DNA of 64,000 nucleotides, taken from positions 186,001-250,000 of the forward strand of contig NZ_CP108415.1 in assembly GCF_035978755.1 (NCBI RefSeq), in the 5' to 3' direction. This document shows positions 1 to 64,000 of the stretch, piece after piece. Made by a program: the position numbers and the translations under genes. Each line of letters starts with the position of its first letter. Position 1 is the stretch's first letter. This DNA is from Streptomyces sp. NBC_01298 (lineage in GTDB: Bacteria; Actinomycetota; Actinomycetes; Streptomycetales; Streptomycetaceae). The notes under the pieces were generated by a model. That model did no database searches. It saw only the letters and a list, made by a program, of their open reading frames with translations, and was not told the DNA's origin.

Positions 1-1
1 C

Positions 2-361
2 CGCTTCCTCGGCATCGACCCCGTCCGGATCCGTGAGACGACGACCGGACACGCCGATCTGCACTGGGCGAACCTCACTCGCGCGCCCCTGGTCGTGTTG
101 GACTGGGAGAACTGGGGGCGTCTCCCTGTCGGCTACGACCCAGGGCTGCTCCACGCGTACTCGCTTGCCGCACCGGCGACCGCCGCCCGGATCCGGCGCG
201 AGTTCGCTCACGTCCTGGACACGGACGCCGGCCGGACCGGAGAACTTGTCGCGCTCGCCCAGCTGCTCCAGGCATGCTCCCGCGGCGTCCATCCCACCCT
301 CGCCCCGCTGATCGCGCGCCGGGCCCAAGAGCTGACCCACACCCCCGTCCCTACACACTGA
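2..361 (+). CDS. Aminoglycoside-phosphotransferase-like kinase, C-terminal part (5' end outside window)
   Basis: The open frame enters from the left edge, so only the C-terminal ~119 residues are present. It contains the APH/choline-kinase catalytic loop HADLHWANLT (H-x-D-x4-N, Brenner-type) followed by LVVLDWENWG, the equivalent of the Mg-binding D-W-E segment. This pair is diagnostic of the APH fold, in which the loop Asp is the catalytic base and the later Asp binds metal. The remainder is the helical C-terminal lobe. The substrate cannot be deduced; many actinobacterial members phosphorylate antibiotics or small alcohols. It ends at TGA 359-361, 17 bp before the start of a deacetylase gene on the same strand, so the two were probably co-transcribed. 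Family call is firm, substrate unknown. Confidence 0.7.
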   Translation, partial: RFLGIDPVRIRETTTGHADLHWANLTRAPLVVLDWENWGRLPVGYDPGLLHAYSLAAPATAARIRREFAHVLDTDAGRTGELVALAQLLQACSRGVHPTLAPLIARRAQELTHTPVPTH

Positions 362-378
362 CCGGCCCGGAGGTCTCC

Positions 379-765
379 GTGACGCAACCGACCCCCGTTC
401 TCTCCCTGCTCGGAGTCTTCGCACATCCGGACGACGAATCCCTCCTCGCGGGCGGTGTGCTCGCCCAGCATGCCGCCGCCGGCGCCCGCAGCGCGGTCGT
501 CACCGCCACCTGGACTGCCGACAGTCACCGAGCCCCCGAACTCGCCGAGGCCTTGAACGTCTTGGGCGCCGGGGCCCCGCGGCTGCTCGGGTACGCCGAT
601 GCCCGCAACTCCGCCTCGGCACCCGGCGTCGGCGCCGTTCGCCTTGTCGATACGCCCCTCGACGACGCCGTCGGCCGCCTGGTCAGACACATTCGCGAGG
701 TCCGGCCCGACATCGTGATCGGTCACGACGCCCTCGGCCAGCTCACCGGGTTCCCTGTCAAGTAG
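379..765 (+). pseudogene. Truncated PIG-L (LmbE-type) deacetylase
   Basis: Starts at GTG 379 with GGAGGT at 369-374. The N-terminus LGVFAHPDDESLLAGG carries the AHPDD(E) zinc-binding signature of PIG-L/LmbE GlcNAc de-N-acetylases such as MshB, and a second family segment, IVIGHDALGQLTG, follows near residue 118. Family members usually continue with a second metal-binding H-x-x-H segment directly after this GQxTG and run to about 230-270 residues. Here the frame becomes FPVK and stops at 128 residues, so the second metal site and C-terminal half are missing. Activity is unlikely. The break at about 752 looks like a recombination joint, because the following DNA encodes no deacetylase remnant. 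Partner of the upstream kinase fragment. Confidence 0.75.
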
Positions 766-1017
766 ATGTGTTCAGGTTTGGGGGCGGGCAGGCGGAGGCG
801 TCGACGTGACCGAGTCGCCCGGGGGTCTGAGGGTGTGGTCTTGCCTTTAACGTGTGGCTCGCTCCGTCCAAGGAGAGGCAGCGCTGCGCCCGGAATCGGA
901 GTTCGTTCTGTCGAGAATTCGGTCCCGCCGGCCCCGCTGCTCTCGACTCGTTCCGGATCGCATGTAATGCCGGAAGTATGGCCCCGAGCGTCCCTGTGGC
1001 CGTGGGCCCGGTGTGCT

Positions 1018-1440
1018 TCAACGACAGCTGAGCGTTCGAGTGATCCAGCCGGCGTCGCGCCACTGGGCAGTGTTGAGAGCGCCACGGGCGTCGATGACCT
1101 TGGGGCTGGTGGTTCGGGCGACGAGGCGCTTGGGGTCGGCGTGGGAGAACTGCGGCCACTCGGGCAGGTGCAGCAGCAGGTCGGCGTCCTCGAAGGCGGC
1201 GATCAGGTCCTCGACGCAGTCGAGCTCGGGATGAAGCATGCGGGCATTGGGGTCGGTGATGGTGAAGGTGGCGCCGAGGTCGTGGAGGGTCTGGGCGACG
1301 GCGAGGGGGGCGAGTCGCGGATGTCGTCGGTCTCAGGCTTGAAGGCGGCTCCCAGGTGGTGATCCGCTTGCCCCTCAGGTCGGTGCCGAGTTCCTCGCGG
1401 TCGAGGTCGACGACGCGCTGGCGCCGGCTTCCCAGAGGAT
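1018..1440 (-). pseudogene. UDP-glucose 6-dehydrogenase C-terminal remnant with two frameshifts
   Basis: Reading the minus strand and stitching frames gives QRVVDLDREELGTDLRGKRI, then LGAAFKPETDDIRDSP, then LHDLGATFTITDPNARML and DADLLLHLPEWPQFSHADP, ending PKVIDARGALNTAQWRDAGW. This is the C-terminal (third) domain of the UDP-glucose/GDP-mannose dehydrogenase family in correct order. Frame is lost once just before LGAAF (about 1345) and again in a run of six G (plus strand) near 1309-1314. No N-terminal Rossmann domain or catalytic-Cys domain lies upstream, so this is a decayed fragment. It is antisense to the neighbouring genes. The intact enzyme would oxidise UDP-glucose to UDP-glucuronate, fitting the sugar-nucleotide theme of the region. 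Confidence 0.75.
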
Positions 1441-1649
1441 GCCGGCGGCCTCGTCGTCGAGCCCTTCTCCTGGGTCTTGCCAGGGAGCTTGGGTCTCGGG
1501 GAGCATCGCTCGCACTCCCGGCGCTTCCTCACCGGGTCGCGTGGGAACTCGCCAGAGTGATACTTGAACCTGGGCGGCCATTCGCCGGGACGGGCCACTT
1601 TCATGGTCACTCAAGCGGGTACCCCTGAAACACAATGTTAGGACCCACC

Positions 1650-1907
1650 ATGGTGCACCACCCCGTACAGGATCAGTCACAGTCAGCACACACCGTTGAG
1701 CCGACGGATGAGATGCTCTCCCCCTCAGAAGCCGACGTGACGGTACTTGCTGCAGCGATGCGCAGGACGGCGCAGCAACTGGCGAATGATCGCCAAAATA
1801 AGCCGGAGTTCGCGGACGAGATGAACAACCTGATCACTGAGGCCCACAAGCACGCGGAGGACCTGGGACTCCCCGGCGTGGCTAAGGCTCTTCTGCCCGA
1901 TTCTTGA
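1650..1907 (+). CDS. Small hypothetical protein
   Basis: An 85-residue frame that I do not recognise. ATG 1650 is preferred over the in-frame ATG at 1635 because AGGA at 1640-1643 lies at suitable spacing. After a polar N-terminus the protein is mostly helical, charged and rich in Asp/Glu/Lys, with segments such as SEADVTVLAAAMRRTAQQL and EAHKHAEDLGLPG. There is no signal peptide or membrane segment. Codon use is less GC-extreme than in the surrounding genes, as in the next gene, which suggests the pair arrived separately from the flanking remnants. Function unknown. Confidence 0.45.
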   Translation: MVHHPVQDQSQSAHTVEPTDEMLSPSEADVTVLAAAMRRTAQQLANDRQNKPEFADEMNNLITEAHKHAEDLGLPGVAKALLPDS

Positions 1908-2065
1908 GCGCTCGCCCTGACAGACGGCCCACCTGAGCAAGAAAGGTGACGCCGCAATTCCGGTTGTTTCTCTTGGGTGCACCCCGAACCCTCCCGAAGT
2001 GCCAGTAATGGCATTGGATGCGAGGATAGATCCAGTCATCGGAACCTGACGGCAAGGATGACGGG

Positions 2066-2821
2066 ATGACCAGATCTCCGACAGCTCAGAGTTTCGACCT
2101 GCTGACCCCCGCAGAGATAGACGAACTTCCGGCGAGTCCTGATGCGGATGCTTTGAAGAAGATGCTGGCATGGGTCAGGGATTTCATCGCGAAGCCGAAC
2201 CCGGAGCGCGATAGGGAAAACCCAGACTCACCCACTGCGGTCTGCCGGTTTATGCCGAAATCTCTCACCATGGGGCTCACCTGGTTCACAGTAGCCAAGG
2301 GCCCGATAGCCGCCCCAGACGATGTGATCAGAGTCGTCGACGCCTACAAGGCGCCGCTTAGCGCGTTGGAGCCAACGTCTGGAAGTGACGCGAAATACAA
2401 GACGATCATCGTAGTGTTTCCTGCGGTAACCCAACAAATGGCTCCGCAGTTCATCGATGGCACCCATGCACGAGCATCCGGCGAATACAAGGCAGACGCA
2501 TTGATGCTTGGCGAATTTCACGCAGATAGCCAGAAGCGTGGAAGCCACAACCCCGCTTTCTTTCCGCTGAGAAGCCCCGTCCCGGCTATGGCAATCAGGT
2601 TCATGGTCGCGCTAGACCATGTTTTCCTCACCAAAGGAACCGGGAACCCTATGGAGGATCTGAAGGATCTCCAAGCATATACTGATGCCTTTAGCTCGAT
2701 GGAGCCTCCTCCCAGCGAAAAAGTCCAAGAGATGGCCAAAATTCTCTTGGGGCAGCTTGAGGTTATGGCCAGGAGAGCAACGGAAGTTCCGCCGGATACA
2801 GAAGACGGGCTGCTGGCTTAG
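2066..2821 (+). CDS. DUF6875-like cytosolic protein
   Basis: A 251-residue protein starting at ATG 2066 behind AAGGATGACGGG. Conserved-looking segments are VCRFMPKSLTMGLTWFTVAK near the N-terminal third, KTIIVVFPAV in the middle, then MLGEFHADSQKRGSHNPAFF and LRSPVPAMAIRFMVALDHVF. The combination of (I/L)GEFH, an NP-x-F element and the LRSPVP-x-x-AIR-x-MV-x-x-D block matches my memory of actinobacterial DUF6875 proteins, which often sit near biosynthetic genes; their biochemical role is not established. No signal peptide or transmembrane helix. It follows a small unknown ORF and is followed by 288 bp without a supported gene. Codon usage has lower third-position GC than neighbouring genes, suggesting a recent arrival. 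Confidence 0.55.
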   Translation: MTRSPTAQSFDLLTPAEIDELPASPDADALKKMLAWVRDFIAKPNPERDRENPDSPTAVCRFMPKSLTMGLTWFTVAKGPIAAPDDVIRVVDAYKAPLSALEPTSGSDAKYKTIIVVFPAVTQQMAPQFIDGTHARASGEYKADALMLGEFHADSQKRGSHNPAFFPLRSPVPAMAIRFMVALDHVFLTKGTGNPMEDLKDLQAYTDAFSSMEPPPSEKVQEMAKILLGQLEVMARRATEVPPDTEDGLLA

Positions 2822-3109
2822 GCGTCTGTGAAGCGATCGAGCACGGCCGAGGGCGCTGGCGGGTCGTGGGTGAAACCCAAGGTCGTGCCCCCTTCACGTG
2901 TACGTCCAGCCGTCGGCTGCGGTCAGCGGTGCAGGGCCCCGTTGAGCCGGCGCCCGCAGCGGGCGGACAACGGTGCTGGCGCCACCAGCCAGCCGATGCA
3001 GCAAGGCCCGGATCGCGACGTCGTTCCCGGCGCGCACGCCCGCCACCATGTGCTAAACCAGCCTCGCTGCGGCCCGGCCCGCGCGGAGGCGCCGCTGTGA
3101 CTCAGGCTC

Positions 3110-3433
3110 TCAGCCGCGGCCTTCCTCCGTTGGGGCCGTGCGGCGGTGCCGCCCCTTCCCCGGCCCGAGCGCAGGGCGATCCCACTCAGCTGGCTTCTCC
3201 TTCACCGGCTGCGGCGGATACAGCAGAGCCTTCGCAGCGTCCAAATTCTCGACGACGCCGATCGTCTCCCACTCTGTGCCGTTCCACTCCTGAATGACCC
3301 GGGGAGCGTCCGGCTCGACATGCGTCGCTCGATGCCGGCCCTCGGTGAGCGGCACCGCCCGTAGCCTGCCCTTCGAGGCGGCCCGGCGTTCCTCGCGCCG
3401 CCGTGCCCACTCCTCCAGCGGTTCCTCGTTCAT
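3110..3433 (-). CDS. DUF6087 family protein
   Basis: A 107-residue minus-strand frame starting at ATG 3433 (MNEEPLEEWARRREERRAA). The longer frame to 3484 adds residues with no family likeness. It is Arg-rich at the N-terminus, then shows RLRAVPLTEGRHRATHVEPD, an APRVIQEWNGTEWETIGV block and ENLDAAKALLYPP. This W-N-G-x-x-W plus AKALLYPP layout is that of the Streptomyces DUF6087 family, found in plasmid- and phage-like regions next to small HTH genes; function unknown. No strong Shine-Dalgarno is visible. A frameshifted HTH gene follows on the opposite strand. Confidence 0.6.
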   Translation of the reverse strand: MNEEPLEEWARRREERRAASKGRLRAVPLTEGRHRATHVEPDAPRVIQEWNGTEWETIGVVENLDAAKALLYPPQPVKEKPAEWDRPALGPGKGRHRRTAPTEEGRG

Positions 3434-3570
3434 TGGAGCATCGTGGCGCAAGCGCGCTCCGTGCCGCCACCCTGCGCACGCCATGCCGCCGCCTTCGCCG
3501 AATCGGTGGCCAGCGCCTCCCCCTCACACGATCACGAGGGCATCGTCCGCCCTTGCAGGGGGAATCAGCT

Positions 3571-3770
3571 CATGTCCAAGAAGACGCTTGGCCCAGCTCA
3601 CGCCCGGCCCGGACCGTGACTCGCCGCCGACCTGAAGTCGAAGTACGAGGGAGACCAGTCGGTCAGGGCTCTGGCCGAGGAGACGGGGCCGCTCGTACGG
3701 TGGCGCGCACCGCCTGCTCGAAGACGCAGGGGCCAGATTCCGCTCGCGCGGCGGCGCCCCGCGCCGTACC
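3571..3770 (+). pseudogene. Small helix-turn-helix protein, frameshifted
   Basis: ATG 3571 opens MSKKTLGPA but hits a stop after 15 codons. In the next frames the DNA reads LAADLKSKYEGDQSVRALAE, EETG, and after another shift RSYGGAHRLLEDAGARFRSR with GGAP. Joined, this is the ~65-70-residue HTH protein common in Streptomyces genomes (K-K-Y-E-G-x-S-I-R-x-L-A-E-E-T-G-R-S-Y-G core). At least two frameshifts separate start, helix 1 and the recognition helix, so it cannot make a functional regulator. The parent type is a small DNA-binding protein often beside DUF6087-like genes, as here. Confidence 0.6.
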
Positions 3771-3959
3771 GAGAGCCAGCGCCGGGAGCTGGCCCTCCGC
3801 GGGGGTGGGCGCACTGCGACATGGATGTGCGGGGAGAGGGCGTCGTTGTCCGGGCTCCAGGCGAGGGTGGCGGAGCCGACGGCTTCCACCGTGTGCAGGA
3901 CCGTCTCGTCGCGCCGGGCCCGAACCCGCCGCACACGGCGACGGTGTGGGCGCCGTGCT

Positions 3960-4115
3960 CCGGCAGACAACATGCTGCTGTGCTGGACCTCCCTGGACGA
4001 AGCGGTCGCCATGTGCCGCGACGGCCGCATCACCAAGGCCGGAAACCTCGTGGCGGTCCTACTGCCCGCACAGCACACCAACGCACGGCCGACGGCCCCT
4101 CTGTTCTGTTCGGCT
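3960..4115 (+). pseudogene. Possible Nudix/ADP-ribose pyrophosphatase C-terminal remnant
   Basis: A short stretch reads WTSLDEAVAMCRDGRITKAG followed by NLVAVLLPAQ. This resembles the C-terminal end of ADP-ribose-type Nudix hydrolases (W-x-x-L-x-E-A-x-x-M-x-x-D-G-x-I-x-x-A-x-x-x-x-x-L-L). No Nudix box or N-terminal region can be found immediately upstream, and the frame runs on into unrelated sequence. It would be one more decayed gene in the 0.75-4.2 kb zone. The match is short, so confidence is low. Confidence 0.25.
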
Positions 4116-4244
4116 CCTGACGCCCGTGCACCGTGGCCGAACTGGAACTTCCGGACTGCAGGTCTGCTCGAGTATGCACGTTGGCGGCGGCGCGGGGAGT
4201 GTGAAAGCCGTCCGCTGGCCTCCTTGCCGCCCTAGGGTGGGTGC

Positions 4245-4727
4245 ATGATTCCTGAATTCGTAGCAGATCTCCGGAAGGCGGTCGGCCCCGACTGCCTCCT
4301 CTGGCTTCCGGGTGTAGTCGCGGTCGTCTGCGACGAGAACCGGCAGGTGCTGCTGCAACGCAGGACTGCTGCCGGACTGTGGACGCCGCTGAGCGGGATC
4401 ATCGAGCCGGGCGAGGCCCCCGCCACGGCCGTGGCCCGGGAGGTAGAAGAGGAGACCGGAGTCCCGGTGGTGGTCGAGCGTCTGGCGGCAGTGACGCATT
4501 CCCCGCCGGTACAGCACTCGAACGGTGACAGGGCTCAGTACCTGGAGATCGTCTTCGCCTGTCGGCCTGCCGGTCCGGACTCTTCGCCCCGGGTATGCGA
4601 CGACGAGTCGGTGGAGGTCGGCTGGTTCTCGCTGGAGGCGCTCCCGCCGATGAGCGAGCGGATGCGGGACATCATCGGATTGGTCGAGAAGGATGAGATC
4701 GCGGCGTGGTTCACGCCGGCCGAGTGA
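4245..4727 (+). CDS. Nudix hydrolase
   Basis: A 160-residue cytosolic protein from ATG 4245. The complete Nudix box spans residues 51-73: GIIEPGE, seven residues, then REVEEETGV, fitting GX5EX7REUXEEXGU with all metal-binding Glu residues. The preceding strand VVAVVCDENRQVLLQRR is the usual first sheet of the fold. The later part (QYLEIVFACR, ESVEVGWFSLEALP) matches actinobacterial Nudix proteins annotated as (d)NTP- or nucleoside-diphosphate hydrolases. Substrate cannot be read from sequence. It is intact, unlike most of the upstream genes, and is convergent with the XRE regulator gene 45 bp downstream, the two 3' ends separated by an 18-bp palindrome. Confidence 0.85.
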   Translation: MIPEFVADLRKAVGPDCLLWLPGVVAVVCDENRQVLLQRRTAAGLWTPLSGIIEPGEAPATAVAREVEEETGVPVVVERLAAVTHSPPVQHSNGDRAQYLEIVFACRPAGPDSSPRVCDDESVEVGWFSLEALPPMSERMRDIIGLVEKDEIAAWFTPAE

Positions 4728-4736
4728 TCACTCGGC
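4719..4736. repeat. 18-bp perfect palindrome between convergent genes
   Basis: GCCGAGTGATCACTCGGC is perfectly self-complementary and overlaps the stop codon of the Nudix gene. As RNA it would form a short stem with almost no loop, so a weak bidirectional terminator or a protein site are both possible. Confidence 0.4.
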
Positions 4737-4772
4737 ACTCCAGATCCTCGTCACGGGTCTGGGCCACACTGC

Positions 4773-6059
4773 TCAGGCGGGCACGGCTCCCGTACGGACG
4801 GCGAACTCGCGCAGGCCCTCCACGCGGGACGGGCCGTAGAGCAAGTTCGATGTCAGGGCCCGCAGCGCTGGCCGGCTTACTTCCTGCGCCGCCTCCTGCT
4901 CGACGCGGCGCAGTGCGGCGAACGCTTGCTGGCCGTTGCCGAGGGCGTGCCACATGCGGGCGGTGTCGGTCCAGGCGCGAGCACGCCGTTCGGCGTTCGG
5001 CATGAGCCTGATGTTCAGGTTCTGGACGATCGGCACGCCGTCGTCCGGCGTGCCGAGGGTTGTGTGGACGCCGATGCGGTAGACCGCGACCTGGGTCCGA
5101 GTGGCGTCGACAGTGAAGAGCCCGTCGGGGGCCTGCGGGTGGCGTTCGACGGTCTCGTCGGCTTCGTCGAGCAGAGCGAGGGCTGTGGTGCGGTCGCCTC
5201 CGGCGGCGGCCGAGTAGGCCGCGGTGAGTAGCAGGCTGGTGCGTACGGCTCCGGTGCGCGCTTCGGCCGGATCGAGCTGGTCGGCTTCGTGGGTGAGGAG
5301 ACGGACTGCGGAAGAGGCGCGGCCTGAGCGGCGCATGGTGATGGCAAGGACGCGGGTGGCTTCGCCGATGGGGATGGGCATGCCGCTGGCCCTTGCCGCG
5401 GCCAGGGCGCGGTCGGCGGCGACCCAAGCAGTGTCCGAGTGCTCCTTCGCAGCGAGTTCCGCGGCCAGAACGTAGCCGCGGGCGAGGACGGCACTGGCCT
5501 GCTGGCGAGCTCGGCCGACCGAGGCGTCCCTCGTCGCTTCGGCGGCGGAGAGCAGCGCGGGAAGAGCGTTCGCGAGGTCGTTGTAGCGGGCGGCGGTGAA
5601 CGCCTCGCGCGCGCCAGCCGTCCCGGAAGCCAGTACCCGCAGTGGCGCAGGCTCGGCGCCCGGGAGATGGAAGAGCATGTCGTCCAGGCTCAAGCTCGAG
5701 GCCGTCTGGCCCGCCGCCGCGGTGCCCGTGCCGACGGCGACGGTCGACGCCCCGGCCGCCAGCGCCCCCAGTACTGTCCTGCGACGCATCGCGTCCTCCT
5801 CGTCCGGCATCGGTACGTTCCCCACGGTAGCGATCACGGGGGCCGCTGGGACAGGGAACCCGCTGACCCGCTCAGGAGGGATATGGAGCACGTGGGCCAG
5901 ACGCAGCCGGGTTTCGAAGTCCACCCGCATCCTGTTGCGCTCGATCCGCGAGATCGCCGAGGCCGAGTAGCCGACAGCGCGTCCGACCTCGCCCTGCGTC
6001 ATGTCCAGGGCATTGCGCGCGCTGCGGAAGATCCTGCCTAAGTCACTGCTCGGGCCCAT
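4773..6059 (-). CDS. XRE-family transcriptional regulator with helical-repeat C-terminus
   Basis: A 428-residue protein. ATG 6059 is chosen because AGGAGG (minus strand, 6070-6075) lies at good spacing. Residues ~5-60 form an XRE HTH: RIFRSARNALDMTQGEVGRA, then VGYSASAISRIERNRMRVDF. A short stretch MRRRTVLGALAAGASTVAVG, resembling a twin-Arg signal but internal, is common in Streptomyces regulators of this type. The remaining ~300 residues are Ala/Leu/Arg-rich helices resembling TPR-like sensor repeats (for example LADAL- and ALLDEADETVERHP-like segments). It likely binds the tandem palindromes at 6135-6169 and controls itself and the divergent epimerase/MurA genes. The regulatory link is inferred from position. 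Confidence 0.8.
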   Translation of the reverse strand: MGPSSDLGRIFRSARNALDMTQGEVGRAVGYSASAISRIERNRMRVDFETRLRLAHVLHIPPERVSGFPVPAAPVIATVGNVPMPDEEDAMRRRTVLGALAAGASTVAVGTGTAAAGQTASSLSLDDMLFHLPGAEPAPLRVLASGTAGAREAFTAARYNDLANALPALLSAAEATRDASVGRARQQASAVLARGYVLAAELAAKEHSDTAWVAADRALAAARASGMPIPIGEATRVLAITMRRSGRASSAVRLLTHEADQLDPAEARTGAVRTSLLLTAAYSAAAGGDRTTALALLDEADETVERHPQAPDGLFTVDATRTQVAVYRIGVHTTLGTPDDGVPIVQNLNIRLMPNAERRARAWTDTARMWHALGNGQQAFAALRRVEQEAAQEVSRPALRALTSNLLYGPSRVEGLREFAVRTGAVPA

Positions 6060-6134
6060 GGGTAGTTGCCTCCTGCGCACCGACGGAGAGCCAAGACCCT
6101 ACTGCCTGCGCCCGGCTGGCGACAGGGCGTGCGG

Positions 6135-6169
6135 GCGCACGCGGTGTGCCGGTTCCGCACACCGTGTGC
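6135..6169. promoter_or_regulatory. Two GCACAC/GTGTGC operator-like boxes in a divergent promoter
   Basis: GCACACCGTGTGC at 6157-6169 is a perfect 13-bp palindrome. GCGCACGCGGTGTGC at 6135-6149 is a close copy with one mismatch in the arms. The two centres are about 21 bp apart, two helical turns, on the same DNA face. They lie in the 222-bp region between the XRE regulator (start 6059, minus) and the epimerase (start 6282, plus), so they are good candidates for its operators. Confidence 0.5.
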
Positions 6170-6281
6170 AAGACCGGGCGGAGTACCTGTCGAACGGGCT
6201 CGGCAGGCGGGACGGTTGCGGCAGCAGACGGCCGGCACACCCGGATCGGATCGCTGCTCGACTCCTCAGCGGAGGTATCCC

Positions 6282-7181
6282 TTGAACGTGCTGATCACCG
6301 GCGGAGCCGGCTTCATCGGCTCGGCTCTGACCGACGCCCTTCGCCTCGCCGGGCACATGGTCACCCCGCTGGACAACCTCTCGGTCGCCTCCCGGCGTCC
6401 GAGCCGCAAGGGCCTGATGGTCCGCGACGTCCGGTCGCTGACCGCTCCGGACCTTGACGGCGTCGACACGGTCGTGCACCTGGCCGCGCTCAAGTCCGTC
6501 CCCGCCTCGTTCGAGGTCGGCGGGTTCGAGCACAACGTCGCCGTCGACCGGCACATCCTCCACGCCTTCGTCGGCTCGACCGCGCGACGGCTGCTGCTGG
6601 CCTCCTCCTGCGAGGTCTACGGAGAGCAGCAGGGCCCGCTCGCCGAGAGCGCGCCATACGCCCCCCGTTCCCCGTACGCGGCGGGCAAGGTCGCTACCGA
6701 GCAACTGGCCGGCATCTACCGGCCCCGCCTGGACGGCGACCGCCAGATCGGCATCGTCAGGTTCTTCAACACCTTCGGCCCGCACGAGAACACCGACGCT
6801 GTGGTGCCCGCCTTCCTTGAGGCTGTCGGCCAGAACCGCCCCCTGGTGATTGAGGGCGACGGCCGGCAGGCCCGGGACCTGACGTACATCGACGACTCGG
6901 TCACCATGCTCACCCGCGTCCTGGATGCCCCCGCCCTGCTGCCGGTCATCAACTGCGGCTCGGGCCGCGCGGTTTGTATCCTCGACCTCGCCCGCGCGGT
7001 CATCCGCGCCGCAGGCCGCGGCACCATCACCCACGCCGCCGCCCGTATCAACGAGATCAGCTCGTTCACCGCCGACCTGGGCCTCTTCCACCGCGCCTAC
7101 GGCGCCGTCGACCACATGCCGCTGGATGAGGCCCTGGCCCTGAGCCTCCAGACCCGTGTTCCCGCCGTGACGGCGGCCTGA
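6282..7181 (+). CDS. NAD-dependent epimerase/dehydratase (extended SDR)
   Basis: A 299-residue protein from TTG 6282, preceded by GGAGGT at 6271-6276; the longer upstream frame lacks similarity to the family. The start MNVLITGGAGFIGSALTDAL has the Rossmann glycine motif GGAGFIG (residues 7-13). The catalytic set is SSCEVYG (Ser) and SPYAAGK with Tyr132 and Lys136 (YxxxK). RFFNTFGPHE and DGRQARDLTYIDD are typical sugar-nucleotide epimerase segments. Usual family length is 310-340, so this is slightly short. It probably acts on a nucleotide-sugar C4 hydroxyl or a 4,6-dehydration, but the substrate is not visible. It is followed by a hairpin and then a MurA-like gene on the same strand. Confidence 0.85.
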   Translation: MNVLITGGAGFIGSALTDALRLAGHMVTPLDNLSVASRRPSRKGLMVRDVRSLTAPDLDGVDTVVHLAALKSVPASFEVGGFEHNVAVDRHILHAFVGSTARRLLLASSCEVYGEQQGPLAESAPYAPRSPYAAGKVATEQLAGIYRPRLDGDRQIGIVRFFNTFGPHENTDAVVPAFLEAVGQNRPLVIEGDGRQARDLTYIDDSVTMLTRVLDAPALLPVINCGSGRAVCILDLARAVIRAAGRGTITHAAARINEISSFTADLGLFHRAYGAVDHMPLDEALALSLQTRVPAVTAA

Positions 7182-7213
7182 GGCGGCCGCTGAACACCGC
7201 CGACCCCTGTGGA

Positions 7214-7253
7214 CGGCTCGCGGTATCGACGCTCTGGCCAAAACCGCGAGCCG
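7214..7253 (+). terminator. Hairpin between epimerase and MurA-like genes
   Basis: Perfect 11-bp arms, CGGCTCGCGGT at 7214-7224 and its complement at 7243-7253, enclose an 18-nt loop. No T-run follows, so it may act as an attenuator or processing site that separates expression of the two genes rather than a full terminator. Confidence 0.5.
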
Positions 7254-7290
7254 CCCTCCACCGCACCGCACTCCGCCGCGGAAGGTACCC

Positions 7291-8601
7291 GTGAATGATC
7301 TGCCCCAGACCCTCTTGCCGCCTCACACCGATACCCGCGCTATCCGCGTCACCGGCGGCCACCGCCTGGAGGGCACCGCCTCCGTCCAGGGCTCGAAGAA
7401 CGTCGCCCTCCACCTGTTCGCCGCCGCCCAGCTCGCCGACACCCCGCTGATCCTGTCCGGCATCCCGAACATCCTGGACACCCATGTCTGCGCGGACATC
7501 CTCACCCGCACCGGCACTCCGGCCACGATCACCGGTGACCGCTTCGAGGTCACCCCCGCCGTCGACTGGCACCCGGCCATCCCGGACGAGCTGGGCGGGC
7601 GTGTCCGCACCACTGCCGTCATGGCCGCGGGCCTCCTCGCACGCGCCGGTCGAGTCCGCTTCCCCCTTCCGGGCGGTGACGCCTTCACCCCGCGCCTCAT
7701 CGACCGGCACCTGGCCGCCATGGAGGCCGCCGGCGCCGCGCTGAACATCACCGCCACCCACATCGACGCCCGCCTCGCCCGCCCGACACCGCAGCCGTTC
7801 GCCGTCGACGTGATGACTCAGAAGTGGGGGCCGAGCCTGGGGGCCACGGTCACCGCGATGCTGCTCGCTGCCCGCGCCCGCGGCACCTCCACCATCCTGA
7901 ACCCCAACTCCGAGCCGGAGGTCCTGGCAACCGCCGCGCTGCTCATGGACGGAGGCGTCGGCATCTCGTGGGGAGGTACCACCGCTATCCACATCACCGG
8001 AACCGACCGCATCACCGGGGCCACCGTCGACGTCCCGCCGGACCGGCTTGAGGCCGCCACACTCGCCCTGGCCGCCGGTATCACCGGGGGATCCGTCCGC
8101 CTCGCCAACGTGCCCATCGACACGTTTCCCACCGCTCTGATGTCCATGCTCAGTGACGCCGGCATCGAACTGACACCGGCGGGATACGGCACACGCGCTC
8201 GATGCCCCGCCGGTCCCCGGCCCGTGCAGACGGCCACGGTCTCCGCCACCTGCACCGACGTTCAGCCCCAGCTGACCGCCTTCCTCACCCAGGCCCCCGG
8301 CACCTCCCGCATCGAGGAACGGATCTACGCTTCCCGCGCCACCCACGTCAACCCGCTGCGGGCCTTCGGCGCAGCCGTCACAGCCGACGGACCCACCATC
8401 ACCGTGCACGGTCCGTCCTCCCTGACCGCAGCCCGCGTGGCCGGCGAGGACATCCGAGCTGTCGCTGCCCTGGTGATCGCAGCCCTCGCGGCCGAAGGCA
8501 CCTCGACCATCCAGGGCGTCTACCACCTGCAACGCGGCTACGGCAGCCTGTTGCCCAAGCTCGCCACGCTGGGCGCCGAGCTGGAGGTCGTGCAGGAGTA
8601 G
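7291..8601 (+). CDS. MurA-like UDP-GlcNAc enolpyruvyl transferase with Cys-to-Asp active site
   Basis: A 436-residue EPSP-synthase-fold protein from GTG 7291 with GGAAGGT just upstream; length matches MurA (~420-450). Active-site residues seen: Lys36 in GSKNVAL (K22 of E. coli MurA), Asp130 in PLPGGDAF where E. coli has Cys115, Asp323 in CTDVQPQL (D305) and Arg415 in YHLQRGYG (R397). MurA transfers enolpyruvate from PEP to UDP-GlcNAc, the first committed step of peptidoglycan synthesis. A Cys115-to-Asp change is known from mycobacterial MurA and gives fosfomycin insensitivity. The adjacent epimerase and regulator suggest an accessory pathway (a second MurA, or an enolpyruvyl transferase of nucleoside-antibiotic type) rather than the housekeeping gene. 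Confidence 0.8.
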   Translation: MNDLPQTLLPPHTDTRAIRVTGGHRLEGTASVQGSKNVALHLFAAAQLADTPLILSGIPNILDTHVCADILTRTGTPATITGDRFEVTPAVDWHPAIPDELGGRVRTTAVMAAGLLARAGRVRFPLPGGDAFTPRLIDRHLAAMEAAGAALNITATHIDARLARPTPQPFAVDVMTQKWGPSLGATVTAMLLAARARGTSTILNPNSEPEVLATAALLMDGGVGISWGGTTAIHITGTDRITGATVDVPPDRLEAATLALAAGITGGSVRLANVPIDTFPTALMSMLSDAGIELTPAGYGTRARCPAGPRPVQTATVSATCTDVQPQLTAFLTQAPGTSRIEERIYASRATHVNPLRAFGAAVTADGPTITVHGPSSLTAARVAGEDIRAVAALVIAALAAEGTSTIQGVYHLQRGYGSLLPKLATLGAELEVVQE

Positions 8602-8677
8602 GACCGATCACCGTCTGGGCTCGCTCCCTGCCAGGTCTTGGCACCACCGGCAAGTGGGCATCCGGCATCTCGTCCAA

Positions 8678-8896
8678 CTAGCGGATTCCAGTGGGTGAGT
8701 GCCGGGGCAACTCGGCGTAGTGAACCTCCGTGGGCTGGCTGGTTGTCGCGCGCGCCTCATCATGGGCCTGACGCTCCTGTGAGGCGCGCCGAAGCGCGGC
8801 TCCCCGCAGTCGGCGGCGCTCCACTTCTCCTTCCCTGAGAAGTCGAAGCCCTTCCCTGAGCAGTCGAAGCCTGTCCGCTTGCTCCTGGCCTTCCAT
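8678..8896 (-). CDS. 72-aa coiled-coil protein at the end of the giant operon
   Basis: ATG 8896 follows a strong GAGGAGG site (minus strand). The protein is short and highly charged, with a heptad-like LRLLREG LRLLREG pattern near the N-terminus, probably a small amphipathic coiled coil. The DNA for this part is a 21-bp tandem repeat. It starts 22 bp after the stop of the 758-residue gene and is the last gene of the minus-strand operon. No family recognised. It may be a partner or regulator of the preceding protein, on position only. Confidence 0.55.
   Translation of the reverse strand: MEGQEQADRLRLLREGLRLLREGEVERRRLRGAALRRASQERQAHDEARATTSQPTEVHYAELPRHSPTGIR
8830..8871. repeat. 21-bp tandem duplication inside a coding heptad
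   Basis: CTTCCCTGAGAAGTCGAAGC-C at 8830-8850 is repeated at 8851-8871 with one mismatch. Each unit encodes seven residues on the minus strand, so the duplication adds exactly one heptad. Confidence 0.85.
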
Positions 8897-8918
8897 GGAA
8901 CCTCCTCGATTGAGTGAA

Positions 8919-11195
8919 TCAGCGGACGCCCGCGCTGATCGTCTGCCGCGCCTGCTGTGAGTTCTGCTGGGCTTCGTCGGCCATACGGGGATTGCCAACG
9001 GCTGCTGCCGGCGGGTTCTGAGCCGCCGCTCGGTTCTGCACGCCGTCCTTGAGGGCCTGGCTCGCCCTGAGGATCTTGTCCTGGCTTCCTTGCAGCAGGC
9101 GGGCCACCTCCTCGTCCGACAGGGTCCGAGGGTCTGGCTTGGGACCGTTGGTGAGATTGCCGGGGTGCGGACGTTCTACGGTGCGGTCGCGTCGAGGCAG
9201 TGAGGCGGCCTGCTGTCCGCCCTCGGCGGGCTGCGCCTCGGGAGGCAGGGTTGGCTGCTTGAGGGCCGCGTCGACCCCCTCCTGGTCGAATGTCGGTTCC
9301 CAGGCTCCGTCGCCAACCTGCACGACCAGCTGGCGTTCCTGAAGGGCTTCCATGAGAGCCTGCCCCTCGGCAGGGGATACCGACAGCGTCTTCACGAAGA
9401 GCTCAGGTGACGCAATCCGGTTGGCGGCCGCAGCGAGTGCGGCCCGCCTCAGCTGGTCGTCGGTAACCTGCGCGGGCGCAGGGGTAGGTGTCGACGCTTG
9501 CGCGGGTGGTGGGGCAGAGGCCGGGGCCTGTTCGGTTTCGGTTACCGGGGCAGGGGCCTGCAGCGGTGTCCCGGCAGTGGTGGGGCGGGTCGCCGTCAGG
9601 GCTGCGGGGAGCTGAGCCGGGGTGGTGGCGAGGAGTTGGCGGGGTTCAAGGCCGTTCGGGGGCCCGACGACGTTGAGGGTCTGCAGTTCGTGGAGGATTC
9701 GCTCTGCCTGGGCGTGGGTGAGGTTGAGCTCTGCGGTGCTGGCCAGGGCGAGAGGTGAGGCTGCGGTGCCCTTCTCCACAAGGTGGTGCGCGGCGGTGCG
9801 GAGCTGGGCGGGTGTGATGAGGGTTTGGGCAGCCTCGGGGGTGAGTTCGTCGGGGCCCGCGATCTCCTTGGCGAGGCGGTCGGCCACCTGGTTCAGGAAG
9901 CTGGCGTCGCGGTCATAAGGGTTGCGCTCGACGCGACGTCGGAGGGCGTCAACGAGCTCGAGGCGGGCTGCGACCGGGTTGTCCGCTCGCACGCCGGCAA
10001 CGTATTCCTTGGGCGGGAAGAAGGGCTGGGTACCCCATTCGACATCGCCCGCATCGGCTGCCAGTTCCCTTTGTACGAGCAGATGCCGGATCTGCAGTTC
10101 ACTCCGGTCTTCAGGGCGGAGGTAGAGGGACTTGAGCTCGTTGATGACGGTGCGATTCTCGTCCCAGAGAGCGTCGAGGTAGCGGTCCGGGGCGTCGACT
10201 TCGTAGTAGCCGACCTCTCGCTGCTCGTCCGGGCCGATGACCCCGCGGATGCGTTCGAGGCGCTGCTCTGCGTAGTGAAAGATGGTCGCTGCGATTGTGC
10301 GGCGGCCGTCGTTCTGCCATCCCAGCTCGTCGTAGCGGTTCATCAGCCTTCGGGCGATCCCCGAGACCATCTCGTAGGTGCGGATCTGCAGGGCCTCGAT
10401 CATGCCGTGGAGGCGGACGTCGAGGACTGCCCGGTGTCCGATGCGGCGTGCGCGTCCGCTGAGCTCGCTCAGAGAGTCGCCCAGCCTTGCCGCCTCGGCC
10501 AGGCCGCGGTCGTACAGGGCTCCGAGGCTGAGCGCGCTTTCCAGGGCGGGGTCGTCCGGGTCGTCGAGCTTGGGGTCGGTCGGCGGTCCCGGACGGGCGG
10601 CTTCGGCTCGCTGCAGTTCGCGGTTGAGCTGGTAGGCATGCGCCATCAGGAGGCGGGGCGTGTCGAGGGTCTGGCCATCATCTACGCCGGAGGCCCGGGC
10701 CGCGTGGTCCTCCGCGGCGCGGGTCAGGTAGCGCATGGCCTCGGCGCCGGGGGTGTTCGACTGGTTCCAGGTGTTGAGATAGGTCTGGATCTGGGCGGCG
10801 TGCCGGGCTATCAGGCTCGCGGCGAGTGAGGTGATCCGGGCTGCCTGTATGGCTGCCTGGGGGGTCCGCTCCGCCTGCTCGTTCAGCTCGCGGAGGACTT
10901 CGGATGCCCGCTGGTGTATCTGGTTGAGGGTGCTCCAGCCGGGCTGGTGGAAGTAGAAGGCCTGCGCCGCGTGGGCACCGGCCATCGCCGTCGCGAGGCC
11001 GGCAAGGTCCCGGGGTCCGGCCTGGGGCGCCTCAGCAACGTTGTCGAGCGCTCGGGCACGTCGCAGGCCTACCCCGAGGTTCTGCAGCCGGGCGTACCGC
11101 TCGAGCTCTGCCTCGGTCTCCGCTGCTGTGGCTCCCTGGGGGAGGGTGAGTCGGAGCATGGCTGGTGTGGGCTGGGGAGGTGCTGGCGTCGTCAT
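8919..11195 (-). CDS. 758-aa helical protein with two FtsK-gamma-like winged helices; paralogue of the giant primase C-terminus
   Basis: ATG 11195 has GAGGAG upstream that overlaps the stop of the giant primase gene, 12 bp away, so translation is probably coupled. Residues ~1-400 are long Ala/Arg/Glu-rich helices without a known family. Near residues 405-530 it reads NPVAARLELVDALRRRVE, then ITPAQLRTAAHHLVEKG and AQAERILHELQTLNVVGP. This follows the same order as the end of the giant primase (NPVAAHDMLIARLRTRVA, PPEQLRQAALIV, ADRLLHRLEAQQILGP). The last part matches the gamma winged helix of FtsK, which reads oriented DNA motifs. A second, weaker copy (QLRRAALAAAANRIASPELF) is near 575-640. 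The Pro-rich linker 530-575 separates them. Probably a DNA-binding accessory of the giant proteins; inference. Confidence 0.7.
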   Translation of the reverse strand: MTTPAPPQPTPAMLRLTLPQGATAAETEAELERYARLQNLGVGLRRARALDNVAEAPQAGPRDLAGLATAMAGAHAAQAFYFHQPGWSTLNQIHQRASEVLRELNEQAERTPQAAIQAARITSLAASLIARHAAQIQTYLNTWNQSNTPGAEAMRYLTRAAEDHAARASGVDDGQTLDTPRLLMAHAYQLNRELQRAEAARPGPPTDPKLDDPDDPALESALSLGALYDRGLAEAARLGDSLSELSGRARRIGHRAVLDVRLHGMIEALQIRTYEMVSGIARRLMNRYDELGWQNDGRRTIAATIFHYAEQRLERIRGVIGPDEQREVGYYEVDAPDRYLDALWDENRTVINELKSLYLRPEDRSELQIRHLLVQRELAADAGDVEWGTQPFFPPKEYVAGVRADNPVAARLELVDALRRRVERNPYDRDASFLNQVADRLAKEIAGPDELTPEAAQTLITPAQLRTAAHHLVEKGTAASPLALASTAELNLTHAQAERILHELQTLNVVGPPNGLEPRQLLATTPAQLPAALTATRPTTAGTPLQAPAPVTETEQAPASAPPPAQASTPTPAPAQVTDDQLRRAALAAAANRIASPELFVKTLSVSPAEGQALMEALQERQLVVQVGDGAWEPTFDQEGVDAALKQPTLPPEAQPAEGGQQAASLPRRDRTVERPHPGNLTNGPKPDPRTLSDEEVARLLQGSQDKILRASQALKDGVQNRAAAQNPPAAAVGNPRMADEAQQNSQQARQTISAGVR

Positions 11196-11207
11196 AGTTT
11201 CTCCTCG

Positions 11208-14200
11208 TCAGGACTGGCTGTGGGTGAGCCGGGTCGTCTGGGTGGCGGTGAGCGCGTTGGCTTGGGCCTCCTGGCGGGATGCGGTACGTCCAGCGCCAGC
11301 TGTGGGAGCTGGGTGGGGCTGGACGTCTGGCTGCCCGTCGGTGCGCGCTGTTTGCTCGGCCAGGAATTTGGTGACGACCTCTTCGATCTCAGCCCTGCGG
11401 CCGTTGAATTCCGTCTGAGCTGCTTCCTGGGAAGCCGTGTCGGGCGGTGTGGGGGCGGTAGGTGTAACGGGCGGGCGGGGAGCGGGGGGCCGGGGCCGCG
11501 CGGGGCGGGCGAGCAGGGCGTCGATCTCGCTGCTCTGCGCCAGCACGGTGCGGATGGTGTCGGGCCGGTACGGGCCGAGGATCTGCTGTGCCTCGAGCCG
11601 GTGGAGAAGGCGGTCTGCGCGTTCCGCTGAGATGCCCAGGCCGCGCCGCAGCGTGAGTGGTGAGGCATCGCGTCGGGCCGTGACGATGAGGGCCGCCTGT
11701 CGCAGCTGCTCGGGCGGTACAGGTCCTTCCGGGTCGGGCCCGGTGGGGATGCTGCCGATCAGGCGCTGCCGGTACGCCCAGGCCACGCCATTGAACAGGT
11801 CGGCAGTGGCGTTCCAGGGATCGCTCATCTCCCCGGTATGGGGGTCGACGTCGCGTTCCTCGGCCACTCGGGTCCGAAGCCGGGCGATGAGCATGTCGTG
11901 GGCGGCCACCGGGTTGGGGACGGGAGGTGCACCGGCGATGAGCCCGTTGTTGGGGAGGAACTCTGCGGTAGCCGGCTGGCCTGTGATCTGCTCGTACCGT
12001 GCCCGCCAGCGGGCACGATTGACGATCCACTGTTCCTGGAGATCGCCGATCTCATCCATGGTCGTTCCAGGAGCGGCCATCCGGCGCTCCAGGTCGCGCT
12101 CGGTGTGGCTGAGGTCCTGCAGTCGGCGGTCGACGCGCACGGCCCTGGACGGCTCCGTCTGACTTCTTTGGCCTCTCAGTCGAAAGACGGCACGCTCGAG
12201 GCGGTCGGCCACACCGTGGAGGCGAATCTTGCTCGCCGCGGTGGCCAGTCCCTCCAGGGCACGCACGAGGCTGGTCCTGACCCGCCCCATGAGCCTCTCG
12301 CCATCGGATCCTCGCAGCCTGCGCACCGCGGGCACGCTCGCGTCCATCTGGGCCACGAGATCAGTGATCTGCTCGTAGACGGTTCCGGGCAGGCCGATGG
12401 AGTAGGGCCGCATCGCGGCGATGGCCTCATGCGCGCTGTGGTGGGCGATGGTGAGGTCGGCCGCGATGGGAGACTCGACTGCGGTCAGCTCCGGGGATGG
12501 GTGGCCGGCTGCCTCCTGGCCCAACTGGTTGAGGACGTTCGTCTCCTGTGCGAGGTTCTCGCTGACCTGGTCCCAGGTGGACTCGGCGCCCGCGGCCTCC
12601 TGCACCCAGCCGCCGTCGTTACGCAGGACCCAGATGTGGTCGCTAGCAGCCAGGTGGTCCAAGGCGAGATCGGGGTGCCCGGCGGTGTAGATGTCCACGG
12701 CCTGCTGGGCGCGGCGCCGGGTTTCGTCGGTGCGGCCTTCATCGGATGCGGCGACTGTGTCGAGCAGTGAAGCGAAGTCTGCCGGTCCGGGCTTGTGCGG
12801 CGTGGAGGGCGACAGGATGGTCCGTACGGCCTCGCGCCATGCTTGGCTCAGCGGCGCGCCGATTTTTCCGGCCGCGGTGGCTGCACGCCATTCGACGGCA
12901 GCGAGAAATTCGGGGGGCGTCATAGCCGTGAAGCGCTGGTACGACAGGCGCAGGGCGTCCGTGCCGAGCCACACCACGATGCTGGGGTCGTCCGTCTGCT
13001 GGTCAGCGCCCGATGTGGCCAGGGCGATCCCGTGCACGCTGCCGAGTGAAAGCGGCTGGGCAACGTGTCCGGGGCTCTCCTCCTCGATCGCGTGCTGGCC
13101 GAGGCGGTCGTGGACGGCCACATAGAGGCTGTAGGCGCCGGCGTTGCGGTCAGTGAGTTCAGTCGGCGCGGCCTCGGGTGGCGGGCTTTGGAGGCTCATG
13201 GCGAAGGCCAGGGGCCCGCCTTGCGGTGCGGTAGCTGTGGCCGCGGAGACCGCGGGCCGGTTGGTTCCGACGGGCCAGTGCCCGGCACCCGTTGCTCCGG
13301 TCGTTGCGGGGGCCGCCGGGGTGGTGGCGGGTTCGGCTTCATCAGCGAAGATCGCCGACTGCCGCGACCGTACGTGCTGGTCATCTGTGAAGTAGCCGTC
13401 GGGGTCGGCGGCCAGGACATCGAGTGCTTGCTGATAGACAGCGTTTTGGTGGTCCTCGTCGTGGTTTCCGGGGCCGAGGAGCACGGCGGGAGCGACCAGG
13501 TGGCCCGGCAGCTGCCAGGACTGGTGCAGGCGCTTCGCCCAGGTGAGGGCTGCTGCCTGGAGCTCTCGGGCATCCTGCGGGGCGCGGTACTGGGTCTCCG
13601 CGGTGATGAGCTGGGCGGCCTGCGTGGCGGCCGCGCGACTGCGGGCGTTGAAGGCTCCGGCATCGAATGCGTGGTTGGCCCGTTCGCTGTCGGTGGCGAA
13701 GGCCATCAGCTGGGCCTCCACGGCAGCTTCGAGCAGGGGCTGACGCTGGTCCAGCACGCGCAGCACCGGCTCGGCACCGCCGGTACCGGCGGCGACGCCC
13801 GCCTCCCACAGGTCGGCCGCATCCTTGACGTCGTTGGCGCTGGTGACCTCGGTGGTGCCCGGCGTGGTCAGCAGCATGTCCCAGCTCTTGAGCAGGGCTC
13901 GCCGTCCTGCGGGGTCGTTGTCGCTGAACATGAGGTGGGTGCGCGGCTTTCCCTCTTGGATTCCGCGGAGCGCCGTCAGCTGGTCCTTGGTAAGGGCGGT
14001 GCCCATGGGCGCGCCGGCGACGGGGCGCTGTTCCAGCGGGAGTGCTTCTGCGGCTCGCGCCGTCGCGATGACGTCGAAGTAGCCTTCCAGGCCGACTCGG
14101 GGTCCGAGGCTGGCCTCACGCGCCTGTGCCTGAGCCGGGTGATAGAGGCCGAAGACCAGCTCGCCCTTCCGGAAGATCACCGTGTCTTCAGTGTTGAGGT

Positions 14201-17200
14201 ACTTCGGTCCGCCTCGTTCCTTCGCTTGATCGCTGGTCTCGCCGGGCCGGTCGATGCGGCGGCCGCCGAAGCCGACGATCTCTCCCACCTGGTTGTGGAT
14301 CGGGAACATGATCCGGTCGCTGAATGCGTCGTAGAGCCGGCCGTTCTTCGAGTACTTGGCCAGGCCGGACTGCACGAGCTCCTCCTCGGAGAAGCCCGCG
14401 CCCATCAGTTCCTGAGCCAGCACGTCCCAGCTTCCCGAGCCACGCGGAGAGGGCGCGTAGCCGATCCCCCACTGCTCCTGAACCTCCGGGGGGATTTGCC
14501 TCCCCTTGATGCCGACGGCCGGGTCGCCCTCGTGGACGTAGGTACGGGCGAGCTCGGCGTTCGGGTCTGTCCGAAGCCGGGTGGCAAGGATCTGCGCTGC
14601 TGCGGTGTTCGCTTCGATGAGCCGCGAGCGGAGCACGCTCACCGCGGGACCGTTGGAAGGCAGGAGAGTCTGCCCCGTCGCTCCGTGCTGCACGTCGATC
14701 CGTAGCCGGTCCAGACTCCGGTCGGACTGGCTGCCGATCGTCCTGTTCAGAGCCTGCCGCAGGCTCTCGGCGAGGTACGCATCGCGGCCCGGGTGTCCGG
14801 TTGCCTCCACGGTGACGACCACGTGATCGGGTGCCGCCATGGTGACGGTGACCTCACGCCTGGACGCCATGGAGCCGAGGGCCTCGCGGGCGAGGACGGC
14901 CAGACGGTCGGCTACGTCCGGCTCCTCCTGCTGCTCCGCAGGGGCTGGTGGCGCGGCCGTCGTCGCACCACGCGGCTCTTCGCGCGCCGACCGCTCTTCC
15001 TCGCCGGGGGCGTGCGCGTCGCTTCCCGCCGCGATCGGATCTGCGGGGCCGCGCGTGGGCGCTGCCGGCTGCGCGGACAGCTCGGGGCCGGGATCGTCAC
15101 TGCTCATCGGCGCTGCACCTTCCGCTGGTGCTGGTGTGGAGTCAGCTGCTTGAGCCTGCTTCCCGGCAGGAGCGGGAGCCGGCTGCGAGTCATCTCGGGC
15201 TGCCGCGGGTGCCGTCCGGGGGGTGGTGCTGGCCTGCGTGGGCTGTGTCTGCTCGATCGGCGAGCCCACCGGATTGGGCGTGGCTGGCGCAGCGTGTGCA
15301 GTCGGCTGGTAGGTCAGCAGGGGACGATCCCCGGTGTCGTCAGCCGCGATCCAGCTGTTCACCGCGGCCATGAGCCTCTGCGGATCAGCTGCCTCGAGCT
15401 CTTCTGCCGTGATGCGGACGGTCCGAGCGTCTTCGCCCAGGCTCAGGCCGAGGAAAAGCGACCTGTGGGCCGTGTCACCCGGCCCTGCCTGCTGGGTGAC
15501 CATCGCGTAGATGGGGCGGCCGTCGATGAAGACGAGCTCGCCGCTGATCCCTATCTGGTCCTGGAGGAGCTGCGCAGCGCGAGCATGAAGGTGGGGCGCT
15601 CCTTCGGTGTAGCTGAAGAACGCGCCTCCCCCGGCGGGAAACTCGAGGGCGGGCAGTGCCAGCTCGTCATGCTCGTCCACAGGGAGGTCCGCCTCTGCTG
15701 TATCGGCTCCCAGCTCTGCTGTGTCCGCAGGTGCCTTGGCCAGTTGGTTGAGCTGATCGGCGCGATATTCGATGTACCGCCCGACCTCCATCTCCCCCGC
15801 GTCGGTGGCCCGCTGGAAGCGGATGAATCGGCCTGCCACAGCGACGATGTGCAGGTTGCGCAGGAGGTCACGATCCGTGGTCCGTGCCGCCTGACCCACG
15901 ACGATCCTGGCCATCGTCAGCTGTGTGCGCCGGACATGGTGACGGAGCTGGTCGGTGAAGGCGGCCAGTGCGGCTCCTCGGCCTTCCGCAGCGGCAGCGG
16001 CGCGACCGAGATCAAGGAGTGCCGCTAGGGCCGGGGGATTTACGCCACTGGTCCCGACGAGTTCGCTGGCTGCTGCCGCAGCCGCAGCGTCCTCAGTGAG
16101 CCAGTCCTCATGCTGGTCGAGAGCAGCCAGGACATCCTGGTGGGCAGCCTCGTACGCCGTCGGGTCGGCATACGCCTGGAGCTCGCCCAAGGCTGGCCGC
16201 GGAGGTGCTTCATTGCCATGGGGCTCGCCCTCTTGGCGCTCCGAGGTCTCCCCAGCGGGAGATTCCGCCGCCGGTCCCGTGGTTTCGTCGACTTGCCCAG
16301 CGTGCTCTGCCGGGGTCGGCGTCACCTGTGCAGGCCCGGAAGTCGGCTGATCGGACCCTGGTGCTGTGGATGCGCCCATCGCCTTGGTACCCCCTTCCCC
16401 TTCCTGTGCAGGTGCCCGGTCCGGCGAAGGCCGCTGTCCATCGGTCAGAGTCACTGGCGGGCCTTCGACCACCGCGCCCGCCCGTGAAGAGCCGCCATCG
16501 TGGCCGGACGTCGCCGGGCCGGTCTCCGAGACGTCAGCTGGCCTCGCGAGGCTTCGATCAGCGAGGCCGGCTGGGGACGTCAGCGAGGAGTCCGGCCGGT
16601 CTTGAGGCCCTAGCTCTCGCCTGTCGACATCGTCGCCAGGTCGGGCGTCTTTACCCGGGACAGGGCGTGGGTCTGCGGGGGCGCCGGACTGCTCGCTGCG
16701 TCCTTCCAGACTCGCCGCCTCAGCCGGGCCGTTCCTCAAGTCATCCCCTGACCCGGACTCCCGCGTTGGCCTCCCACGGTCGCTCGCCTCAAGGGCGCCA
16801 GGCTGTGCGTCCGTGGCATCACGCCCCATCGGTCCCTGTCGGCCTGAGGAGGGCGCAAGGCCGTCTTGACCGGGAGCGACTGGTGCCCCGCCCAGACCAG
16901 GTGCCTCGGTCTCAGCCAGATCGAAGAGGGCCTCTGGCTCCCCCGCGATGCCCTCGACGGCGCCCTGGTCGTCCTCTTCGGCAGGAGATTCCTCGTCAGC
17001 GCGGGCCGTGTCGTTCGACGGCATGGCTTCCACGAGCGGATCGCTTGGTGTGGCGGGTCCTCCTGCGAGCGCCGGGCTGTCGACGGTGGCGCCGCTTGCG
17101 TGGGGCACGGCGTCGAGACGCACGGGGCCTTCGTGCGCCACGCCCGCAGCGCCGACTGCTGCTGAGTCCGCGCTCACGGAGTGGCCACGGACGATGCTCA

Positions 17201-20200
17201 GCATCTGTGGCCATCGCTTCTCGTAGTGCTCGGTGGTCACACCGACGAGTTCGCCGTCGTGGCGCACCTCAAGATTGCCCACGCGCTCAGAGCGGTCATC
17301 GCGGATGGCGTAGACCTCGCCCTCGCGGCTGGTGAGCTGCCAGGACCCGTCCGGCTGGTACACCAGGTACTCGCCTTCACCGACATCGGGAAGCAGCCAG
17401 AGGCCGGATGCGTAGTCGTCCTGTTGTGCCTCGGCACGGTGATCGCCCGTCTGGGAGCGCTGCCAGTGGGAGGAGATGTACTCCGTTGCTCCTTCCAAGG
17501 TGGTGGCCAAGCCCAGCGCCCAGACCTTCAGGTCTTTGCCTTCGCCGTGGACGTAGTGCACGCGGTAGGTCTTGTGGTCGGGGATGCCATTTCTGACCTT
17601 GCCCTGGCAGTCCCCGGTGACGGAGTACTTCCCCTCGTGGCCGCCTGTGACCTTGGCCGACCAGCGGTAGGAGAATTGGTGATAGTCGCCCGGCGGGACG
17701 GGGTCCTTCGTCAGGGCCACCTTGCCGGGATAGTTGTCCAGAGCAGGATGCTCAGCTGGCAGCGTCACCTGCAGCGCGGCCGCCGGGTTGGTGACCAGGT
17801 ACTCGGCAGTCCTTGTCTTGCCGGCGCCACGGTGGTGCACCGCGGTGCCTGACAGCTGCTTCCGCCCGCTGCGACGGCGAACGCCGCGCTCGACGCTCGT
17901 GACAGTGCGCTCGCCCTTCCGGTCGGGCACCTGGATCCGGTCGCCGGGCATGATCAGGCCCACCCCGACCGAAGCGGTTGTCGCACCTGCGGCTTCCGCA
18001 CGGTCGAAGGCCTGCCACCGCAACGCCCAAGCCTCCCCCTGCATGTCGATGTCCGCCGGCAGCGGGTAGGGGTCCTCGGGAGTGGCATGGAGAAGAGCGG
18101 GGTGGGCGACCTCGTGCGTGCCGTCCTCGAAGCGGACCACCTGCCAGGCGCCGGTGCCGCGTGGAGCGTCGACGATGCCTACGGCCACGGCCGTTCTTGC
18201 TACGGATTCCTCCCCGGATCCGATGTGCTGCAGGACGGTGCCGTCGGCGTGCAGGACACGCCGAGGGCGCTCGGACGTACCGGCGGGCCGGGCTTCACCG
18301 GCGGCCCGCGTTCCCTCGGGTAGCTCGGTTACCCACGGGTGCAGCCAGGTGCCTGCCGCGTTCCGGGTGAGCTGGCGCGTTGTGGCCTGGGTCCGGTCGT
18401 GGGCCTGGACATGGGCTGCGATCAGTGCGCTCAGCAGAGGGGCCAGCCGCGCCTTGAGCTCGTCGTCTCCCGAGCGATCAAGGTCACCTTGGACCACGTT
18501 GAGCATCCAGGCGAGTTCTCGCAGCTGGTGGGCAACCTCCGGCAGGGAGGAGGGCACCGCGGGAGTCCGTGTCGCGATCCAGGCGACGGCAGCCTTGATG
18601 TCCGTCAGGGCGACGTGGTTTCGACTCGTCCGTGGCCACGTCTGGTGACTTGCGTCCAGCACCGCCATCGTGTCCACCACGAGCCGCCAAGCGTCCGTGG
18701 CCTCGCGAGGGTACGTGTACGGCTCGGCTGTCCCTGCCGACGGGGGCACCAGCGGAGTCGCGGCCCCGGCCTGGTCTGTCACCCCTTCTGCGCTCACTGA
18801 CTTCGGCTCTTCCTTGGCGCTCCGGGGTGGCAGCAGGCTGGCCGTCGGCTCGGGACCGGCGGCGTCCTGCGTGGCGCTGGCCTCTCCGGGCCCCGTCGCT
18901 GTGCTCTGTGTCCTTGTGGGTCGAGGCTCGACCTCGGACGCGGTGCGCTGCAGCTCGATCCAGGTTCGGACCGTCTCGCCTGAGCCGGTTGCCAGGTGGC
19001 GAGCGGCGTCAGCCACGAACCGGGCCGACTCGACCACCGCTTCAGCCGCTGGAAAGTGCGGCTGCTCCGAGGCCGTCTTGCCGAACTGTGGGAGTCTGCC
19101 GTCCCAGCCGGCCGCATCTTCCAGCACCTCAGCTACCGCGACACCGTCTAGACCGGCTGCCTCGGCGTGTGCGGCAACCTCCACCAAGTAGTTGATGACG
19201 ACAGCACGCACGTGAAGCACGTATGTGGGGTCTGTGGAAACGCCGAGATCGGTGCGCCAGGCCTTGTCCATGATCAATGGATCGCTTCCTGCGGCCAGAA
19301 TGCGCTGCAGGTAGTCCTCCGTGGCACCGCGGCCTACTTCCTCCAAGGCCTCCCGCAGGTGCTGGACGGCCTGGACGGTGTAGGCCACGGTCGCTGGGTC
19401 GGTGAGACGCTCCAGGGCTGTCGCCGCGTTCTCGTCGAACTGCGCCAAGGGCCAGTGGCGGGTCCAGAGCCAGCGGTCGTCGGTGACAGGGATCGCGAGG
19501 GCTGCGATGTCACGGGCGGTGGAGTGGGCGAACCGCTCCTTGGCACGTTCTGCCTTCCCCAAGGCGGCATTGACCGCTTCCTCGTCGGGCGAGGTGGTAT
19601 GCCACTTGTCGGGGAACGAACTGGGTACAGGCGGCTGGGGCCATTCCGCGTCAATGCCGACCTGCGCCGGTGCCGTCGGCCTGTAGTCGATCGAGTCCGA
19701 AGTGACGAGCAGTGTCGAGCGGCTGCTGACGCCCGCGGTCGCCAGCAGGTTCGAATCGCCGTCGGCCCCGGTCGCCTCAGGGCGGCTCGGCATCTCCACG
19801 CCGTGATGTCCGAACCAGGCAAGGCCCTGCGATGTGGGCCGGACCCGCTGTCCCTCGACCTCAGCCAGCTTCAACTCGAGAAGCTTTGCCACCGCGTCCT
19901 GGGAAGCTGCTGCGGCCCGCCGTACAGGGTGGGTCTGCAGCATGAACAGACCCCCGAACCGGGTCATGTCCCCGCGGGTCACGTCCGCCAGAGCCGTTCG
20001 CTCGGCCTTCTTGAGCCGCGGGAACGGAACCTGCACGCCTTCCCGCTGCGGGCCGGACTCCGGCGCGCTGCCCTGGGGTGTCGCCTCCTGGTGGTCAACC
20101 GGCTCCGGCGCTGCGTCTCTCCCTGCTCCGCGGGGCTCAGCTCCGGGGCTTTCGGCACGGTTGACGGGGGTGCTGGCCCCGTCGCTGCCGCCCAGGTCAC

Positions 20201-23200
20201 GGGGCGGCGTTCCGGCAAAGTCAGCCGATGAGGTGACAGCGTCGAGGGCTGAAGGCACGTTGTCACCCAAGGTCCACAACGGATCGGGCGTGCCTCCTCC
20301 AAGGGCGGCAGGAGCTTCCTGGGCCCAGGGCTGGGCGACAGGATCCTGGACGGGCTCCGGCACCGGAGTGGCCTGGGGCGCCGGTGCTGGCAGGTGGGCG
20401 CTGATGCCTTCGTGGAGCTGGTACTCGCCGGGACGAGCTCTGCGTACCCCTTCGCGCAGCTGCACCGCCAGGTCCAGCTTCTGGGCCTCTTCTGGGCGCC
20501 GCTCGGGCCACCAGTATCCGGGGATGAGGTTCCCGTCGGCATCGACACTGGCCGTGCCGATCGCCCTGTTGCGGAAGTAGGGCGGAGGGTAGTAGGCGGC
20601 CACGGAAGGCGCGTAGGTCAGCTCGTCCTGGTCGAAGGCGAACATGACCTCATCGCCCGGGTTCAGGCTGTCCGGGCCGGCCGGGTGGATGAAGCCGTAG
20701 TCGCTGAACCGGTAGAGCGCGAGATCCTCCACCCAGCCGGCTGAGGCTGACTGCCAACGGAGTCTCCGGAGCCGGTCCCGGAAGCTGTACCTGGTGTGCG
20801 AGGGAGAGCTGGTCACCCATTCGTGGAGCTTCTCGGCGCCGGGCACCCGCGATCCGCTGATGCTCAGGAAGTCATCTGCGTCCCACGGGTAGGCCGCTCC
20901 GGATTCGTCGGTCAGCCGAACCAGCAGGTCGGCGAAGGCGAGTGCGTGCTTGCGGGTTCTGACGGACCACGGCACGACGTCCTTGGCCGAGCCGGGGGCC
21001 ACCACGTGCCAGCCGTCCCTCGCCGAACCGTGCACGAGGAGCCGGCCGGACGGTGCGAGTTCCAGGCTCGGGTCGTTGGCGAGGCGGGCGGCACGGCGGG
21101 CCCGGTTCTGGGCGTGCTCACGCTGAGGCCCGCTGTCGGCGCTGATCTCCTCTTTCGCCAGGGAAGTCAGGTGGAGCCGTACGCCGTCAAGGGTCGCAAA
21201 GCGGGCAGCAGGCTCCGCGGTGGAGGTGGTCTGGGAGGTGAGCTGGTGTACCTCCGCCGCCATGAGGTTGAAGTGGATCCACTGCTCGGGGGTCGCCAGG
21301 AGCTCGGCGACGGTGTCGGAGGTCCGCCCGTCCATGTCGTAGAACGGAGCGAGAGCATCGCCGAAGTCCGCCAGGGCGTCGCCTTGCGGATCACGCGGTG
21401 GGCTACTGCAGACGACAGCTTCCAGGGCCGCCCGGACGCGGGCCTTCTGTCCCTTCTGCGGCACCGCGGCCTCGGCGCGGTCGATTGCGCTCATCACGGA
21501 GTTCACAGCAAGGCGGCTGAACGGGCCGCTCAAGGACGGTTCCATGGTGATCTGCAGAAGCCGTGCCGGGTTCTGCTCGGCCTGGCGCATCCGCTCAGTG
21601 CTGTATGCCCTGGCCCGTGCAGCAAGGTCGGTGACCGCCTCGCGGATCTCTGCCGCGGCCTGCTCGACGGCAGCACGCTCGGCGGGCCACTCGGTCAGCT
21701 GCAGGAGCTGGTGCTGAAGGTTGTCGACGAACTGGATGAACGGGTCGTCCGGATCCATCTCCCGGCGGGCTTCGGAGACAGGTGGCCGCGTGCCGTTGGC
21801 CCGGCCGATGCCCTGTCCGTGGGCACGGCGCCGCTCGGCGTCCCAGACGAACGCCTCGATTCGCGGCAGCGGCGGTGCGGCGGGAGGCTGCGGGACGGTG
21901 CCACCTGCCGCGGGCTGGATCTGTGCGTTGGCATCCGGGTGTCCGTCGACCAAGGGGCCTGGGTCGTTGCCGATTTCATGGCGGGGCACTGGCCCGACGA
22001 GCGGCGCCAGCGAGGGAGGAAGATCAGCCAGTTGGAGGCTGGGGTCGGAGTCCGTGGTGAGGTCCAGGGAGTGTTTGACCCGGTGGGGTCGCACAGGGCC
22101 CCGGTGCTCCCCGACGATGTCGACGCGGCCTGGATGGGGGTTGATCTCGGAGATGACGATGGGGCTGTCGTCGAGCTCGATCACCGTGCCGGGGGACAGC
22201 TCGGAGAGGGCCGCCAACCGCTTCGGCGCGTTCTGCGTGGGGGCCGGGAGGAACGTGATGATCCGGTCGAGGTCCTCGTTCACCTCGTTCATCGGCGGCA
22301 GCGCGAAGGGCCCGTCCATGTCGAACAGCCCCTGCCCGCCGGCATGCGCGGCCGCGGGGAGGCCGCCCCGCGCGTTGGCAGGGATGCTCCGCGACGACAG
22401 GTAGCCGATCGCGTGATCGAGGACCTCCTTCGTCACCGCCTCCACGCGCTCGCGCAGCGTCCGGGCGAGAGCGAGCTCGCCCATCGCCTGCCAGCGCTCC
22501 TCCCCCTGCCGGTGATGGGGGAAGCGGCTGGCCGCGGTCTTGGCCTTGTTGAGGAAACTGACCACTTCGGGCGTGGCGATCTCGCGTACCCAGGCACGGA
22601 CCCGGTCCCAGGTCACAGTGACCGAGATGTCCCCGACGGTCGCCTCCAGTCGGTCCGAGTAGCTCTCGTACCTGACCGGAGTGGAGCCCACCTGCTTGTT
22701 GCCACTGCCGCGGCTGAGGTAGCGGCGCTTCCACTCGGAGTACGCCGCAGTGTCGTAGGCCGCCGCGAGGAGATCGATCAAGCCGTAAGCCGAGAGACTG
22801 GCCCTGACGGCTACGGCGGTTGCCTGCTCTTCGTCTCCGAGAGGAGGCGGTGTGGCGCCCAGTTGGAGCGTCCACTGCATCTGCAGCAGGTGGGTCGTGT
22901 CCGGACCGCTGGGAGCGGCGCTACGCGGTGCGGTCGTCACCGCCGGTGCCGCTGGTGCCGGGCTTCGACGTGCCTCGCCGTCTGACGCGGCGTGCGAGGG
23001 CTGGGAATCGGGTTCGGACACGTCAAACTGCCCATCTTCTGTCGGCTCCGCGCGCTCAGCCGAAGCGGTGGGCTGCGTGGAATCGGGCGTAGGGGCCGGT
23101 GTCTCGCTCCTGGGCACGGCAGGCACGGTCGGCTTCGTCGTGCGGGACTGGGGCGAGGGGCCGGGCATCTCGTTGGCCGGGAGCTCAGCCTGTGCCACGG

Positions 23201-25610
23201 CTCCGGTAGGCGCCCAGGCGCCTGTGTACTCGGCGATGCGCTGCTGCAGGCGGCGTATCCACTCAGTCGCTTCCTCGCCGCGCGGGTCCGTTCTCAGGGA
23301 GTCGCCGAACCAGTTGACCCGCGAATGGGCGGTGTTGAAAGACTGCGTCGCTGCGCTGCGGTCGCCTTCACCGGCGGCTTGGTTGGCGGCAGCCAGGGCG
23401 TCCCGGACTTCCGTCAGAGCCGCCGGCAGGACGTGGGGCTTCCACAACCGTGCAACGACGTACTCCAGGTCGTCGTATGCGAACATCACGAGGGCGCGGA
23501 CTGCACCCTCGTGTTCTTCGTCCGAGAGGCGTTGCGGGCGGTCGTCGGACCGCAGCATGGCCCACCTGTCCAGCGGGGCCAGACGCCGCGCAGCTGACTT
23601 GCTGTCCTCCTTGTTGTGCCACGGCCGGCGAACGTCCTTCAGACGGGCGTCGAAGGCAGTTCCGTCGTCCGAGTAGATTCCCTCCGGGTAGAGGGCGGCG
23701 AGGAACAGCGCTTGCTCTCCTTGCGCGGTCGGACGGATCAAGCGCAGGGCCGACTTCTCCGGAGGCATGGCGAGGAAGCCGGCCTCCAGCAGGAGCTGCA
23801 CGCGCTGGGTGCTGACGCGCCGCCCGGCGCCCGAGCCTTCGGACGGCTGCCGGAACAAGCCGTCGTCGCCCTTGGTGAGGCGGCCCGCAGCAGCCAGCTT
23901 CATCACGTCGAGCAGTGGCTGGGACCAGCCCAGCCTGGGCACGACATCGCTCGCCTGATCCTTGGCCCGCTCAAGGCGTTCGCGGTTGGGCTCGTCCATA
24001 CCGGTGTCGGCCCGCAGCTGGGTCTCCACCTCGATGTCGATGCGGGCCCTCAACGCGTCCATGTAGTCGGCGGTGCGCACGGACTCCCACACGTCCGGGT
24101 TGCCGCCGCCCTCGCCGTCCCACACCTCCGGTGAGCCCGGGTCGGGGAACGTGGCTGCCGGGGTGCTGCTGCCGCGCTGCTGCGTTTGAGTGGCAGGCCC
24201 AGCGGTGGGAGAGGCGCCGGTGTCGTTCTGGTCCTGTTCGGCTGGGTCTCCCCTCGCATCCGCGTCCGTGCGCTCGGAAGCTGCGCCCGCCCCCTTCTCC
24301 GAGCGGCGGCTGGAAGGCCGGTGCGGGGCAGGAGAGGGTAGTTCTGCACGGTTCGGCGTGGTGAAGGGCGCAGATCCGGCGCTGAGCGTGACGCTGGGGC
24401 CTGTTGAGGGTGGCGGCGTAGAGATGGGCTGCTGGTCGGCTCCCGGAACGGCGAGTCCGGACGGGACGTCGTGGGAGGCGCCCCATCCCGCAGGGTTCGC
24501 TGCCAGCGCGGAAGGTGCGTCGCCGGCGCCCCAGGCCTGCTGCTCGTCCTGCGTCTCCTCCGCTCTGGGCGGAGCGTGGTTCCTCTCGCCTGCTGAGGCA
24601 GCCTGGGGTTCCGAGCGGCCCGGAGCCACGTCGGGCAACGCAAGGCCCGACGGCACAGCGCCGGATCCCCAGTCCGTGCCCGTCGTCATTGCCTGGGGTG
24701 CGTCCTGGGCATCCCAGGCAGCCCCCGCGGCAGTTGCTGCCTCGGTGCCGGCAACTCTGCCGAGAGACTGTGAGGTGAGGGGGACTGTGATGCTGCCGGT
24801 AAGGGGGTCAAGGGCGGACGGGACCCCGTCCTGGGTGGCCCACGTGCTCCGATAATGGGCGTCCCCGAACACCAGAGCATTCGGTACGTCCGCAGCCCCC
24901 CAGGCTTCGGGAGACGGCACTGCTGGCGCCGCTGCGGCGGAGGGGTCGGTCCCCGCGGTGAACGGGCTGGACGGGTTGTTGGCGGCAGGGGTGACGTCGA
25001 CCTCTTCCCACGACGGCACCGTCGGGGTCGCGCCATCTTCGTCGGCGTCATCGGGCTGGGGCGGGGCGTCGAGAGGCTCGATCGGGTCCGTGCCGCTGCT
25101 CGCAAGGCGCGCGAGGAGGTCCGCGGCGCTCTCTCGGGCAAGGCCCGTGGCCAGGAGCGGCGGAAGATCAAGTGCCGAGGGCGCATCATCCTGCAGCCAA
25201 CTGCGGGCCGGCTGATCGGCGTCGAGAGCCCGTGGGGCGTCGCCCTGCGACCATCCCTCACCCCATGCCGGGTCGGGCTCATGGGAGGCGGGCTCGTTAG
25301 CACCGAGGGGTTCGGCCGTCGGGCGCGCGGCACCTGGGACGGGATCAGCGAGACCGGAGGGAACCTGTGTGGCGGACCAGGCGGAGGGGAGCTGGAAGGC
25401 GTTCGGTACCTCGCCCGGGGCTGACGCCCACCCCGGGGTCGGCTCGGTTTCCCCGGCGGGCACCGTGTCCTCGCCTTCGAGCGCGGAAGGGACGTCGCTC
25501 TGGTTGCCCCAGCTGTGGGCGACATCGCCGAAGACTGAGGGCGCTTCGTCAGGCAGTCCCCATGGACCTTCCGGTTCAGGTTCGAAGCCCTCGTCAGGAG
25601 CAATGGCCAA
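11208..25610 (-). CDS. Giant (~4,800 aa) protein with DnaG-type primase core
   Basis: About 4,800 residues without interruption. Start: an ATG at 25772 has its SD abutting the codon, and a 12-bp hairpin lies inside the extra 54 codons, which read as non-coding. TTG 25610 behind CGAGGTGAAG is preferred. Domains (TTG numbering): 1-400 disordered, carrying twelve W-x(3-6)-P motifs; ~600-700 and ~1880-1950 two related winged-helix modules (RPTAQG / RPTSQG ends); large helical and beta modules to ~3600; ~3680-3930 a DnaG core with GIGYAPSPRGSGSWDVL, DRIMFPIHNQVGEIVGFGGR, GGPKYLN, the TOPRIM Glu in LEGYFDV (E3842), MGTALTKDQL and SDNDPAG. No CHC2 zinc finger is seen. C-terminus ~4635-4700 is FtsK-gamma-like. 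Makes RNA primers if active; cytosolic. Sits between the methylase-helicase gene and its own C-terminal paralogue. Confidence 0.8.
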   Translation of the reverse strand: MAIAPDEGFEPEPEGPWGLPDEAPSVFGDVAHSWGNQSDVPSALEGEDTVPAGETEPTPGWASAPGEVPNAFQLPSAWSATQVPSGLADPVPGAARPTAEPLGANEPASHEPDPAWGEGWSQGDAPRALDADQPARSWLQDDAPSALDLPPLLATGLARESAADLLARLASSGTDPIEPLDAPPQPDDADEDGATPTVPSWEEVDVTPAANNPSSPFTAGTDPSAAAAPAVPSPEAWGAADVPNALVFGDAHYRSTWATQDGVPSALDPLTGSITVPLTSQSLGRVAGTEAATAAGAAWDAQDAPQAMTTGTDWGSGAVPSGLALPDVAPGRSEPQAASAGERNHAPPRAEETQDEQQAWGAGDAPSALAANPAGWGASHDVPSGLAVPGADQQPISTPPPSTGPSVTLSAGSAPFTTPNRAELPSPAPHRPSSRRSEKGAGAASERTDADARGDPAEQDQNDTGASPTAGPATQTQQRGSSTPAATFPDPGSPEVWDGEGGGNPDVWESVRTADYMDALRARIDIEVETQLRADTGMDEPNRERLERAKDQASDVVPRLGWSQPLLDVMKLAAAGRLTKGDDGLFRQPSEGSGAGRRVSTQRVQLLLEAGFLAMPPEKSALRLIRPTAQGEQALFLAALYPEGIYSDDGTAFDARLKDVRRPWHNKEDSKSAARRLAPLDRWAMLRSDDRPQRLSDEEHEGAVRALVMFAYDDLEYVVARLWKPHVLPAALTEVRDALAAANQAAGEGDRSAATQSFNTAHSRVNWFGDSLRTDPRGEEATEWIRRLQQRIAEYTGAWAPTGAVAQAELPANEMPGPSPQSRTTKPTVPAVPRSETPAPTPDSTQPTASAERAEPTEDGQFDVSEPDSQPSHAASDGEARRSPAPAAPAVTTAPRSAAPSGPDTTHLLQMQWTLQLGATPPPLGDEEQATAVAVRASLSAYGLIDLLAAAYDTAAYSEWKRRYLSRGSGNKQVGSTPVRYESYSDRLEATVGDISVTVTWDRVRAWVREIATPEVVSFLNKAKTAASRFPHHRQGEERWQAMGELALARTLRERVEAVTKEVLDHAIGYLSSRSIPANARGGLPAAAHAGGQGLFDMDGPFALPPMNEVNEDLDRIITFLPAPTQNAPKRLAALSELSPGTVIELDDSPIVISEINPHPGRVDIVGEHRGPVRPHRVKHSLDLTTDSDPSLQLADLPPSLAPLVGPVPRHEIGNDPGPLVDGHPDANAQIQPAAGGTVPQPPAAPPLPRIEAFVWDAERRRAHGQGIGRANGTRPPVSEARREMDPDDPFIQFVDNLQHQLLQLTEWPAERAAVEQAAAEIREAVTDLAARARAYSTERMRQAEQNPARLLQITMEPSLSGPFSRLAVNSVMSAIDRAEAAVPQKGQKARVRAALEAVVCSSPPRDPQGDALADFGDALAPFYDMDGRTSDTVAELLATPEQWIHFNLMAAEVHQLTSQTTSTAEPAARFATLDGVRLHLTSLAKEEISADSGPQREHAQNRARRAARLANDPSLELAPSGRLLVHGSARDGWHVVAPGSAKDVVPWSVRTRKHALAFADLLVRLTDESGAAYPWDADDFLSISGSRVPGAEKLHEWVTSSPSHTRYSFRDRLRRLRWQSASAGWVEDLALYRFSDYGFIHPAGPDSLNPGDEVMFAFDQDELTYAPSVAAYYPPPYFRNRAIGTASVDADGNLIPGYWWPERRPEEAQKLDLAVQLREGVRRARPGEYQLHEGISAHLPAPAPQATPVPEPVQDPVAQPWAQEAPAALGGGTPDPLWTLGDNVPSALDAVTSSADFAGTPPRDLGGSDGASTPVNRAESPGAEPRGAGRDAAPEPVDHQEATPQGSAPESGPQREGVQVPFPRLKKAERTALADVTRGDMTRFGGLFMLQTHPVRRAAAASQDAVAKLLELKLAEVEGQRVRPTSQGLAWFGHHGVEMPSRPEATGADGDSNLLATAGVSSRSTLLVTSDSIDYRPTAPAQVGIDAEWPQPPVPSSFPDKWHTTSPDEEAVNAALGKAERAKERFAHSTARDIAALAIPVTDDRWLWTRHWPLAQFDENAATALERLTDPATVAYTVQAVQHLREALEEVGRGATEDYLQRILAAGSDPLIMDKAWRTDLGVSTDPTYVLHVRAVVINYLVEVAAHAEAAGLDGVAVAEVLEDAAGWDGRLPQFGKTASEQPHFPAAEAVVESARFVADAARHLATGSGETVRTWIELQRTASEVEPRPTRTQSTATGPGEASATQDAAGPEPTASLLPPRSAKEEPKSVSAEGVTDQAGAATPLVPPSAGTAEPYTYPREATDAWRLVVDTMAVLDASHQTWPRTSRNHVALTDIKAAVAWIATRTPAVPSSLPEVAHQLRELAWMLNVVQGDLDRSGDDELKARLAPLLSALIAAHVQAHDRTQATTRQLTRNAAGTWLHPWVTELPEGTRAAGEARPAGTSERPRRVLHADGTVLQHIGSGEESVARTAVAVGIVDAPRGTGAWQVVRFEDGTHEVAHPALLHATPEDPYPLPADIDMQGEAWALRWQAFDRAEAAGATTASVGVGLIMPGDRIQVPDRKGERTVTSVERGVRRRSGRKQLSGTAVHHRGAGKTRTAEYLVTNPAAALQVTLPAEHPALDNYPGKVALTKDPVPPGDYHQFSYRWSAKVTGGHEGKYSVTGDCQGKVRNGIPDHKTYRVHYVHGEGKDLKVWALGLATTLEGATEYISSHWQRSQTGDHRAEAQQDDYASGLWLLPDVGEGEYLVYQPDGSWQLTSREGEVYAIRDDRSERVGNLEVRHDGELVGVTTEHYEKRWPQMLSIVRGHSVSADSAAVGAAGVAHEGPVRLDAVPHASGATVDSPALAGGPATPSDPLVEAMPSNDTARADEESPAEEDDQGAVEGIAGEPEALFDLAETEAPGLGGAPVAPGQDGLAPSSGRQGPMGRDATDAQPGALEASDRGRPTRESGSGDDLRNGPAEAASLEGRSEQSGAPADPRPVPGKDARPGDDVDRRELGPQDRPDSSLTSPAGLADRSLARPADVSETGPATSGHDGGSSRAGAVVEGPPVTLTDGQRPSPDRAPAQEGEGGTKAMGASTAPGSDQPTSGPAQVTPTPAEHAGQVDETTGPAAESPAGETSERQEGEPHGNEAPPRPALGELQAYADPTAYEAAHQDVLAALDQHEDWLTEDAAAAAAASELVGTSGVNPPALAALLDLGRAAAAAEGRGAALAAFTDQLRHHVRRTQLTMARIVVGQAARTTDRDLLRNLHIVAVAGRFIRFQRATDAGEMEVGRYIEYRADQLNQLAKAPADTAELGADTAEADLPVDEHDELALPALEFPAGGGAFFSYTEGAPHLHARAAQLLQDQIGISGELVFIDGRPIYAMVTQQAGPGDTAHRSLFLGLSLGEDARTVRITAEELEAADPQRLMAAVNSWIAADDTGDRPLLTYQPTAHAAPATPNPVGSPIEQTQPTQASTTPRTAPAAARDDSQPAPAPAGKQAQAADSTPAPAEGAAPMSSDDPGPELSAQPAAPTRGPADPIAAGSDAHAPGEEERSAREEPRGATTAAPPAPAEQQEEPDVADRLAVLAREALGSMASRREVTVTMAAPDHVVVTVEATGHPGRDAYLAESLRQALNRTIGSQSDRSLDRLRIDVQHGATGQTLLPSNGPAVSVLRSRLIEANTAAAQILATRLRTDPNAELARTYVHEGDPAVGIKGRQIPPEVQEQWGIGYAPSPRGSGSWDVLAQELMGAGFSEEELVQSGLAKYSKNGRLYDAFSDRIMFPIHNQVGEIVGFGGRRIDRPGETSDQAKERGGPKYLNTEDTVIFRKGELVFGLYHPAQAQAREASLGPRVGLEGYFDVIATARAAEALPLEQRPVAGAPMGTALTKDQLTALRGIQEGKPRTHLMFSDNDPAGRRALLKSWDMLLTTPGTTEVTSANDVKDAADLWEAGVAAGTGGAEPVLRVLDQRQPLLEAAVEAQLMAFATDSERANHAFDAGAFNARSRAAATQAAQLITAETQYRAPQDARELQAAALTWAKRLHQSWQLPGHLVAPAVLLGPGNHDEDHQNAVYQQALDVLAADPDGYFTDDQHVRSRQSAIFADEAEPATTPAAPATTGATGAGHWPVGTNRPAVSAATATAPQGGPLAFAMSLQSPPPEAAPTELTDRNAGAYSLYVAVHDRLGQHAIEEESPGHVAQPLSLGSVHGIALATSGADQQTDDPSIVVWLGTDALRLSYQRFTAMTPPEFLAAVEWRAATAAGKIGAPLSQAWREAVRTILSPSTPHKPGPADFASLLDTVAASDEGRTDETRRRAQQAVDIYTAGHPDLALDHLAASDHIWVLRNDGGWVQEAAGAESTWDQVSENLAQETNVLNQLGQEAAGHPSPELTAVESPIAADLTIAHHSAHEAIAAMRPYSIGLPGTVYEQITDLVAQMDASVPAVRRLRGSDGERLMGRVRTSLVRALEGLATAASKIRLHGVADRLERAVFRLRGQRSQTEPSRAVRVDRRLQDLSHTERDLERRMAAPGTTMDEIGDLQEQWIVNRARWRARYEQITGQPATAEFLPNNGLIAGAPPVPNPVAAHDMLIARLRTRVAEERDVDPHTGEMSDPWNATADLFNGVAWAYRQRLIGSIPTGPDPEGPVPPEQLRQAALIVTARRDASPLTLRRGLGISAERADRLLHRLEAQQILGPYRPDTIRTVLAQSSEIDALLARPARPRPPAPRPPVTPTAPTPPDTASQEAAQTEFNGRRAEIEEVVTKFLAEQTARTDGQPDVQPHPAPTAGAGRTASRQEAQANALTATQTTRLTHSQS
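24450..25562 (-). repeat. Coding array of twelve W-x(3-6)-P short motifs
   Basis: The N-terminal 390 residues of the giant primase repeat a short degenerate unit: WGLPDEAPSVF, WGNQSDVPSALE, WASAPGEVPNAF, WSATQVPSGLAD, WSQGDAPRALD, WLQDDAPSALD, WGAADVPNALV, WATQDGVPSALD, WDAQDAPQAM, WGSGAVPSGLAL, WGAGDAPSALA and WGASHDVPSGLA. Two more (WAQEAPAALGG, WTLGDNVPSALD) lie at about 20240-20325. The consensus is W-[GA]-x(2-4)-[DE]-[VA]-P-[SN]-[AG]-[LF]-[DAE], separated by low-complexity Pro/Ala/Glu linkers. This is the form of a multivalent docking array; the partner is unknown. Confidence 0.85.
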
Positions 25611-25721
25611 GTCTTCACCTCGTCGACTACGTGGGCGGCAGGGCGGCCGCCCGCATCCCTGTGGGCTGGGCAGTTTCGATGCGACGCTACGAAGGGGTGT
25701 ATGCGGTCGGGGCTGTGCGGT

Positions 25722-25752
25722 GCCCGGCTTCCCGCCTGCCGGGAAGCCGGGC
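25722..25752 (-). terminator. Strong hairpin between the two giant genes
   Basis: GCCCGGCTTCCC (25722-25733) and its exact complement (25741-25752) form a 12-bp stem with a 7-nt loop. It begins 38 bp after the stop of the 8,819-residue gene (25790). No T-run follows, so partial termination or mRNA stabilisation is as likely as full termination. Its presence argues that the downstream gene starts at 25610, not 25772. Confidence 0.55.
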
Positions 25753-25789
25753 CGAAATTCCTTGGAGTCCATCCCTCCTTACGGATTCG

Positions 25790-28700
25790 TCAGCGCATGG
25801 ACTGGGCGTTCGTCGACTGCCGCATGTGCTCCCGGTTCTCCTGTCCGTCGAGTTGGACGAACGGCCCTTGGGGTCGGCTTGCCTGGCGTGCCTTGGCCCC
25901 GGCCTTGAACTGGCTCAGGACTCTGCTGGCCTGCAGGGCGTGCTGGACATGAACCGCTCCGTACCGTTCGATGCCCGCGATGATCTTGTCGTTCGAGGTT
26001 CCTTGCAGCTCGGCTCGTGTGAACTGAGCTGCCGCGGGCCCGCTGGGGTCGAAGCCAAAGCGCACCACCTCGTGGTGTTGGGGGTCTGGGGTGACGGCCA
26101 CGTAGACCGGCAGGACCCCGTTCAGCGTTCCGTGGAGGGTGGGTTCGACGGGCGCGGCCGGGTTATCGAGGAGTCGCAGGAAGTCCGCACGGATCTGTTC
26201 TGCCTGGATCGGCCCCGGCTCCGGCCGAGGTTCTTGGGGCCTGCGCGTCAGGATGGCGTGCAGAATCTGCCTGGCTGTTGCTCCGCCCAGATCGCTGCGG
26301 GTGAAGTGCGCTGCGGCCTGCGGGGCAGTGGGATCGAACCCGAACTGCAGTATCCGTCCGTTCGTGGGGCTGTTGGTGACGCGGACGTAGAGGGGGGTGC
26401 CGTCGAGGACGGCGTGCTCGGTAGGTGTCGCGGGGGCTTCAGGATCGTCGATGAGGTCGATCAGGCTCTGCCGCAGCGCCTCGCCCTCGGCCAGCCCGTG
26501 GAATCGAGGGGCGTTGGTCTCCTGGGCGGGGTCCTGGAGGTCGGCGGCCGTGGGTGCTTCGGGCTCGTGGTGAGGGCGAGGGATGGGCCTGGCTACGGGA
26601 GTCGCAGAGCTTGCGGCCTGCGGTGCCAGCGGTGCGCGTGCTGAGAGCCGGTGGACGGTGGGAGGCAGTTCGAAGGCGGCCGTCACGATGTCCACGGGAG
26701 CTGGCCGGACGTTATCACCGGAGACGAGCGTGGCGTCCAGGAGGTAGGTCCTCTCGCCGCCGCCGTGAGGGTGCTGGTGGGTGACCTTGGCCCGGCCCCG
26801 TACACGCGTGACCCCGGTTGCGGGGTCGGCGTCCGCGGATGCGGGTGACGAGGGGAGAAGGTCGGCGTCGATGTCGAATTCGATGAGGTCGTCGTCGGAG
26901 ACCCAGGCTCGGTCGATGCTCAGGCCGATGGGCTGCCCGGTGGAGTCCAGGACGATGCTGTCGCCGGGGTGCTCGACAGGCATGTTCTGCGGGAAGTGCC
27001 AGGTGCTGTCGTCGTCCAGGGTGAGGATGACGGTCCCGAGCTCAGTCGGGGTGGTCGAGATGATCTCCCGGGGCTTGCGGTCATCGATGAACAGCCAGGC
27101 CCAGTCCCTTTCGGTCAGCTGGTCAGCCCAGCGGTGATCGGCTTCCGGTTCGGCTGCTCGCTCAGGGCGCGGCTCGAAGAGCTTCCACATTGCATCGCTC
27201 GGAGAATCGTCTCGTCCGTTCTCGCGGTCGAACAGTGCGCGCTCGCGCAGAAGCTGGTGACCCATGTGGGCAATGCCGGCGGAGGTGAGGCGCAGGGCGA
27301 GGGCCGGGTCGCTCCAGTCGATCCGCTGGCCTGCTGTGTCGGTGAGCTGCACGACTCTGGCGGCGAACGCATGGGCTTCTTCCAGGGACGGCAGGTTCCC
27401 CAGCGGTTGTGGGGTGACCTCGAATGCGTCTCGAACACGGGGGGTGAGGTAGAGGTCGGGCAGCATGCCGTCGAAGTCGAGGCCGCTGCCGACCGGGATC
27501 ACCTCGTACGTTTCGCCGGTCTGGCGGATGACGAACTGTCCGTCGGCGGTCAGTTCGACGAGCTCCCGGTTCTTGGCCAGCCGGCGCAGCTCACTTCGGC
27601 GCTGTCCGCTGATGCCCTTGATCGTCGCCGGGCCGACCAGGTAGGTGCGCACCTGGCCCACGCTGCTGAATCGCTGCCCAGCGCTGCGACGCCTGTCTTC
27701 ATCGTCGTCATTGGCCAAGTCCCGAGGTGCTGCGACCAGGACGTAGCTCGTGGAGCGGATGTTGTCGAAGTGCTCCCCGGTGTCGGCGTCCAGCACCTTG
27801 AACCAGCCGATGCTGGCGCCCTTCTCATCATCGGACTCTGCAACCCGCACCCGCCGCGGGACAGTGAGGGGGAGCAGGTTGGTGCGCGGTCCGGTGCCTT
27901 GGCGAGGGTTGCTTACCTCTCCCTTCCACCAGAAGGTGCCGTCGGGCCCCGCGATCTCGCCGAGCCTCTTGACAGTGGTGATGTCAAAGACGTCGTCCTC
28001 GGGCGCGGCCGGGTCTCTCTCTACGGGGGCCGGTTCGGGATCGGCGGCCGGGAGCTCAGGTGCTTCTAGACGCTTGCCGGTCTGCTTCTCGTAGGCCCGT
28101 GCATAGCGTCCGTCGGGCTCGTCCAGGCCGTGCAGCACAAGCGCCCGGCGGATGGCGGTGACCATGTCGTTTCCGTCTTGATCGCGGAAGTGCATGCCGC
28201 GCGGGATCACGTGAGGGGCGTCCCAGGGGAAGATCCGGCCCTGCTCGTCGCGGATGCTTTCCAGAGCCGCTGCAATCGCGTTGGCTCGTTCCCGGGTTCG
28301 GATCTTGACGCCCCAGGGTCCGAAGACCTTGGTGAGGCGGTCGGGTGCCCGCAGTTCGTAGTTCTCGGCGCCGATGGTGAGGATGGCGAGCCGCCCGCCC
28401 TTGCTGAGGTGGGTGCCCGCGTGCTCGGCGCCGTGCCGGTGGCAGTCCTCGGTCAGCTTGCGCTGGCCGAGCTGGTCCGGGTCGGCGGGGTCCACCCGCC
28501 TGCTGCGAAGGTGTGCCTTCAGCAGCATGTTGGGGCTGGCGTCCGGGCCGTCTTCCGCAGTGACGAGGAACCGCGGGGCAGGTCCGGCAGGCGGCTTCCT
28601 GCGCTTGCGCGCGGGCGGAGCCGGTGCCGGGGCGGGTGCCGACGGCGGGGTGTCCACCTGCCGAGCGAGGGCGACAGCAGCGCCTTCGGGGCTGTCGTAG

Positions 28701-31700
28701 AGGGTGTTGTCGGCGGCGCGGGCGCCGGTGGCCTGGAACCGGTAGCCGTTGGAGTCTACGGTCACCGTGCCCAGCAGGGTGCCGTCGCGCCGGACCTCTT
28801 GGATGCTGCCGAAGAGGTCGACCGGCTCGAGGTCGAGGTCGCCGAGTTCGTCGCTGAACCCGTTCCAGTCGCTGGCCTTGGCCGCGTCGGCTTCCTGGTT
28901 GCGGCGGTGGGTGAGTTCAGCTCGCATCTGGTCGCGCTGCTGGACGGCCCGGACGCTCAGGCCGGTATCACCGCTCGGCGTGTGCTCGTTGATCCACTCG
29001 TCGAGGAGCCTGGCTCGCTCCTCCAGCTCCTCGGCCAGCATGCTCTGGACCGGCCGGGAGATGAGCGGCGGCCGCGGTGCCGGCTGCTGGGCCGCACTCG
29101 GCGCCGGGTGGTTCTGCGGCTCTTCGCCTGTGATATTCGGCTGGTCGAGCAGGGTGACCAGCTGGGTGCCGTCGCGCCAGGCCATGACCTCTTCGAGGCC
29201 GTGGAAGCGGCCTCGGCTGTCACGGAGGTTGTGCTGGTTGCAAGCTGCGACCTGGGTCCATTCGCCGGTCCGGAGCAGGACTTCGACCCGGCGGTCTGAG
29301 TTGGGCTGGAGCTCCTCGGGGCTCCACCGGTTCGACCGCTGGGCGTAGGGGAGCTTGCGGAGGTCGTCAAAGAGGCCAGCTGTGACGTCCTGGCCTTGGG
29401 CAACGTCTTCTGCCTGCTCCTTGGGGGTTGTCGTGGGTGCGCTGGTGGCGGGGACGGCAGCGACGTCATCGAGGGTGAAGGTGACGGTCCGGCCGTCGCC
29501 CGCGGTGGCGGTGTACTCGTCGCCGTCGGTGCTGAGGATGGTGACGGTGCTGTAGAGGAGCTCCAGCTCGTAGTCGTCCGCATCGCCCACCGCGTGCGCG
29601 GGGTGGTGCGCGTCAACGATGCGGACGCGGTCACCGATGTGCAGTTGTTCGGCGAGGACGGCCGGGTCGGCCGGCATCCAGCCGTCGGGGGCGGCCGCAG
29701 CACGGTGCAGCCGGTCGTGAGCTGCCTCTTCGCCTTCGACCGTCCCCCCTTCGACGGGGGTTTCGGTGCGCCCGCGGAACACGCCCGGCTCGCCGAGGGT
29801 GCCGGAGGCGTACACGCTCTGCCCCACCTGCACCAGGCCAGCTCCGGCCGGGTTCCACAGGGTGACCACTCGCGTGGTTCCGGCTTCCGTGGGGATTTCG
29901 ACCTTCACCCACAGGCTGGTGTCGTGGGACACCTTGGCGATCACTCGGCCGAGGGTGGGAGGCAGCACGTCGCCTGCGCGGCTGACTTCGGTATCGAGTT
30001 CCGGGCGGGCAGGTGCTTCGGTTCGCAGGTCCGGGGCGAGTACCAGGGCTTCGAGCATGCCATCGGCGTCGGCCTTGACGTCGTAGAGGCATGCGGTGGG
30101 TGTGGCTCCTTGGCTGACCCACACCACCTCGCCCGTGGCGGCATCGACCACGGCCCATCGGCGGCCTGCACTGGTGGCCTGGTCGCGAACTTGGAATGCC
30201 GGGCTGCTGGCGGGCTCGGGCGGCGTAGTCGTGGTGGCCGGCTGTGCCGACTCCGGCCTTGGAGTGTCCGGGGTAGGGGTTGCCGCGGGGTCGGTCTGGT
30301 GAGCGACGGGTGCCGCGAAGAACGGGGTTCCCGTGCGAATGCGGTCGATGTGCTCGCCGGTCGCAGCGTTCTTGACGTCGACGACGCCCCGCGCGCCGAT
30401 GGTGAGGCGTGCTCGAATGGGCTTCTTGAGCGCCTTCTCGCGGCCCGCAGCGCGGCCGCCCCACCACAGCGTGTCGTCGGGGCCGGAGAGCGCCTTGGCC
30501 TCCGCGGGCTTGACTACCTTGAAGGTCTCCTGAGCCGGCGGTGTATCCGGGCTCGCAGGGGTCGCCGCGGCAGCATCTGCTGCAGGGGCGGACGGTGTGA
30601 CGGCGGTGGGGCGCGGCGCGGGTACGAGGGAGTGTCCGGGCGGCAGCGCGCGGGCGAGGTCCTCGTCGGGCACCGCGTCGAAGATGTAGCTGAGGGGTCC
30701 GGCGTCGAGGACCTCCTGGGCGCGGGTGACGGTGACGTACTGAAGGCGGAGTTCTTCCGGCTCGGGGATGGTCTCCGGGTCGATGCGGCCGTCTACGTAA
30801 TCGGGGGTCCTCCAGTCGCCGGCGATGCGTACGGATTGCCACTGCAGGCCCTTGCTCTTGTGCGCCGTGGCGATGACCACGTCAGGCGACGCGTGCTGGC
30901 CGACGATCTCTCCGGGTTCGTCGCTGTAGTCCGCCTGGAGATCGGCGTCCATGTCGCCGATGAAGGCGCGGACAGCTGCCTCGACGTCATCAAGGTCGAC
31001 CCCCTGGTGGCTGCGCCAGGACGGATCGAAGCGCCAGCGGGTGTTCGGCTTGTCGTAGTAGAACTTCCCGAAGCCGTTGCGTCGCCGCTCCTTGAGCCAA
31101 TCGCGCAGCTCGAGGTCTTCCCAGTCGGTGCCGTAGAGGTAGAGACTCCCCTCTTCCCGGGTGATCTGGATGCGCTGGGAAAGCAGGCCTGCCGCTGCGA
31201 TGAGCCGGTCGAGCTTGCCGCTCTCGTCGTCGTCGATCAGGCGCACGAGGGTGCGGAAGCTGCCCGCGGCCTTCTTGTGCTCCTCCACGAAGTTGACGAC
31301 TTCGTCCCAGGTGGCGAATCCGGCAAGGTCCTGGTGGAAGGTCTTCTTGCCCTCCTGGAGATCCCGGGCGGCCCTGACGATCTTCGCGATGTCGTCCAGG
31401 CCGCCGATGACGGCGACTCGCTTCCCGGCGTCGAGTGCAGCGAGTGTCTCCGCTACCACGTCGGCGTTCGTGCGCACCAAGACGGCGTCCGCAACCTGCA
31501 GTTTGTCGAGACGAGAGGCCTGGCGCTCGGTGCCGACAAGGTCGGGGCGCTCGCCAGCAAGGTGCAGGAACCGGTTGGCGATGTCGGCGACTGCGGGGCC
31601 GAATCGGTGGGACTCGGTCAGAGGCAGGGTGACATCGACGGGGAAGTTCTGGAGGGAGTCCTCGGCCCCGCGGAAGCCGTAGATGGCCTGGGCGGAGTCG

Positions 31701-34700
31701 CCGACCACGATGGTCTGAACCCCGGAGGCGGAGGCGGCCCGCACAACCCCGTCCATCACGGGGTTGATGTCCTGTGCCTCGTCGAAGAAGATCACGTCCG
31801 CGTCGATGGCGTAGCCCGCGAGGGCCCACTGCTTGACGATGTAGTCGTGCGAGTAGGTGAGGCGGCCTGCCGGGTTGGTGATGTCGGCCCACATCTGCTC
31901 GGCCCACGGCTTGAGCACACCGAACAGCTGCTTCTGGGTCCAGCCCTCCTCGACCATCCAGTCCGCGAGCTCAACGTGCTCAGGACCCATCTCGGCATCG
32001 TTCGACAGGCACCAGGCGTCGACGAGGCCGCGCGCCCGGTAGGCGCCCTGTTCGCGGCGCAGTCGACCCTTCCCGACCTTGAGGTCCGGGACTCCGAAGA
32101 GGTTGGCCACCTCGGCGGGCGGCTGCCGCTTGTAGCGGTTGTCCTTCTCATCGTTGGGCATGCGGTGCTTGAACGGGTCCCCGACCGCACGCATGGCCAT
32201 GGCATTGGCGGTCATCGGCTCTACGTTGCGCGGGAACTCGCCCTTGGCCTTCGCCTGCTTGGCCTCATCGGCTACAGCCCGGCCGAACGCGAGGTAGACG
32301 ATCCGCTTGCCCGGCATGCGCCGGGCGATGCCCTTCAGGGTCGTGGTCTTCCCCGTGCCAGCGCGGGCCTGAACAGCGACATCGAGCCCTCGGCCGGCCG
32401 TGGCCTCGTAGATGAGTTCCTGCTGCCGGGTGGGTGCGAAGGCCTCCTGCGCGCGGGCGGCGGTGTCGATGGCAGCCCACTCGTCGTCCGAGGGCGCGCC
32501 CTCTGCCGCGGCAGGCAACACAACCCTCGGTGTCAGGTTGTCGGCCTCGCGCTGCTCGGCCTCTGCTTCCCGATTCACCGGAGCCGTAACGTCCAGTGGC
32601 TGTGGCGTTGCGCCAGCACGAAGCTCGTTCGCTACCTGCTGCGCGTCAACGTAGGCGGCCACCGCCTCCCGCCACGTAGACCCCCTTCCTTCCACGCCGC
32701 TGTACTGGGCTCGGAACCCGTCGGTGTCCTGCGTGAGCGTGCACAGCGAGGATCCTCCGGAGGCCTGGAAGAGGAAGATCTCCCAGCCCCCGCCGGCGAG
32801 CGGGACCCGCTCGTAGGTTCGCGGTCGGCCTTGAGAGTCCACCCCCGCGTCCTGGACGTCGTCGTTGGGACCGCGTCCCTGCTCCTGAGTCGGTGCCTCC
32901 GGAGCCTGCCGTTCGGTGGCCGTTATGGCGTCGTCCGGCTTGGCCCTGCGGGTGGCGGGGCTGGTCGTGCGGAGGTTGTTGATGGCCAGGCGTGCCTGGG
33001 TCGACATCTCGCGGAGGGCGGCCTCGATGTCCGGGTGAGAGTGGGCAGGCAGGTCGCGAAGTACCTGGTGGAGGGATGACACCGCCGCCAGGAGAGTGTC
33101 CAGGCGCTGGCCCGCCTCCTGGAAGCTGTCAACGGTCTCAGGCAGCTCGTTGAGCATGATCCGCTGCACGTTCATGAAGCCCTGAGCGGCATGGGTCCCT
33201 TCGATGGTCTCGAAGCCCGAGCCGGTCACCGTCCACCAGTGGAGCTTGGCGATGGCCCGGACCCGCTGGTAGTCGCTCAGCGGGCTGTCGTCCGCCACGG
33301 TCGTTTTGAAGACGGTCTGCCATGTATCGGGGAGCTGTACGGTCGCGACGGTCCGTTCGGCGAGCTGTGTCGCCAGCAACCCGATGTTCGCGACCCTGCC
33401 GTGCAGGGTGCGCTCGCCCTCCGCGAGAAGCCGGTCCTGGACGGCGGTCGTCGCTCTGGCGAGTTCGAGGGCCAGCGCCACGGTGGTGGGCTGCACCACC
33501 GCAAAGAGACCTTGGTCGCGCACCGACTCCAGGGCGGCCTCCAGCCGGCGGGCGTCAGCTCGCCCGTCGGGGGTCGCCGACAGCATGCGCTGCCACTCAG
33601 GGCTGTAGCGCAGGCCGCGGTTGTACTCGCTGCGGAGCTCACCGAGCAGACCCAGCACGTCCCTGGTCTGGGTGAAGGGCTCACCGGATCCGATCTGGGG
33701 AATCGCCGTGAACCGCAGAGCCGCGTTGACCGGCGCGACCATGGGTGTCTCGGTCACACCGTCAGCCTCTTCGCGGGCCGTTCGGCTCTCGAAGACGGGC
33801 AGCTCGCGTCCCCGGCCGGCGGCCAGAGCCCGCAGCGCCTCCACCCGCTGCGTTCGAGTCTTGAGGCTCATGTTGGCCGGCATGGTGTGGCAGTACAGGC
33901 CCGACCGGGGGTCGGGTGACGTCTTCTGGCGGTTGAAGCCCCGCGGCCCGCCGGCGACTTCCAGGGCGAAGACCAGGAAGCGGTGCTCGTGGCTGACCCC
34001 CCACACTCGTGTGTGGTCGGGGTGGTGTTCGATCCACACCTTCCGGTGCTCGAAGTTCTTGGTCGGCCCGTTGAGCGTGGCGTGTATGTCTGCGAGGTGG
34101 TCCACGGAGCGGGCGACGGTGTCGCGCGGGGTGACGGGCTGGTCGGCGTAGGTGGTGCGGTGCTTGCCTTGGCCGAATGCCCGGTTCTCGACCTGTCCTA
34201 CTACCGCGTTGTCGGGCCCGTAGACCACGGTGTGCTCATGGCCGATGGCCTGGTGGTAGCCCGGCCGGTCGGGCAGCGGCTGAGCGTCTGCGGGCAGTTC
34301 TTCGGGCGGGGTGAGGGCTTGCTGTTCCAGGGCGGCGGCCTGCGGCGTGAGCCCTGCTTGCTCCTCGCGGTTGGCTTCACGGATGTCGAAGTCCTCGACG
34401 ACGGCAGCGGCAGCGCCGACCTTGGACTCGAATGGCTCGCGGCGGGATGCACCGTCGATGCCGGTGGCGATGTAGCTGCCGTCCGGGCGAGCTGTGACGG
34501 CTCCGATCTGCTCGCCGTCCAGCAGGACCCGCGTGACGGCCGGGCCGTCGGAAGTGTGCTCGGCAAGTGACGCCCGGGCCGCTAGTCCCTCCGCGCGGGC
34601 ACGTCCTCCCAGAAGGAGCGCATCGTAGTCCGAGAGCTCGGTCGGCGCCCCTGCGGGCGGGGTGTTGTCGCTGATGGCCCCTTGAGCGTCGATCGCCATC

Positions 34701-37700
34701 TGGCCGGACGCCTGAGCGGTCGGTTCCTGCGCGGCGGGGGCAGCCTCGCTGTCGAAGTCCTCAGGGCTCATCTGCGTCCACGGGCGACCGGCCGCTGCCT
34801 CTTGCCGGTCGTCGGACACGGGGGTAACTGCTGCTGCGGCCTGTGTCAGTGCGGCCGCGCCCTCGAGTTCCTGGCTGTCGGTCACCTCGGGGTAGATCAC
34901 GGTCACCGCAGACAGCCGCGCCGCCGCAGCGTCGATGTCCGCGAGCTGCTGATACCAGTAGTCCGTGAGATCCGCAGATGTGCGGGCTCGACTGGCGATC
35001 TCCTCCAGGCCGTCTCGATCGGCCACTTCGGCCAGAGACAGCAAGGCCTTCCGCGCGCTGGCGACCTGTTCACGCAGCTTCGCCAGAGGTGTGGGCCGAC
35101 TCCGGATCGCGTCGCTGGCGTCCCTCACCGCCTTGATCGCGGAATGGAGAGTCGCGTACCCGAACATGGGGATCTGCACCATGGTGTGCGGTCGCGCCAG
35201 AGCCTCGCGGAGTGCAGGACGGGCGATCCGGGTGACGATGGCCTCCGGGGGAAGCGCCAGATGGCCGACGGCTTCCCGCAGCGGGCCGGCTACGGCCATA
35301 CCTGCGCTCAACCGGTACGTCACTGCGTCCCCGTCGCGGGCGCCGTCGATGACCACGGAGCCGTCGGCGAGCCGTTCCACGCGCTCCACGGTGAAGGCAG
35401 GCGACCACGTCTCAGCGGTCAGAGCCCTGCCCCCTGCTTCGGGCACGCGGATGCTGGAGCCTCGCCCGACCTGCGCCCATGCGCCGCGACGCCAGCCGAC
35501 GGGCGCGATCTCGTGAAGTCGGTCTTCGAAGCGGATGGCGTCGCCTTCCGCCGCGGACTTGGTCTCCCTTGCCACGATGACGCGGCCGTCAAGGTCGACG
35601 ACGAACCACTTCCGGCTCTTGGGCTTCACCTCGATGGGCTCAGACCGCTTGTCATTGTTGAAGAGCGCTCCGAGCGGTTCACCCCACTCGTTGGACAGCA
35701 GCTTCCCGCCGAGACGCTTGAGCTCAGCGGTGTCGGTGTGAAGCGACTGGAGGGTAAGCCGCAGCCTCTCCCTCGCGGCGAGCTTGCCCGCGCGGCGTTC
35801 GCGGGCCTCTTCGATCTGCGCGCTGCGCGCTTCGACGAACGGGCGGTGCGCCTCGTCAGCGAGGGGAAGGTCCAGCTTGGCGGCTTCAGCGTCGAGGATG
35901 TCGGTGGACGCATCCCGAATGAGGCTCGTACCGGGCCTGGCTGTGGTGATCTCGCCGACGGGGTCGGCGGCGGTGATCAGGTCGTGGCCGCGCCGCAGAG
36001 CCAGGATCGCACCGTAGGGCTTGGTGTGGAGTCCGGTGCTGAGGTCGTTGGTGTGCAGTTCGGTGACGGGCTGCCACCAAGAGGCGTCACCGGCGAGGAG
36101 AACGTGGTCGCCGATCTTGAACTCGACCGGGCTCCACTCCCGGCCCCCCGTCGTGCGGGTGAGCCTGTCGAGGTCCTGGCGCTGCTCCAGACCAAGCTCG
36201 GGCAGAGTGGGATCGGCCGGCGCCCCGCCGTCCTGGGTGTAGTGGACTGCGACACTGCGGTTGTACCTAAGCATGCCGCGGACGAATTGGCCCGTCTGGT
36301 AGGCGCGCTGCTCGGGTGAGACGTTGCTGGCCTGGACGTAGGCTCCGTGAGAGGGTGCCTTCTTGAAGTTGTGGGCGCGCAGCTCAGCCAGGACGTCGCT
36401 GTCCGAGTCCTGGACGCCGTAGACGTGGGTGCGGCCGCCGGCGGTGGTCTCGTGCCAGATCCAGACCTGCTCGGCAGGTCGGGGACCCGTCTGCTGTGTG
36501 GCCTCCTGCAGGGCCTGGTGGCGTTCGGCGATGAGCGCGGCGCTGCCTGACGCCGTCCTCCCGCCCGGCTGGTAGTTCCCGCCGACGGAAATCGTCCAGT
36601 TGACCTTGTTCCGGAACGGGCTGTTGCCGTAGCCGATGACGTCTGCGCCCAGGCCCACGGTGATGCGCTCGGAGTCGTCGCGAGCCATGTCGGAGTAGGG
36701 GTCGTACTCCCTGGGCGGATCCATCCGCCACCAGTAGCCGGGCATCCCCGGGATCTCAGTCGCGTCGTTCGGAGACTGCTGCGGGGCTGCCGGCTCGTCG
36801 GCTTCCAGAGCAACGCTTTCGGTGCTCTCTGCTGCCTGCTGCGCGGTCTCGTTGGTCTCCCCGGCCGCGACCGCCGTGTCTGCCGTCAGCTGCTCGGCGG
36901 CGCCGGGAACGGTCTCGGTGCCCGTGGCTGCCGCTTCGGGCTCGGTGGCCTCTGCGACGGCGGGGTACTGGTTCATGACGTTCAGTACTTCGGTGATGGT
37001 GGGGTGCACCGTCCCGCCGCGCTTGCCTGCGCGGCCGTCCGCCCACCGGGCCTGGGAGCGCATCTTGTCCGCGGAGAACCGACCCCCGCGGATGCTCCAG
37101 CGCAGTGTGAAGGCCCACCGGCCGCGGTCGGTTTCTGCTTCGACGTCCACGACGAGGTTCTGGCTGTACCCGGTGCCCTGGGTCTCGCGGGTCATGGTCC
37201 ATCCGCGGGCCTTGGCGGTGTTCCACAGCTGGGTGACCGTAGCGGGCACCGAGAACTCCGGCGCCCACTCGGCGCCCTCCGCGATCGGGGCCTCAGCCTC
37301 GTCGGTGGGAGTCGGGCTCTGCTGCGCCTCCTCGGCGGCCGCCTCCTCCTGCGGGGCAGGGGCTGCCGGTGCGGGAACGGTCTGCTGGGTCGGGGCCGTG
37401 GCGGCCGTCGCGCGAAGCCGGGCGGGCATCTCGTTGGCGTGTCCGGCCAGTACGGTGACCAGGGCGTGAAGATCGGACGAGGACTGACCCGACTGGTCGA
37501 GGTGCCGACGCAGGGACACCAGGTCGGGCAGGAGCCGCTCGAGCGCGTCGGCCTGGTCCTGGGTCCGGGTGTCCTCCGGGCTGTTCCGGTCGCCGGTATC
37601 GAGCTGCTCCAGTCCGTCCAGCACGCGTGCCAGAGCGGGCTGGTTCTCGAAGGACAGGGGCCATGCACGGCGGCCCGCTGCGCGCAGGGCGTCGGGAAAT

Positions 37701-40700
37701 CCTCGCAGGTCGGCGAAGGCCTGCAGGAGGCTGACGCGGTCGAGGTAGGTGGCGGGCCAGGGGTTGGGCTGACCGCCGTCGAGCGTCCATACGCGTAGGG
37801 CATTGAGCACTGCCGCCTGGAGGTTGCCGTGGCCGCGGCGCTGTGTGGGCAGCACGGTCACCTGGTCGGCTGATTGGCCGGGCAGGGTGTCGCCCATCAC
37901 CGTGTGCCAGCCGCCGCCCTCTTCGACGAGGGTGGCGATGACTTGGTCATCGGGCGCGTGCAGGGTGTAGGCCGGTCCGTGCCAGATCGAGGGTTCGGCC
38001 ATGAGCCGGAAGCCGGGCGCCGAGTCCACGCTGTAGGCGGGCTGGCCGTCGGGAGTCGCGACGGGCTCGAAGCCGCCCGCCTCGGACTCGCCGAGCGGCT
38101 CAGGAGACTGGGCCGTCGGGGACAGGCCCCGGGGGTCGGGGTAGCCCAGGCGCGGCATCAGGAACGGGTCCTCGCGCCAAAGTGCGATGGAGCTGGGGAA
38201 CACGCGGGCCCACTGTTCGCCCCATGCGGTGGCGGCCATCCGGTCCGCATGCCGGGCCGCTGCCCGCGTGAACGCGGCCATGATGATTTGGAGTTGGGGA
38301 GGGAGCGTTCCGGCGAGGCCTGCGTTTTCAGCGGCCTGCTTGAGCAGGAGGCTCGAGTAGACGGTGTCGTGCGGGGTGGTGGCGGAGCGGAAGGCGGCGA
38401 AGGCCTCGATGAGAGCCTGGGTCTGTCCGGTAGCGGGCCAGTGCGGGTGGGCGATGGCGTCCCAGGCCGTGGTGATGACGTCGTTGGTGGAACGGGTCCA
38501 CTGCGCGGCGTTGGGGAAGGCGCCGCCCTCGGGTTCCGCCGCAGGCAGGTCGAACAGCGAGTCCGATTCCTGCGCCGGCGTTGCCGTGTAGCGGTTCCAC
38601 GCGGCGGCGAGTGCCGTGGCAATGGGGGTGCCGTCGGCCTTCATGGCCTTCCACACCTCAAGGGACGCCCGGTCCAGGCGCTCCCCGGCTTCCTGGTGCT
38701 CAGGGGTGCCGGGCGCGGTGCCCTCCATGGCCGCCGCCGCGGCGAGCAGCTCCCCGCGGCGGCCTTCCGTGAGGCCGAGGGCGATCCATGCGGGCACCTC
38801 CGCCCAGCGGATCACGGCCTTCATCGCGGGCCGCTGGGCGGTCCCGTTCGTGCTGATCTGGATTCCCTCGGGCGCCGGGTCGATCCGCTCCACGTCACGA
38901 AGGGCTTCGGCGCGGCGAGGTCCACCGAGCCACAAGCCTCGTCCGGACGCGACGAGTTCGTCCTGCCAGGCCTGCCACTGCGCGGGATCGTCCATGAGGC
39001 GGACGAACGCGGTGAGCGGGCTGGAGGCGGCATTCGGCTGTCCGTCCGCCCCCCAGCCGACGACGCTCTCCTGGATGACAGCGTGCAGCTCGGTCAGGCG
39101 CATCCCCGGCAGGCCCGCCGCAAGGGTCTCGGCGCGCGCAGGGGTGTTCTGGGAGGCAGCCTCTCCTTGGGAGTTGAGTGCGGGGCGGGGCGTGCCCTCG
39201 AAGAGGTCCTCCCACGCTGCGGACGCAGCGGTGGCCAGCCAGCGGTCTCGCAGTTCGCCTGCCGCACCGACCGCTGCGGACAGCGCCTGGGCGGCGTCCT
39301 TCGGCACGTCCTGGAGCGGCCAGGCGCCGCCGAGGGCACGCAGTGCTGTGGTGAGCTCCTCGACCGCGTCATGGAAGGCGAGCGGCTGCTCCAGAGACGC
39401 GCGGGAGTAGGCGGCGAGAGCCGTCCGCACCTCGGCCTCGGCGCCCGGGCTGTCAGAGCGCTGCCGGAAGTAGGCGGCCTGGGTCAAGCGGCGGACCGCT
39501 TCGCTGAGAGCACGCCGTGGCTCACGGATGTGGCGTCGCTGGGTGAAGGCCGGCGCAGGGCCGTCCTGGGGCTGCTCGGGTTCGTCGTTTCCTCCCGGCG
39601 CCGGGGGCGGCGTGTGGTCCCTCCCGCCGTTCCCGCCAGCCGCGGGCACACCGGCATCGCCGCTCGGGCCCTGGGCTTCGCCCGCCCCCGCGGAGTCCTG
39701 TCCGGACGCGTCGGAGCTGGCCGCAGACGGCGCGGCCGTGCGCGCGGTAGCGGCCGTCTCCTGCCCGTCGTACGGGACGGCGGGCCCGAGCGTGCTGGAG
39801 GCCTCGGCGAGCTCGGCGAGGTTCTCCGCGTGGCTGCGGGCCATGTGCGCTACCGCTGCGATTTCTGCGCCCCCCGCGTCGCGGTTGCGGCGGCGGGAGT
39901 CCGCGAAGTCGAGCGCCTCATCGGCGAAGGCGCGGAGTGTGGCGTGGTCGCTGTAGGCGACGTTGCGCGTCTCGGCGTCGAGCAGTGCGGCCAGGACGAC
40001 AGTGGCCAGACCGACCCGGTACGGGTTGTCGGACTCCGCGACCACCTGGCGGACCAGGCCGAGGAGCTCACGCTGCGCGGCAGCTGTCTGCGTCTGGGCC
40101 GCGGGGGCGGACGGCGCGGGTGCGGGCTTGTGGGGGACGCGGGCCGGGCGGGTTGCCCCGTCGGTCGTCGTCCAGGCCAGATGGCGGGCGAGCCGGTCGG
40201 TGTGGTGCCTGACGGCGTCGTGCAGGGCCTGCGCCCACTCGGCTCGGTTGCCTTCGGCGGCAGTGGCGAGACCTTGGGCTGCGACGGCGAGGAGGCGGTG
40301 GCGGTTCAGCTCACCAGCGAAGTCACCGACCGCATAGTGCTCGTCGCGGATCCGCAGTGCCTCTGCCAGCAGGCGGGTCTCCTCGGCCGGCTCGGCATCT
40401 GCGGTGAGGTGCTGGGACAGGTACGCGAGCGCGCTGATCTGCCTCTGATCGCGGAGGAACGATTCGTCGGAGTACTGCATGCCGGCCCGTGCCAGAGGAA
40501 CGTTCGGGAGCAGCTTCTCGCTGACGGAGTCGGCGGCATCCGCGAGCAGCGTCAGTGCGTGGTGGGCGGGGACTGCGGCGTGGCGGGTGCGGGGACGGCC
40601 GAGCGTGTCCTCCAGCTCCCGGCGCACCGCGCGGGCGGTGTCGGCCAGGCGTTCGGCGTGCGCGGCCTGCTCCTGCCATCCATCCACGCCGCGGATCCCC

Positions 40701-43700
40701 GCAAGCCGGTCCCGGGTCGCCTGGAAGTGCTGCGGGTCGGCGAAGTGGCTGCCCAGATGGGCCAGGGTGGCCGTGAGGAGCGCTTCCAGAGCCTGTTCGA
40801 GCGCTCGTGCCTCCTCCGGAGTGGTGATGGGTCCGCTGATGGCCTCAACGGCTTCGCCGAGTTCCTGAAGTGTCACCCCGGGCGGGTTGCGCCGACCCGA
40901 GGCCGCGGCCGACTCGTTCGCGCCGACCGGCTCCAGGAGCAGCTGGTCGTCACCGACAGCGAGGCGGAGCGCGCCACTCTCCTCGTCCGGCGCGGAGGCG
41001 CCGGGCTGCAGAGCGAGCGCGTAGACCTCGGCGGCCGTGTAGGTGGCGGTCGCTTCCAGGGGATCGGCGCCGACGCGGCGCAGCAGCTGGGATGCGGGCA
41101 TGACGCGGGCGATGGACTGCGCGAGCTCGAGCGCCTGCTGCTGTTCGGCGATGGCGGTGCCTGTCGGCCACATGCCGTCCGCCAGGGCGACGGTCGTGGC
41201 GTGCATGCGGGCGGCGTGGTCGTAGGCGGCATCGGTCAGCTGGTATGCGGCAGGGTGGTTGCGTGAGTCGTCCTCCAGCTGGACGAGGAACTCGCTGGCG
41301 AGGTCGGCGATCTGCACGGTCAGCCGGCCCGCATCGGGGTGTGCGCCGATCGGCCCGGTGAGGGCATCGGCCCACAGCGCGGCTGCCGCTTGGTCGGCGA
41401 TCTCCTTGATCGACTTCTCGGCCCGGTACTGCTCCCCACCCCAGGCGCGGGTCCAGTTCCCCAGGGCCGCGGCGAGCTTCAGTGCGCCGTCGCGGGCTGC
41501 GGCCTGGTCGGGGTAGGCATCCTCGCTCTCCCCCATGCCCCGCGGGTTGTCCAGGCGCCAGGCGCGTATGGCGGCCGCCGGGAGGGCGGCCTCGACCGCG
41601 GCGTCCGGTGGTGTGGACGGCTGGGCGGCGGCCAGGCGCGCGACCAGCTCGGTGCGCAGGTAGGCGTGGAGCATTTCGCTGGGGGCGGCGTTCTCGTCGA
41701 AGTACTGCGCGAGCATCGTGGCGGGCCAGGAGTCCTGGGCGTGCCGCTCGGCGTGCTGCTCGGTCCAGACGGCGACGAGGTCGTCCTGGTTCTCGGGCCG
41801 TCCGGGGGCCAGGCGCAGCCTCAGGTCGATGTCGCTGCTGGCCGCGTCGGCCAGCGCCGCGATCTCGTCCGGCCACTGGGCCCAGGCATCGGGTACGGGG
41901 GTGCCCGCGTCCGGCAGTGGTGCGGGGGCGGTGCCGGTGGAGGGGGCGGCTTCCAGCAGGCGCTCCCACAGGGCGCCGAACGCGCCCACCAGCGCGACAG
42001 GGGTGACGTTGCCGTCGAGCACCCGCTTCAGCCGTGGGGACATGCTGTCCTCGCGGTCCTGCAGCCACAGCCACAGGGCGGGTGCGTAGGGCAGGACGCC
42101 GGCCTCGGAGGAGGTGTAGTGCACGGTGCTCATCAGTGCCTGGTCGGCCAGGGCCAGCTCGGCCAGTGCCGCGAGCTCGCGCTCGACGTCGGGGTGGGCC
42201 TGGTCGAGGGCGCTCTGGAGGGTGCGGGCACGACTGGCCGCGGACGCGCCGAGCGTGCGCAGGTTCTCCAGCTGCGGGTGGCGGCGCCCTTCGTCTGCCT
42301 GTTCGGTGGCGACCTCGCCCGCGATGCGGCTGATGTGGTTCAGGAGCGCGGGAAGCTCGGGCCGGGCCTGCGGCTCGGGGTACTCGCCGGCGACCAGAGT
42401 GAGCAGGTGGTGCAGGAGACGTTCACTGCTGCGTTCCTGGGAGCGGAGCAGGTCGGTTGAGGCCAGTTCACGGGCACGGTCAAGGAAGCGGGTGTATGCC
42501 GGGGCCATGTCCTTGGGGCTGGTGGGCGGCATTCCCGGTTCGACAGTGTCCGCGTTCAGCCGGAGGGCGTGGATGTGCCGCGCTGCTTCCCGGGTGGTCG
42601 CGGGGGCCGTGGCGAGGGTCGCTGCCCACCGCCTGGTGTGGTGGTTCAGACCGTGTGCGACGGTGTACCAGTCCGGGACGCGGGCCTGGGCGATGGCCGG
42701 GTCGGTCTCTTCCCGGATCGCGGCCCTCTCCATCGCCAGCTGCGATGCGTGGGTGAGGGCGGCCAGGTAGCGCGCGGGGTCGCCGTCGTGCCACCGGTCT
42801 CCCAGGAGGGCATGGATCCGGGGGTACGGGGACGTGTTGTGGTCGAAGGCGATGGAGACCGGGCCGACCCGGTCGGCAACCAGCTCACGCCACCACTGCT
42901 TGACGCGGGCGTCCTCCTGCACGGCTTCCTCGACGCTCGCGTACGGCGCAGCAGGCCTGGCTTCGGTCCCTGATGCGGCCGGAGCGGGGGCGGCCACGGG
43001 GCGCTGTGCCGCCCGCGCGAGGTAGTTGTCGCTGCGGCGCAGCAGGACGCGCAGTTCGGCGAGCCGTGCCGGTTCGGGGCGCGTAAGGGGAGAGGAACTC
43101 CACTGCGTGTGGAGTTCTTCGAGGTGGAGATGGGCGCTGGCCATGGCCAGCCAGTGCTGCCAGCCGTCCTGGTCCTGGGCGGCGGGCGGGGTAGCGGCGG
43201 CTGCGGCCCAGGCTTCCGGCGCGGCGTTGCCCGACCAGGCGTCGATGCTGCGGGCCACGGGACCGTTCTGGCCGAGCCAGTCCTGAACATCGGCCACCAG
43301 GGCCGCCGCGGCGTCGGTGCCGTCCACGGCTCCGGGGGCGTACGGGGTGGGGGCGGGAAGGCCGACCAGCCACTCCTCCGCATCCGGCGCGCCGACCGCA
43401 ACAACACCGGTGGCACTCGCCGCGGCCGGGCTTCCGGCGGCGGCGTGGTCGATGAGGGCGGCCTGCAGCGGCTCGTCGAGCTGGAGGAGGCCGGGCCAGT
43501 CGTGCTGGTTGTCGTGGAGGAGGGCGCGTGCGGCGTCGGGGGTGAGGTGGCCGGCCGCGGCCGTGAAACGGAGCGCCTGGTCCTGGTCTGCGAGGGCCCC
43601 GACCGTGCCGGCGCGCTTGCGCTCAGGGGTTCCGATGGTCCAGCCGTCGAGTCGGTTCGCCGACAGGCGCAGGGTGTAGCCGTCCCCCAGCACCTGTTCG

Positions 43701-46700
43701 AGGTCAGCGCCGCGGCATACGACCAGTTCGGCGCCGCGCCGGACTACATACAGCGTTGCCGGCTCGGGGAGCATGGCCAGCCGCGCTGTCTGGGCGGTCT
43801 GCGCGGTGACGTGGGAGACGAGGACGTCGCGGGTCACGAAAGAGCCGTTGAAGTAGGCCTGGGAGAACGGCGATTCCGTACGGTCCTCCACCATCCGGAA
43901 GACAAGATCGTCCACGCGTTCCCGGATGGTGTCGCGGATCTCGTCGGGGTTGTTGTCGATCAGCCAGCCCGTGAGTCGTTCGTCGTCGGCTGCGTGGTCG
44001 AGGAGTTCGTCGACTTCGGCGGCGTGCTGCTCCCACAGGGTCGGCACGGGCAACCGGCCCCCTTGGCTTGCGGGGGTCTGGGCGGTGGCCTGTTCGGTGA
44101 CGGTGTGTGCGAGGCGTCCGAAGGCACCGACCCACCCGTTGCCGGTGGCGTCTGCGGCCAGCGCATGCTTCAGCAGCGGCGACATCGCTCCCGCGCGCTC
44201 GCGTACCCAGTCGACCATGGCCGGGGCAAACGGCACGCCGGCGTACCCGGTGAGCGGGGAGGCAGGGGTGCCCAGAGCCTCCCTCAGCTGCCGGTCGGCG
44301 AGGGCTTCGGCTGTGAGCGCGGCCAGTTCGTCGTCGAGCCGGCCGTCGGTCTCGATCAGGTGGGTGTGCAGCCGCCGGGCCAGACGCATGGCAGAGGTAC
44401 CCAGTGCGGGGAGGTCCTGCCGGGCGTTGGGGCTCCACCCTTCGTCGTCCCACTCCTTGCTCACCTGCCGGGCCAGGTCAGCGACGGCCCCCAGAAGGTG
44501 AGGCCAGGCGGCATCGATCTGCCCTGCCGTGGGCCCGAGGGGAAGGCGCTGGATGGTCTGGGTGAGCTGGGCGAGCTGCCGCTCGGCGGCGGACCTGTGC
44601 GGCCGAGCGGCTGCGGCAACTCGCTTCGCCCAACTGGTGACGGTCTCGTGTGCCGCCTGGAGGGCTTTGTGGTCCGGGGCTCCGGCGGCTGTCGCGAACG
44701 GCGGCGCAGGAGCAAGAGCGCGGTAGGGCACCGCGACAGGCCGCGGACCCGTCGTGCATGCGGTCTCGGCCAGCTCGGGATCGGCCTGCAGTGTCGCGGC
44801 GAGGCGGCCGACGTAGGTGGCGAGTGTGCCTGACTTCGGCTGGGCGGCCTGGGCCAGGTTGTGCATGGCCGCCAGGTGCGCGGCTGCGGTCTGGGGAGTG
44901 CGGGCAGTGGCGAGAAGGGCGGGGTTCAGCTGTGGATCGGCCTTCGCCGTGCCGTCCACGTTGTGTGTACGGCCCGCAGCGCGCTCCATTGCCTCGAGAG
45001 CTTCGGAGATCTCCTGGGGCGCGTGGAAGCGCGGCCATCCGGCCGCCAGGGATTGGATCCACGCCTGCGAAAGGTCAGGCGTGGTGAGAGCGAGCCGTTC
45101 GGTGTGCGTGGCGGCGGTCCGGGCCAGGTGGCGAAGGCGTGGTGCTGCCCGGTAGCCGCCGAGGTCGTGCGCGGCAAGCCGAAGGGTGGCGCGCTCGGCT
45201 CGGGTGTAGGCCATGAGCTGGCTGGCCCAGTCATCCGCGGGGACTGCCTTGGCAGCGGCCCATTCAGCATGGAACGCGGACAGGGCAGGCTGGAGGTCTT
45301 CGGCGATGTCCTGGCCGTACTCCAGGGTCCACTGCGCGTAGCTCTGGTGAAGCCTGTCGGCGGAGGAGTTCGGGGTGTCGAACGCGGTAGTGCCGAACGG
45401 CTGGGCCCGGCCGTCGCCGAACTCCCAGGTCTCCTCCGGCCGAGGGTAGGCCCGTACATCCTCCGGCTGGCGGGGGGTGTCGCGGTCAGGCTGGGGGGCG
45501 ACGACCGGCGCCGGCGCCGGCTCGGGCACAGGCTCGGGGTCGGGTTGGCTGGCTTGGGGGGTGGTCTCTTCGGTGGTGGCCGCGTTGACCAGCGCGCGGA
45601 AGGTCTCTTCGTCGCCGCGGTCCAGCGCCGCGATGAGCTCCTGGTTGTTGGCCGCCCACTCCCGGATGAACTCTTCCATCTGTGCCCGGGATTCGGCGTC
45701 GATGCGGTGCGCGGCGCCGTCCTCCACCTCCCTGCGCTCCAGGGTGGCGCGGTGGCGGGCCAGGAAATCCTTCGCCAGGTCGCTGAAGGCGCGCAGCGGC
45801 TCCTGCATGATCGTGCGGTCGCGGCCCTTGAGCGTCTTCAGGAGGCGCTCGGCTTCCGTGAGCGAGGCGGCCAGGGACGCCTCTGCGTCGTGGAAGTCGC
45901 GGTCCTCGTGGGCAGCGATGGCGGCATGCAGCTTGTGGCGCAGACGGTTGAAGGCCGCGGGCACGGTGTGCAGGTCCCAGATCTGGTGGGAGGCCGCGAG
46001 CAGGGTGACCGAGGCCCCTTCGACCTGGTGGAGCGCGTTGCTCCAGGCGCGCTGGTTGGGGAACGGCAGCACCGGGGCCGGAACCGGTGCCGGGGTGTCG
46101 GGAGTGCTGTCCGGGGCTGCGGCGGGCTGTGCCTCGGGGGTCTGGGCGGGCTCGCCCTGCATGTCGCGGGTCTCCTGGGGCGGCTCGGGGACTGTGGAGT
46201 CCTGGGCATCGCTGTGCTGGGCGGCGGTGCCGGCTGTGGGCGTGGCGGGGCGGCGGGCAAGGCCGGTGGTACGGGCGTCGTTGGAGACGGCTTCCCAGCG
46301 GTCGCCGTCGCGCAGGCGGGTGCGCAGGTGACGGCCCTGGCTGGTGACGGACAGGACGGCCGGGCTGGTGTCCATGAGGCGGCGCAGGAGGGCGTGGGCG
46401 GCCATCGGTTCGTTGCCCAGCAGGTACTTGCCGTCCAGGGAGAGGTCGTCGAGGCGGACGTACTCGCGTCCGTCCTCTGCGCCGCCCGGGTCAGGGTCCG
46501 GCTCGTTGGAGTCCTCCCAGCGAGCCAGCGCTGCTGGGTCGGAGAGGGTGGCGGTCCAGCGCTGCTCGTGGAGGGCTGCGAGGCGGTCCAGGCGCTTGAG
46601 GTCGGTCGCGGCGGGGTTGCGGCCGAGCGCGTCCGTCGCCTCGGCGATGGCCTGGCGCCACAGGTGCGGTGCCACGATCGAGGCGACCGGTGTCAGTGGC

Positions 46701-49700
46701 CTGCCCTCAAGGCGCTGGCGGCGCATGTTGAGGCTTTCCTCTTCGAGGCGTTCGACCGCGGTGGCGAGCTTGCGGCCGCCGGGCGCGGTGGCGAGGCCAG
46801 GGTGGCTCTGCACGACGGCGGCCAGCGCTTCGGCGAGGATGCGCTCTGCGATGAGAGTGCCGAGCCGGTCGGTGTAGTGGGTGAACGCCTCCTGCTCATC
46901 CTGCTCGCCGCCGGAACCGGCCGATGCACCATCGGCCCCTCCGCCTGCGCCGCTGCTGCGGCGCGAGCGACGGGAGGATCGTCCTCCTCCTCCCCCGCCG
47001 GATCCGGCGGACACGACCACGTCCTCCGCTCCGGCCGTGGCGTAGCTGGGCACGGCTCCTTCCGGACCGGACCTGGAGGGTGCCGCCTCTGATTCCAGCT
47101 CCGCCATCAGCACGGCCAGCTCGGCCTGCGCCTTGGCCAGGTTGTCGTCGTCGTGGAAGTCGCCGCCGAGGTGCGCTTCGGCGTTCTCGATCTCGCTGAG
47201 GGCGTGGGCCCGCTCGCTCTTGGCCACGGCCAGGTCGTCTTCGAGGTGCGCGAGACGGTACTCGAGTGACTGGAGGGTGCCGGAGACGGATCCCGGCTCG
47301 TTACGGAGCTTCTTGATGTCGACGACGACGTCCTGGCCGGCGCCGAAGTTGAGGCGCAGGTCGAGGAAGTCGAGCCGGGCAAAGACAGGCACGCCGCCGA
47401 GGACGCCGACCTCGACCGGCAGATGGCCGCGCTTGCCCGTCATCTCTTCGACGGCGCCGGTCAGCGCGTAGGCCAGGGCGAAGGCCGCGTCCTTGCGCTT
47501 GGTGTAGGAGCGTCCGTCCACGCTGATGTGGAAGGCGGTGTCGCGGGTGGAGCGCCGTGTGCCGGGCGTGGTGGCGTCACCGACGATGGCCGTGAGGAGT
47601 TCGATCTTGGTCTGGAGCTGCTCCGCGCGCAGGGTCTCGGTGCGAATGGTGTACTTCAGGCCCTCCTGGGCGGCGTTGTGGGCGTGCTTGTCGGCCTCCA
47701 TGCCCAGGATCTCGTTGGTGAGCGTCCCGATGGCCATCAGGCGTGAGTCGCCGGCGCCCATGCTGACGGCTTCGAGCATGTAGTCGAGGTCGTCCATGGC
47801 GATGTCTTCAATGGTGCGGTCGGTGATCTTGCCGCTCATCAGCTGCTGGATGAACTTCGCCTTGCCCAGGACGAGCTGCCACACGTAGGCGTCGAAGCTG
47901 TTCTCGGTGACGTAGTTGTAGACGTGGACGGGCCGGCCCAGGTCGTAGTTCAGGTTCTTCTGCCGCACGACTCGGCCGTTGCGCTGGTGCAGGTCGACCG
48001 GGCGCCACGGGCAGTCCAGGTGGTGCACGGCGATGGCGCGCCGCTGCACGTTGGTTCCGGTTCCCATGGTCTCGGTGCTGCCGATGAGTACCGAGACCTT
48101 GCCGTTGCGGCAGTCGCGGAAGAGAGCGGCCTTCTCGCGGTCGCTCTTGGCTTCCTGCATGAAGCGGATGCCGTCGGTGGGCACGCCGAGGGCGGCGAGC
48201 TCCATGAAGAGCCCGTCGTAGACCGTCCACTTGCCCTGCCGGAGGGCCTCCTTGGAGGGAGTTCCGAGGTCGGCGAAGACCAGCTGGAGACTGCCAGGCA
48301 GTTCGTCGGGAACCGCGTCCTTGGGGCCCTGGTAGATGTCGTTCTTGTGCTGGTGGTAGAGGTCCGCGATCTTCTGCGCCGCGATGGAGATCTTCGTCTG
48401 CTCGTCGGGTTCGAGCGCGTAGCCGATCAGCCGCGGGTCGAGGGCGCCCTGCCGCATCCAGGAAGCGAGTTTGAGCATGTTGTCTTCGCTGGGGTCCACC
48501 GCGCGCGACCGGATGAGCGAGGCACGCCGCTTGGCCTCCTCGGCGATCTCGGCGTGCACGCTGGTGGGCGGGCAGTTCACCATCTGCGGCCCGCCGCCGA
48601 CCACCTCGGGAGTGGGAAGTCCCAGGTCTTCGGCCGTCTTGACGTCGGTGGGCACCCACCAGGCCGTCAGCAGCTCCGGCATGTTGGTGAACCGGGCGAA
48701 GCGGGACTTGGTCTGCAGGCCGCCCTCGGGCGCGATCTCGATCCTGGTGTCGACTTCGGCGTGGTTGGCGACCCAGTCGTCGAAGTTCTCCAGGCCTTCG
48801 TCTTCGAGGATGTCGGGGCGCAGCAGCTTCATCCACACGTACGCCTCGGCGATGGAGTTGACCACGGGTGTGGCCGAGGCGCCGGTGATCACGCGGGCGC
48901 CGTAGGTGCGCCGCATGTACTCGAGCTTCATGTGCAGGTCGGTCGCCCGGATCGACCCAGCGATCGACAGCCCAGCGTTGTTGCTGGGGTTGTACAGGTT
49001 CTTGAAGTTGTGGATCTCGTCGACGAACAAGTAGTCGATTCCGAGCTGCTCCCACGACAGCCCTGAATCGGCGATCGAGCGCATCCGCTGCTTGAGTGCC
49101 TGCTCACGGACGAGCTTCTTGCCCTCGACCTCCTTGACGGTGTCGTCCTTGTCGGGGTCCTCGCCCGCGGCAATGAGCTTGGCGCGCCGCCGCGACAGGT
49201 CGCGTTCGAACTCGGCAAGCTGGTTGTCGATGTACGTCTGGTGCTCGCCGGCGGAGAGCGGGATGGCCCGCATCACTCCGTAGGTCATGATGACCGCGTC
49301 CCAGTCGCCGGTGGCGGCCTTGGCGGCGAATCGTTTCCTCTTGCGCCGGGAGGAGAGGTCCTTGGTGGAGGCGGTGAGAACCTTGGCACCCGGGTAGGCC
49401 TGCAGGAACTCGCGGGTCCACTGTTCGGCCATGTGGTTGGGCACCACAATCGCCGGCTTGCGGGCCAGGCCGAGGCGGCGCAGCTCCATCGCGCCCATGG
49501 ACATCTCGAGCGTCTTTCCTGCGCCGACCTCGTGGGCGAGGAGGGCGGCCGGCTCGTTCAGGATGCGGGCGACAGCCGCGCGCTGGTGCGGGCGGGGGGT
49601 GAAGGTCGTCGACAGGCCCGGGAACGCCATCTCCGGGACGTCGTCGTAGTTCCGCAGGACGATCGAGTTGAAGCGGCTGTTGTAGAGCGAGGCGAGACTC

Positions 49701-52249
49701 TCTGCCCGCTCGGGGTCCTTCCAGAGCCAGGCGCGGAAGGCGTCGTTGAGACGGCCGGCCTGCTTGTTGGCGATGGTCGTCGCGGTCATCGCCTCAGCGC
49801 GCAGGCGTGCCTTCTGCTCGCGGGTGGCTTCCTCGGGGAAGTTCGGGACGATGCGTATGGGGCGCTGGTTGAGCAGGGCGGTCGCGAGCTGGACCGCGTT
49901 CATCTCCTCCGTGCCCCACACCTTGGTGGTCATCACGGTCTTCTCGCGACTGCTGGAGAGCGTCCAGGTGGAACCGGCGGCCCGCTCGACCTTGATCGAC
50001 TCATCGCGCAGGGTCTCGCGCAGGAACTCCTGGACGTACGGAGCCGCGACCCATGGGGCTCCGAGCTTGACCCTGATCTCCGCGGGCGGGATGTCGGCGG
50101 GCTGCACGCGGGTGAGCTCGGCGACGTTGACCTGGAAGCGAGGGTCGATGTCGGCGGCGTCCCTGGCCAGGGCGAGCTTGGTGCGGACGTTGCCCGAGAG
50201 GTAGTCGGCTGCCAGCAGCAGGCGCCCGGTATGCGGCTCCTCGAAAACGTCGGTGCCCAGTGCGTTGCGGGCCTGCTCATCGCTCTGGAGGTCGAGGAGG
50301 CGTGCGACGACGCCGAGGCGGATCTCGCCGTGCAGGTCGAGGCTGATCGCCGCGGCTTCGCCGGGCGTGCCGGCCCGGTCGGGGATCTGGCGGGGAGCGG
50401 CGACGCGCTGGGTGAAGATTTCCATCTTCCGCGCGGTGCCGGTCTCCTCGTCGTACTCCTCCAGGGCGTAGACGAGCGGGGAGTGAGGGTCGTCGGCGAA
50501 GCCGCCCTGAGGGTCCGGCACCTGCGACCAGGCCTTGAGCGCGCCGGAGTCCTTGAGTTCGGCGTAGACCTTGCGCAGGTCGGCCAGCGGCTCGCGCAGT
50601 GTGGCGGGCGCCTTCTCGGGATCCCACTTCAGCAGCAGGTCCAGGTCTTCGTCGGTATGAACGCCGTCGCCGAGGTTGTCGATGACGGCCTGCTGCTTGG
50701 ATCCCAGACGCCCGGACACGTCGAGGGCGGCCTCCATGAACTGCTCGGACAACTCCTCCGGCAGGTCATCCCAGGTCGGCTTGCGGGTGCGTTCAACGCG
50801 CTTAAAGCGGGTAATCGGCCCGTACTTGGCGACGTACTCGTCGTAGTGCACGTTGAGCTGGGAGCGCAGGAAGACCAGCCAGCCCTCGTCGGTGTCGGGA
50901 CCGGTCTCGGCGTCGAGGAGATCGGAGACCGCATCGCGGATCTTCAGAAGTGCCGCGAGCTCCTTGCGCTGGGTCTTGGGGCAGGCGTGCGGCTCGCTGT
51001 CCTGCACGCGGGCCGACCAGAACGAGCCGTCCGTCAGCTCCACGATCCGTCCGTCGAACCGAGCGGCGTCCTTGCCGAACAGCTCGTAGGCGTCCGGCCC
51101 CCGCACCTCCTCCTCGCGGCGGACCGGGTTGTCGCTCATGACGAGCCCGGCCTCCACCGCGGCCGCGATCTCCTTCGACAGGGCGCGGTCCAGGGCGGCC
51201 GCTGTGTCGCCGCCGCCGGAGACCACCTCCGGACGGTGCTTGTCGCCCCGGGCGCGACCCGGCTGCAAGGTCCCCAGCACATTCGCCGGGTGCTGAAGGA
51301 AGTAGGCGTTGACGTCCATCGGCTTGCCCTCGACCGACATCGTCTCGGTCTTGGAGAAGGCAGCCCCCCTCTTGTTGTGCGAGGGGGCCTTGCGCCGGAA
51401 CACCAGCAGGTCGGTTGCGACGTCGGTGCCGGCGGCGGCGGCGTGCGCACCGTTGGGCAGCCGGATCGCGCACACGAGGTCGGCGAGCTCGGCCATCTCC
51501 GCGCGCGCGGCCTTGGACGACTTGTCCATCGTGCCGGTGGACGTGATGAACGCTGCCACTCCACCGACGCGCACGGCCTCCAGCGCCTTGATGATGAAGT
51601 GGTCGTGCATCGGGAAGTTGCCAGGGTTGTGCCGGGCGTCGGTCAGCCGCGCTGCGTGGAAAGGGACGTTGCCGATGGCCGCGTCGTACTCCCCCGGCTT
51701 GATCCGGGTGTCCTCGAAGCCCTCGTTGCGGATCCGTGCGCCCGGGTACAGGGCCTGGCTGATGCCGGCGGTCACCGAGTCCAGCTCGACGCCCGTCATT
51801 TGCGTGCCCTCGGGCGCCATGCCGATGAACACGCCGGCACCGCTGCCGGGCTCCAGGACGCGGCCACCCGTGAAGCCCAGGGCCTGCAACGCCCGCCAGA
51901 TGATCTTCACGAACGCTGCATCTGTGTAGTGCGCGTTCAGCGTGGTGCGCCGGGCCTGCGCGTACTCCGCCTCACTCAGCAGGCCGGTGAGCTCGGCCCG
52001 GGCGGCCTCGTACTGGGCCCGGCGGCTCTTGCTGCGCTCCTTGGACGGGTCGAAGACGTTGGGCAGCGCACCCCAGGACGACCACCGCGCCAGGACCCGG
52101 CGCTCATCTTGGGTCGCGGCCCGCTCCTCGGCCTGCAGCACACGCAGGAGCCGGAGTGCCGCGAGGTTGGCTTCCAGACGAGCCATCGGCGCGGCCGGCG
52201 CGAGGTCGTTCTGGCTCTCGGGACGGAACGCCCCCTGCTCGGCCGCCAT
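25790..52249 (-). CDS. Giant 8,819-aa adenine-methylase / SNF2-helicase / UvrD-helicase fusion (DarB-like N-terminus)
   Basis: One uninterrupted 26.5-kb frame, ~0.95 MDa by residue count. Residues 56-66 WSSWGALPNVF precede an N6-adenine methylase fold: motif I VLEPGSGAGV (131-140) and motif IV NVPF (194-197) in place of NPPF/Y. An SNF2-like helicase follows: AHEVGAGKT (Walker A, 905-913), VDEIHNFKN (DExH, from 1076), GASATP, and a motif V/VI region HQRNGRVVRQKNLN. This order is that of DarB-type antirestriction methylase-helicases. Next come ~5,000 residues of helical and beta modules, several duplicated. A full UvrD/FBH1-like helicase spans ~6610-7190: QARAGTGKTTTLKG (AGTGKT 6630-6635), FFDEAQD (D6823), GDSAQAIYGFRG, ATAHKSKGLQW. 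The C-terminus ends in two tandem ~80-residue repeats. Translation is coupled to the 165-aa gene by TAATG. Confidence 0.85.
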   Translation of the reverse strand: MAAEQGAFRPESQNDLAPAAPMARLEANLAALRLLRVLQAEERAATQDERRVLARWSSWGALPNVFDPSKERSKSRRAQYEAARAELTGLLSEAEYAQARRTTLNAHYTDAAFVKIIWRALQALGFTGGRVLEPGSGAGVFIGMAPEGTQMTGVELDSVTAGISQALYPGARIRNEGFEDTRIKPGEYDAAIGNVPFHAARLTDARHNPGNFPMHDHFIIKALEAVRVGGVAAFITSTGTMDKSSKAARAEMAELADLVCAIRLPNGAHAAAAGTDVATDLLVFRRKAPSHNKRGAAFSKTETMSVEGKPMDVNAYFLQHPANVLGTLQPGRARGDKHRPEVVSGGGDTAAALDRALSKEIAAAVEAGLVMSDNPVRREEEVRGPDAYELFGKDAARFDGRIVELTDGSFWSARVQDSEPHACPKTQRKELAALLKIRDAVSDLLDAETGPDTDEGWLVFLRSQLNVHYDEYVAKYGPITRFKRVERTRKPTWDDLPEELSEQFMEAALDVSGRLGSKQQAVIDNLGDGVHTDEDLDLLLKWDPEKAPATLREPLADLRKVYAELKDSGALKAWSQVPDPQGGFADDPHSPLVYALEEYDEETGTARKMEIFTQRVAAPRQIPDRAGTPGEAAAISLDLHGEIRLGVVARLLDLQSDEQARNALGTDVFEEPHTGRLLLAADYLSGNVRTKLALARDAADIDPRFQVNVAELTRVQPADIPPAEIRVKLGAPWVAAPYVQEFLRETLRDESIKVERAAGSTWTLSSSREKTVMTTKVWGTEEMNAVQLATALLNQRPIRIVPNFPEEATREQKARLRAEAMTATTIANKQAGRLNDAFRAWLWKDPERAESLASLYNSRFNSIVLRNYDDVPEMAFPGLSTTFTPRPHQRAAVARILNEPAALLAHEVGAGKTLEMSMGAMELRRLGLARKPAIVVPNHMAEQWTREFLQAYPGAKVLTASTKDLSSRRKRKRFAAKAATGDWDAVIMTYGVMRAIPLSAGEHQTYIDNQLAEFERDLSRRRAKLIAAGEDPDKDDTVKEVEGKKLVREQALKQRMRSIADSGLSWEQLGIDYLFVDEIHNFKNLYNPSNNAGLSIAGSIRATDLHMKLEYMRRTYGARVITGASATPVVNSIAEAYVWMKLLRPDILEDEGLENFDDWVANHAEVDTRIEIAPEGGLQTKSRFARFTNMPELLTAWWVPTDVKTAEDLGLPTPEVVGGGPQMVNCPPTSVHAEIAEEAKRRASLIRSRAVDPSEDNMLKLASWMRQGALDPRLIGYALEPDEQTKISIAAQKIADLYHQHKNDIYQGPKDAVPDELPGSLQLVFADLGTPSKEALRQGKWTVYDGLFMELAALGVPTDGIRFMQEAKSDREKAALFRDCRNGKVSVLIGSTETMGTGTNVQRRAIAVHHLDCPWRPVDLHQRNGRVVRQKNLNYDLGRPVHVYNYVTENSFDAYVWQLVLGKAKFIQQLMSGKITDRTIEDIAMDDLDYMLEAVSMGAGDSRLMAIGTLTNEILGMEADKHAHNAAQEGLKYTIRTETLRAEQLQTKIELLTAIVGDATTPGTRRSTRDTAFHISVDGRSYTKRKDAAFALAYALTGAVEEMTGKRGHLPVEVGVLGGVPVFARLDFLDLRLNFGAGQDVVVDIKKLRNEPGSVSGTLQSLEYRLAHLEDDLAVAKSERAHALSEIENAEAHLGGDFHDDDNLAKAQAELAVLMAELESEAAPSRSGPEGAVPSYATAGAEDVVVSAGSGGGGGGRSSRRSRRSSGAGGGADGASAGSGGEQDEQEAFTHYTDRLGTLIAERILAEALAAVVQSHPGLATAPGGRKLATAVERLEEESLNMRRQRLEGRPLTPVASIVAPHLWRQAIAEATDALGRNPAATDLKRLDRLAALHEQRWTATLSDPAALARWEDSNEPDPDPGGAEDGREYVRLDDLSLDGKYLLGNEPMAAHALLRRLMDTSPAVLSVTSQGRHLRTRLRDGDRWEAVSNDARTTGLARRPATPTAGTAAQHSDAQDSTVPEPPQETRDMQGEPAQTPEAQPAAAPDSTPDTPAPVPAPVLPFPNQRAWSNALHQVEGASVTLLAASHQIWDLHTVPAAFNRLRHKLHAAIAAHEDRDFHDAEASLAASLTEAERLLKTLKGRDRTIMQEPLRAFSDLAKDFLARHRATLERREVEDGAAHRIDAESRAQMEEFIREWAANNQELIAALDRGDEETFRALVNAATTEETTPQASQPDPEPVPEPAPAPVVAPQPDRDTPRQPEDVRAYPRPEETWEFGDGRAQPFGTTAFDTPNSSADRLHQSYAQWTLEYGQDIAEDLQPALSAFHAEWAAAKAVPADDWASQLMAYTRAERATLRLAAHDLGGYRAAPRLRHLARTAATHTERLALTTPDLSQAWIQSLAAGWPRFHAPQEISEALEAMERAAGRTHNVDGTAKADPQLNPALLATARTPQTAAAHLAAMHNLAQAAQPKSGTLATYVGRLAATLQADPELAETACTTGPRPVAVPYRALAPAPPFATAAGAPDHKALQAAHETVTSWAKRVAAAARPHRSAAERQLAQLTQTIQRLPLGPTAGQIDAAWPHLLGAVADLARQVSKEWDDEGWSPNARQDLPALGTSAMRLARRLHTHLIETDGRLDDELAALTAEALADRQLREALGTPASPLTGYAGVPFAPAMVDWVRERAGAMSPLLKHALAADATGNGWVGAFGRLAHTVTEQATAQTPASQGGRLPVPTLWEQHAAEVDELLDHAADDERLTGWLIDNNPDEIRDTIRERVDDLVFRMVEDRTESPFSQAYFNGSFVTRDVLVSHVTAQTAQTARLAMLPEPATLYVVRRGAELVVCRGADLEQVLGDGYTLRLSANRLDGWTIGTPERKRAGTVGALADQDQALRFTAAAGHLTPDAARALLHDNQHDWPGLLQLDEPLQAALIDHAAAGSPAAASATGVVAVGAPDAEEWLVGLPAPTPYAPGAVDGTDAAAALVADVQDWLGQNGPVARSIDAWSGNAAPEAWAAAAATPPAAQDQDGWQHWLAMASAHLHLEELHTQWSSSPLTRPEPARLAELRVLLRRSDNYLARAAQRPVAAPAPAASGTEARPAAPYASVEEAVQEDARVKQWWRELVADRVGPVSIAFDHNTSPYPRIHALLGDRWHDGDPARYLAALTHASQLAMERAAIREETDPAIAQARVPDWYTVAHGLNHHTRRWAATLATAPATTREAARHIHALRLNADTVEPGMPPTSPKDMAPAYTRFLDRARELASTDLLRSQERSSERLLHHLLTLVAGEYPEPQARPELPALLNHISRIAGEVATEQADEGRRHPQLENLRTLGASAASRARTLQSALDQAHPDVERELAALAELALADQALMSTVHYTSSEAGVLPYAPALWLWLQDREDSMSPRLKRVLDGNVTPVALVGAFGALWERLLEAAPSTGTAPAPLPDAGTPVPDAWAQWPDEIAALADAASSDIDLRLRLAPGRPENQDDLVAVWTEQHAERHAQDSWPATMLAQYFDENAAPSEMLHAYLRTELVARLAAAQPSTPPDAAVEAALPAAAIRAWRLDNPRGMGESEDAYPDQAAARDGALKLAAALGNWTRAWGGEQYRAEKSIKEIADQAAAALWADALTGPIGAHPDAGRLTVQIADLASEFLVQLEDDSRNHPAAYQLTDAAYDHAARMHATTVALADGMWPTGTAIAEQQQALELAQSIARVMPASQLLRRVGADPLEATATYTAAEVYALALQPGASAPDEESGALRLAVGDDQLLLEPVGANESAAASGRRNPPGVTLQELGEAVEAISGPITTPEEARALEQALEALLTATLAHLGSHFADPQHFQATRDRLAGIRGVDGWQEQAAHAERLADTARAVRRELEDTLGRPRTRHAAVPAHHALTLLADAADSVSEKLLPNVPLARAGMQYSDESFLRDQRQISALAYLSQHLTADAEPAEETRLLAEALRIRDEHYAVGDFAGELNRHRLLAVAAQGLATAAEGNRAEWAQALHDAVRHHTDRLARHLAWTTTDGATRPARVPHKPAPAPSAPAAQTQTAAAQRELLGLVRQVVAESDNPYRVGLATVVLAALLDAETRNVAYSDHATLRAFADEALDFADSRRRNRDAGGAEIAAVAHMARSHAENLAELAEASSTLGPAVPYDGQETAATARTAAPSAASSDASGQDSAGAGEAQGPSGDAGVPAAGGNGGRDHTPPPAPGGNDEPEQPQDGPAPAFTQRRHIREPRRALSEAVRRLTQAAYFRQRSDSPGAEAEVRTALAAYSRASLEQPLAFHDAVEELTTALRALGGAWPLQDVPKDAAQALSAAVGAAGELRDRWLATAASAAWEDLFEGTPRPALNSQGEAASQNTPARAETLAAGLPGMRLTELHAVIQESVVGWGADGQPNAASSPLTAFVRLMDDPAQWQAWQDELVASGRGLWLGGPRRAEALRDVERIDPAPEGIQISTNGTAQRPAMKAVIRWAEVPAWIALGLTEGRRGELLAAAAAMEGTAPGTPEHQEAGERLDRASLEVWKAMKADGTPIATALAAAWNRYTATPAQESDSLFDLPAAEPEGGAFPNAAQWTRSTNDVITTAWDAIAHPHWPATGQTQALIEAFAAFRSATTPHDTVYSSLLLKQAAENAGLAGTLPPQLQIIMAAFTRAAARHADRMAATAWGEQWARVFPSSIALWREDPFLMPRLGYPDPRGLSPTAQSPEPLGESEAGGFEPVATPDGQPAYSVDSAPGFRLMAEPSIWHGPAYTLHAPDDQVIATLVEEGGGWHTVMGDTLPGQSADQVTVLPTQRRGHGNLQAAVLNALRVWTLDGGQPNPWPATYLDRVSLLQAFADLRGFPDALRAAGRRAWPLSFENQPALARVLDGLEQLDTGDRNSPEDTRTQDQADALERLLPDLVSLRRHLDQSGQSSSDLHALVTVLAGHANEMPARLRATAATAPTQQTVPAPAAPAPQEEAAAEEAQQSPTPTDEAEAPIAEGAEWAPEFSVPATVTQLWNTAKARGWTMTRETQGTGYSQNLVVDVEAETDRGRWAFTLRWSIRGGRFSADKMRSQARWADGRAGKRGGTVHPTITEVLNVMNQYPAVAEATEPEAAATGTETVPGAAEQLTADTAVAAGETNETAQQAAESTESVALEADEPAAPQQSPNDATEIPGMPGYWWRMDPPREYDPYSDMARDDSERITVGLGADVIGYGNSPFRNKVNWTISVGGNYQPGGRTASGSAALIAERHQALQEATQQTGPRPAEQVWIWHETTAGGRTHVYGVQDSDSDVLAELRAHNFKKAPSHGAYVQASNVSPEQRAYQTGQFVRGMLRYNRSVAVHYTQDGGAPADPTLPELGLEQRQDLDRLTRTTGGREWSPVEFKIGDHVLLAGDASWWQPVTELHTNDLSTGLHTKPYGAILALRRGHDLITAADPVGEITTARPGTSLIRDASTDILDAEAAKLDLPLADEAHRPFVEARSAQIEEARERRAGKLAARERLRLTLQSLHTDTAELKRLGGKLLSNEWGEPLGALFNNDKRSEPIEVKPKSRKWFVVDLDGRVIVARETKSAAEGDAIRFEDRLHEIAPVGWRRGAWAQVGRGSSIRVPEAGGRALTAETWSPAFTVERVERLADGSVVIDGARDGDAVTYRLSAGMAVAGPLREAVGHLALPPEAIVTRIARPALREALARPHTMVQIPMFGYATLHSAIKAVRDASDAIRSRPTPLAKLREQVASARKALLSLAEVADRDGLEEIASRARTSADLTDYWYQQLADIDAAAARLSAVTVIYPEVTDSQELEGAAALTQAAAAVTPVSDDRQEAAAGRPWTQMSPEDFDSEAAPAAQEPTAQASGQMAIDAQGAISDNTPPAGAPTELSDYDALLLGGRARAEGLAARASLAEHTSDGPAVTRVLLDGEQIGAVTARPDGSYIATGIDGASRREPFESKVGAAAAVVEDFDIREANREEQAGLTPQAAALEQQALTPPEELPADAQPLPDRPGYHQAIGHEHTVVYGPDNAVVGQVENRAFGQGKHRTTYADQPVTPRDTVARSVDHLADIHATLNGPTKNFEHRKVWIEHHPDHTRVWGVSHEHRFLVFALEVAGGPRGFNRQKTSPDPRSGLYCHTMPANMSLKTRTQRVEALRALAAGRGRELPVFESRTAREEADGVTETPMVAPVNAALRFTAIPQIGSGEPFTQTRDVLGLLGELRSEYNRGLRYSPEWQRMLSATPDGRADARRLEAALESVRDQGLFAVVQPTTVALALELARATTAVQDRLLAEGERTLHGRVANIGLLATQLAERTVATVQLPDTWQTVFKTTVADDSPLSDYQRVRAIAKLHWWTVTGSGFETIEGTHAAQGFMNVQRIMLNELPETVDSFQEAGQRLDTLLAAVSSLHQVLRDLPAHSHPDIEAALREMSTQARLAINNLRTTSPATRRAKPDDAITATERQAPEAPTQEQGRGPNDDVQDAGVDSQGRPRTYERVPLAGGGWEIFLFQASGGSSLCTLTQDTDGFRAQYSGVEGRGSTWREAVAAYVDAQQVANELRAGATPQPLDVTAPVNREAEAEQREADNLTPRVVLPAAAEGAPSDDEWAAIDTAARAQEAFAPTRQQELIYEATAGRGLDVAVQARAGTGKTTTLKGIARRMPGKRIVYLAFGRAVADEAKQAKAKGEFPRNVEPMTANAMAMRAVGDPFKHRMPNDEKDNRYKRQPPAEVANLFGVPDLKVGKGRLRREQGAYRARGLVDAWCLSNDAEMGPEHVELADWMVEEGWTQKQLFGVLKPWAEQMWADITNPAGRLTYSHDYIVKQWALAGYAIDADVIFFDEAQDINPVMDGVVRAASASGVQTIVVGDSAQAIYGFRGAEDSLQNFPVDVTLPLTESHRFGPAVADIANRFLHLAGERPDLVGTERQASRLDKLQVADAVLVRTNADVVAETLAALDAGKRVAVIGGLDDIAKIVRAARDLQEGKKTFHQDLAGFATWDEVVNFVEEHKKAAGSFRTLVRLIDDDESGKLDRLIAAAGLLSQRIQITREEGSLYLYGTDWEDLELRDWLKERRRNGFGKFYYDKPNTRWRFDPSWRSHQGVDLDDVEAAVRAFIGDMDADLQADYSDEPGEIVGQHASPDVVIATAHKSKGLQWQSVRIAGDWRTPDYVDGRIDPETIPEPEELRLQYVTVTRAQEVLDAGPLSYIFDAVPDEDLARALPPGHSLVPAPRPTAVTPSAPAADAAAATPASPDTPPAQETFKVVKPAEAKALSGPDDTLWWGGRAAGREKALKKPIRARLTIGARGVVDVKNAATGEHIDRIRTGTPFFAAPVAHQTDPAATPTPDTPRPESAQPATTTTPPEPASSPAFQVRDQATSAGRRWAVVDAATGEVVWVSQGATPTACLYDVKADADGMLEALVLAPDLRTEAPARPELDTEVSRAGDVLPPTLGRVIAKVSHDTSLWVKVEIPTEAGTTRVVTLWNPAGAGLVQVGQSVYASGTLGEPGVFRGRTETPVEGGTVEGEEAAHDRLHRAAAAPDGWMPADPAVLAEQLHIGDRVRIVDAHHPAHAVGDADDYELELLYSTVTILSTDGDEYTATAGDGRTVTFTLDDVAAVPATSAPTTTPKEQAEDVAQGQDVTAGLFDDLRKLPYAQRSNRWSPEELQPNSDRRVEVLLRTGEWTQVAACNQHNLRDSRGRFHGLEEVMAWRDGTQLVTLLDQPNITGEEPQNHPAPSAAQQPAPRPPLISRPVQSMLAEELEERARLLDEWINEHTPSGDTGLSVRAVQQRDQMRAELTHRRNQEADAAKASDWNGFSDELGDLDLEPVDLFGSIQEVRRDGTLLGTVTVDSNGYRFQATGARAADNTLYDSPEGAAVALARQVDTPPSAPAPAPAPPARKRRKPPAGPAPRFLVTAEDGPDASPNMLLKAHLRSRRVDPADPDQLGQRKLTEDCHRHGAEHAGTHLSKGGRLAILTIGAENYELRAPDRLTKVFGPWGVKIRTRERANAIAAALESIRDEQGRIFPWDAPHVIPRGMHFRDQDGNDMVTAIRRALVLHGLDEPDGRYARAYEKQTGKRLEAPELPAADPEPAPVERDPAAPEDDVFDITTVKRLGEIAGPDGTFWWKGEVSNPRQGTGPRTNLLPLTVPRRVRVAESDDEKGASIGWFKVLDADTGEHFDNIRSTSYVLVAAPRDLANDDDEDRRRSAGQRFSSVGQVRTYLVGPATIKGISGQRRSELRRLAKNRELVELTADGQFVIRQTGETYEVIPVGSGLDFDGMLPDLYLTPRVRDAFEVTPQPLGNLPSLEEAHAFAARVVQLTDTAGQRIDWSDPALALRLTSAGIAHMGHQLLRERALFDRENGRDDSPSDAMWKLFEPRPERAAEPEADHRWADQLTERDWAWLFIDDRKPREIISTTPTELGTVILTLDDDSTWHFPQNMPVEHPGDSIVLDSTGQPIGLSIDRAWVSDDDLIEFDIDADLLPSSPASADADPATGVTRVRGRAKVTHQHPHGGGERTYLLDATLVSGDNVRPAPVDIVTAAFELPPTVHRLSARAPLAPQAASSATPVARPIPRPHHEPEAPTAADLQDPAQETNAPRFHGLAEGEALRQSLIDLIDDPEAPATPTEHAVLDGTPLYVRVTNSPTNGRILQFGFDPTAPQAAAHFTRSDLGGATARQILHAILTRRPQEPRPEPGPIQAEQIRADFLRLLDNPAAPVEPTLHGTLNGVLPVYVAVTPDPQHHEVVRFGFDPSGPAAAQFTRAELQGTSNDKIIAGIERYGAVHVQHALQASRVLSQFKAGAKARQASRPQGPFVQLDGQENREHMRQSTNAQSMR
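25960..26475 (-). repeat. Tandem ~80-residue repeat at the C-terminus of the 8,819-aa protein
   Basis: Copy 1 (26245-26475): SLIDLIDDPEAPATPTEH, LDGTPLYVRVTN, LQFGFDPTAPQAAAHFTRSD. Copy 2 (25960-26196): DFLRLLDNPAAPVEPTLHG, LNGVLPVYVAVTP, VRFGFDPSGPAAAQFTRAEL. The two are adjacent with a short Pro/Glu linker. Probably a small alpha/beta domain; function unknown. Confidence 0.75.
27722..30495 (-). repeat. Duplicated W-W-x-G / TGEH beta module after the UvrD helicase
   Basis: First copy (30303-30495): DDTLWWGGRAAG, VVDVKNAATGEHIDRIRTG, PFFAAP. Second copy (27722-27955): DGTFWWKGEVS, GWFKVLDADTGEHFDNIRST, YVLVAAP. Order and spacing are kept, so these are copies of one small beta-rich domain, not recognised by name. 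Confidence 0.65.
33800..36750 (-). repeat. Two related PGY...W-I-x-H domains (DUF3560-like) in the 8,819-aa protein
   Basis: Copy nearer the N-terminus (~36280-36750): MPGYWWRMDPP, ADVIGYGNSPFRNK, QVWIWHETTAGGRTHVYGVQ, APSHGAYVQASN. Second copy (~33800-34290): RPGYHQAIGHEHTVVYGPDN, VENRAFGQGKHR, KVWIEHHPDHTRVWGV, SGLYCHTMPANM. The 'V-W-I-x-H ... T-x-V-x-G-V ... G-x-Y' pattern resembles the N-terminal part of actinobacterial DUF3560-containing proteins. Homology between the copies is clear in order; the family assignment is tentative. Confidence 0.45.
41627..44545 (-). repeat. Duplicated ~270-residue helical module inside the 8,819-aa protein
   Basis: Unit A (43773-44545) and unit B (41627-42420) align over their length: DLARQVSKEWDDEGW / EVATEQADEGR; DDELAALTAEALADRQL / ERELAALAELALADQAL; VPFAPAMVDWVRERAGAMSP / LPYAPALWLWLQDREDSMSP; GWVGAFGRL / ALVGAFGAL; SPFSQAYFNGSFVTRDVL / SWPATMLAQYFDENAAPSEML. 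About 1.35 kb of other sequence separates them. The protein has therefore grown by internal duplication. Confidence 0.75.
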
Positions 52250-52746
52250 TACAGCAGTCCCTCGGAGCGCAGGGCCTCATCCGACAGGCCAGCCAGTTCC
52301 AGCAGCCGCGGAACGGCTCCGGCGCGCAGTCGCGCCCTCTCCTCAGCGCTGAACGCCGCAGCCCGGGTCCGTCCCGCGATCAATTCCAGGAGGTGGAACT
52401 CACGCCACTGCTCCTCGTCAAGTTCCTCCGGTGACAGGAACGGGTCGTCGCCCATGCCCGGGTCGTTGTCGGCTGGCAGGAGCACGAGCTCGCGAAGGAC
52501 CTCGCCCTCGATCTCCCACCTCGACTGGGTGAGACGGGCCAGCCGCTCCAGGTGGGACTCCCCCACCACGGTCGAGACAGCCATGCGCTGGCTCGTCCAG
52601 CGCTCCTGTACCTCACGCTGGACATCCACGCCGAGCGAGGTGAAGAACTCTTCAGGGTTCGCCAGCTCGGCAACATGCTGGGGGCGGTGGTCCTGCCAGT
52701 GCTGCTCCGCGATCCGCCCGTACTGATTCACTCCACCACTCCCCAC
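52249..52746 (-). CDS. 165-aa protein heading the giant operon
   Basis: An acidic, helical cytosolic protein I do not recognise. The annotated GTG at 52746 lacks an SD; GTG 52731 (MNQYGRIAEQHWQDHRPQHV) has GGGAG at better spacing and may be the true start. Segments QYGRIAEQHWQDHRPQHVAE and NPEEFFTSLGVDVQREVQE suggest a small conserved module, followed by PADNDPGMGDDPFLSPEELD. Its TAA overlaps the ATG of the 8,819-residue gene by one base (TAATG), so the two are translationally coupled and the product is probably made in step with the giant protein, as an N-terminal partner or chaperone. First gene of the minus-strand operon; the promoter should lie in 52747-53000. Confidence 0.6.
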   Translation of the reverse strand: MGSGGVNQYGRIAEQHWQDHRPQHVAELANPEEFFTSLGVDVQREVQERWTSQRMAVSTVVGESHLERLARLTQSRWEIEGEVLRELVLLPADNDPGMGDDPFLSPEELDEEQWREFHLLELIAGRTRAAAFSAEERARLRAGAVPRLLELAGLSDEALRSEGLL

Positions 52747-53030
52747 GTCCCGTGGGCAGCGCAGAGGTACCAGTTCTCTTGCAGTTCCTTCCTGCGCTAC
52801 CAGAGCCGATGGTTCGAGTTGAGCGGCGCCCCGAACGAAGTGGAGACGCTAGGTTCCGCCGGGCGGGAACCGAGTCCCCATGATCTTGTTGGCGCTCCCT
52901 TCCTGCGGAATGGGTGACGGACGAACCCTGGTCACAGAGCGCGGCCGAAAGGGCGCGTTCGTGTGTCGGGAGCGGGTTCGAGAATCAGGCTGGTCTTGGT
53001 CGTTGGCAACCTGCTAGCCGGTGGATATCC

Positions 53031-53169
53031 CAGGGGCGCTGCCCCTGGACCCCGCCAGGGGCGAGCGGCCCCTGGACCCGCAGCGCGGGGGCCAGCCCCC
53101 GACCCCGTCAGGGGGCGTTGCCCCCTGCACCCCCCGCTGGGGGCCTACTCGCCCCCCAGACCCCCAGCG
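53031..53169. repeat. Array of four GC-rich hairpins
   Basis: In 140 bp: CAGGGGC-gct-GCCCCTG (53031-53047), GCCCCTGG-accccg-CCAGGGGC (53041-53062), CAGGGGGC-gtt-GCCCCCTG (53109-53127) and CGCTGGGGG / CCCCCAGCG (53135-53143 and 53161-53169). The first two share an arm and are mutually exclusive. All arms are perfect. Similar GGGGC-GCT-GCCCC arrays occur in actinobacterial plasmids, but no role is established here; terminator, structured RNA or replication element are all possible. Confidence 0.7.
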
Positions 53170-53625
53170 CCAGGCGCTTTGGCGCCCTGGACCCGCCCCC
53201 CATCGCGCCCTGCGCTTACCTCCCTAACGGTCGGACGCGCACCCCTCGGGCGCAGGGCGCCCTCACTGGGCACGATGGCCTGAGTGACTTCCTAGCGCCG
53301 CATTCGAGCACTCCTGTTGGACGGCATCGGGGTTTCCCCTCGAAGCCTCGTCAGCCTGGTTGGTTTGTGAGCAAGCTGGAGCTCAGCAGTCCCAAGCGTG
53401 GCCGTCGGATGGTTGTTTGGATGATCCTCGAGGGTGAAGGGGCACTGTGAAGGCTGCTGGTTGAGACAGTCGGAGGTGTGCGGCGGGTGTGTCAGGAGCC
53501 CTCTTTTATAAGAGGCGCGAAGGATCGCAGGCCTCTGACCTGCAGTTTTATCGAGTGCGAGTGGCTCTCGCCGACACACTCATGGGGGAAAAGTGTTAAC
53601 GCGCCCAGCACAGATCGGCTATAAA

Positions 53626-53955
53626 TTCGCTTCAGTCGAACTTTTTTGACACGTAGTCGCACGCGAGAAACCTGCAGGTCAGGATTGCCTGGCTGCATTG
53701 CGAGCGGGTGCTGAAGCGTCGTCGACACATGGGCATGTGTGCGCTTAGAGGGCACAGAAACTTCGGCTGAGCCGAAGTTTCGGCGCTCGCTGCCTCGTTG
53801 AGTTCGGCTGAGCCGAATATTTGGAGCGGGCGACTTCATCTCGCCGACCCGAAGCCTGCGACTGACCGCAAAAGTTCGGCTCAGTCGAACCTTTCGGTAG
53901 GCGAAAGTCGACACGCCGCACCGCCTCAAAACTTCGGCTGAGCCGAAGTTTTGAG
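53626..53955. repeat. Five copies of the palindrome TTCGGCTGAGCCGAA upstream of the RepL-like genes
   Basis: Perfect copies at 53762-53776 (extends to a 23-bp perfect palindrome, 53758-53780), 53803-53817 and 53933-53947 (extends to a 31-bp perfect palindrome, 53925-53955). Variants are TTCGGCTCAGTCGAA at 53875-53889 and TTCGCTTCAGTCGAA at 53626-53640. Centres are 41-136 bp apart. The last and longest ends 37 bp before the GTG of the first RepL-like gene, so it should cover its promoter. This pattern suits an iteron or operator array bound by a dimeric winged-helix protein encoded here. Confidence 0.85.
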
Positions 53956-53992
53956 CTAAGCTCAGGCGCGCTTGAGTAACAAGGAGGTACGA

Positions 53993-54715
53993 GTGACGCC
54001 TGATCCGCCGACGCGTCAACCGCGTCGGCCCGTAGACACCCCCACCGAGCCCTCAAACCGTGGCGACTTCCTTCTAGAGGACGTCATGACAACGCTGGCC
54101 ATGAAGATGGGGCAGGCCTCAAGTATCACGCCACCCGGGGCAAGGAGGGAGAGCCGGCGGACCCCACGCAAGGTGAAGCAGATCCGCATCGACTACGAGG
54201 ATCAGCCCACCACTATCCATGACATGGCAGGCGACGAGGGTTACAGCCTCGCCAGCAACTGGTTCACCGCAAAGCTCGCCCAGCTGATCATCGCGAATCG
54301 CATCACCCCGTCGCAGGTCGCAGTGTTCCTGTATGTTGCCAGCGGCCAGAAGCGCGGGACGGGGGTCACGTCCTACACCCAGCAGGAGATCACCGATGCT
54401 CTCAACGTAGAGGTCAAGAAGCAGCCCGGCGCCAAGGCGATCACACGCCCGACGGTCAACCGGGCGGTCAAGGCACTGTGCAAGTACGGGTGGCTCGAGA
54501 GCGCGGGCTACGGTCGGATTCAGCTGAATGTTCGCCTCTGGTTCTCCGGGAACAGTGACGATCAAAGGGATGTGCTGGGGCAGATCGCCGCGAATCATGA
54601 CAATGACCCGCACGCCTTCCCGTACCGAATCGGTCCTGGTGACCTCACCGGCCAGGAGGCGTTCGACTTCCCAGACCTAGTCACTCGACCAGCGAAACGG
54701 GACGTGGCCGGGTGA
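53993..54715 (+). CDS. RepL-like winged-helix replication protein 1
   Basis: A 240-residue protein. GTG 53993 is chosen over TTG 53972 because AAGGAGG (53981-53987) lies at ideal spacing before it. The N-terminal ~60 residues are Pro/Arg-rich and likely disordered. Residues ~95-185 form a winged helix: LAQLIIANRITPSQVAVFLY, TSYTQQEITDALN, ITRPTVNRAVKALCKYGWLE, then GRIQLNVRLWFSGNSDDQR. The final N-x-R-x-W-F-x-G element after the wing is like the N-P-x-x-F-x-G segment of RepL-type plasmid replication proteins. It follows directly on the palindrome array and precedes a second protein of similar fold. Replication initiator, or autoregulator of the operon; cannot be separated by sequence. Confidence 0.65.
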   Translation: MTPDPPTRQPRRPVDTPTEPSNRGDFLLEDVMTTLAMKMGQASSITPPGARRESRRTPRKVKQIRIDYEDQPTTIHDMAGDEGYSLASNWFTAKLAQLIIANRITPSQVAVFLYVASGQKRGTGVTSYTQQEITDALNVEVKKQPGAKAITRPTVNRAVKALCKYGWLESAGYGRIQLNVRLWFSGNSDDQRDVLGQIAANHDNDPHAFPYRIGPGDLTGQEAFDFPDLVTRPAKRDVAG

Positions 54716-54760
54716 TATCCAACGAAGACGACTACGACGTGATCGAGGAGAAACCGACTG

Positions 54761-55180
54761 ATGGACATCCCCGTCCTCTCCCCGCTCGTGAGCGAACGGA
54801 TCTGGGCCCTTCCCATCGGCGCGGCTGCTGTCAAGTTCCTCAACTACCTGGTCTACCGCAGTGACTTTGGTGGTGCTATCCCTGTTCCACAGAAGCAGAT
54901 GGCGATCGAGTACAAGGTCGTTCCCTCGACAGTGAGCGTCATGCTGGACCAGCTCGTGGAGCTGAACATCGTCCTGCGCGCGCCCGGGGGCGTCGGCAAG
55001 AAGGGCAATACGTACTGCCTTCACCCGCTCGCCGCCAAGTACGAGAGCATGGAAGCCCTGGAAGCTGGCTGGCACCAGGCCCTTCTCGACATGAGGGCTG
55101 GCCGACTCGTCGGTCTAAACCTGCCCGAGTACCAGACGGTCCCGCCGGCTGAGGGCGATCGCAGACTGCGAGTTGCCTAG
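54761..55180 (+). CDS. RepL-like winged-helix protein 2
   Basis: A 139-residue protein from ATG 54761 with GAGGAG at 54745-54750. Residues ~10-105 form a winged helix: IGAAAVKFLNYLVYRSDFGG, IPVPQKQMAIEYKVVPSTVS, MLDQLVELNIVLRAPGG, and NTYCLHPLAAKYES, again with an N-x-Y-x-L-x-P wing end as in RepL/MarR-like replication factors. It lies 45 bp after replication protein 1 on the same strand and is followed by a clear terminator, so the two form a bicistronic unit. It may form heterodimers with protein 1 or be a copy-number regulator. Function assigned by fold and context only. Confidence 0.6.
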   Translation: MDIPVLSPLVSERIWALPIGAAAVKFLNYLVYRSDFGGAIPVPQKQMAIEYKVVPSTVSVMLDQLVELNIVLRAPGGVGKKGNTYCLHPLAAKYESMEALEAGWHQALLDMRAGRLVGLNLPEYQTVPPAEGDRRLRVA

Positions 55181-55189
55181 AACACGAAG

Positions 55190-55218
55190 AACGCCCCGCC
55201 AGGATCTGGCGGGGCGTT
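55190..55218 (+). terminator. Intrinsic-type terminator after the RepL-like operon
   Basis: AACGCCCCGCC at 55190-55200, loop AGGATCT, and the exact complement at 55208-55218 give an 11-bp GC-rich stem starting 10 bp after the stop codon. No strong T-run, which is usual in Streptomyces. Confidence 0.8.
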
Positions 55219-55285
55219 CGCGCTTGAGTAACTAGGTAGGCTCCAGTATACGACGTTGCCGAGACTCTGCCCAGAGCTGGCCGCC

Positions 55286-55322
55286 AACCTTGCCGGTTGG
55301 CCGGGGGCCGTGAGGCAAGGTT
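55286..55322 (-). terminator. Inverted repeat between the RepL-like and partition operons
   Basis: AACCTTGCC (55286-55294) and GGCAAGGTT (55314-55322) are exact complements around a GC-rich 19-nt spacer. It lies 61 bp beyond the stop of the minus-strand partition-adaptor gene, so it is probably that operon's terminator. CCAACC-ttgcc-GGTTGG at 55285-55301 is an alternative nested stem. Confidence 0.5.
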
Positions 55323-55382
55323 GACCTAGACCTTGGGCGTGGCGTCAGTGGCCCCTAGCGAGACGTTTGCTGTCGAGGGCCT

Positions 55383-56183
55383 TCACGCCTGGTCGACAGG
55401 CAGCAGTCCCTCGACCTGCAGCTGTACCAGCGCCAATCGAGCAATCTCGCGGGAGACGTTGTACGCCCGCGAGAGCGCCAGATCGTTCGGTACCTGGAAG
55501 GTCGGATCTTCACCCATCTGCCGCCGGAGCACGCCAGCCAGCCACATGGCTCCCCCAGGCAGGAACTCATTCAACGCGACCGCGATGAGGATTCCCGGAG
55601 TGCCACGAACGCCAGCCTCCGTGGCCATCTCCTTGAGGATGGCCTTGTCCTCCTTGGTTGGCTGCCACCATCGCTGGACAGGGCCGGTTCCCTTGAGGGG
55701 CCCCTTGCTGCCGCGTGCGGCGAAGCGGCTGCGGGTGGGGGTAACCCGGGCAGGCATCTTGGCGCGAGCCATGGCGTCAGGGACCTCGTCCGCCACGTGG
55801 TCGAGTGCCTGGATCACGACCTCGGTGACATTGAGGTCCTGCTCCTGGCGGTAGTCCTTGAGGCGGTTGGAGACGTCCTGACTCACACGGAAGCCACTCT
55901 GCCCGCCAGGCGAGTCCTGGTCCTCCTCACCGGTATCGCCTGAATCAAACATGGGCGCCGGCGTCTGCGGGCGAGTCGCACTAGGAGCGCGCCCGGGGGC
56001 CACAGCAGTGGGGCTCTGACCGGGAACAGCAGGGGGTGCTGGAGGCTGGTTGTCCCCCCAGCCCGAGAAGGGGTCGTCAGGCGCCCCTGCGCCCTCCGGT
56101 GGTGCGTCGAAGAGGTCCTCCAGTGCCCCCGGGCTGCCCTGCTCCTCGGCGTCCTGCAATCCCACGTTATCTACCTTCGACAT
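55383..56183 (-). CDS. Partition adaptor-like protein (RHH-like and GntR-like DNA-binding parts), partner of ParA
   Basis: A 266-residue protein whose ATG overlaps the parA stop by one base (TGATG). It has no ParB/Srx nuclease-like domain. Residues 1-95 are acidic, Pro/Gly-rich and likely disordered. Residues ~97-130 (GFRVSQDVSNRLKDYRQEQD, NVTEVVIQALDHV) look like a ribbon-helix-helix. Residues ~172-208 (TKEDKAILKEMATEAGVRGT, PGILIAVALNEFL) could be a second such unit. Residues ~228-263 (NDLALSRAYNVSREIARLAL, VQLQVEGLLPVD) match the wing-helix recognition part of GntR regulators. Position after a ParA gene makes a centromere-binding role likely; RHH adaptors are known with ParA in other plasmids, but this double architecture is unusual. 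Binding site unknown. Confidence 0.6.
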   Translation of the reverse strand: MSKVDNVGLQDAEEQGSPGALEDLFDAPPEGAGAPDDPFSGWGDNQPPAPPAVPGQSPTAVAPGRAPSATRPQTPAPMFDSGDTGEEDQDSPGGQSGFRVSQDVSNRLKDYRQEQDLNVTEVVIQALDHVADEVPDAMARAKMPARVTPTRSRFAARGSKGPLKGTGPVQRWWQPTKEDKAILKEMATEAGVRGTPGILIAVALNEFLPGGAMWLAGVLRRQMGEDPTFQVPNDLALSRAYNVSREIARLALVQLQVEGLLPVDQA

Positions 56184-57067
56184 CAGGCGGCCTTCCTCAG
56201 CTCAGCCGCACGCTGAAAGATCTGTGTCACAAGCACCTCGTAGTCCTCGGCCAGCGGCTGTGCCGAGTCCGGAATTCCCTTCGAGCCGGCCACACGCTCC
56301 TGCTCGAGCTCGAAGGCCGTGCGACCACGGTCACGAATGAGGCCGGCCATCGTCGACGAGTGGCCTACCGCCCGCGGAAACACGTACGCGTGCTTGCCCA
56401 AGATGCCCTGCGAGCGCTTCACGATCTCCTTGTGGATCTGCGTCGAGTTGCGCGGCGAGAAGCAGTGAGCCACCCCGAGGATCCGCAGCTGCCTGTTGAC
56501 CTGGACAGCCATCTTGAAGGCCTGACCGAAGTCCTTGAGGCCGTCATCAAGCGACGCAGCGTCGTACTTCACGGGCACCACGGCGAAACGAGCGGCCAGC
56601 AGGCACAGCCGAAGGAGGTCAGGGTTCTCCGGCGGGGTGTCGATGAAGACGGCCTTGTATCGGGGAAGTAGCGGGGCGAGGCAAACAGCCATGCGCAGGT
56701 AGGCGGCCATGAGGCCTTCATTGCGTGCCACGTCGGTGATAACACCGTTGATCTTCCGCACCTCGGGGCCGCCAACGATGACGTCAAGGTTCTCGCGAAC
56801 CCCGGTGAGAGGCACCAGAGGAGCCCCCTTGGTCATCGACTCGGCGAAGGCCGCACCCTGATCCCGCTCTCCGAACCCGAGATCCCGGTGCATGTTGCCC
56901 TGGCCGTTCACGTCGATGACCAGGCTCGGGAGCCCCATGCGAGCAGTCTTGGCCGCGGCGTTGGCGGTCAGCGTGGTCTTACCCACGCCACCCTTCCCGT
57001 TGGCCATCACGAAGACGTTGCCGAACTGGTCGTATTCGATCCCATAGTCGGCGAGGTCGAAGGTCAT
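56183..57067 (-). CDS. parA: ParA-type partition ATPase
   Basis: A 294-residue protein from ATG 57067 (MTFDLADYGIEYDQFGNVFV). The frame stays open to 57262, but the added residues are not family-like; ATG 57133 is a possible alternative. The deviant Walker A MANGKGGVGKTTLTANAAA (G24-T32 core, with the signature Lys before GG) is followed by VIDVNGQGNMHRDLGFG (Walker A') and KAVFIDTPPENPDLLR (Walker B). Length fits plasmid ParA proteins lacking an N-terminal HTH. It would form ATP-dependent dimers on nucleoid DNA and move the adaptor-bound plasmid. TGATG overlap couples it to the adaptor gene. Promoter and possible centromere lie in the gene-free region to the right. Confidence 0.85.
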   Translation of the reverse strand: MTFDLADYGIEYDQFGNVFVMANGKGGVGKTTLTANAAAKTARMGLPSLVIDVNGQGNMHRDLGFGERDQGAAFAESMTKGAPLVPLTGVRENLDVIVGGPEVRKINGVITDVARNEGLMAAYLRMAVCLAPLLPRYKAVFIDTPPENPDLLRLCLLAARFAVVPVKYDAASLDDGLKDFGQAFKMAVQVNRQLRILGVAHCFSPRNSTQIHKEIVKRSQGILGKHAYVFPRAVGHSSTMAGLIRDRGRTAFELEQERVAGSKGIPDSAQPLAEDYEVLVTQIFQRAAELRKAA

Positions 57068-57958
57068 CGGGCGGGGCTCACTTTCGGAGTCGGCGAGGCC
57101 CTGGTGGGCTCTTGCATCTTGGCAGATCGTCATGACGCCAAGCGTGGAGACACGCCGGCAGCCATATCCGATCAGCACGTGAGAGTACACACGCCCCCAC
57201 CATCCGTCCAGCACAACGGCTGTTGCGAGGACCAGCCATCGTGGACACCGTCGGAGCCTCATGGTTAGTCACAGTCGATCTCCCATGAGTGTCTCCGCGC
57301 AGGCAATAACGACTTTCTACCGGCTTGTGCATGGAGTGGCTTACACGTTGACCTGAAGGCAGAGCAGCCGGGTCTGATGCCTGTTGAGAGTCCTAAGTGC
57401 CCGCCTACAGGTGCCCCTGTATCTACGCCTTAGGTAATGCGAGTTTCGTCTTAAGCGACAGTGCCTGGGGCAGGGCATGCACACGTTCAACTTGGATGAA
57501 ACGCGTGGCATCAGCGGGTTCAGGCTTCGTCGACGCCCACTCAGAGACAAGCTGACCACCCTGCATCGCTCCACCTGGATGGGCCGGGATAGTCACATGT
57601 TCCCGCGCCAGGAGACATGCCTCTTTGGAGGCAGGATTTTCATCAGGCTCGGACACAAGCAAGTGCGAGCGCTTGTAAGTCGCCTGACAAACACACCTGT
57701 AGCCACGTTTCAAGTCTGTCTGATCACCCTCCGAGGCCACAGGCACGCTCACGGTCCTAGGAGCCCGTGGCTTAACCCATGGGGACGCCAATTGGTCAAC
57801 GGGCTCACAGGCAAGTAGTAGCCCCTGCCTGGAACTGAGTAAGGGTGCACGCCTGTCAAATGAAAGGTAACCGAGCCGCGCACCAGGTGGCAGTGCACGT
57901 TTACACTCAGCCGTTACTCTCCCCTTCTTGTCGTGCCCTACTCCAAACTTATGCACTC

Positions 57959-57980
57959 GTTGACACTCCGGTCTGTCAAC
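57959..57980. repeat. Inverted repeat GTTGACA / TGTCAAC
   Basis: Perfect 7-bp arms with an 8-bp spacer inside the gene-free region. The right arm runs into CAACACAC, an element found again at 58386-58393. Confidence 0.6.
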
Positions 57981-58386
57981 ACACTGATGTCGACTCAAAT
58001 CGTCACCCCTCAACGCAACCATGTACCGAGTCATGCTGGCAGAGGTGTGTGGAAGCACTTACACACACATCAAAACACGCTAACACCCCTGCATTTCCTA
58101 CCGTCTTCTTCAATCGCTGGCCAACAGAAGAGTCGCAACCCGTTGTGCCTGCTGTCTTTGTCGCCTGTGGCATAGCAGGGTGAAATGCTTGAACAACGGA
58201 GGTGTCCAAGGAGGTTAAACCTGCACTGTCACGCGTGGATCGGCTTGCGGGGATTCAAGGCTTGACGCATGCCATGGCACAGACGAGCAAGAAGGTTGTC
58301 TGGTGGTCTTGGGCCCATGTGGGCGTTCATGACAGGTGAAGCGACGGTCTTACATCAATCCCTCCGTGGGTGACAGTCTGTGTGTC

Positions 58387-58410
58387 AACACACATGTACA
58401 GATGTGTGTT
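58387..58410. repeat. Inverted repeat AACACACAT / ATGTGTGTT
   Basis: Perfect 9-bp arms with spacer GTACAG, embedded in a TG-rich strand and overlapping TGTGTCAACACA (58381-58392). An AT-rich cruciform-prone element in the candidate origin. Confidence 0.65.
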
Positions 58411-58684
58411 GCTGTGTTTGTTTTGCTGTTTGTTGTCACGTCAAACGATCAACCCTTGGGTACATCATCGCAGGTCAGGCGGCCGTTAGTGCGGTAGCCC
58501 TTCCCTCAAGACGTGGCGAGCCTGATCTGTCACACAGCCATGTATGGCACAGTTTTGATCTCCTTCGGCATCGGTCATGCCGAGTTCGCGCGGGCTTCCC
58601 TGTCGCCTAGACGGGTGCTTGAGGGGATGAAGAGCCTGAGGTCTGTGGGGTAGGAGCTAGGAGACTGTCTTCGCCTCTCTGTCT

Positions 58685-58721
58685 CCGAGCTGCTCCTCAC
58701 ACCTACGCTGGAGCAGCTCGG
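58685..58721. repeat. 12-bp stem hairpin in the gene-free region
   Basis: CCGAGCTGCTCC (58685-58696) and its exact complement (58710-58721) enclose a 13-nt loop. No neighbouring gene end explains it as a terminator; structured RNA or single-strand origin are possible. Confidence 0.6.
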
Positions 58722-60275
58722 CATTGGAGCGTCCAAGTATGTGTTCGTGGATCTCAAGCAGCCTTGGCACGGAGCAGCGACGGTCTGAACTGATCGATAG
58801 GATCCCGTCTCGGCCGCAGAGGGCGCGACGAGAGCGACCATCCCTAACACCGGATCACCCACATCTGGTTGCTGGCATCGACTCACTGTGTGCAGGGTGA
58901 TCAGTCACGAGCTGCGGACGGTAGTGGCACTGATCGAGGAGTTTCGGTTATTGCGAACGCGAGGTCTCCCCAGCCGTGCAGATGCTGGCAGCTGCCGTGT
59001 GGACGATCTCATGCTGTGTGATTCTGAATCACGATCCTTCAGATCATCCTGATCGCGAAGAGAGCTGAGCAGTATCGTCCTCCGCCTAGCCCTGACAAAG
59101 CCAGGACCTCATACATGAGGCCGGCGCATCCGTGCAGGTCGGATTGAAGAAGCTCATCGACACGGGTGAGAAGACTGCGGAATGCCCGAGTTGGCTACCC
59201 CTGGCCGACTTCCACCTGGCAGCCACCAGGTTCCTTGTGAAATATGTCCACAAAACTAGTTCTGGGATGCTCGTGGTGTGCTGCGGTCCACGACTGGTGG
59301 GGCAAATATCGCACTCCTGAATGCGAGGCTGCTTGCTGCCTTGGAGCCAATGCCGTGCATCTCAATGCGCTCTAGTGATGTAGGTCGGCACGGCCACGCT
59401 CGATCGGACCCGATCCTGATCGGCGAGGCTTTCCTGGATGATGTGGACTGCGAGGTACTGGCGAGTCGAGGGCACGCACAGCCCAAGCGTGAGGCTCTCG
59501 CGCGAACTTGAGGATGGGGCCCACGGCATTCACTGCGGGCGGAGACACAGGTCGCGTTCGCCACATCGGGAATCGAGGCTCCGGGCTGCGCTTAGTGCCA
59601 GTCTGTCAACGGTGGTCGGATGTGGTGGCGGAGCAGATCCACGTGAGTCCTTCCACGGTGATGGTGACTCAACTGTGTAAGCAGCCGTTCGCGAGATGCT
59701 CGGGTGTTCGCCGGCAGACGGGCTTCCCTGGCCCACCGCTAACTCCTCCCGGGCAAAGTGCTGTGTTGACGTGGCTCTTGTCGGGGCAACCGAGCAGGTG
59801 GCCCGGACGACGCGGATCCGGCTGACGACCAAAGCTGAGCATGCAAGCGACGAGTCACGCAGTTGCTTCCGCGGGTGAGCCCTCGGCTGGGCGACCTGGC
59901 GGGGAGGGCCGGATGAAGGAGTCTGCAGATCTACGCGTTCACATGGAGTGTGTTCTGGGGCTGCGTGGCCCCAGTGCCTCAGATGTGGGGCAGGTGGGCA
60001 GCGCTCGGTTTCGAGACCACTCGTTCTGAAGCTGTGCCTATGGCTGGCCAGCTAGCGGAAGGCTCAGCGGCTGGAGAGCTCAGGCGTTGAAGCCTGACCG
60101 GGTGGTGCTCCATACCTTCGGCGCGTCCGGAAGGTCGCGTGTGAAGGCTTCTGTTTCGCGACGGGGGAGTGTGGGCGCGTCGCCAGGCCCGACCGGAGTT
60201 CCGACCCGGCGCGTTCCCCCGTGTGGAGCATTCTGGTCGCGCTTAGTGCTCCTCGCCGCTGACCGGCGCGACGAG

Positions 60276-60295
60276 CGTTCACTCGCTAGTGAACG
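60276..60295. promoter_or_regulatory. Operator-like palindrome CGTTCACT-cgct-AGTGAACG
   Basis: Perfect 8-bp arms with a 4-bp centre. The sequence just after it, TATATGGCACATAACG, is unusually AT-rich, so this may be a regulated promoter reading rightward, although no gene follows on the plus strand. Confidence 0.4.
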
Positions 60296-60538
60296 GCTAT
60301 ATGGCACATAACGGGCGCTCCAGGGCTCAGTAATGACCCTCTGACCTGCATGTTTGCGGAAATCCTCACGAGAGGGCCTATCTCTGAACTGTTGGAGTGA
60401 TTGGACGTCGGCAGTCGGGTTAGGCCGTCATGTGGGCGCACAGCGGCTTTCGTGATCCAGGAACGCTCATTCTGAGGCCAACAGCGCGGTTCTGGGCGCT
60501 CGGAAGCTCAGATCGCACGCGCGCGCCTCTTCTCACCC

Positions 60539-62017
60539 TCAGCTCGAGGCTGCCCCGCCGGCTTCGTGAAACACCCATCTCCCGTCGGTCGCGACGTACA
60601 GACCCTCGATGACCTCACCCGTCGCAGGATCGACAACTATCCCGTCATCGCGCACATGCTCCAGCTGAGCTACACCAGGATGCGTCGGCTCAAGCTCGGA
60701 CACACGCCGACGCTCTGCAAGGGACGCTTGCTGGCGGGCCCAGCTCAGCCGCTCCAACTCATGCCGGCGACGTCGGCGATCCGCCACACCCTCCGTACCC
60801 AGCCGGCCCGCAGCCTCGGCCCAACTGCCGACAGGCGTGGGCGCAGTGCTGGAGGATGCCCCGATTCCGTCTACCGCTGCGGGAGATAGCGCGTAGACCT
60901 CTCCTTCGCGCACAACGAGCCCGAACTCCGCCAGCCGCCTGAGCTGTCGGTAGGCGGTGGGGCGTGAGATGGACGCCGTTCCCTGCAGTTCCTGAACGGT
61001 CTGCACGCCCTTCTCCGCCAGGGCTGCGAGGATGGCAAGACCGCTTCCTCCCAGACCTCGGTGGGCGAAGGCGTCAAGGTGCATCAACCTGGCCGCCGCT
61101 CGGGAGTCGATGTCTGCCTCCGCGGGTGGTGGTATCACCGTTGGACCACTCATGACCCCCCCAGCCTTCGGCCCCTGGGGGGTGGTCCAGGCGTGAGACT
61201 TGGTCTGCACGAGCGAAATCAGCATCCAGCGTGCTCCTTCGGTTGCCGAACCGTGGTCGAGCTGGCGCAGCAGGCGGGCGTCTTGGAGTCGCTGGTTGCT
61301 GTTTCGGGCGGTGGTCCGGCTGCAGCCCATCCGTTCGGCGAGCTCGCGTTCTGAAACGGTGTGATCCCAGCCTCCGGATCGTGTGCAGATCTCCATTCGT
61401 GCGATCAGGTTCCGGAGGTCGGTCTTGCCGGCGATGCCCTTCCAGGGGGTGCGCTCGACCCGGGCCCTGAAGGCGGCGAGGGAGCCGTGGAAATCCTGGC
61501 GGGTGCAGATGCGGTCGGTGGCCTGTACGTGCTCTCTTGCGCCGTCCCAAGCCCTGCGCACCCACTCCGCAGCCCTGTCGTAGCCGCGGCGGTGCTGGAT
61601 GCTGCGGGCGTGGTGGCCGGCCTTGTAGGGGCCGTCGACGAGGACCTGGACGAAGGAGGCGCGATCCCATCCGACGCGCACGGCGTCGGCTGCCAGCGCT
61701 CGGGTTACGGCCCATGCGTGGTCGGACGACGCTGTGTTCTTGCCGCCGCGTTGGCGGTTGTTGGGGGAGTAGGCAGATTCCTGGTCACCGTGGACCAGGA
61801 GCTTGTGCATGCGCGGGGAGAGCGCCGGGAGGGAAGCCAGGAAGCCGGTACGTGCCTGGGAGTTGGGCAGGGAGCGGGCGGCGGAGTCTCGCCCCTGCAC
61901 TGGATCCCGGCGGGTGTGTACACCCCGCAGCATGGTGCCCTGGCGGCTGAGGCTCGGCCGTCGGCTACTCGTGCCTCTCTGGGGCTGTCCCGTGCCGTCG
62001 GCCGTGAAGGTGGTCAA
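60539..62017 (-). CDS. 492-aa plasmid-type protein with two winged helices
   Basis: TTG 62017 with AGGAG (minus strand, 62024-62028) is preferred; the frame extends to 62359 but the extra residues look non-coding. Residues ~60-200 contain DHAWAVTRALAADAVRVGWD, HARSIQHRRGYDRAAEWVRR and RVERTPWKGIAGKTDLRNLI, a layout I associate with actinobacterial plasmid proteins of unknown or replication-related function. A first HTH is at ~218-252 (TVSERELAERMGCSRTTARN) and a second at ~325-365 (LQGTASISRPTAYRQLRRLA). The C-terminus has a basic helix (DRRRRRHELERLSWARQQAS) and ends with DPATGEVIEGLYVATDGRW. Probably a DNA-binding replication or copy-control protein; the role is inferred. Confidence 0.65.
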   Translation of the reverse strand: MTTFTADGTGQPQRGTSSRRPSLSRQGTMLRGVHTRRDPVQGRDSAARSLPNSQARTGFLASLPALSPRMHKLLVHGDQESAYSPNNRQRGGKNTASSDHAWAVTRALAADAVRVGWDRASFVQVLVDGPYKAGHHARSIQHRRGYDRAAEWVRRAWDGAREHVQATDRICTRQDFHGSLAAFRARVERTPWKGIAGKTDLRNLIARMEICTRSGGWDHTVSERELAERMGCSRTTARNSNQRLQDARLLRQLDHGSATEGARWMLISLVQTKSHAWTTPQGPKAGGVMSGPTVIPPPAEADIDSRAAARLMHLDAFAHRGLGGSGLAILAALAEKGVQTVQELQGTASISRPTAYRQLRRLAEFGLVVREGEVYALSPAAVDGIGASSSTAPTPVGSWAEAAGRLGTEGVADRRRRRHELERLSWARQQASLAERRRVSELEPTHPGVAQLEHVRDDGIVVDPATGEVIEGLYVATDGRWVFHEAGGAASS

Positions 62018-62589
62018 GACGAACTCCTGACGCGCGGGGTCGCGGAAAGGAGAGCCCGGTGGTGTCCGCTGCGGTGCTTGATGACCCGGACAGCGAAGCG
62101 TGTCGCGCGCGCCGAAGCCCGATCGGGGTGGGCCAAGTCTAGACAAATGGGCAAGGGTGAGTGACAAGCGGCAGCGGTCTGCTGCATCATGAGGGCGATC
62201 CGTTCCCCGTGCTGATGGAACGTCGAAGCCCCATTGCAGGGGCTCCGTGCTCCGAGGTTGGAGTGATTTCGCCCGGGCGCTCTTCTGGGAGTGACCGGGA
62301 CTCGTTCGACTGGCAGGTCGAGCGATGACGAGGGGCCTGCTGGTGCGGTGCTCGAACACCGCACCAGGCCCACGGCCGCCGGGCCGTAGTGGCGTTGCGA
62401 GCCAGCGGCCGGCGGGGGAGTGCTACGTCATCGGTCCCTCCGTACTGGGTGAAGCCGGTCGAGGGCTGCGCATTTCTGGTTCGTGCGCCGTATCCGTTCG
62501 CTGGTCGGTGTGGGCATGTCCGCGGCCGAGGGCGGGACGTCCTGTGCTGACTGGCCCCCTGTCCGAAGGCCTCTTCTGGCGGGGCCTAC
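62018..62589. other. 572-bp intergenic region
   Basis: No supported gene. It should contain the promoter of the 492-residue gene (reading left) and the 3' end of the IclR-like gene. The only clear structure is the hairpin at 62340-62367. Confidence 0.5.
62340..62367 (-). terminator. Terminator-like hairpin downstream of the IclR-like gene
   Basis: CTGGTGCGGTG (62340-62350), loop CTCGAA, and the exact complement (62357-62367) give an 11-bp stem. A second smaller stem, ACGGCC / GGCCGT, follows at once on the right. Orientation suggests it ends the minus-strand transcript of the 62590-63396 gene, 220 bp away. Confidence 0.5.
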
Positions 62590-63396
62590 TCATGCGGCGT
62601 GACTGGGTATGGCCGAGTGTCGTGTGAGGACGACCGATGAGTCGGTGGCCGCACGGACGGTGTTGTGCATGAGTCGGCCGTAGGCCACGAGGTGGGCACC
62701 GTGCGAGTGCTCAGGGGCGAGGATGCTGACAGACGCCACGACGCCAGGCTCGGCGCCGGGAATGGCGGGAGCGCCGGGAAGCCGCCTCAGGGGCACGGAG
62801 ACGAGAGACCAGCCAGGTATGGCCGCGGGGGAGTGCGCGACCTGCATGTATCGGATCCGGCGGAGGTCCTCGCGGACCGGACTGTCACTCGATACCAGAT
62901 TGGCCAACATCACCAGGCCGGGTGCGTCCAGGTCGAGCGGCGCCTGGCGCAGCTCGTCGACCGCCCCGGGGGCGAGTGCGAGCTCGCGGCGGAAGGCGAG
63001 GCTCGTCGCGCCAGCAGCGCCGATGCAGAGCCGCTCGCCGGTGAGGGGGGCGTAGGTGTGAAGGAGCACAACCTGGTTGGTGCGGTGGTGCAGGCCATCG
63101 AGGAGTCGCTGAGCGTCCAGCAGGGGCGTTGCGCTCGGGTGGAGCAGGCCGGACGCCCTGGACATCACGGCGGTGGTCTGGCACAGCTCGTAGTAGCCGC
63201 GGCGCGTTCGCGTGGCCAGGCCAGCGTCGACGAGCTGTTCGAGGCGGCGGCGCACCGCTTCGTCGCGCATCCCGGTGCGCGCGGCGATGGTGCTGAACTT
63301 GTGGGCGCCGGGGCCGAGGTTCAAGAGGGCAGTGAGGACTGCGAACTTGCGGTCCCGGATCGCGCGTGCGCCGGTGGTGTCGGTGCTGGTGTCCAC
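62590..63396 (-). CDS. IclR-like transcriptional regulator
   Basis: A 268-residue protein from GTG 63396 with GGGAGG at good spacing; the frame to 63426 lacks such a site. Residues ~17-71 form a winged helix (KFAVLTALLNLGPGAHKFST, IAARTGMRDEAVRRRLEQLV, AGLATRTRRGYYEL) with the tyrosine-rich wing typical of IclR proteins. The remainder (LLHPSATPLLDAQRLLDGLH, RTNQVVLLHTYAPLTGERL, LCIGAAGATSLAFRRELALA, RRIRYMQVAHSPAAIPGWSL, VSVPLRRLPGAPAIPGAEPG, VVASVSIL) follows the GAF-like effector domain of that family. The ligand is unknown. A triple CTCTTCC/GGAAGAG element lies about 107 bp upstream and may be its operator. Targets in the window are not obvious. Confidence 0.7.
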   Translation of the reverse strand: MDTSTDTTGARAIRDRKFAVLTALLNLGPGAHKFSTIAARTGMRDEAVRRRLEQLVDAGLATRTRRGYYELCQTTAVMSRASGLLHPSATPLLDAQRLLDGLHHRTNQVVLLHTYAPLTGERLCIGAAGATSLAFRRELALAPGAVDELRQAPLDLDAPGLVMLANLVSSDSPVREDLRRIRYMQVAHSPAAIPGWSLVSVPLRRLPGAPAIPGAEPGVVASVSILAPEHSHGAHLVAYGRLMHNTVRAATDSSVVLTRHSAIPSHAA

Positions 63397-64000
63397 TGGT
63401 CCTCCCGGGTGGTGCCGAATCAGCACGTCAGCCGGGGCAGTTGGTGCTGGTGGTCTCTCGCATGATCTCTACCGGGCGTACCGGGCATTGGCCAGGAAAC
63501 GGCTCTTCCAGGAAGAGGCTCTTCCTGTAACCCTTCGTGACCAGGGGTGAGTAGCACGGGTAGAAGCAATCAGTATTGGCCCAAATGTCAGTGCGTTCCG
63601 TAGTGTTGTGCGCACAAAAGCTCCACGTCTCGAATCCGCGATTTATCGATAGATCGTCGTGAACCGAGAGGTCCGAGCCTTCGCAGAATGCACGCATCGC
63701 GAGGTGCAAGCAGCGTGATCCCGGCATATCGGGTGTCTCGTCGAGTGGGCAGGCTCAGGTGCACAGGGCCGCGATCCCTGGCCACGGGACACCAGGCCCT
63801 GTCGCGCATCCGGGAACGGGACACCACCGACAGGCACCTTCAGGGCGCGACAGCCAGGAAATTCCGCCAGAGACGCGGATGGAGGCGGCTACGGTGAGCA
63901 GCCGATCCGCCTTCCTGGCTTCGCCAAGCTGTCCGGGCCCTTGACCCTCACTCGGGAGGACCGTTCGAGCGGGCCGTGGCTGTACACGTGTCTGTCGTGA
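63397..64000. other. Right-edge region without a supported gene
   Basis: Open frames here are short and lack ribosome sites. It contains the upstream region of the IclR-like gene, with an AT-richer stretch around 63560-63660 that could hold its promoter. Nothing else recognised before the window ends. Confidence 0.4.
63503..63525. promoter_or_regulatory. Overlapping CTCTTCC / GGAAGAG palindromes upstream of the IclR-like gene
   Basis: CTCTTCC-a-GGAAGAG-g-CTCTTCC: three 7-bp arms in alternating orientation give two overlapping perfect palindromes. IclR regulators commonly bind palindromes in their own promoter, so this is a candidate autoregulatory site. Confidence 0.45.

Follow-up and report, generated by a model that had tools for sequence, protein, structure and literature searches.

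The plasmid operon analysed here encodes two giant multidomain proteins in a conserved gene order, and its content and setting make it probable that these are polyvalent proteins linked to conjugation, which would protect, open and prime incoming plasmid DNA. The window, the whole stretch of 64,000 bases that was analysed, corresponds to positions 186001-250000 of the 358,856-bp contig C2 in the 9.70-Mb, five-contig genome of Streptomyces sp. NBC_01298. Five open frames on the minus strand (8678-52746, window coordinates, as below unless a contig or locus is named) encode, from 5′ to 3′, proteins of 165 aa (52249-52746), 8,819 aa (giant 1, 25790-52249), 4,854 aa (giant 2, 11208-25772), 758 aa (8919-11195) and 72 aa (8678-8896, with the C-terminal end HYAELPRHSPTGIR). 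The initial annotation had placed five genes on one strand here, and all five frames are open, its "~4,800-aa" protein having exactly 4,854 residues. The junctions it gave were also borne out, namely the one-base TAATG stop/start overlap between the 165-aa gene and giant 1 and the gaps of 12 and 22 bases before the 758-aa and 72-aa genes; the gap between the two giants is 17 bases. The sequence AAGGAGG precedes giant 2, GAGGAG precedes the 758-aa gene and GAGGAGG the 72-aa gene. A sigma-70-type promoter had no match in window positions 52200-54200, a result that is weakly informative at such GC content.

Giant 1 joins predicted DarB-like adenine methylase, SNF2 translocase and UvrD helicase domains in one chain. 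Residues 18-1488 (47786-52198) match PHROG 10089, a family annotated as "DarB-like antirestriction", with 1,146 bits. This dyad contains the adenine methylase core (residues ~100-290, 51380-51952), with the motif I LEPGSGAG and the motif IV GNVPF, followed by the first half of the SNF2 ATPase (residues 899-1165, 48755-49555; Pfam, 6.4e-10; Walker A GAGKT and DEIH) and Helicase_C (residues 1366-1430, 47960-48154; Pfam, 3.8e-6). Because the methylase scores below the Pfam cut-offs, its assignment is based on PHROG, the motifs and an alignment with 10 relatives. Motif IV reads NVPF and not NPP(Y/F); NVPF is also found in 105 of 120 related giants, and N194 and P196 are invariant across the 11 aligned sequences. 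The UvrD-like helicase lies much further along (residues ~6608-7181, 30707-32428; Pfam, 7.5e-11; GTGKT and DEAQD). The methylase fold, SNF2-like translocase and UvrD-like helicase proposed initially are supported by these matches and motifs. The approximately 5,000 residues between the two helicases contain no Pfam domain at the thresholds used, and a PDB sequence search with residues 1-1500 returned no match. Profile comparison did identify a duplicated module (copy 1, residues 2530-2774, 43928-44662; copy 2, residues 3248-3494, 41768-42508; E 6.5e-39), as well as a module of unknown fold at residues 8227-8581 (26507-27571) that is shared with residues 2501-2895 of giant 2 (17088-18272; E 6.3e-10 and 1.4e-5). 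No peptidase domain that might process the giants was found by Pfam in either of them.

Giant 2 encodes a putative DnaG-type primase core with a Toprim domain (residues 3715-4031, 13680-14630; EGYFDV and DNDPAG). It matches Pfam DNAG_N (2.7e-28), the TIGR01391 DnaG model (2.5e-41, below its equivalog cut-off) and the DnaG structure 5w33 in the PDB (5.3e-25), and the acidic residues of the primase (E and DxD) are aligned in 6 of the 7 plasmids compared, counting the one in the window. The giant 2 of Streptomyces chartreusis (L034:4380-16982) keeps its place in the operon but has lost the second Toprim acidic motif, its DxD reading DTN, so that this primase is probably inactive. No CxxC for a zinc-binding primase domain occurs in giant 2 of the seven plasmids as read, which makes it a primase core and not a standard DnaG. 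There were likewise no matches to D[FWYH]N[DE], representing the DaN- motif (D, aromatic, N, acidic), in giant 2 of the seven plasmids, and giant 2 has one HExxH (HEVAH). The DnaG-type primase of the initial annotation thus stands, in a form that lacks the zinc-binding CxxC. Its description of the operon as most of a replisome was an overstatement, since family searches found no polymerase or clamp and the CxxC is missing.

The C-terminal part of giant 2 is homologous to the 758-aa protein (11412-12206; E 3.8e-16 to residues 311-569 of the latter), contains an FtsK-gamma-like match at residues 4689-4745, and ends in a tail with an EAxxNA motif (11211-11270). The 758-aa protein has the winged-helix fold of the FtsK gamma type (compared with 2ve8 and 2ve9), present as two FtsK-gamma-like winged helices at residues 459-527 (9615-9821) and 579-638 (9282-9461), although no FtsK motor was found here. 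FtsK_gamma scores of 6.9e-5 and 7.5e-5 are both under the Pfam cut-off, and a plain Foldseek search with the model of the 758-aa protein gave no E below 0.001. The DNA readers of FtsK-gamma type that had been proposed are supported as "FtsK-gamma-like" domains, at the end of giant 2 and in the two winged helices of the 758-aa protein. The closest homologue of the 758-aa protein is 98% identical and comes from a Streptomyces. Protein database searches that scored only the candidates sharing most words gave 78 relatives of the 758-aa protein and 59 of giant 2, and the named organisms were all Streptomyces. Forty-one contigs matched by size appear in both lists, which suggests that the two genes occur together in relatives. 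Among 21 genomes searched, the 758-aa protein was present in Streptomyces sp. NBC_01298 alone, and a profile scan of named genomes gave pattern matches with no relative confirmed.

The gene order giant 1, giant 2, 758-aa gene is conserved across large linear plasmids, judging from their sequences. A tblastn search with the 758-aa protein matched 7 of 72,556 plasmids, all of them linear and of 259-939 kb, and in 6 of these 7 public plasmids the three genes are adjacent and in this order. The six plasmids with the trio span 321-939 kb and come from Streptomyces microflavus, NBC_00015, NBC_01281, NBC_00470, Actinacidiphila glaucinigra and S. chartreusis. In the seventh, from NBC_00073, the stretch seen holds only a C-terminal remnant of the 758-aa gene and a gene of the 72-aa type; the same plasmid (L035:16946-32066) carries a type I-E CRISPR-Cas set. 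The counterparts of giant 1 have 8,746-10,905 residues as annotated and those of giant 2 have 3,719-4,854 as read, two of the latter having been extended upstream of the annotated start in the same open frame. In this connection, the primase giants at L003:7006-18171 and L004:32336-44935 have about 2 kb of open frame without annotation upstream of their annotated starts. Giant 1 aligns with its six relatives over 75-96% of residues at 25-53% identity and giant 2 over 64-78% at 28-46% identity, the S. chartreusis alignment at 25% identity including chance parts. At least four of the six relatives align in every 200-residue block except the last block of giant 1. Giant 1 also belongs to a far wider family, as its first 1,416 residues match 1,962 of 72,556 plasmid records and 120 of 50,697 phage records; 1,960 of the plasmid matches are below 60% identity, and the best two, both on linear Streptomyces plasmids, reach 79%. 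Among the best 120 of 826 relatives, two (P0007, 7,994 aa, and P0120, 6,984 aa) join the DarB-like region to a DnaG domain, recognized by precomputed Pfam matches, within a single polypeptide.

These comparisons also bear on the reality of the giant frames. Long antisense frames of up to 1,227 aa exist in the window, as would be expected if the giant frames were an artefact of GC bias or assembly error, but that explanation can be regarded as already refuted. Six other complete plasmids have single-gene counterparts, which rules out the assembly error that had been named at the outset as one of two findings against the reading, and pN/pS against NBC_00015 is below 1 in the blocks computed (0.29-0.92 for giant 1 and 0.44-0.81 for giant 2, in 400-residue blocks with one end block of 13 aligned residues left out).

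The small flanking genes were found in most of these plasmids. The initial annotation had suggested looking for the same five-gene order on actinobacterial plasmids, and the trio keeps its order in six of seven. In 5 of 7 public plasmids, a small frame ending in TGIR was found close to the 758-aa gene or to what remains of it, NBC_01281 being covered by 641 bases downstream only. Five of the six trio plasmids have an annotated relative of the 165-aa gene upstream of giant 1, and in S. chartreusis the tblastn match for it falls inside the annotated giant in another frame. Fusion of the small gene to the giant, considered for S. chartreusis and Micromonospora NBC_00821, was rejected for that reason, as the tblastn matches overlap the giant but the frame differs. 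Relatives of the 165-aa gene also immediately precede the DarB-like gene in other actinobacterial plasmids, based on positions compared among the matches listed (40 of 1,962 and 40 of 59). Some of these are annotated as "TnpV protein", an identity that we did not adopt for the 165-aa protein, which has no Pfam match and of which one relative reaches E 0.04, below the cut-off.

Contig C2 is a linear, probably conjugative plasmid of a Streptomyces-type bacterium. It has terminal inverted repeats of about 60 kb (C2 15204-75206 and 298853-358856), and its leftmost 15.2 kb (C2 9-15194) is a further inverted copy that is probably an assembly fold-back. A type IV secretion system (T4SS)-like module at C2 101412-111201 comprises M23 peptidase, SCO6880-type, ATP/GTP-binding and VirD4-like genes in the order seen in S. 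microflavus (tblastn), and a MobF relaxase gene is present in both terminal repeats (tblastn with S. microflavus plasmid genes). MobF was found in all six trio plasmids and is also common elsewhere, with 1,925 records matching. All seven plasmids bearing the 758-aa gene are classed as non-mobilizable by PLSDB MOB typing. The VirD4-like query matched 548 plasmids, but only 7 reach 60% identity, and these are the six trio plasmids (73.9-88.5%) and one from Kitasatospora NBC_01519 (62.2%); the remaining rows among the best 40 of 548 have at most 34.9%. The operon set thus co-occurs with one clade of predicted VirD4-like coupling protein. The Kitasatospora plasmid has a 4,130-codon frame, cut at the edge, around a primase-like match. 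At L029:10384-13236, beside the T4SS-like module there, are two cysteine-free hypothetical proteins of 381 and 557 aa, which are possible exported parts.

All five operon proteins are poor in cysteine. Giant 1 has 13 in 8,819 residues, giant 2 has 4 in 4,854 and the other three proteins have none. The two giants together contain 17 cysteines in 13,673 residues versus about 112 expected (72 in giant 1 and 40 in giant 2) at a baseline of 0.82%, which derives from 62 annotated S. microflavus plasmid proteins hand-picked from 324 features; 2 of these 62 controls are at or below 0.15%. In the NBC_01298 genome, the corresponding values are 0.71% for eight UvrD frames and 0.84% for sixteen of ketosynthases. 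Among the 120 related giants listed, 47 have a phage-type end like that of a giant at locus L007, with a median of 0.00% cysteine (0.00-0.05), and the other 73 have a median of 0.18% (0.00-0.68); the 47 were grouped by likeness of their ends, and genome context is known for the L007 giant alone. Phage proteins give a similar picture, as the N4 virion polymerase (3,500 aa) and the DarB-like giants of BcepIL02 (4,667 aa) and VvAW1 (3,640 aa) have no cysteine, compared with 0.41-0.55% in 7-11 other proteins of these phages. There are counter-cases, however. Four chromosomal SNF2 frames of the NBC_01298 genome are also low (0.35%), P1 DarB has 9 cysteines in 2,255 residues (0.40%, against 0.71% in other P1 proteins), and the S. 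chartreusis giant 1 has 0.41%. In work on N4-like phages, the lack of cysteine is tied to passage through the tail during injection (PMC3915230), a second N4-like phage paper also remarks on it (PMC4837373), and unfolding is required of T4SS substrates (PMC5826034).

Giant 2 and the 758-aa protein also share a C-terminal motif. Of 59 giant-2 relatives, 56 have the pattern [EQ]AxxNA within their C-terminal 30 residues, as do 62 of 78 relatives of the 758-aa protein. None of the 62 control proteins has it, and the bodies of giant and 758-aa proteins contain it only 9 times in a total of 100,339 residues. Similarity is higher over the last 20 columns than over the linker that precedes them (0.71 versus 0.42 and 0.64 versus 0.51). 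In the window, the 758-aa tail (8922-8981) reads EAQQNS, in place of the EAxxNA usual in its homologues. A tail common to all five proteins was considered and rejected, as it is common to giant 2 and the 758-aa protein only. Giant 1 has no conserved tail in the six trio plasmids, its last 25 columns scoring 0.25 versus 0.33 before them. The EAxxNA tails may be transfer signals, and the sharing of the motif may partly reflect common descent, since the C-terminal part of giant 2 is homologous to the 758-aa protein. Other ends recur in the wider family: LLGLLATR is the exact end of 44 of the 120 listed giants, many of them ending in DDDLRAFLLGLLATR, and could be a packaging signal, and a tail of the NAPS..R type ends another 15 of 120.

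Giant 1 is the same kind of protein as the polyvalent proteins of conjugative elements and phages defined by Iyer et al. in 2017 (PMC5512222). In keeping with that definition, giant 1 and giant 2 each have at least two domains of unrelated activity in one chain, the element has, by its sequence, a T4SS-like module and MobF on C2, and an adenine methylase is fused to SWI2/SNF2 (PHROG 10089 and Pfam SNF2). The same paper describes a 12,242-aa protein from a Streptomyces viridifaciens plasmid with SNF2 and UvrD helicases, which giant 1 resembles as a giant plasmid-encoded multidomain chain with a methylase-SNF2 dyad and UvrD, and it suggests transferred single strands as the substrate of UvrD. 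Also listed there are Toprim primases and FtsK winged helices. The present operon differs in dividing the work among two giants and three small proteins, with the genes in a fixed order, and in a primase that is close to cellular DnaG and without the DaN- motif. In the main text of that paper (PMC5512222), "cysteine" and "secretion signal" do not occur. Another close comparison is DarB of phage P1, which likewise has a methylase followed by an SNF2-type helicase, giant 1 matching the DarB-like family PHROG 10089, but DarB is a virion component (PMC5512222) of 2,255 aa, whereas giant 1 has 8,819 aa, contains UvrD and belongs to a plasmid with a T4SS-like module and MobF. Transferred conjugative primases of the TraC1 type (PMC5512222) share with giant 2 a primase core encoded on a plasmid with transfer genes. 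They differ in that giant 2 has 4,854 aa, a DnaG-type core without CxxC and an FtsK-gamma-like end, and its transfer is only inferred. The N4 virion RNA polymerase is also very large and cysteine-free (PMC3915230), but is an RNA polymerase injected by a phage. A 2024 paper on leading regions reports that orphan methylases are enriched there, and "primase" does not occur in its available text (PMC11541004). The statement that no described system has this arrangement therefore fails for giant 1, and most of the initial interpretation repeats an idea already in print. For the whole operon the statement may hold, no description of it having been found in the literature searched, with subscription journals mostly outside that search. 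The conserved gene set, the link to a coupling protein, the cysteine depletion and the shared tail were not found described and look new.

The machine proposed initially, which would protect, open and prime DNA at its entry, fits the linear plasmid, MobF, the T4SS-like module, the DarB-like N-terminus, the gene order and the coupling-protein clade, although for giant 1 it is not novel. During mating, the UvrD helicase of giant 1 and the primase of giant 2 would unwind the plasmid strand and restart it in the recipient. The SNF2-driven methylase would mark the new duplex, which would be spared by restriction enzymes, as DarB does for phage P1 DNA. A further step is less sure, in which the giants and the 758-aa protein would be threaded unfolded through the T4SS-like channel along with the DNA. 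The cysteine depletion, together with the C-terminal motif of giant 2 and the 758-aa protein, is what suggests that these proteins are perhaps transferred themselves. That the two giants and the 758-aa protein travel with the DNA, being cysteine-poor so as to unfold, with EAxxNA as a loading signal for the VirD4-like clade, is a tentative proposal that we consider possible but would not expect to hold in its entirety.

Alternatively, the operon could have a vegetative role, in which it helps to replicate or partition the linear plasmid within the host and takes no part in transfer. FtsK-gamma domains orient DNA, the operon contains primase and helicase domains, and near it a ParA-like gene precedes a candidate ParB-like partner (55383-57262), with ParA genes 2-10 kb away in three relatives. 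We find this unlikely, as C2 encodes its own separate primase-polymerase and P4-type primase in both terminal repeats, and neither the cysteine depletion nor the coupling-protein link would be expected under it; methylase-SNF2 dyads are moreover typical of mobile elements (PMC5512222). A role in host-side defence, with a giant restricting or excluding rival elements as DISARM or BREX do, is very unlikely. PADLOC, in a scan of giant 2 and the first half of giant 1, gave partial matches in giant 1 (BrxHI, 53.5 bits; mad2, 44.6; DrmD, 37.7) and in the primase region of giant 2 (RT_UG29, 47.6 bits), and NCBIfam gave matches to DrmD and an anti-phage helicase. The PADLOC matches span single helicase, methylase or primase stretches, however, and those of NCBIfam are far below their cut-offs (36 versus 610 bits for DrmD and 50.9 versus 1,100 bits for the other). 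No helicase belonged to DISARM or BREX at the family level, and the best family match is to DarB-like antirestriction (PHROG 10089).

Likeness to phage proteins raises one more explanation, that C2 is a phage-plasmid and that its giants belong to the virion, from which they would be ejected along with the phage DNA. A cysteine-free DarB-like giant of 6,289 aa (L007:16596-35465) does lie between portal and capsid genes, and many related giants share its C-terminal end. Giant 1 is without that end, however, and C2 has a T4SS-like module and MobF. The NBC_01298 genome has no match to the PF04860 portal family, its sole PF03354 TerL match is on contig C1 and not on C2, and the S. microflavus relative has no annotated portal, capsid or terminase at 72000-371900, a stretch with many hypothetical genes. 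We therefore give this explanation hardly any credence. The L007 locus itself is on a 131-kb linear Streptomyces plasmid that is likely a phage-plasmid.

If the conjugation-linked reading and the accompanying transfer of proteins are true, the near absence of cysteine could characterize envelope-crossing polyvalent proteins in general. With cysteine depletion and the shared C-terminal motif, the polyvalent-protein prediction of 2017 becomes measurable, and the operon offers a defined, conserved gene set with which to ask whether conjugation delivers enormous proteins besides DNA. The operon suggests, too, a way in which the large linear plasmids of Streptomycetaceae may evade restriction.

Two features flank the operon. 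Between it and a plus-strand frame are five copies of a 23-nt palindromic repeat of the AAACTTCGGCTGAGCCGAAGTTT type (53622-53951), which are iteron- or operator-like in appearance; a conserved operator was considered and rejected, with 3 matches on C2 and none in the seven relative loci scanned. Past the other end of the operon, on the plus strand (4245-8601), are frames that by eye resemble NUDIX, nucleotide-sugar epimerase and MurA/EPSP-synthase proteins.
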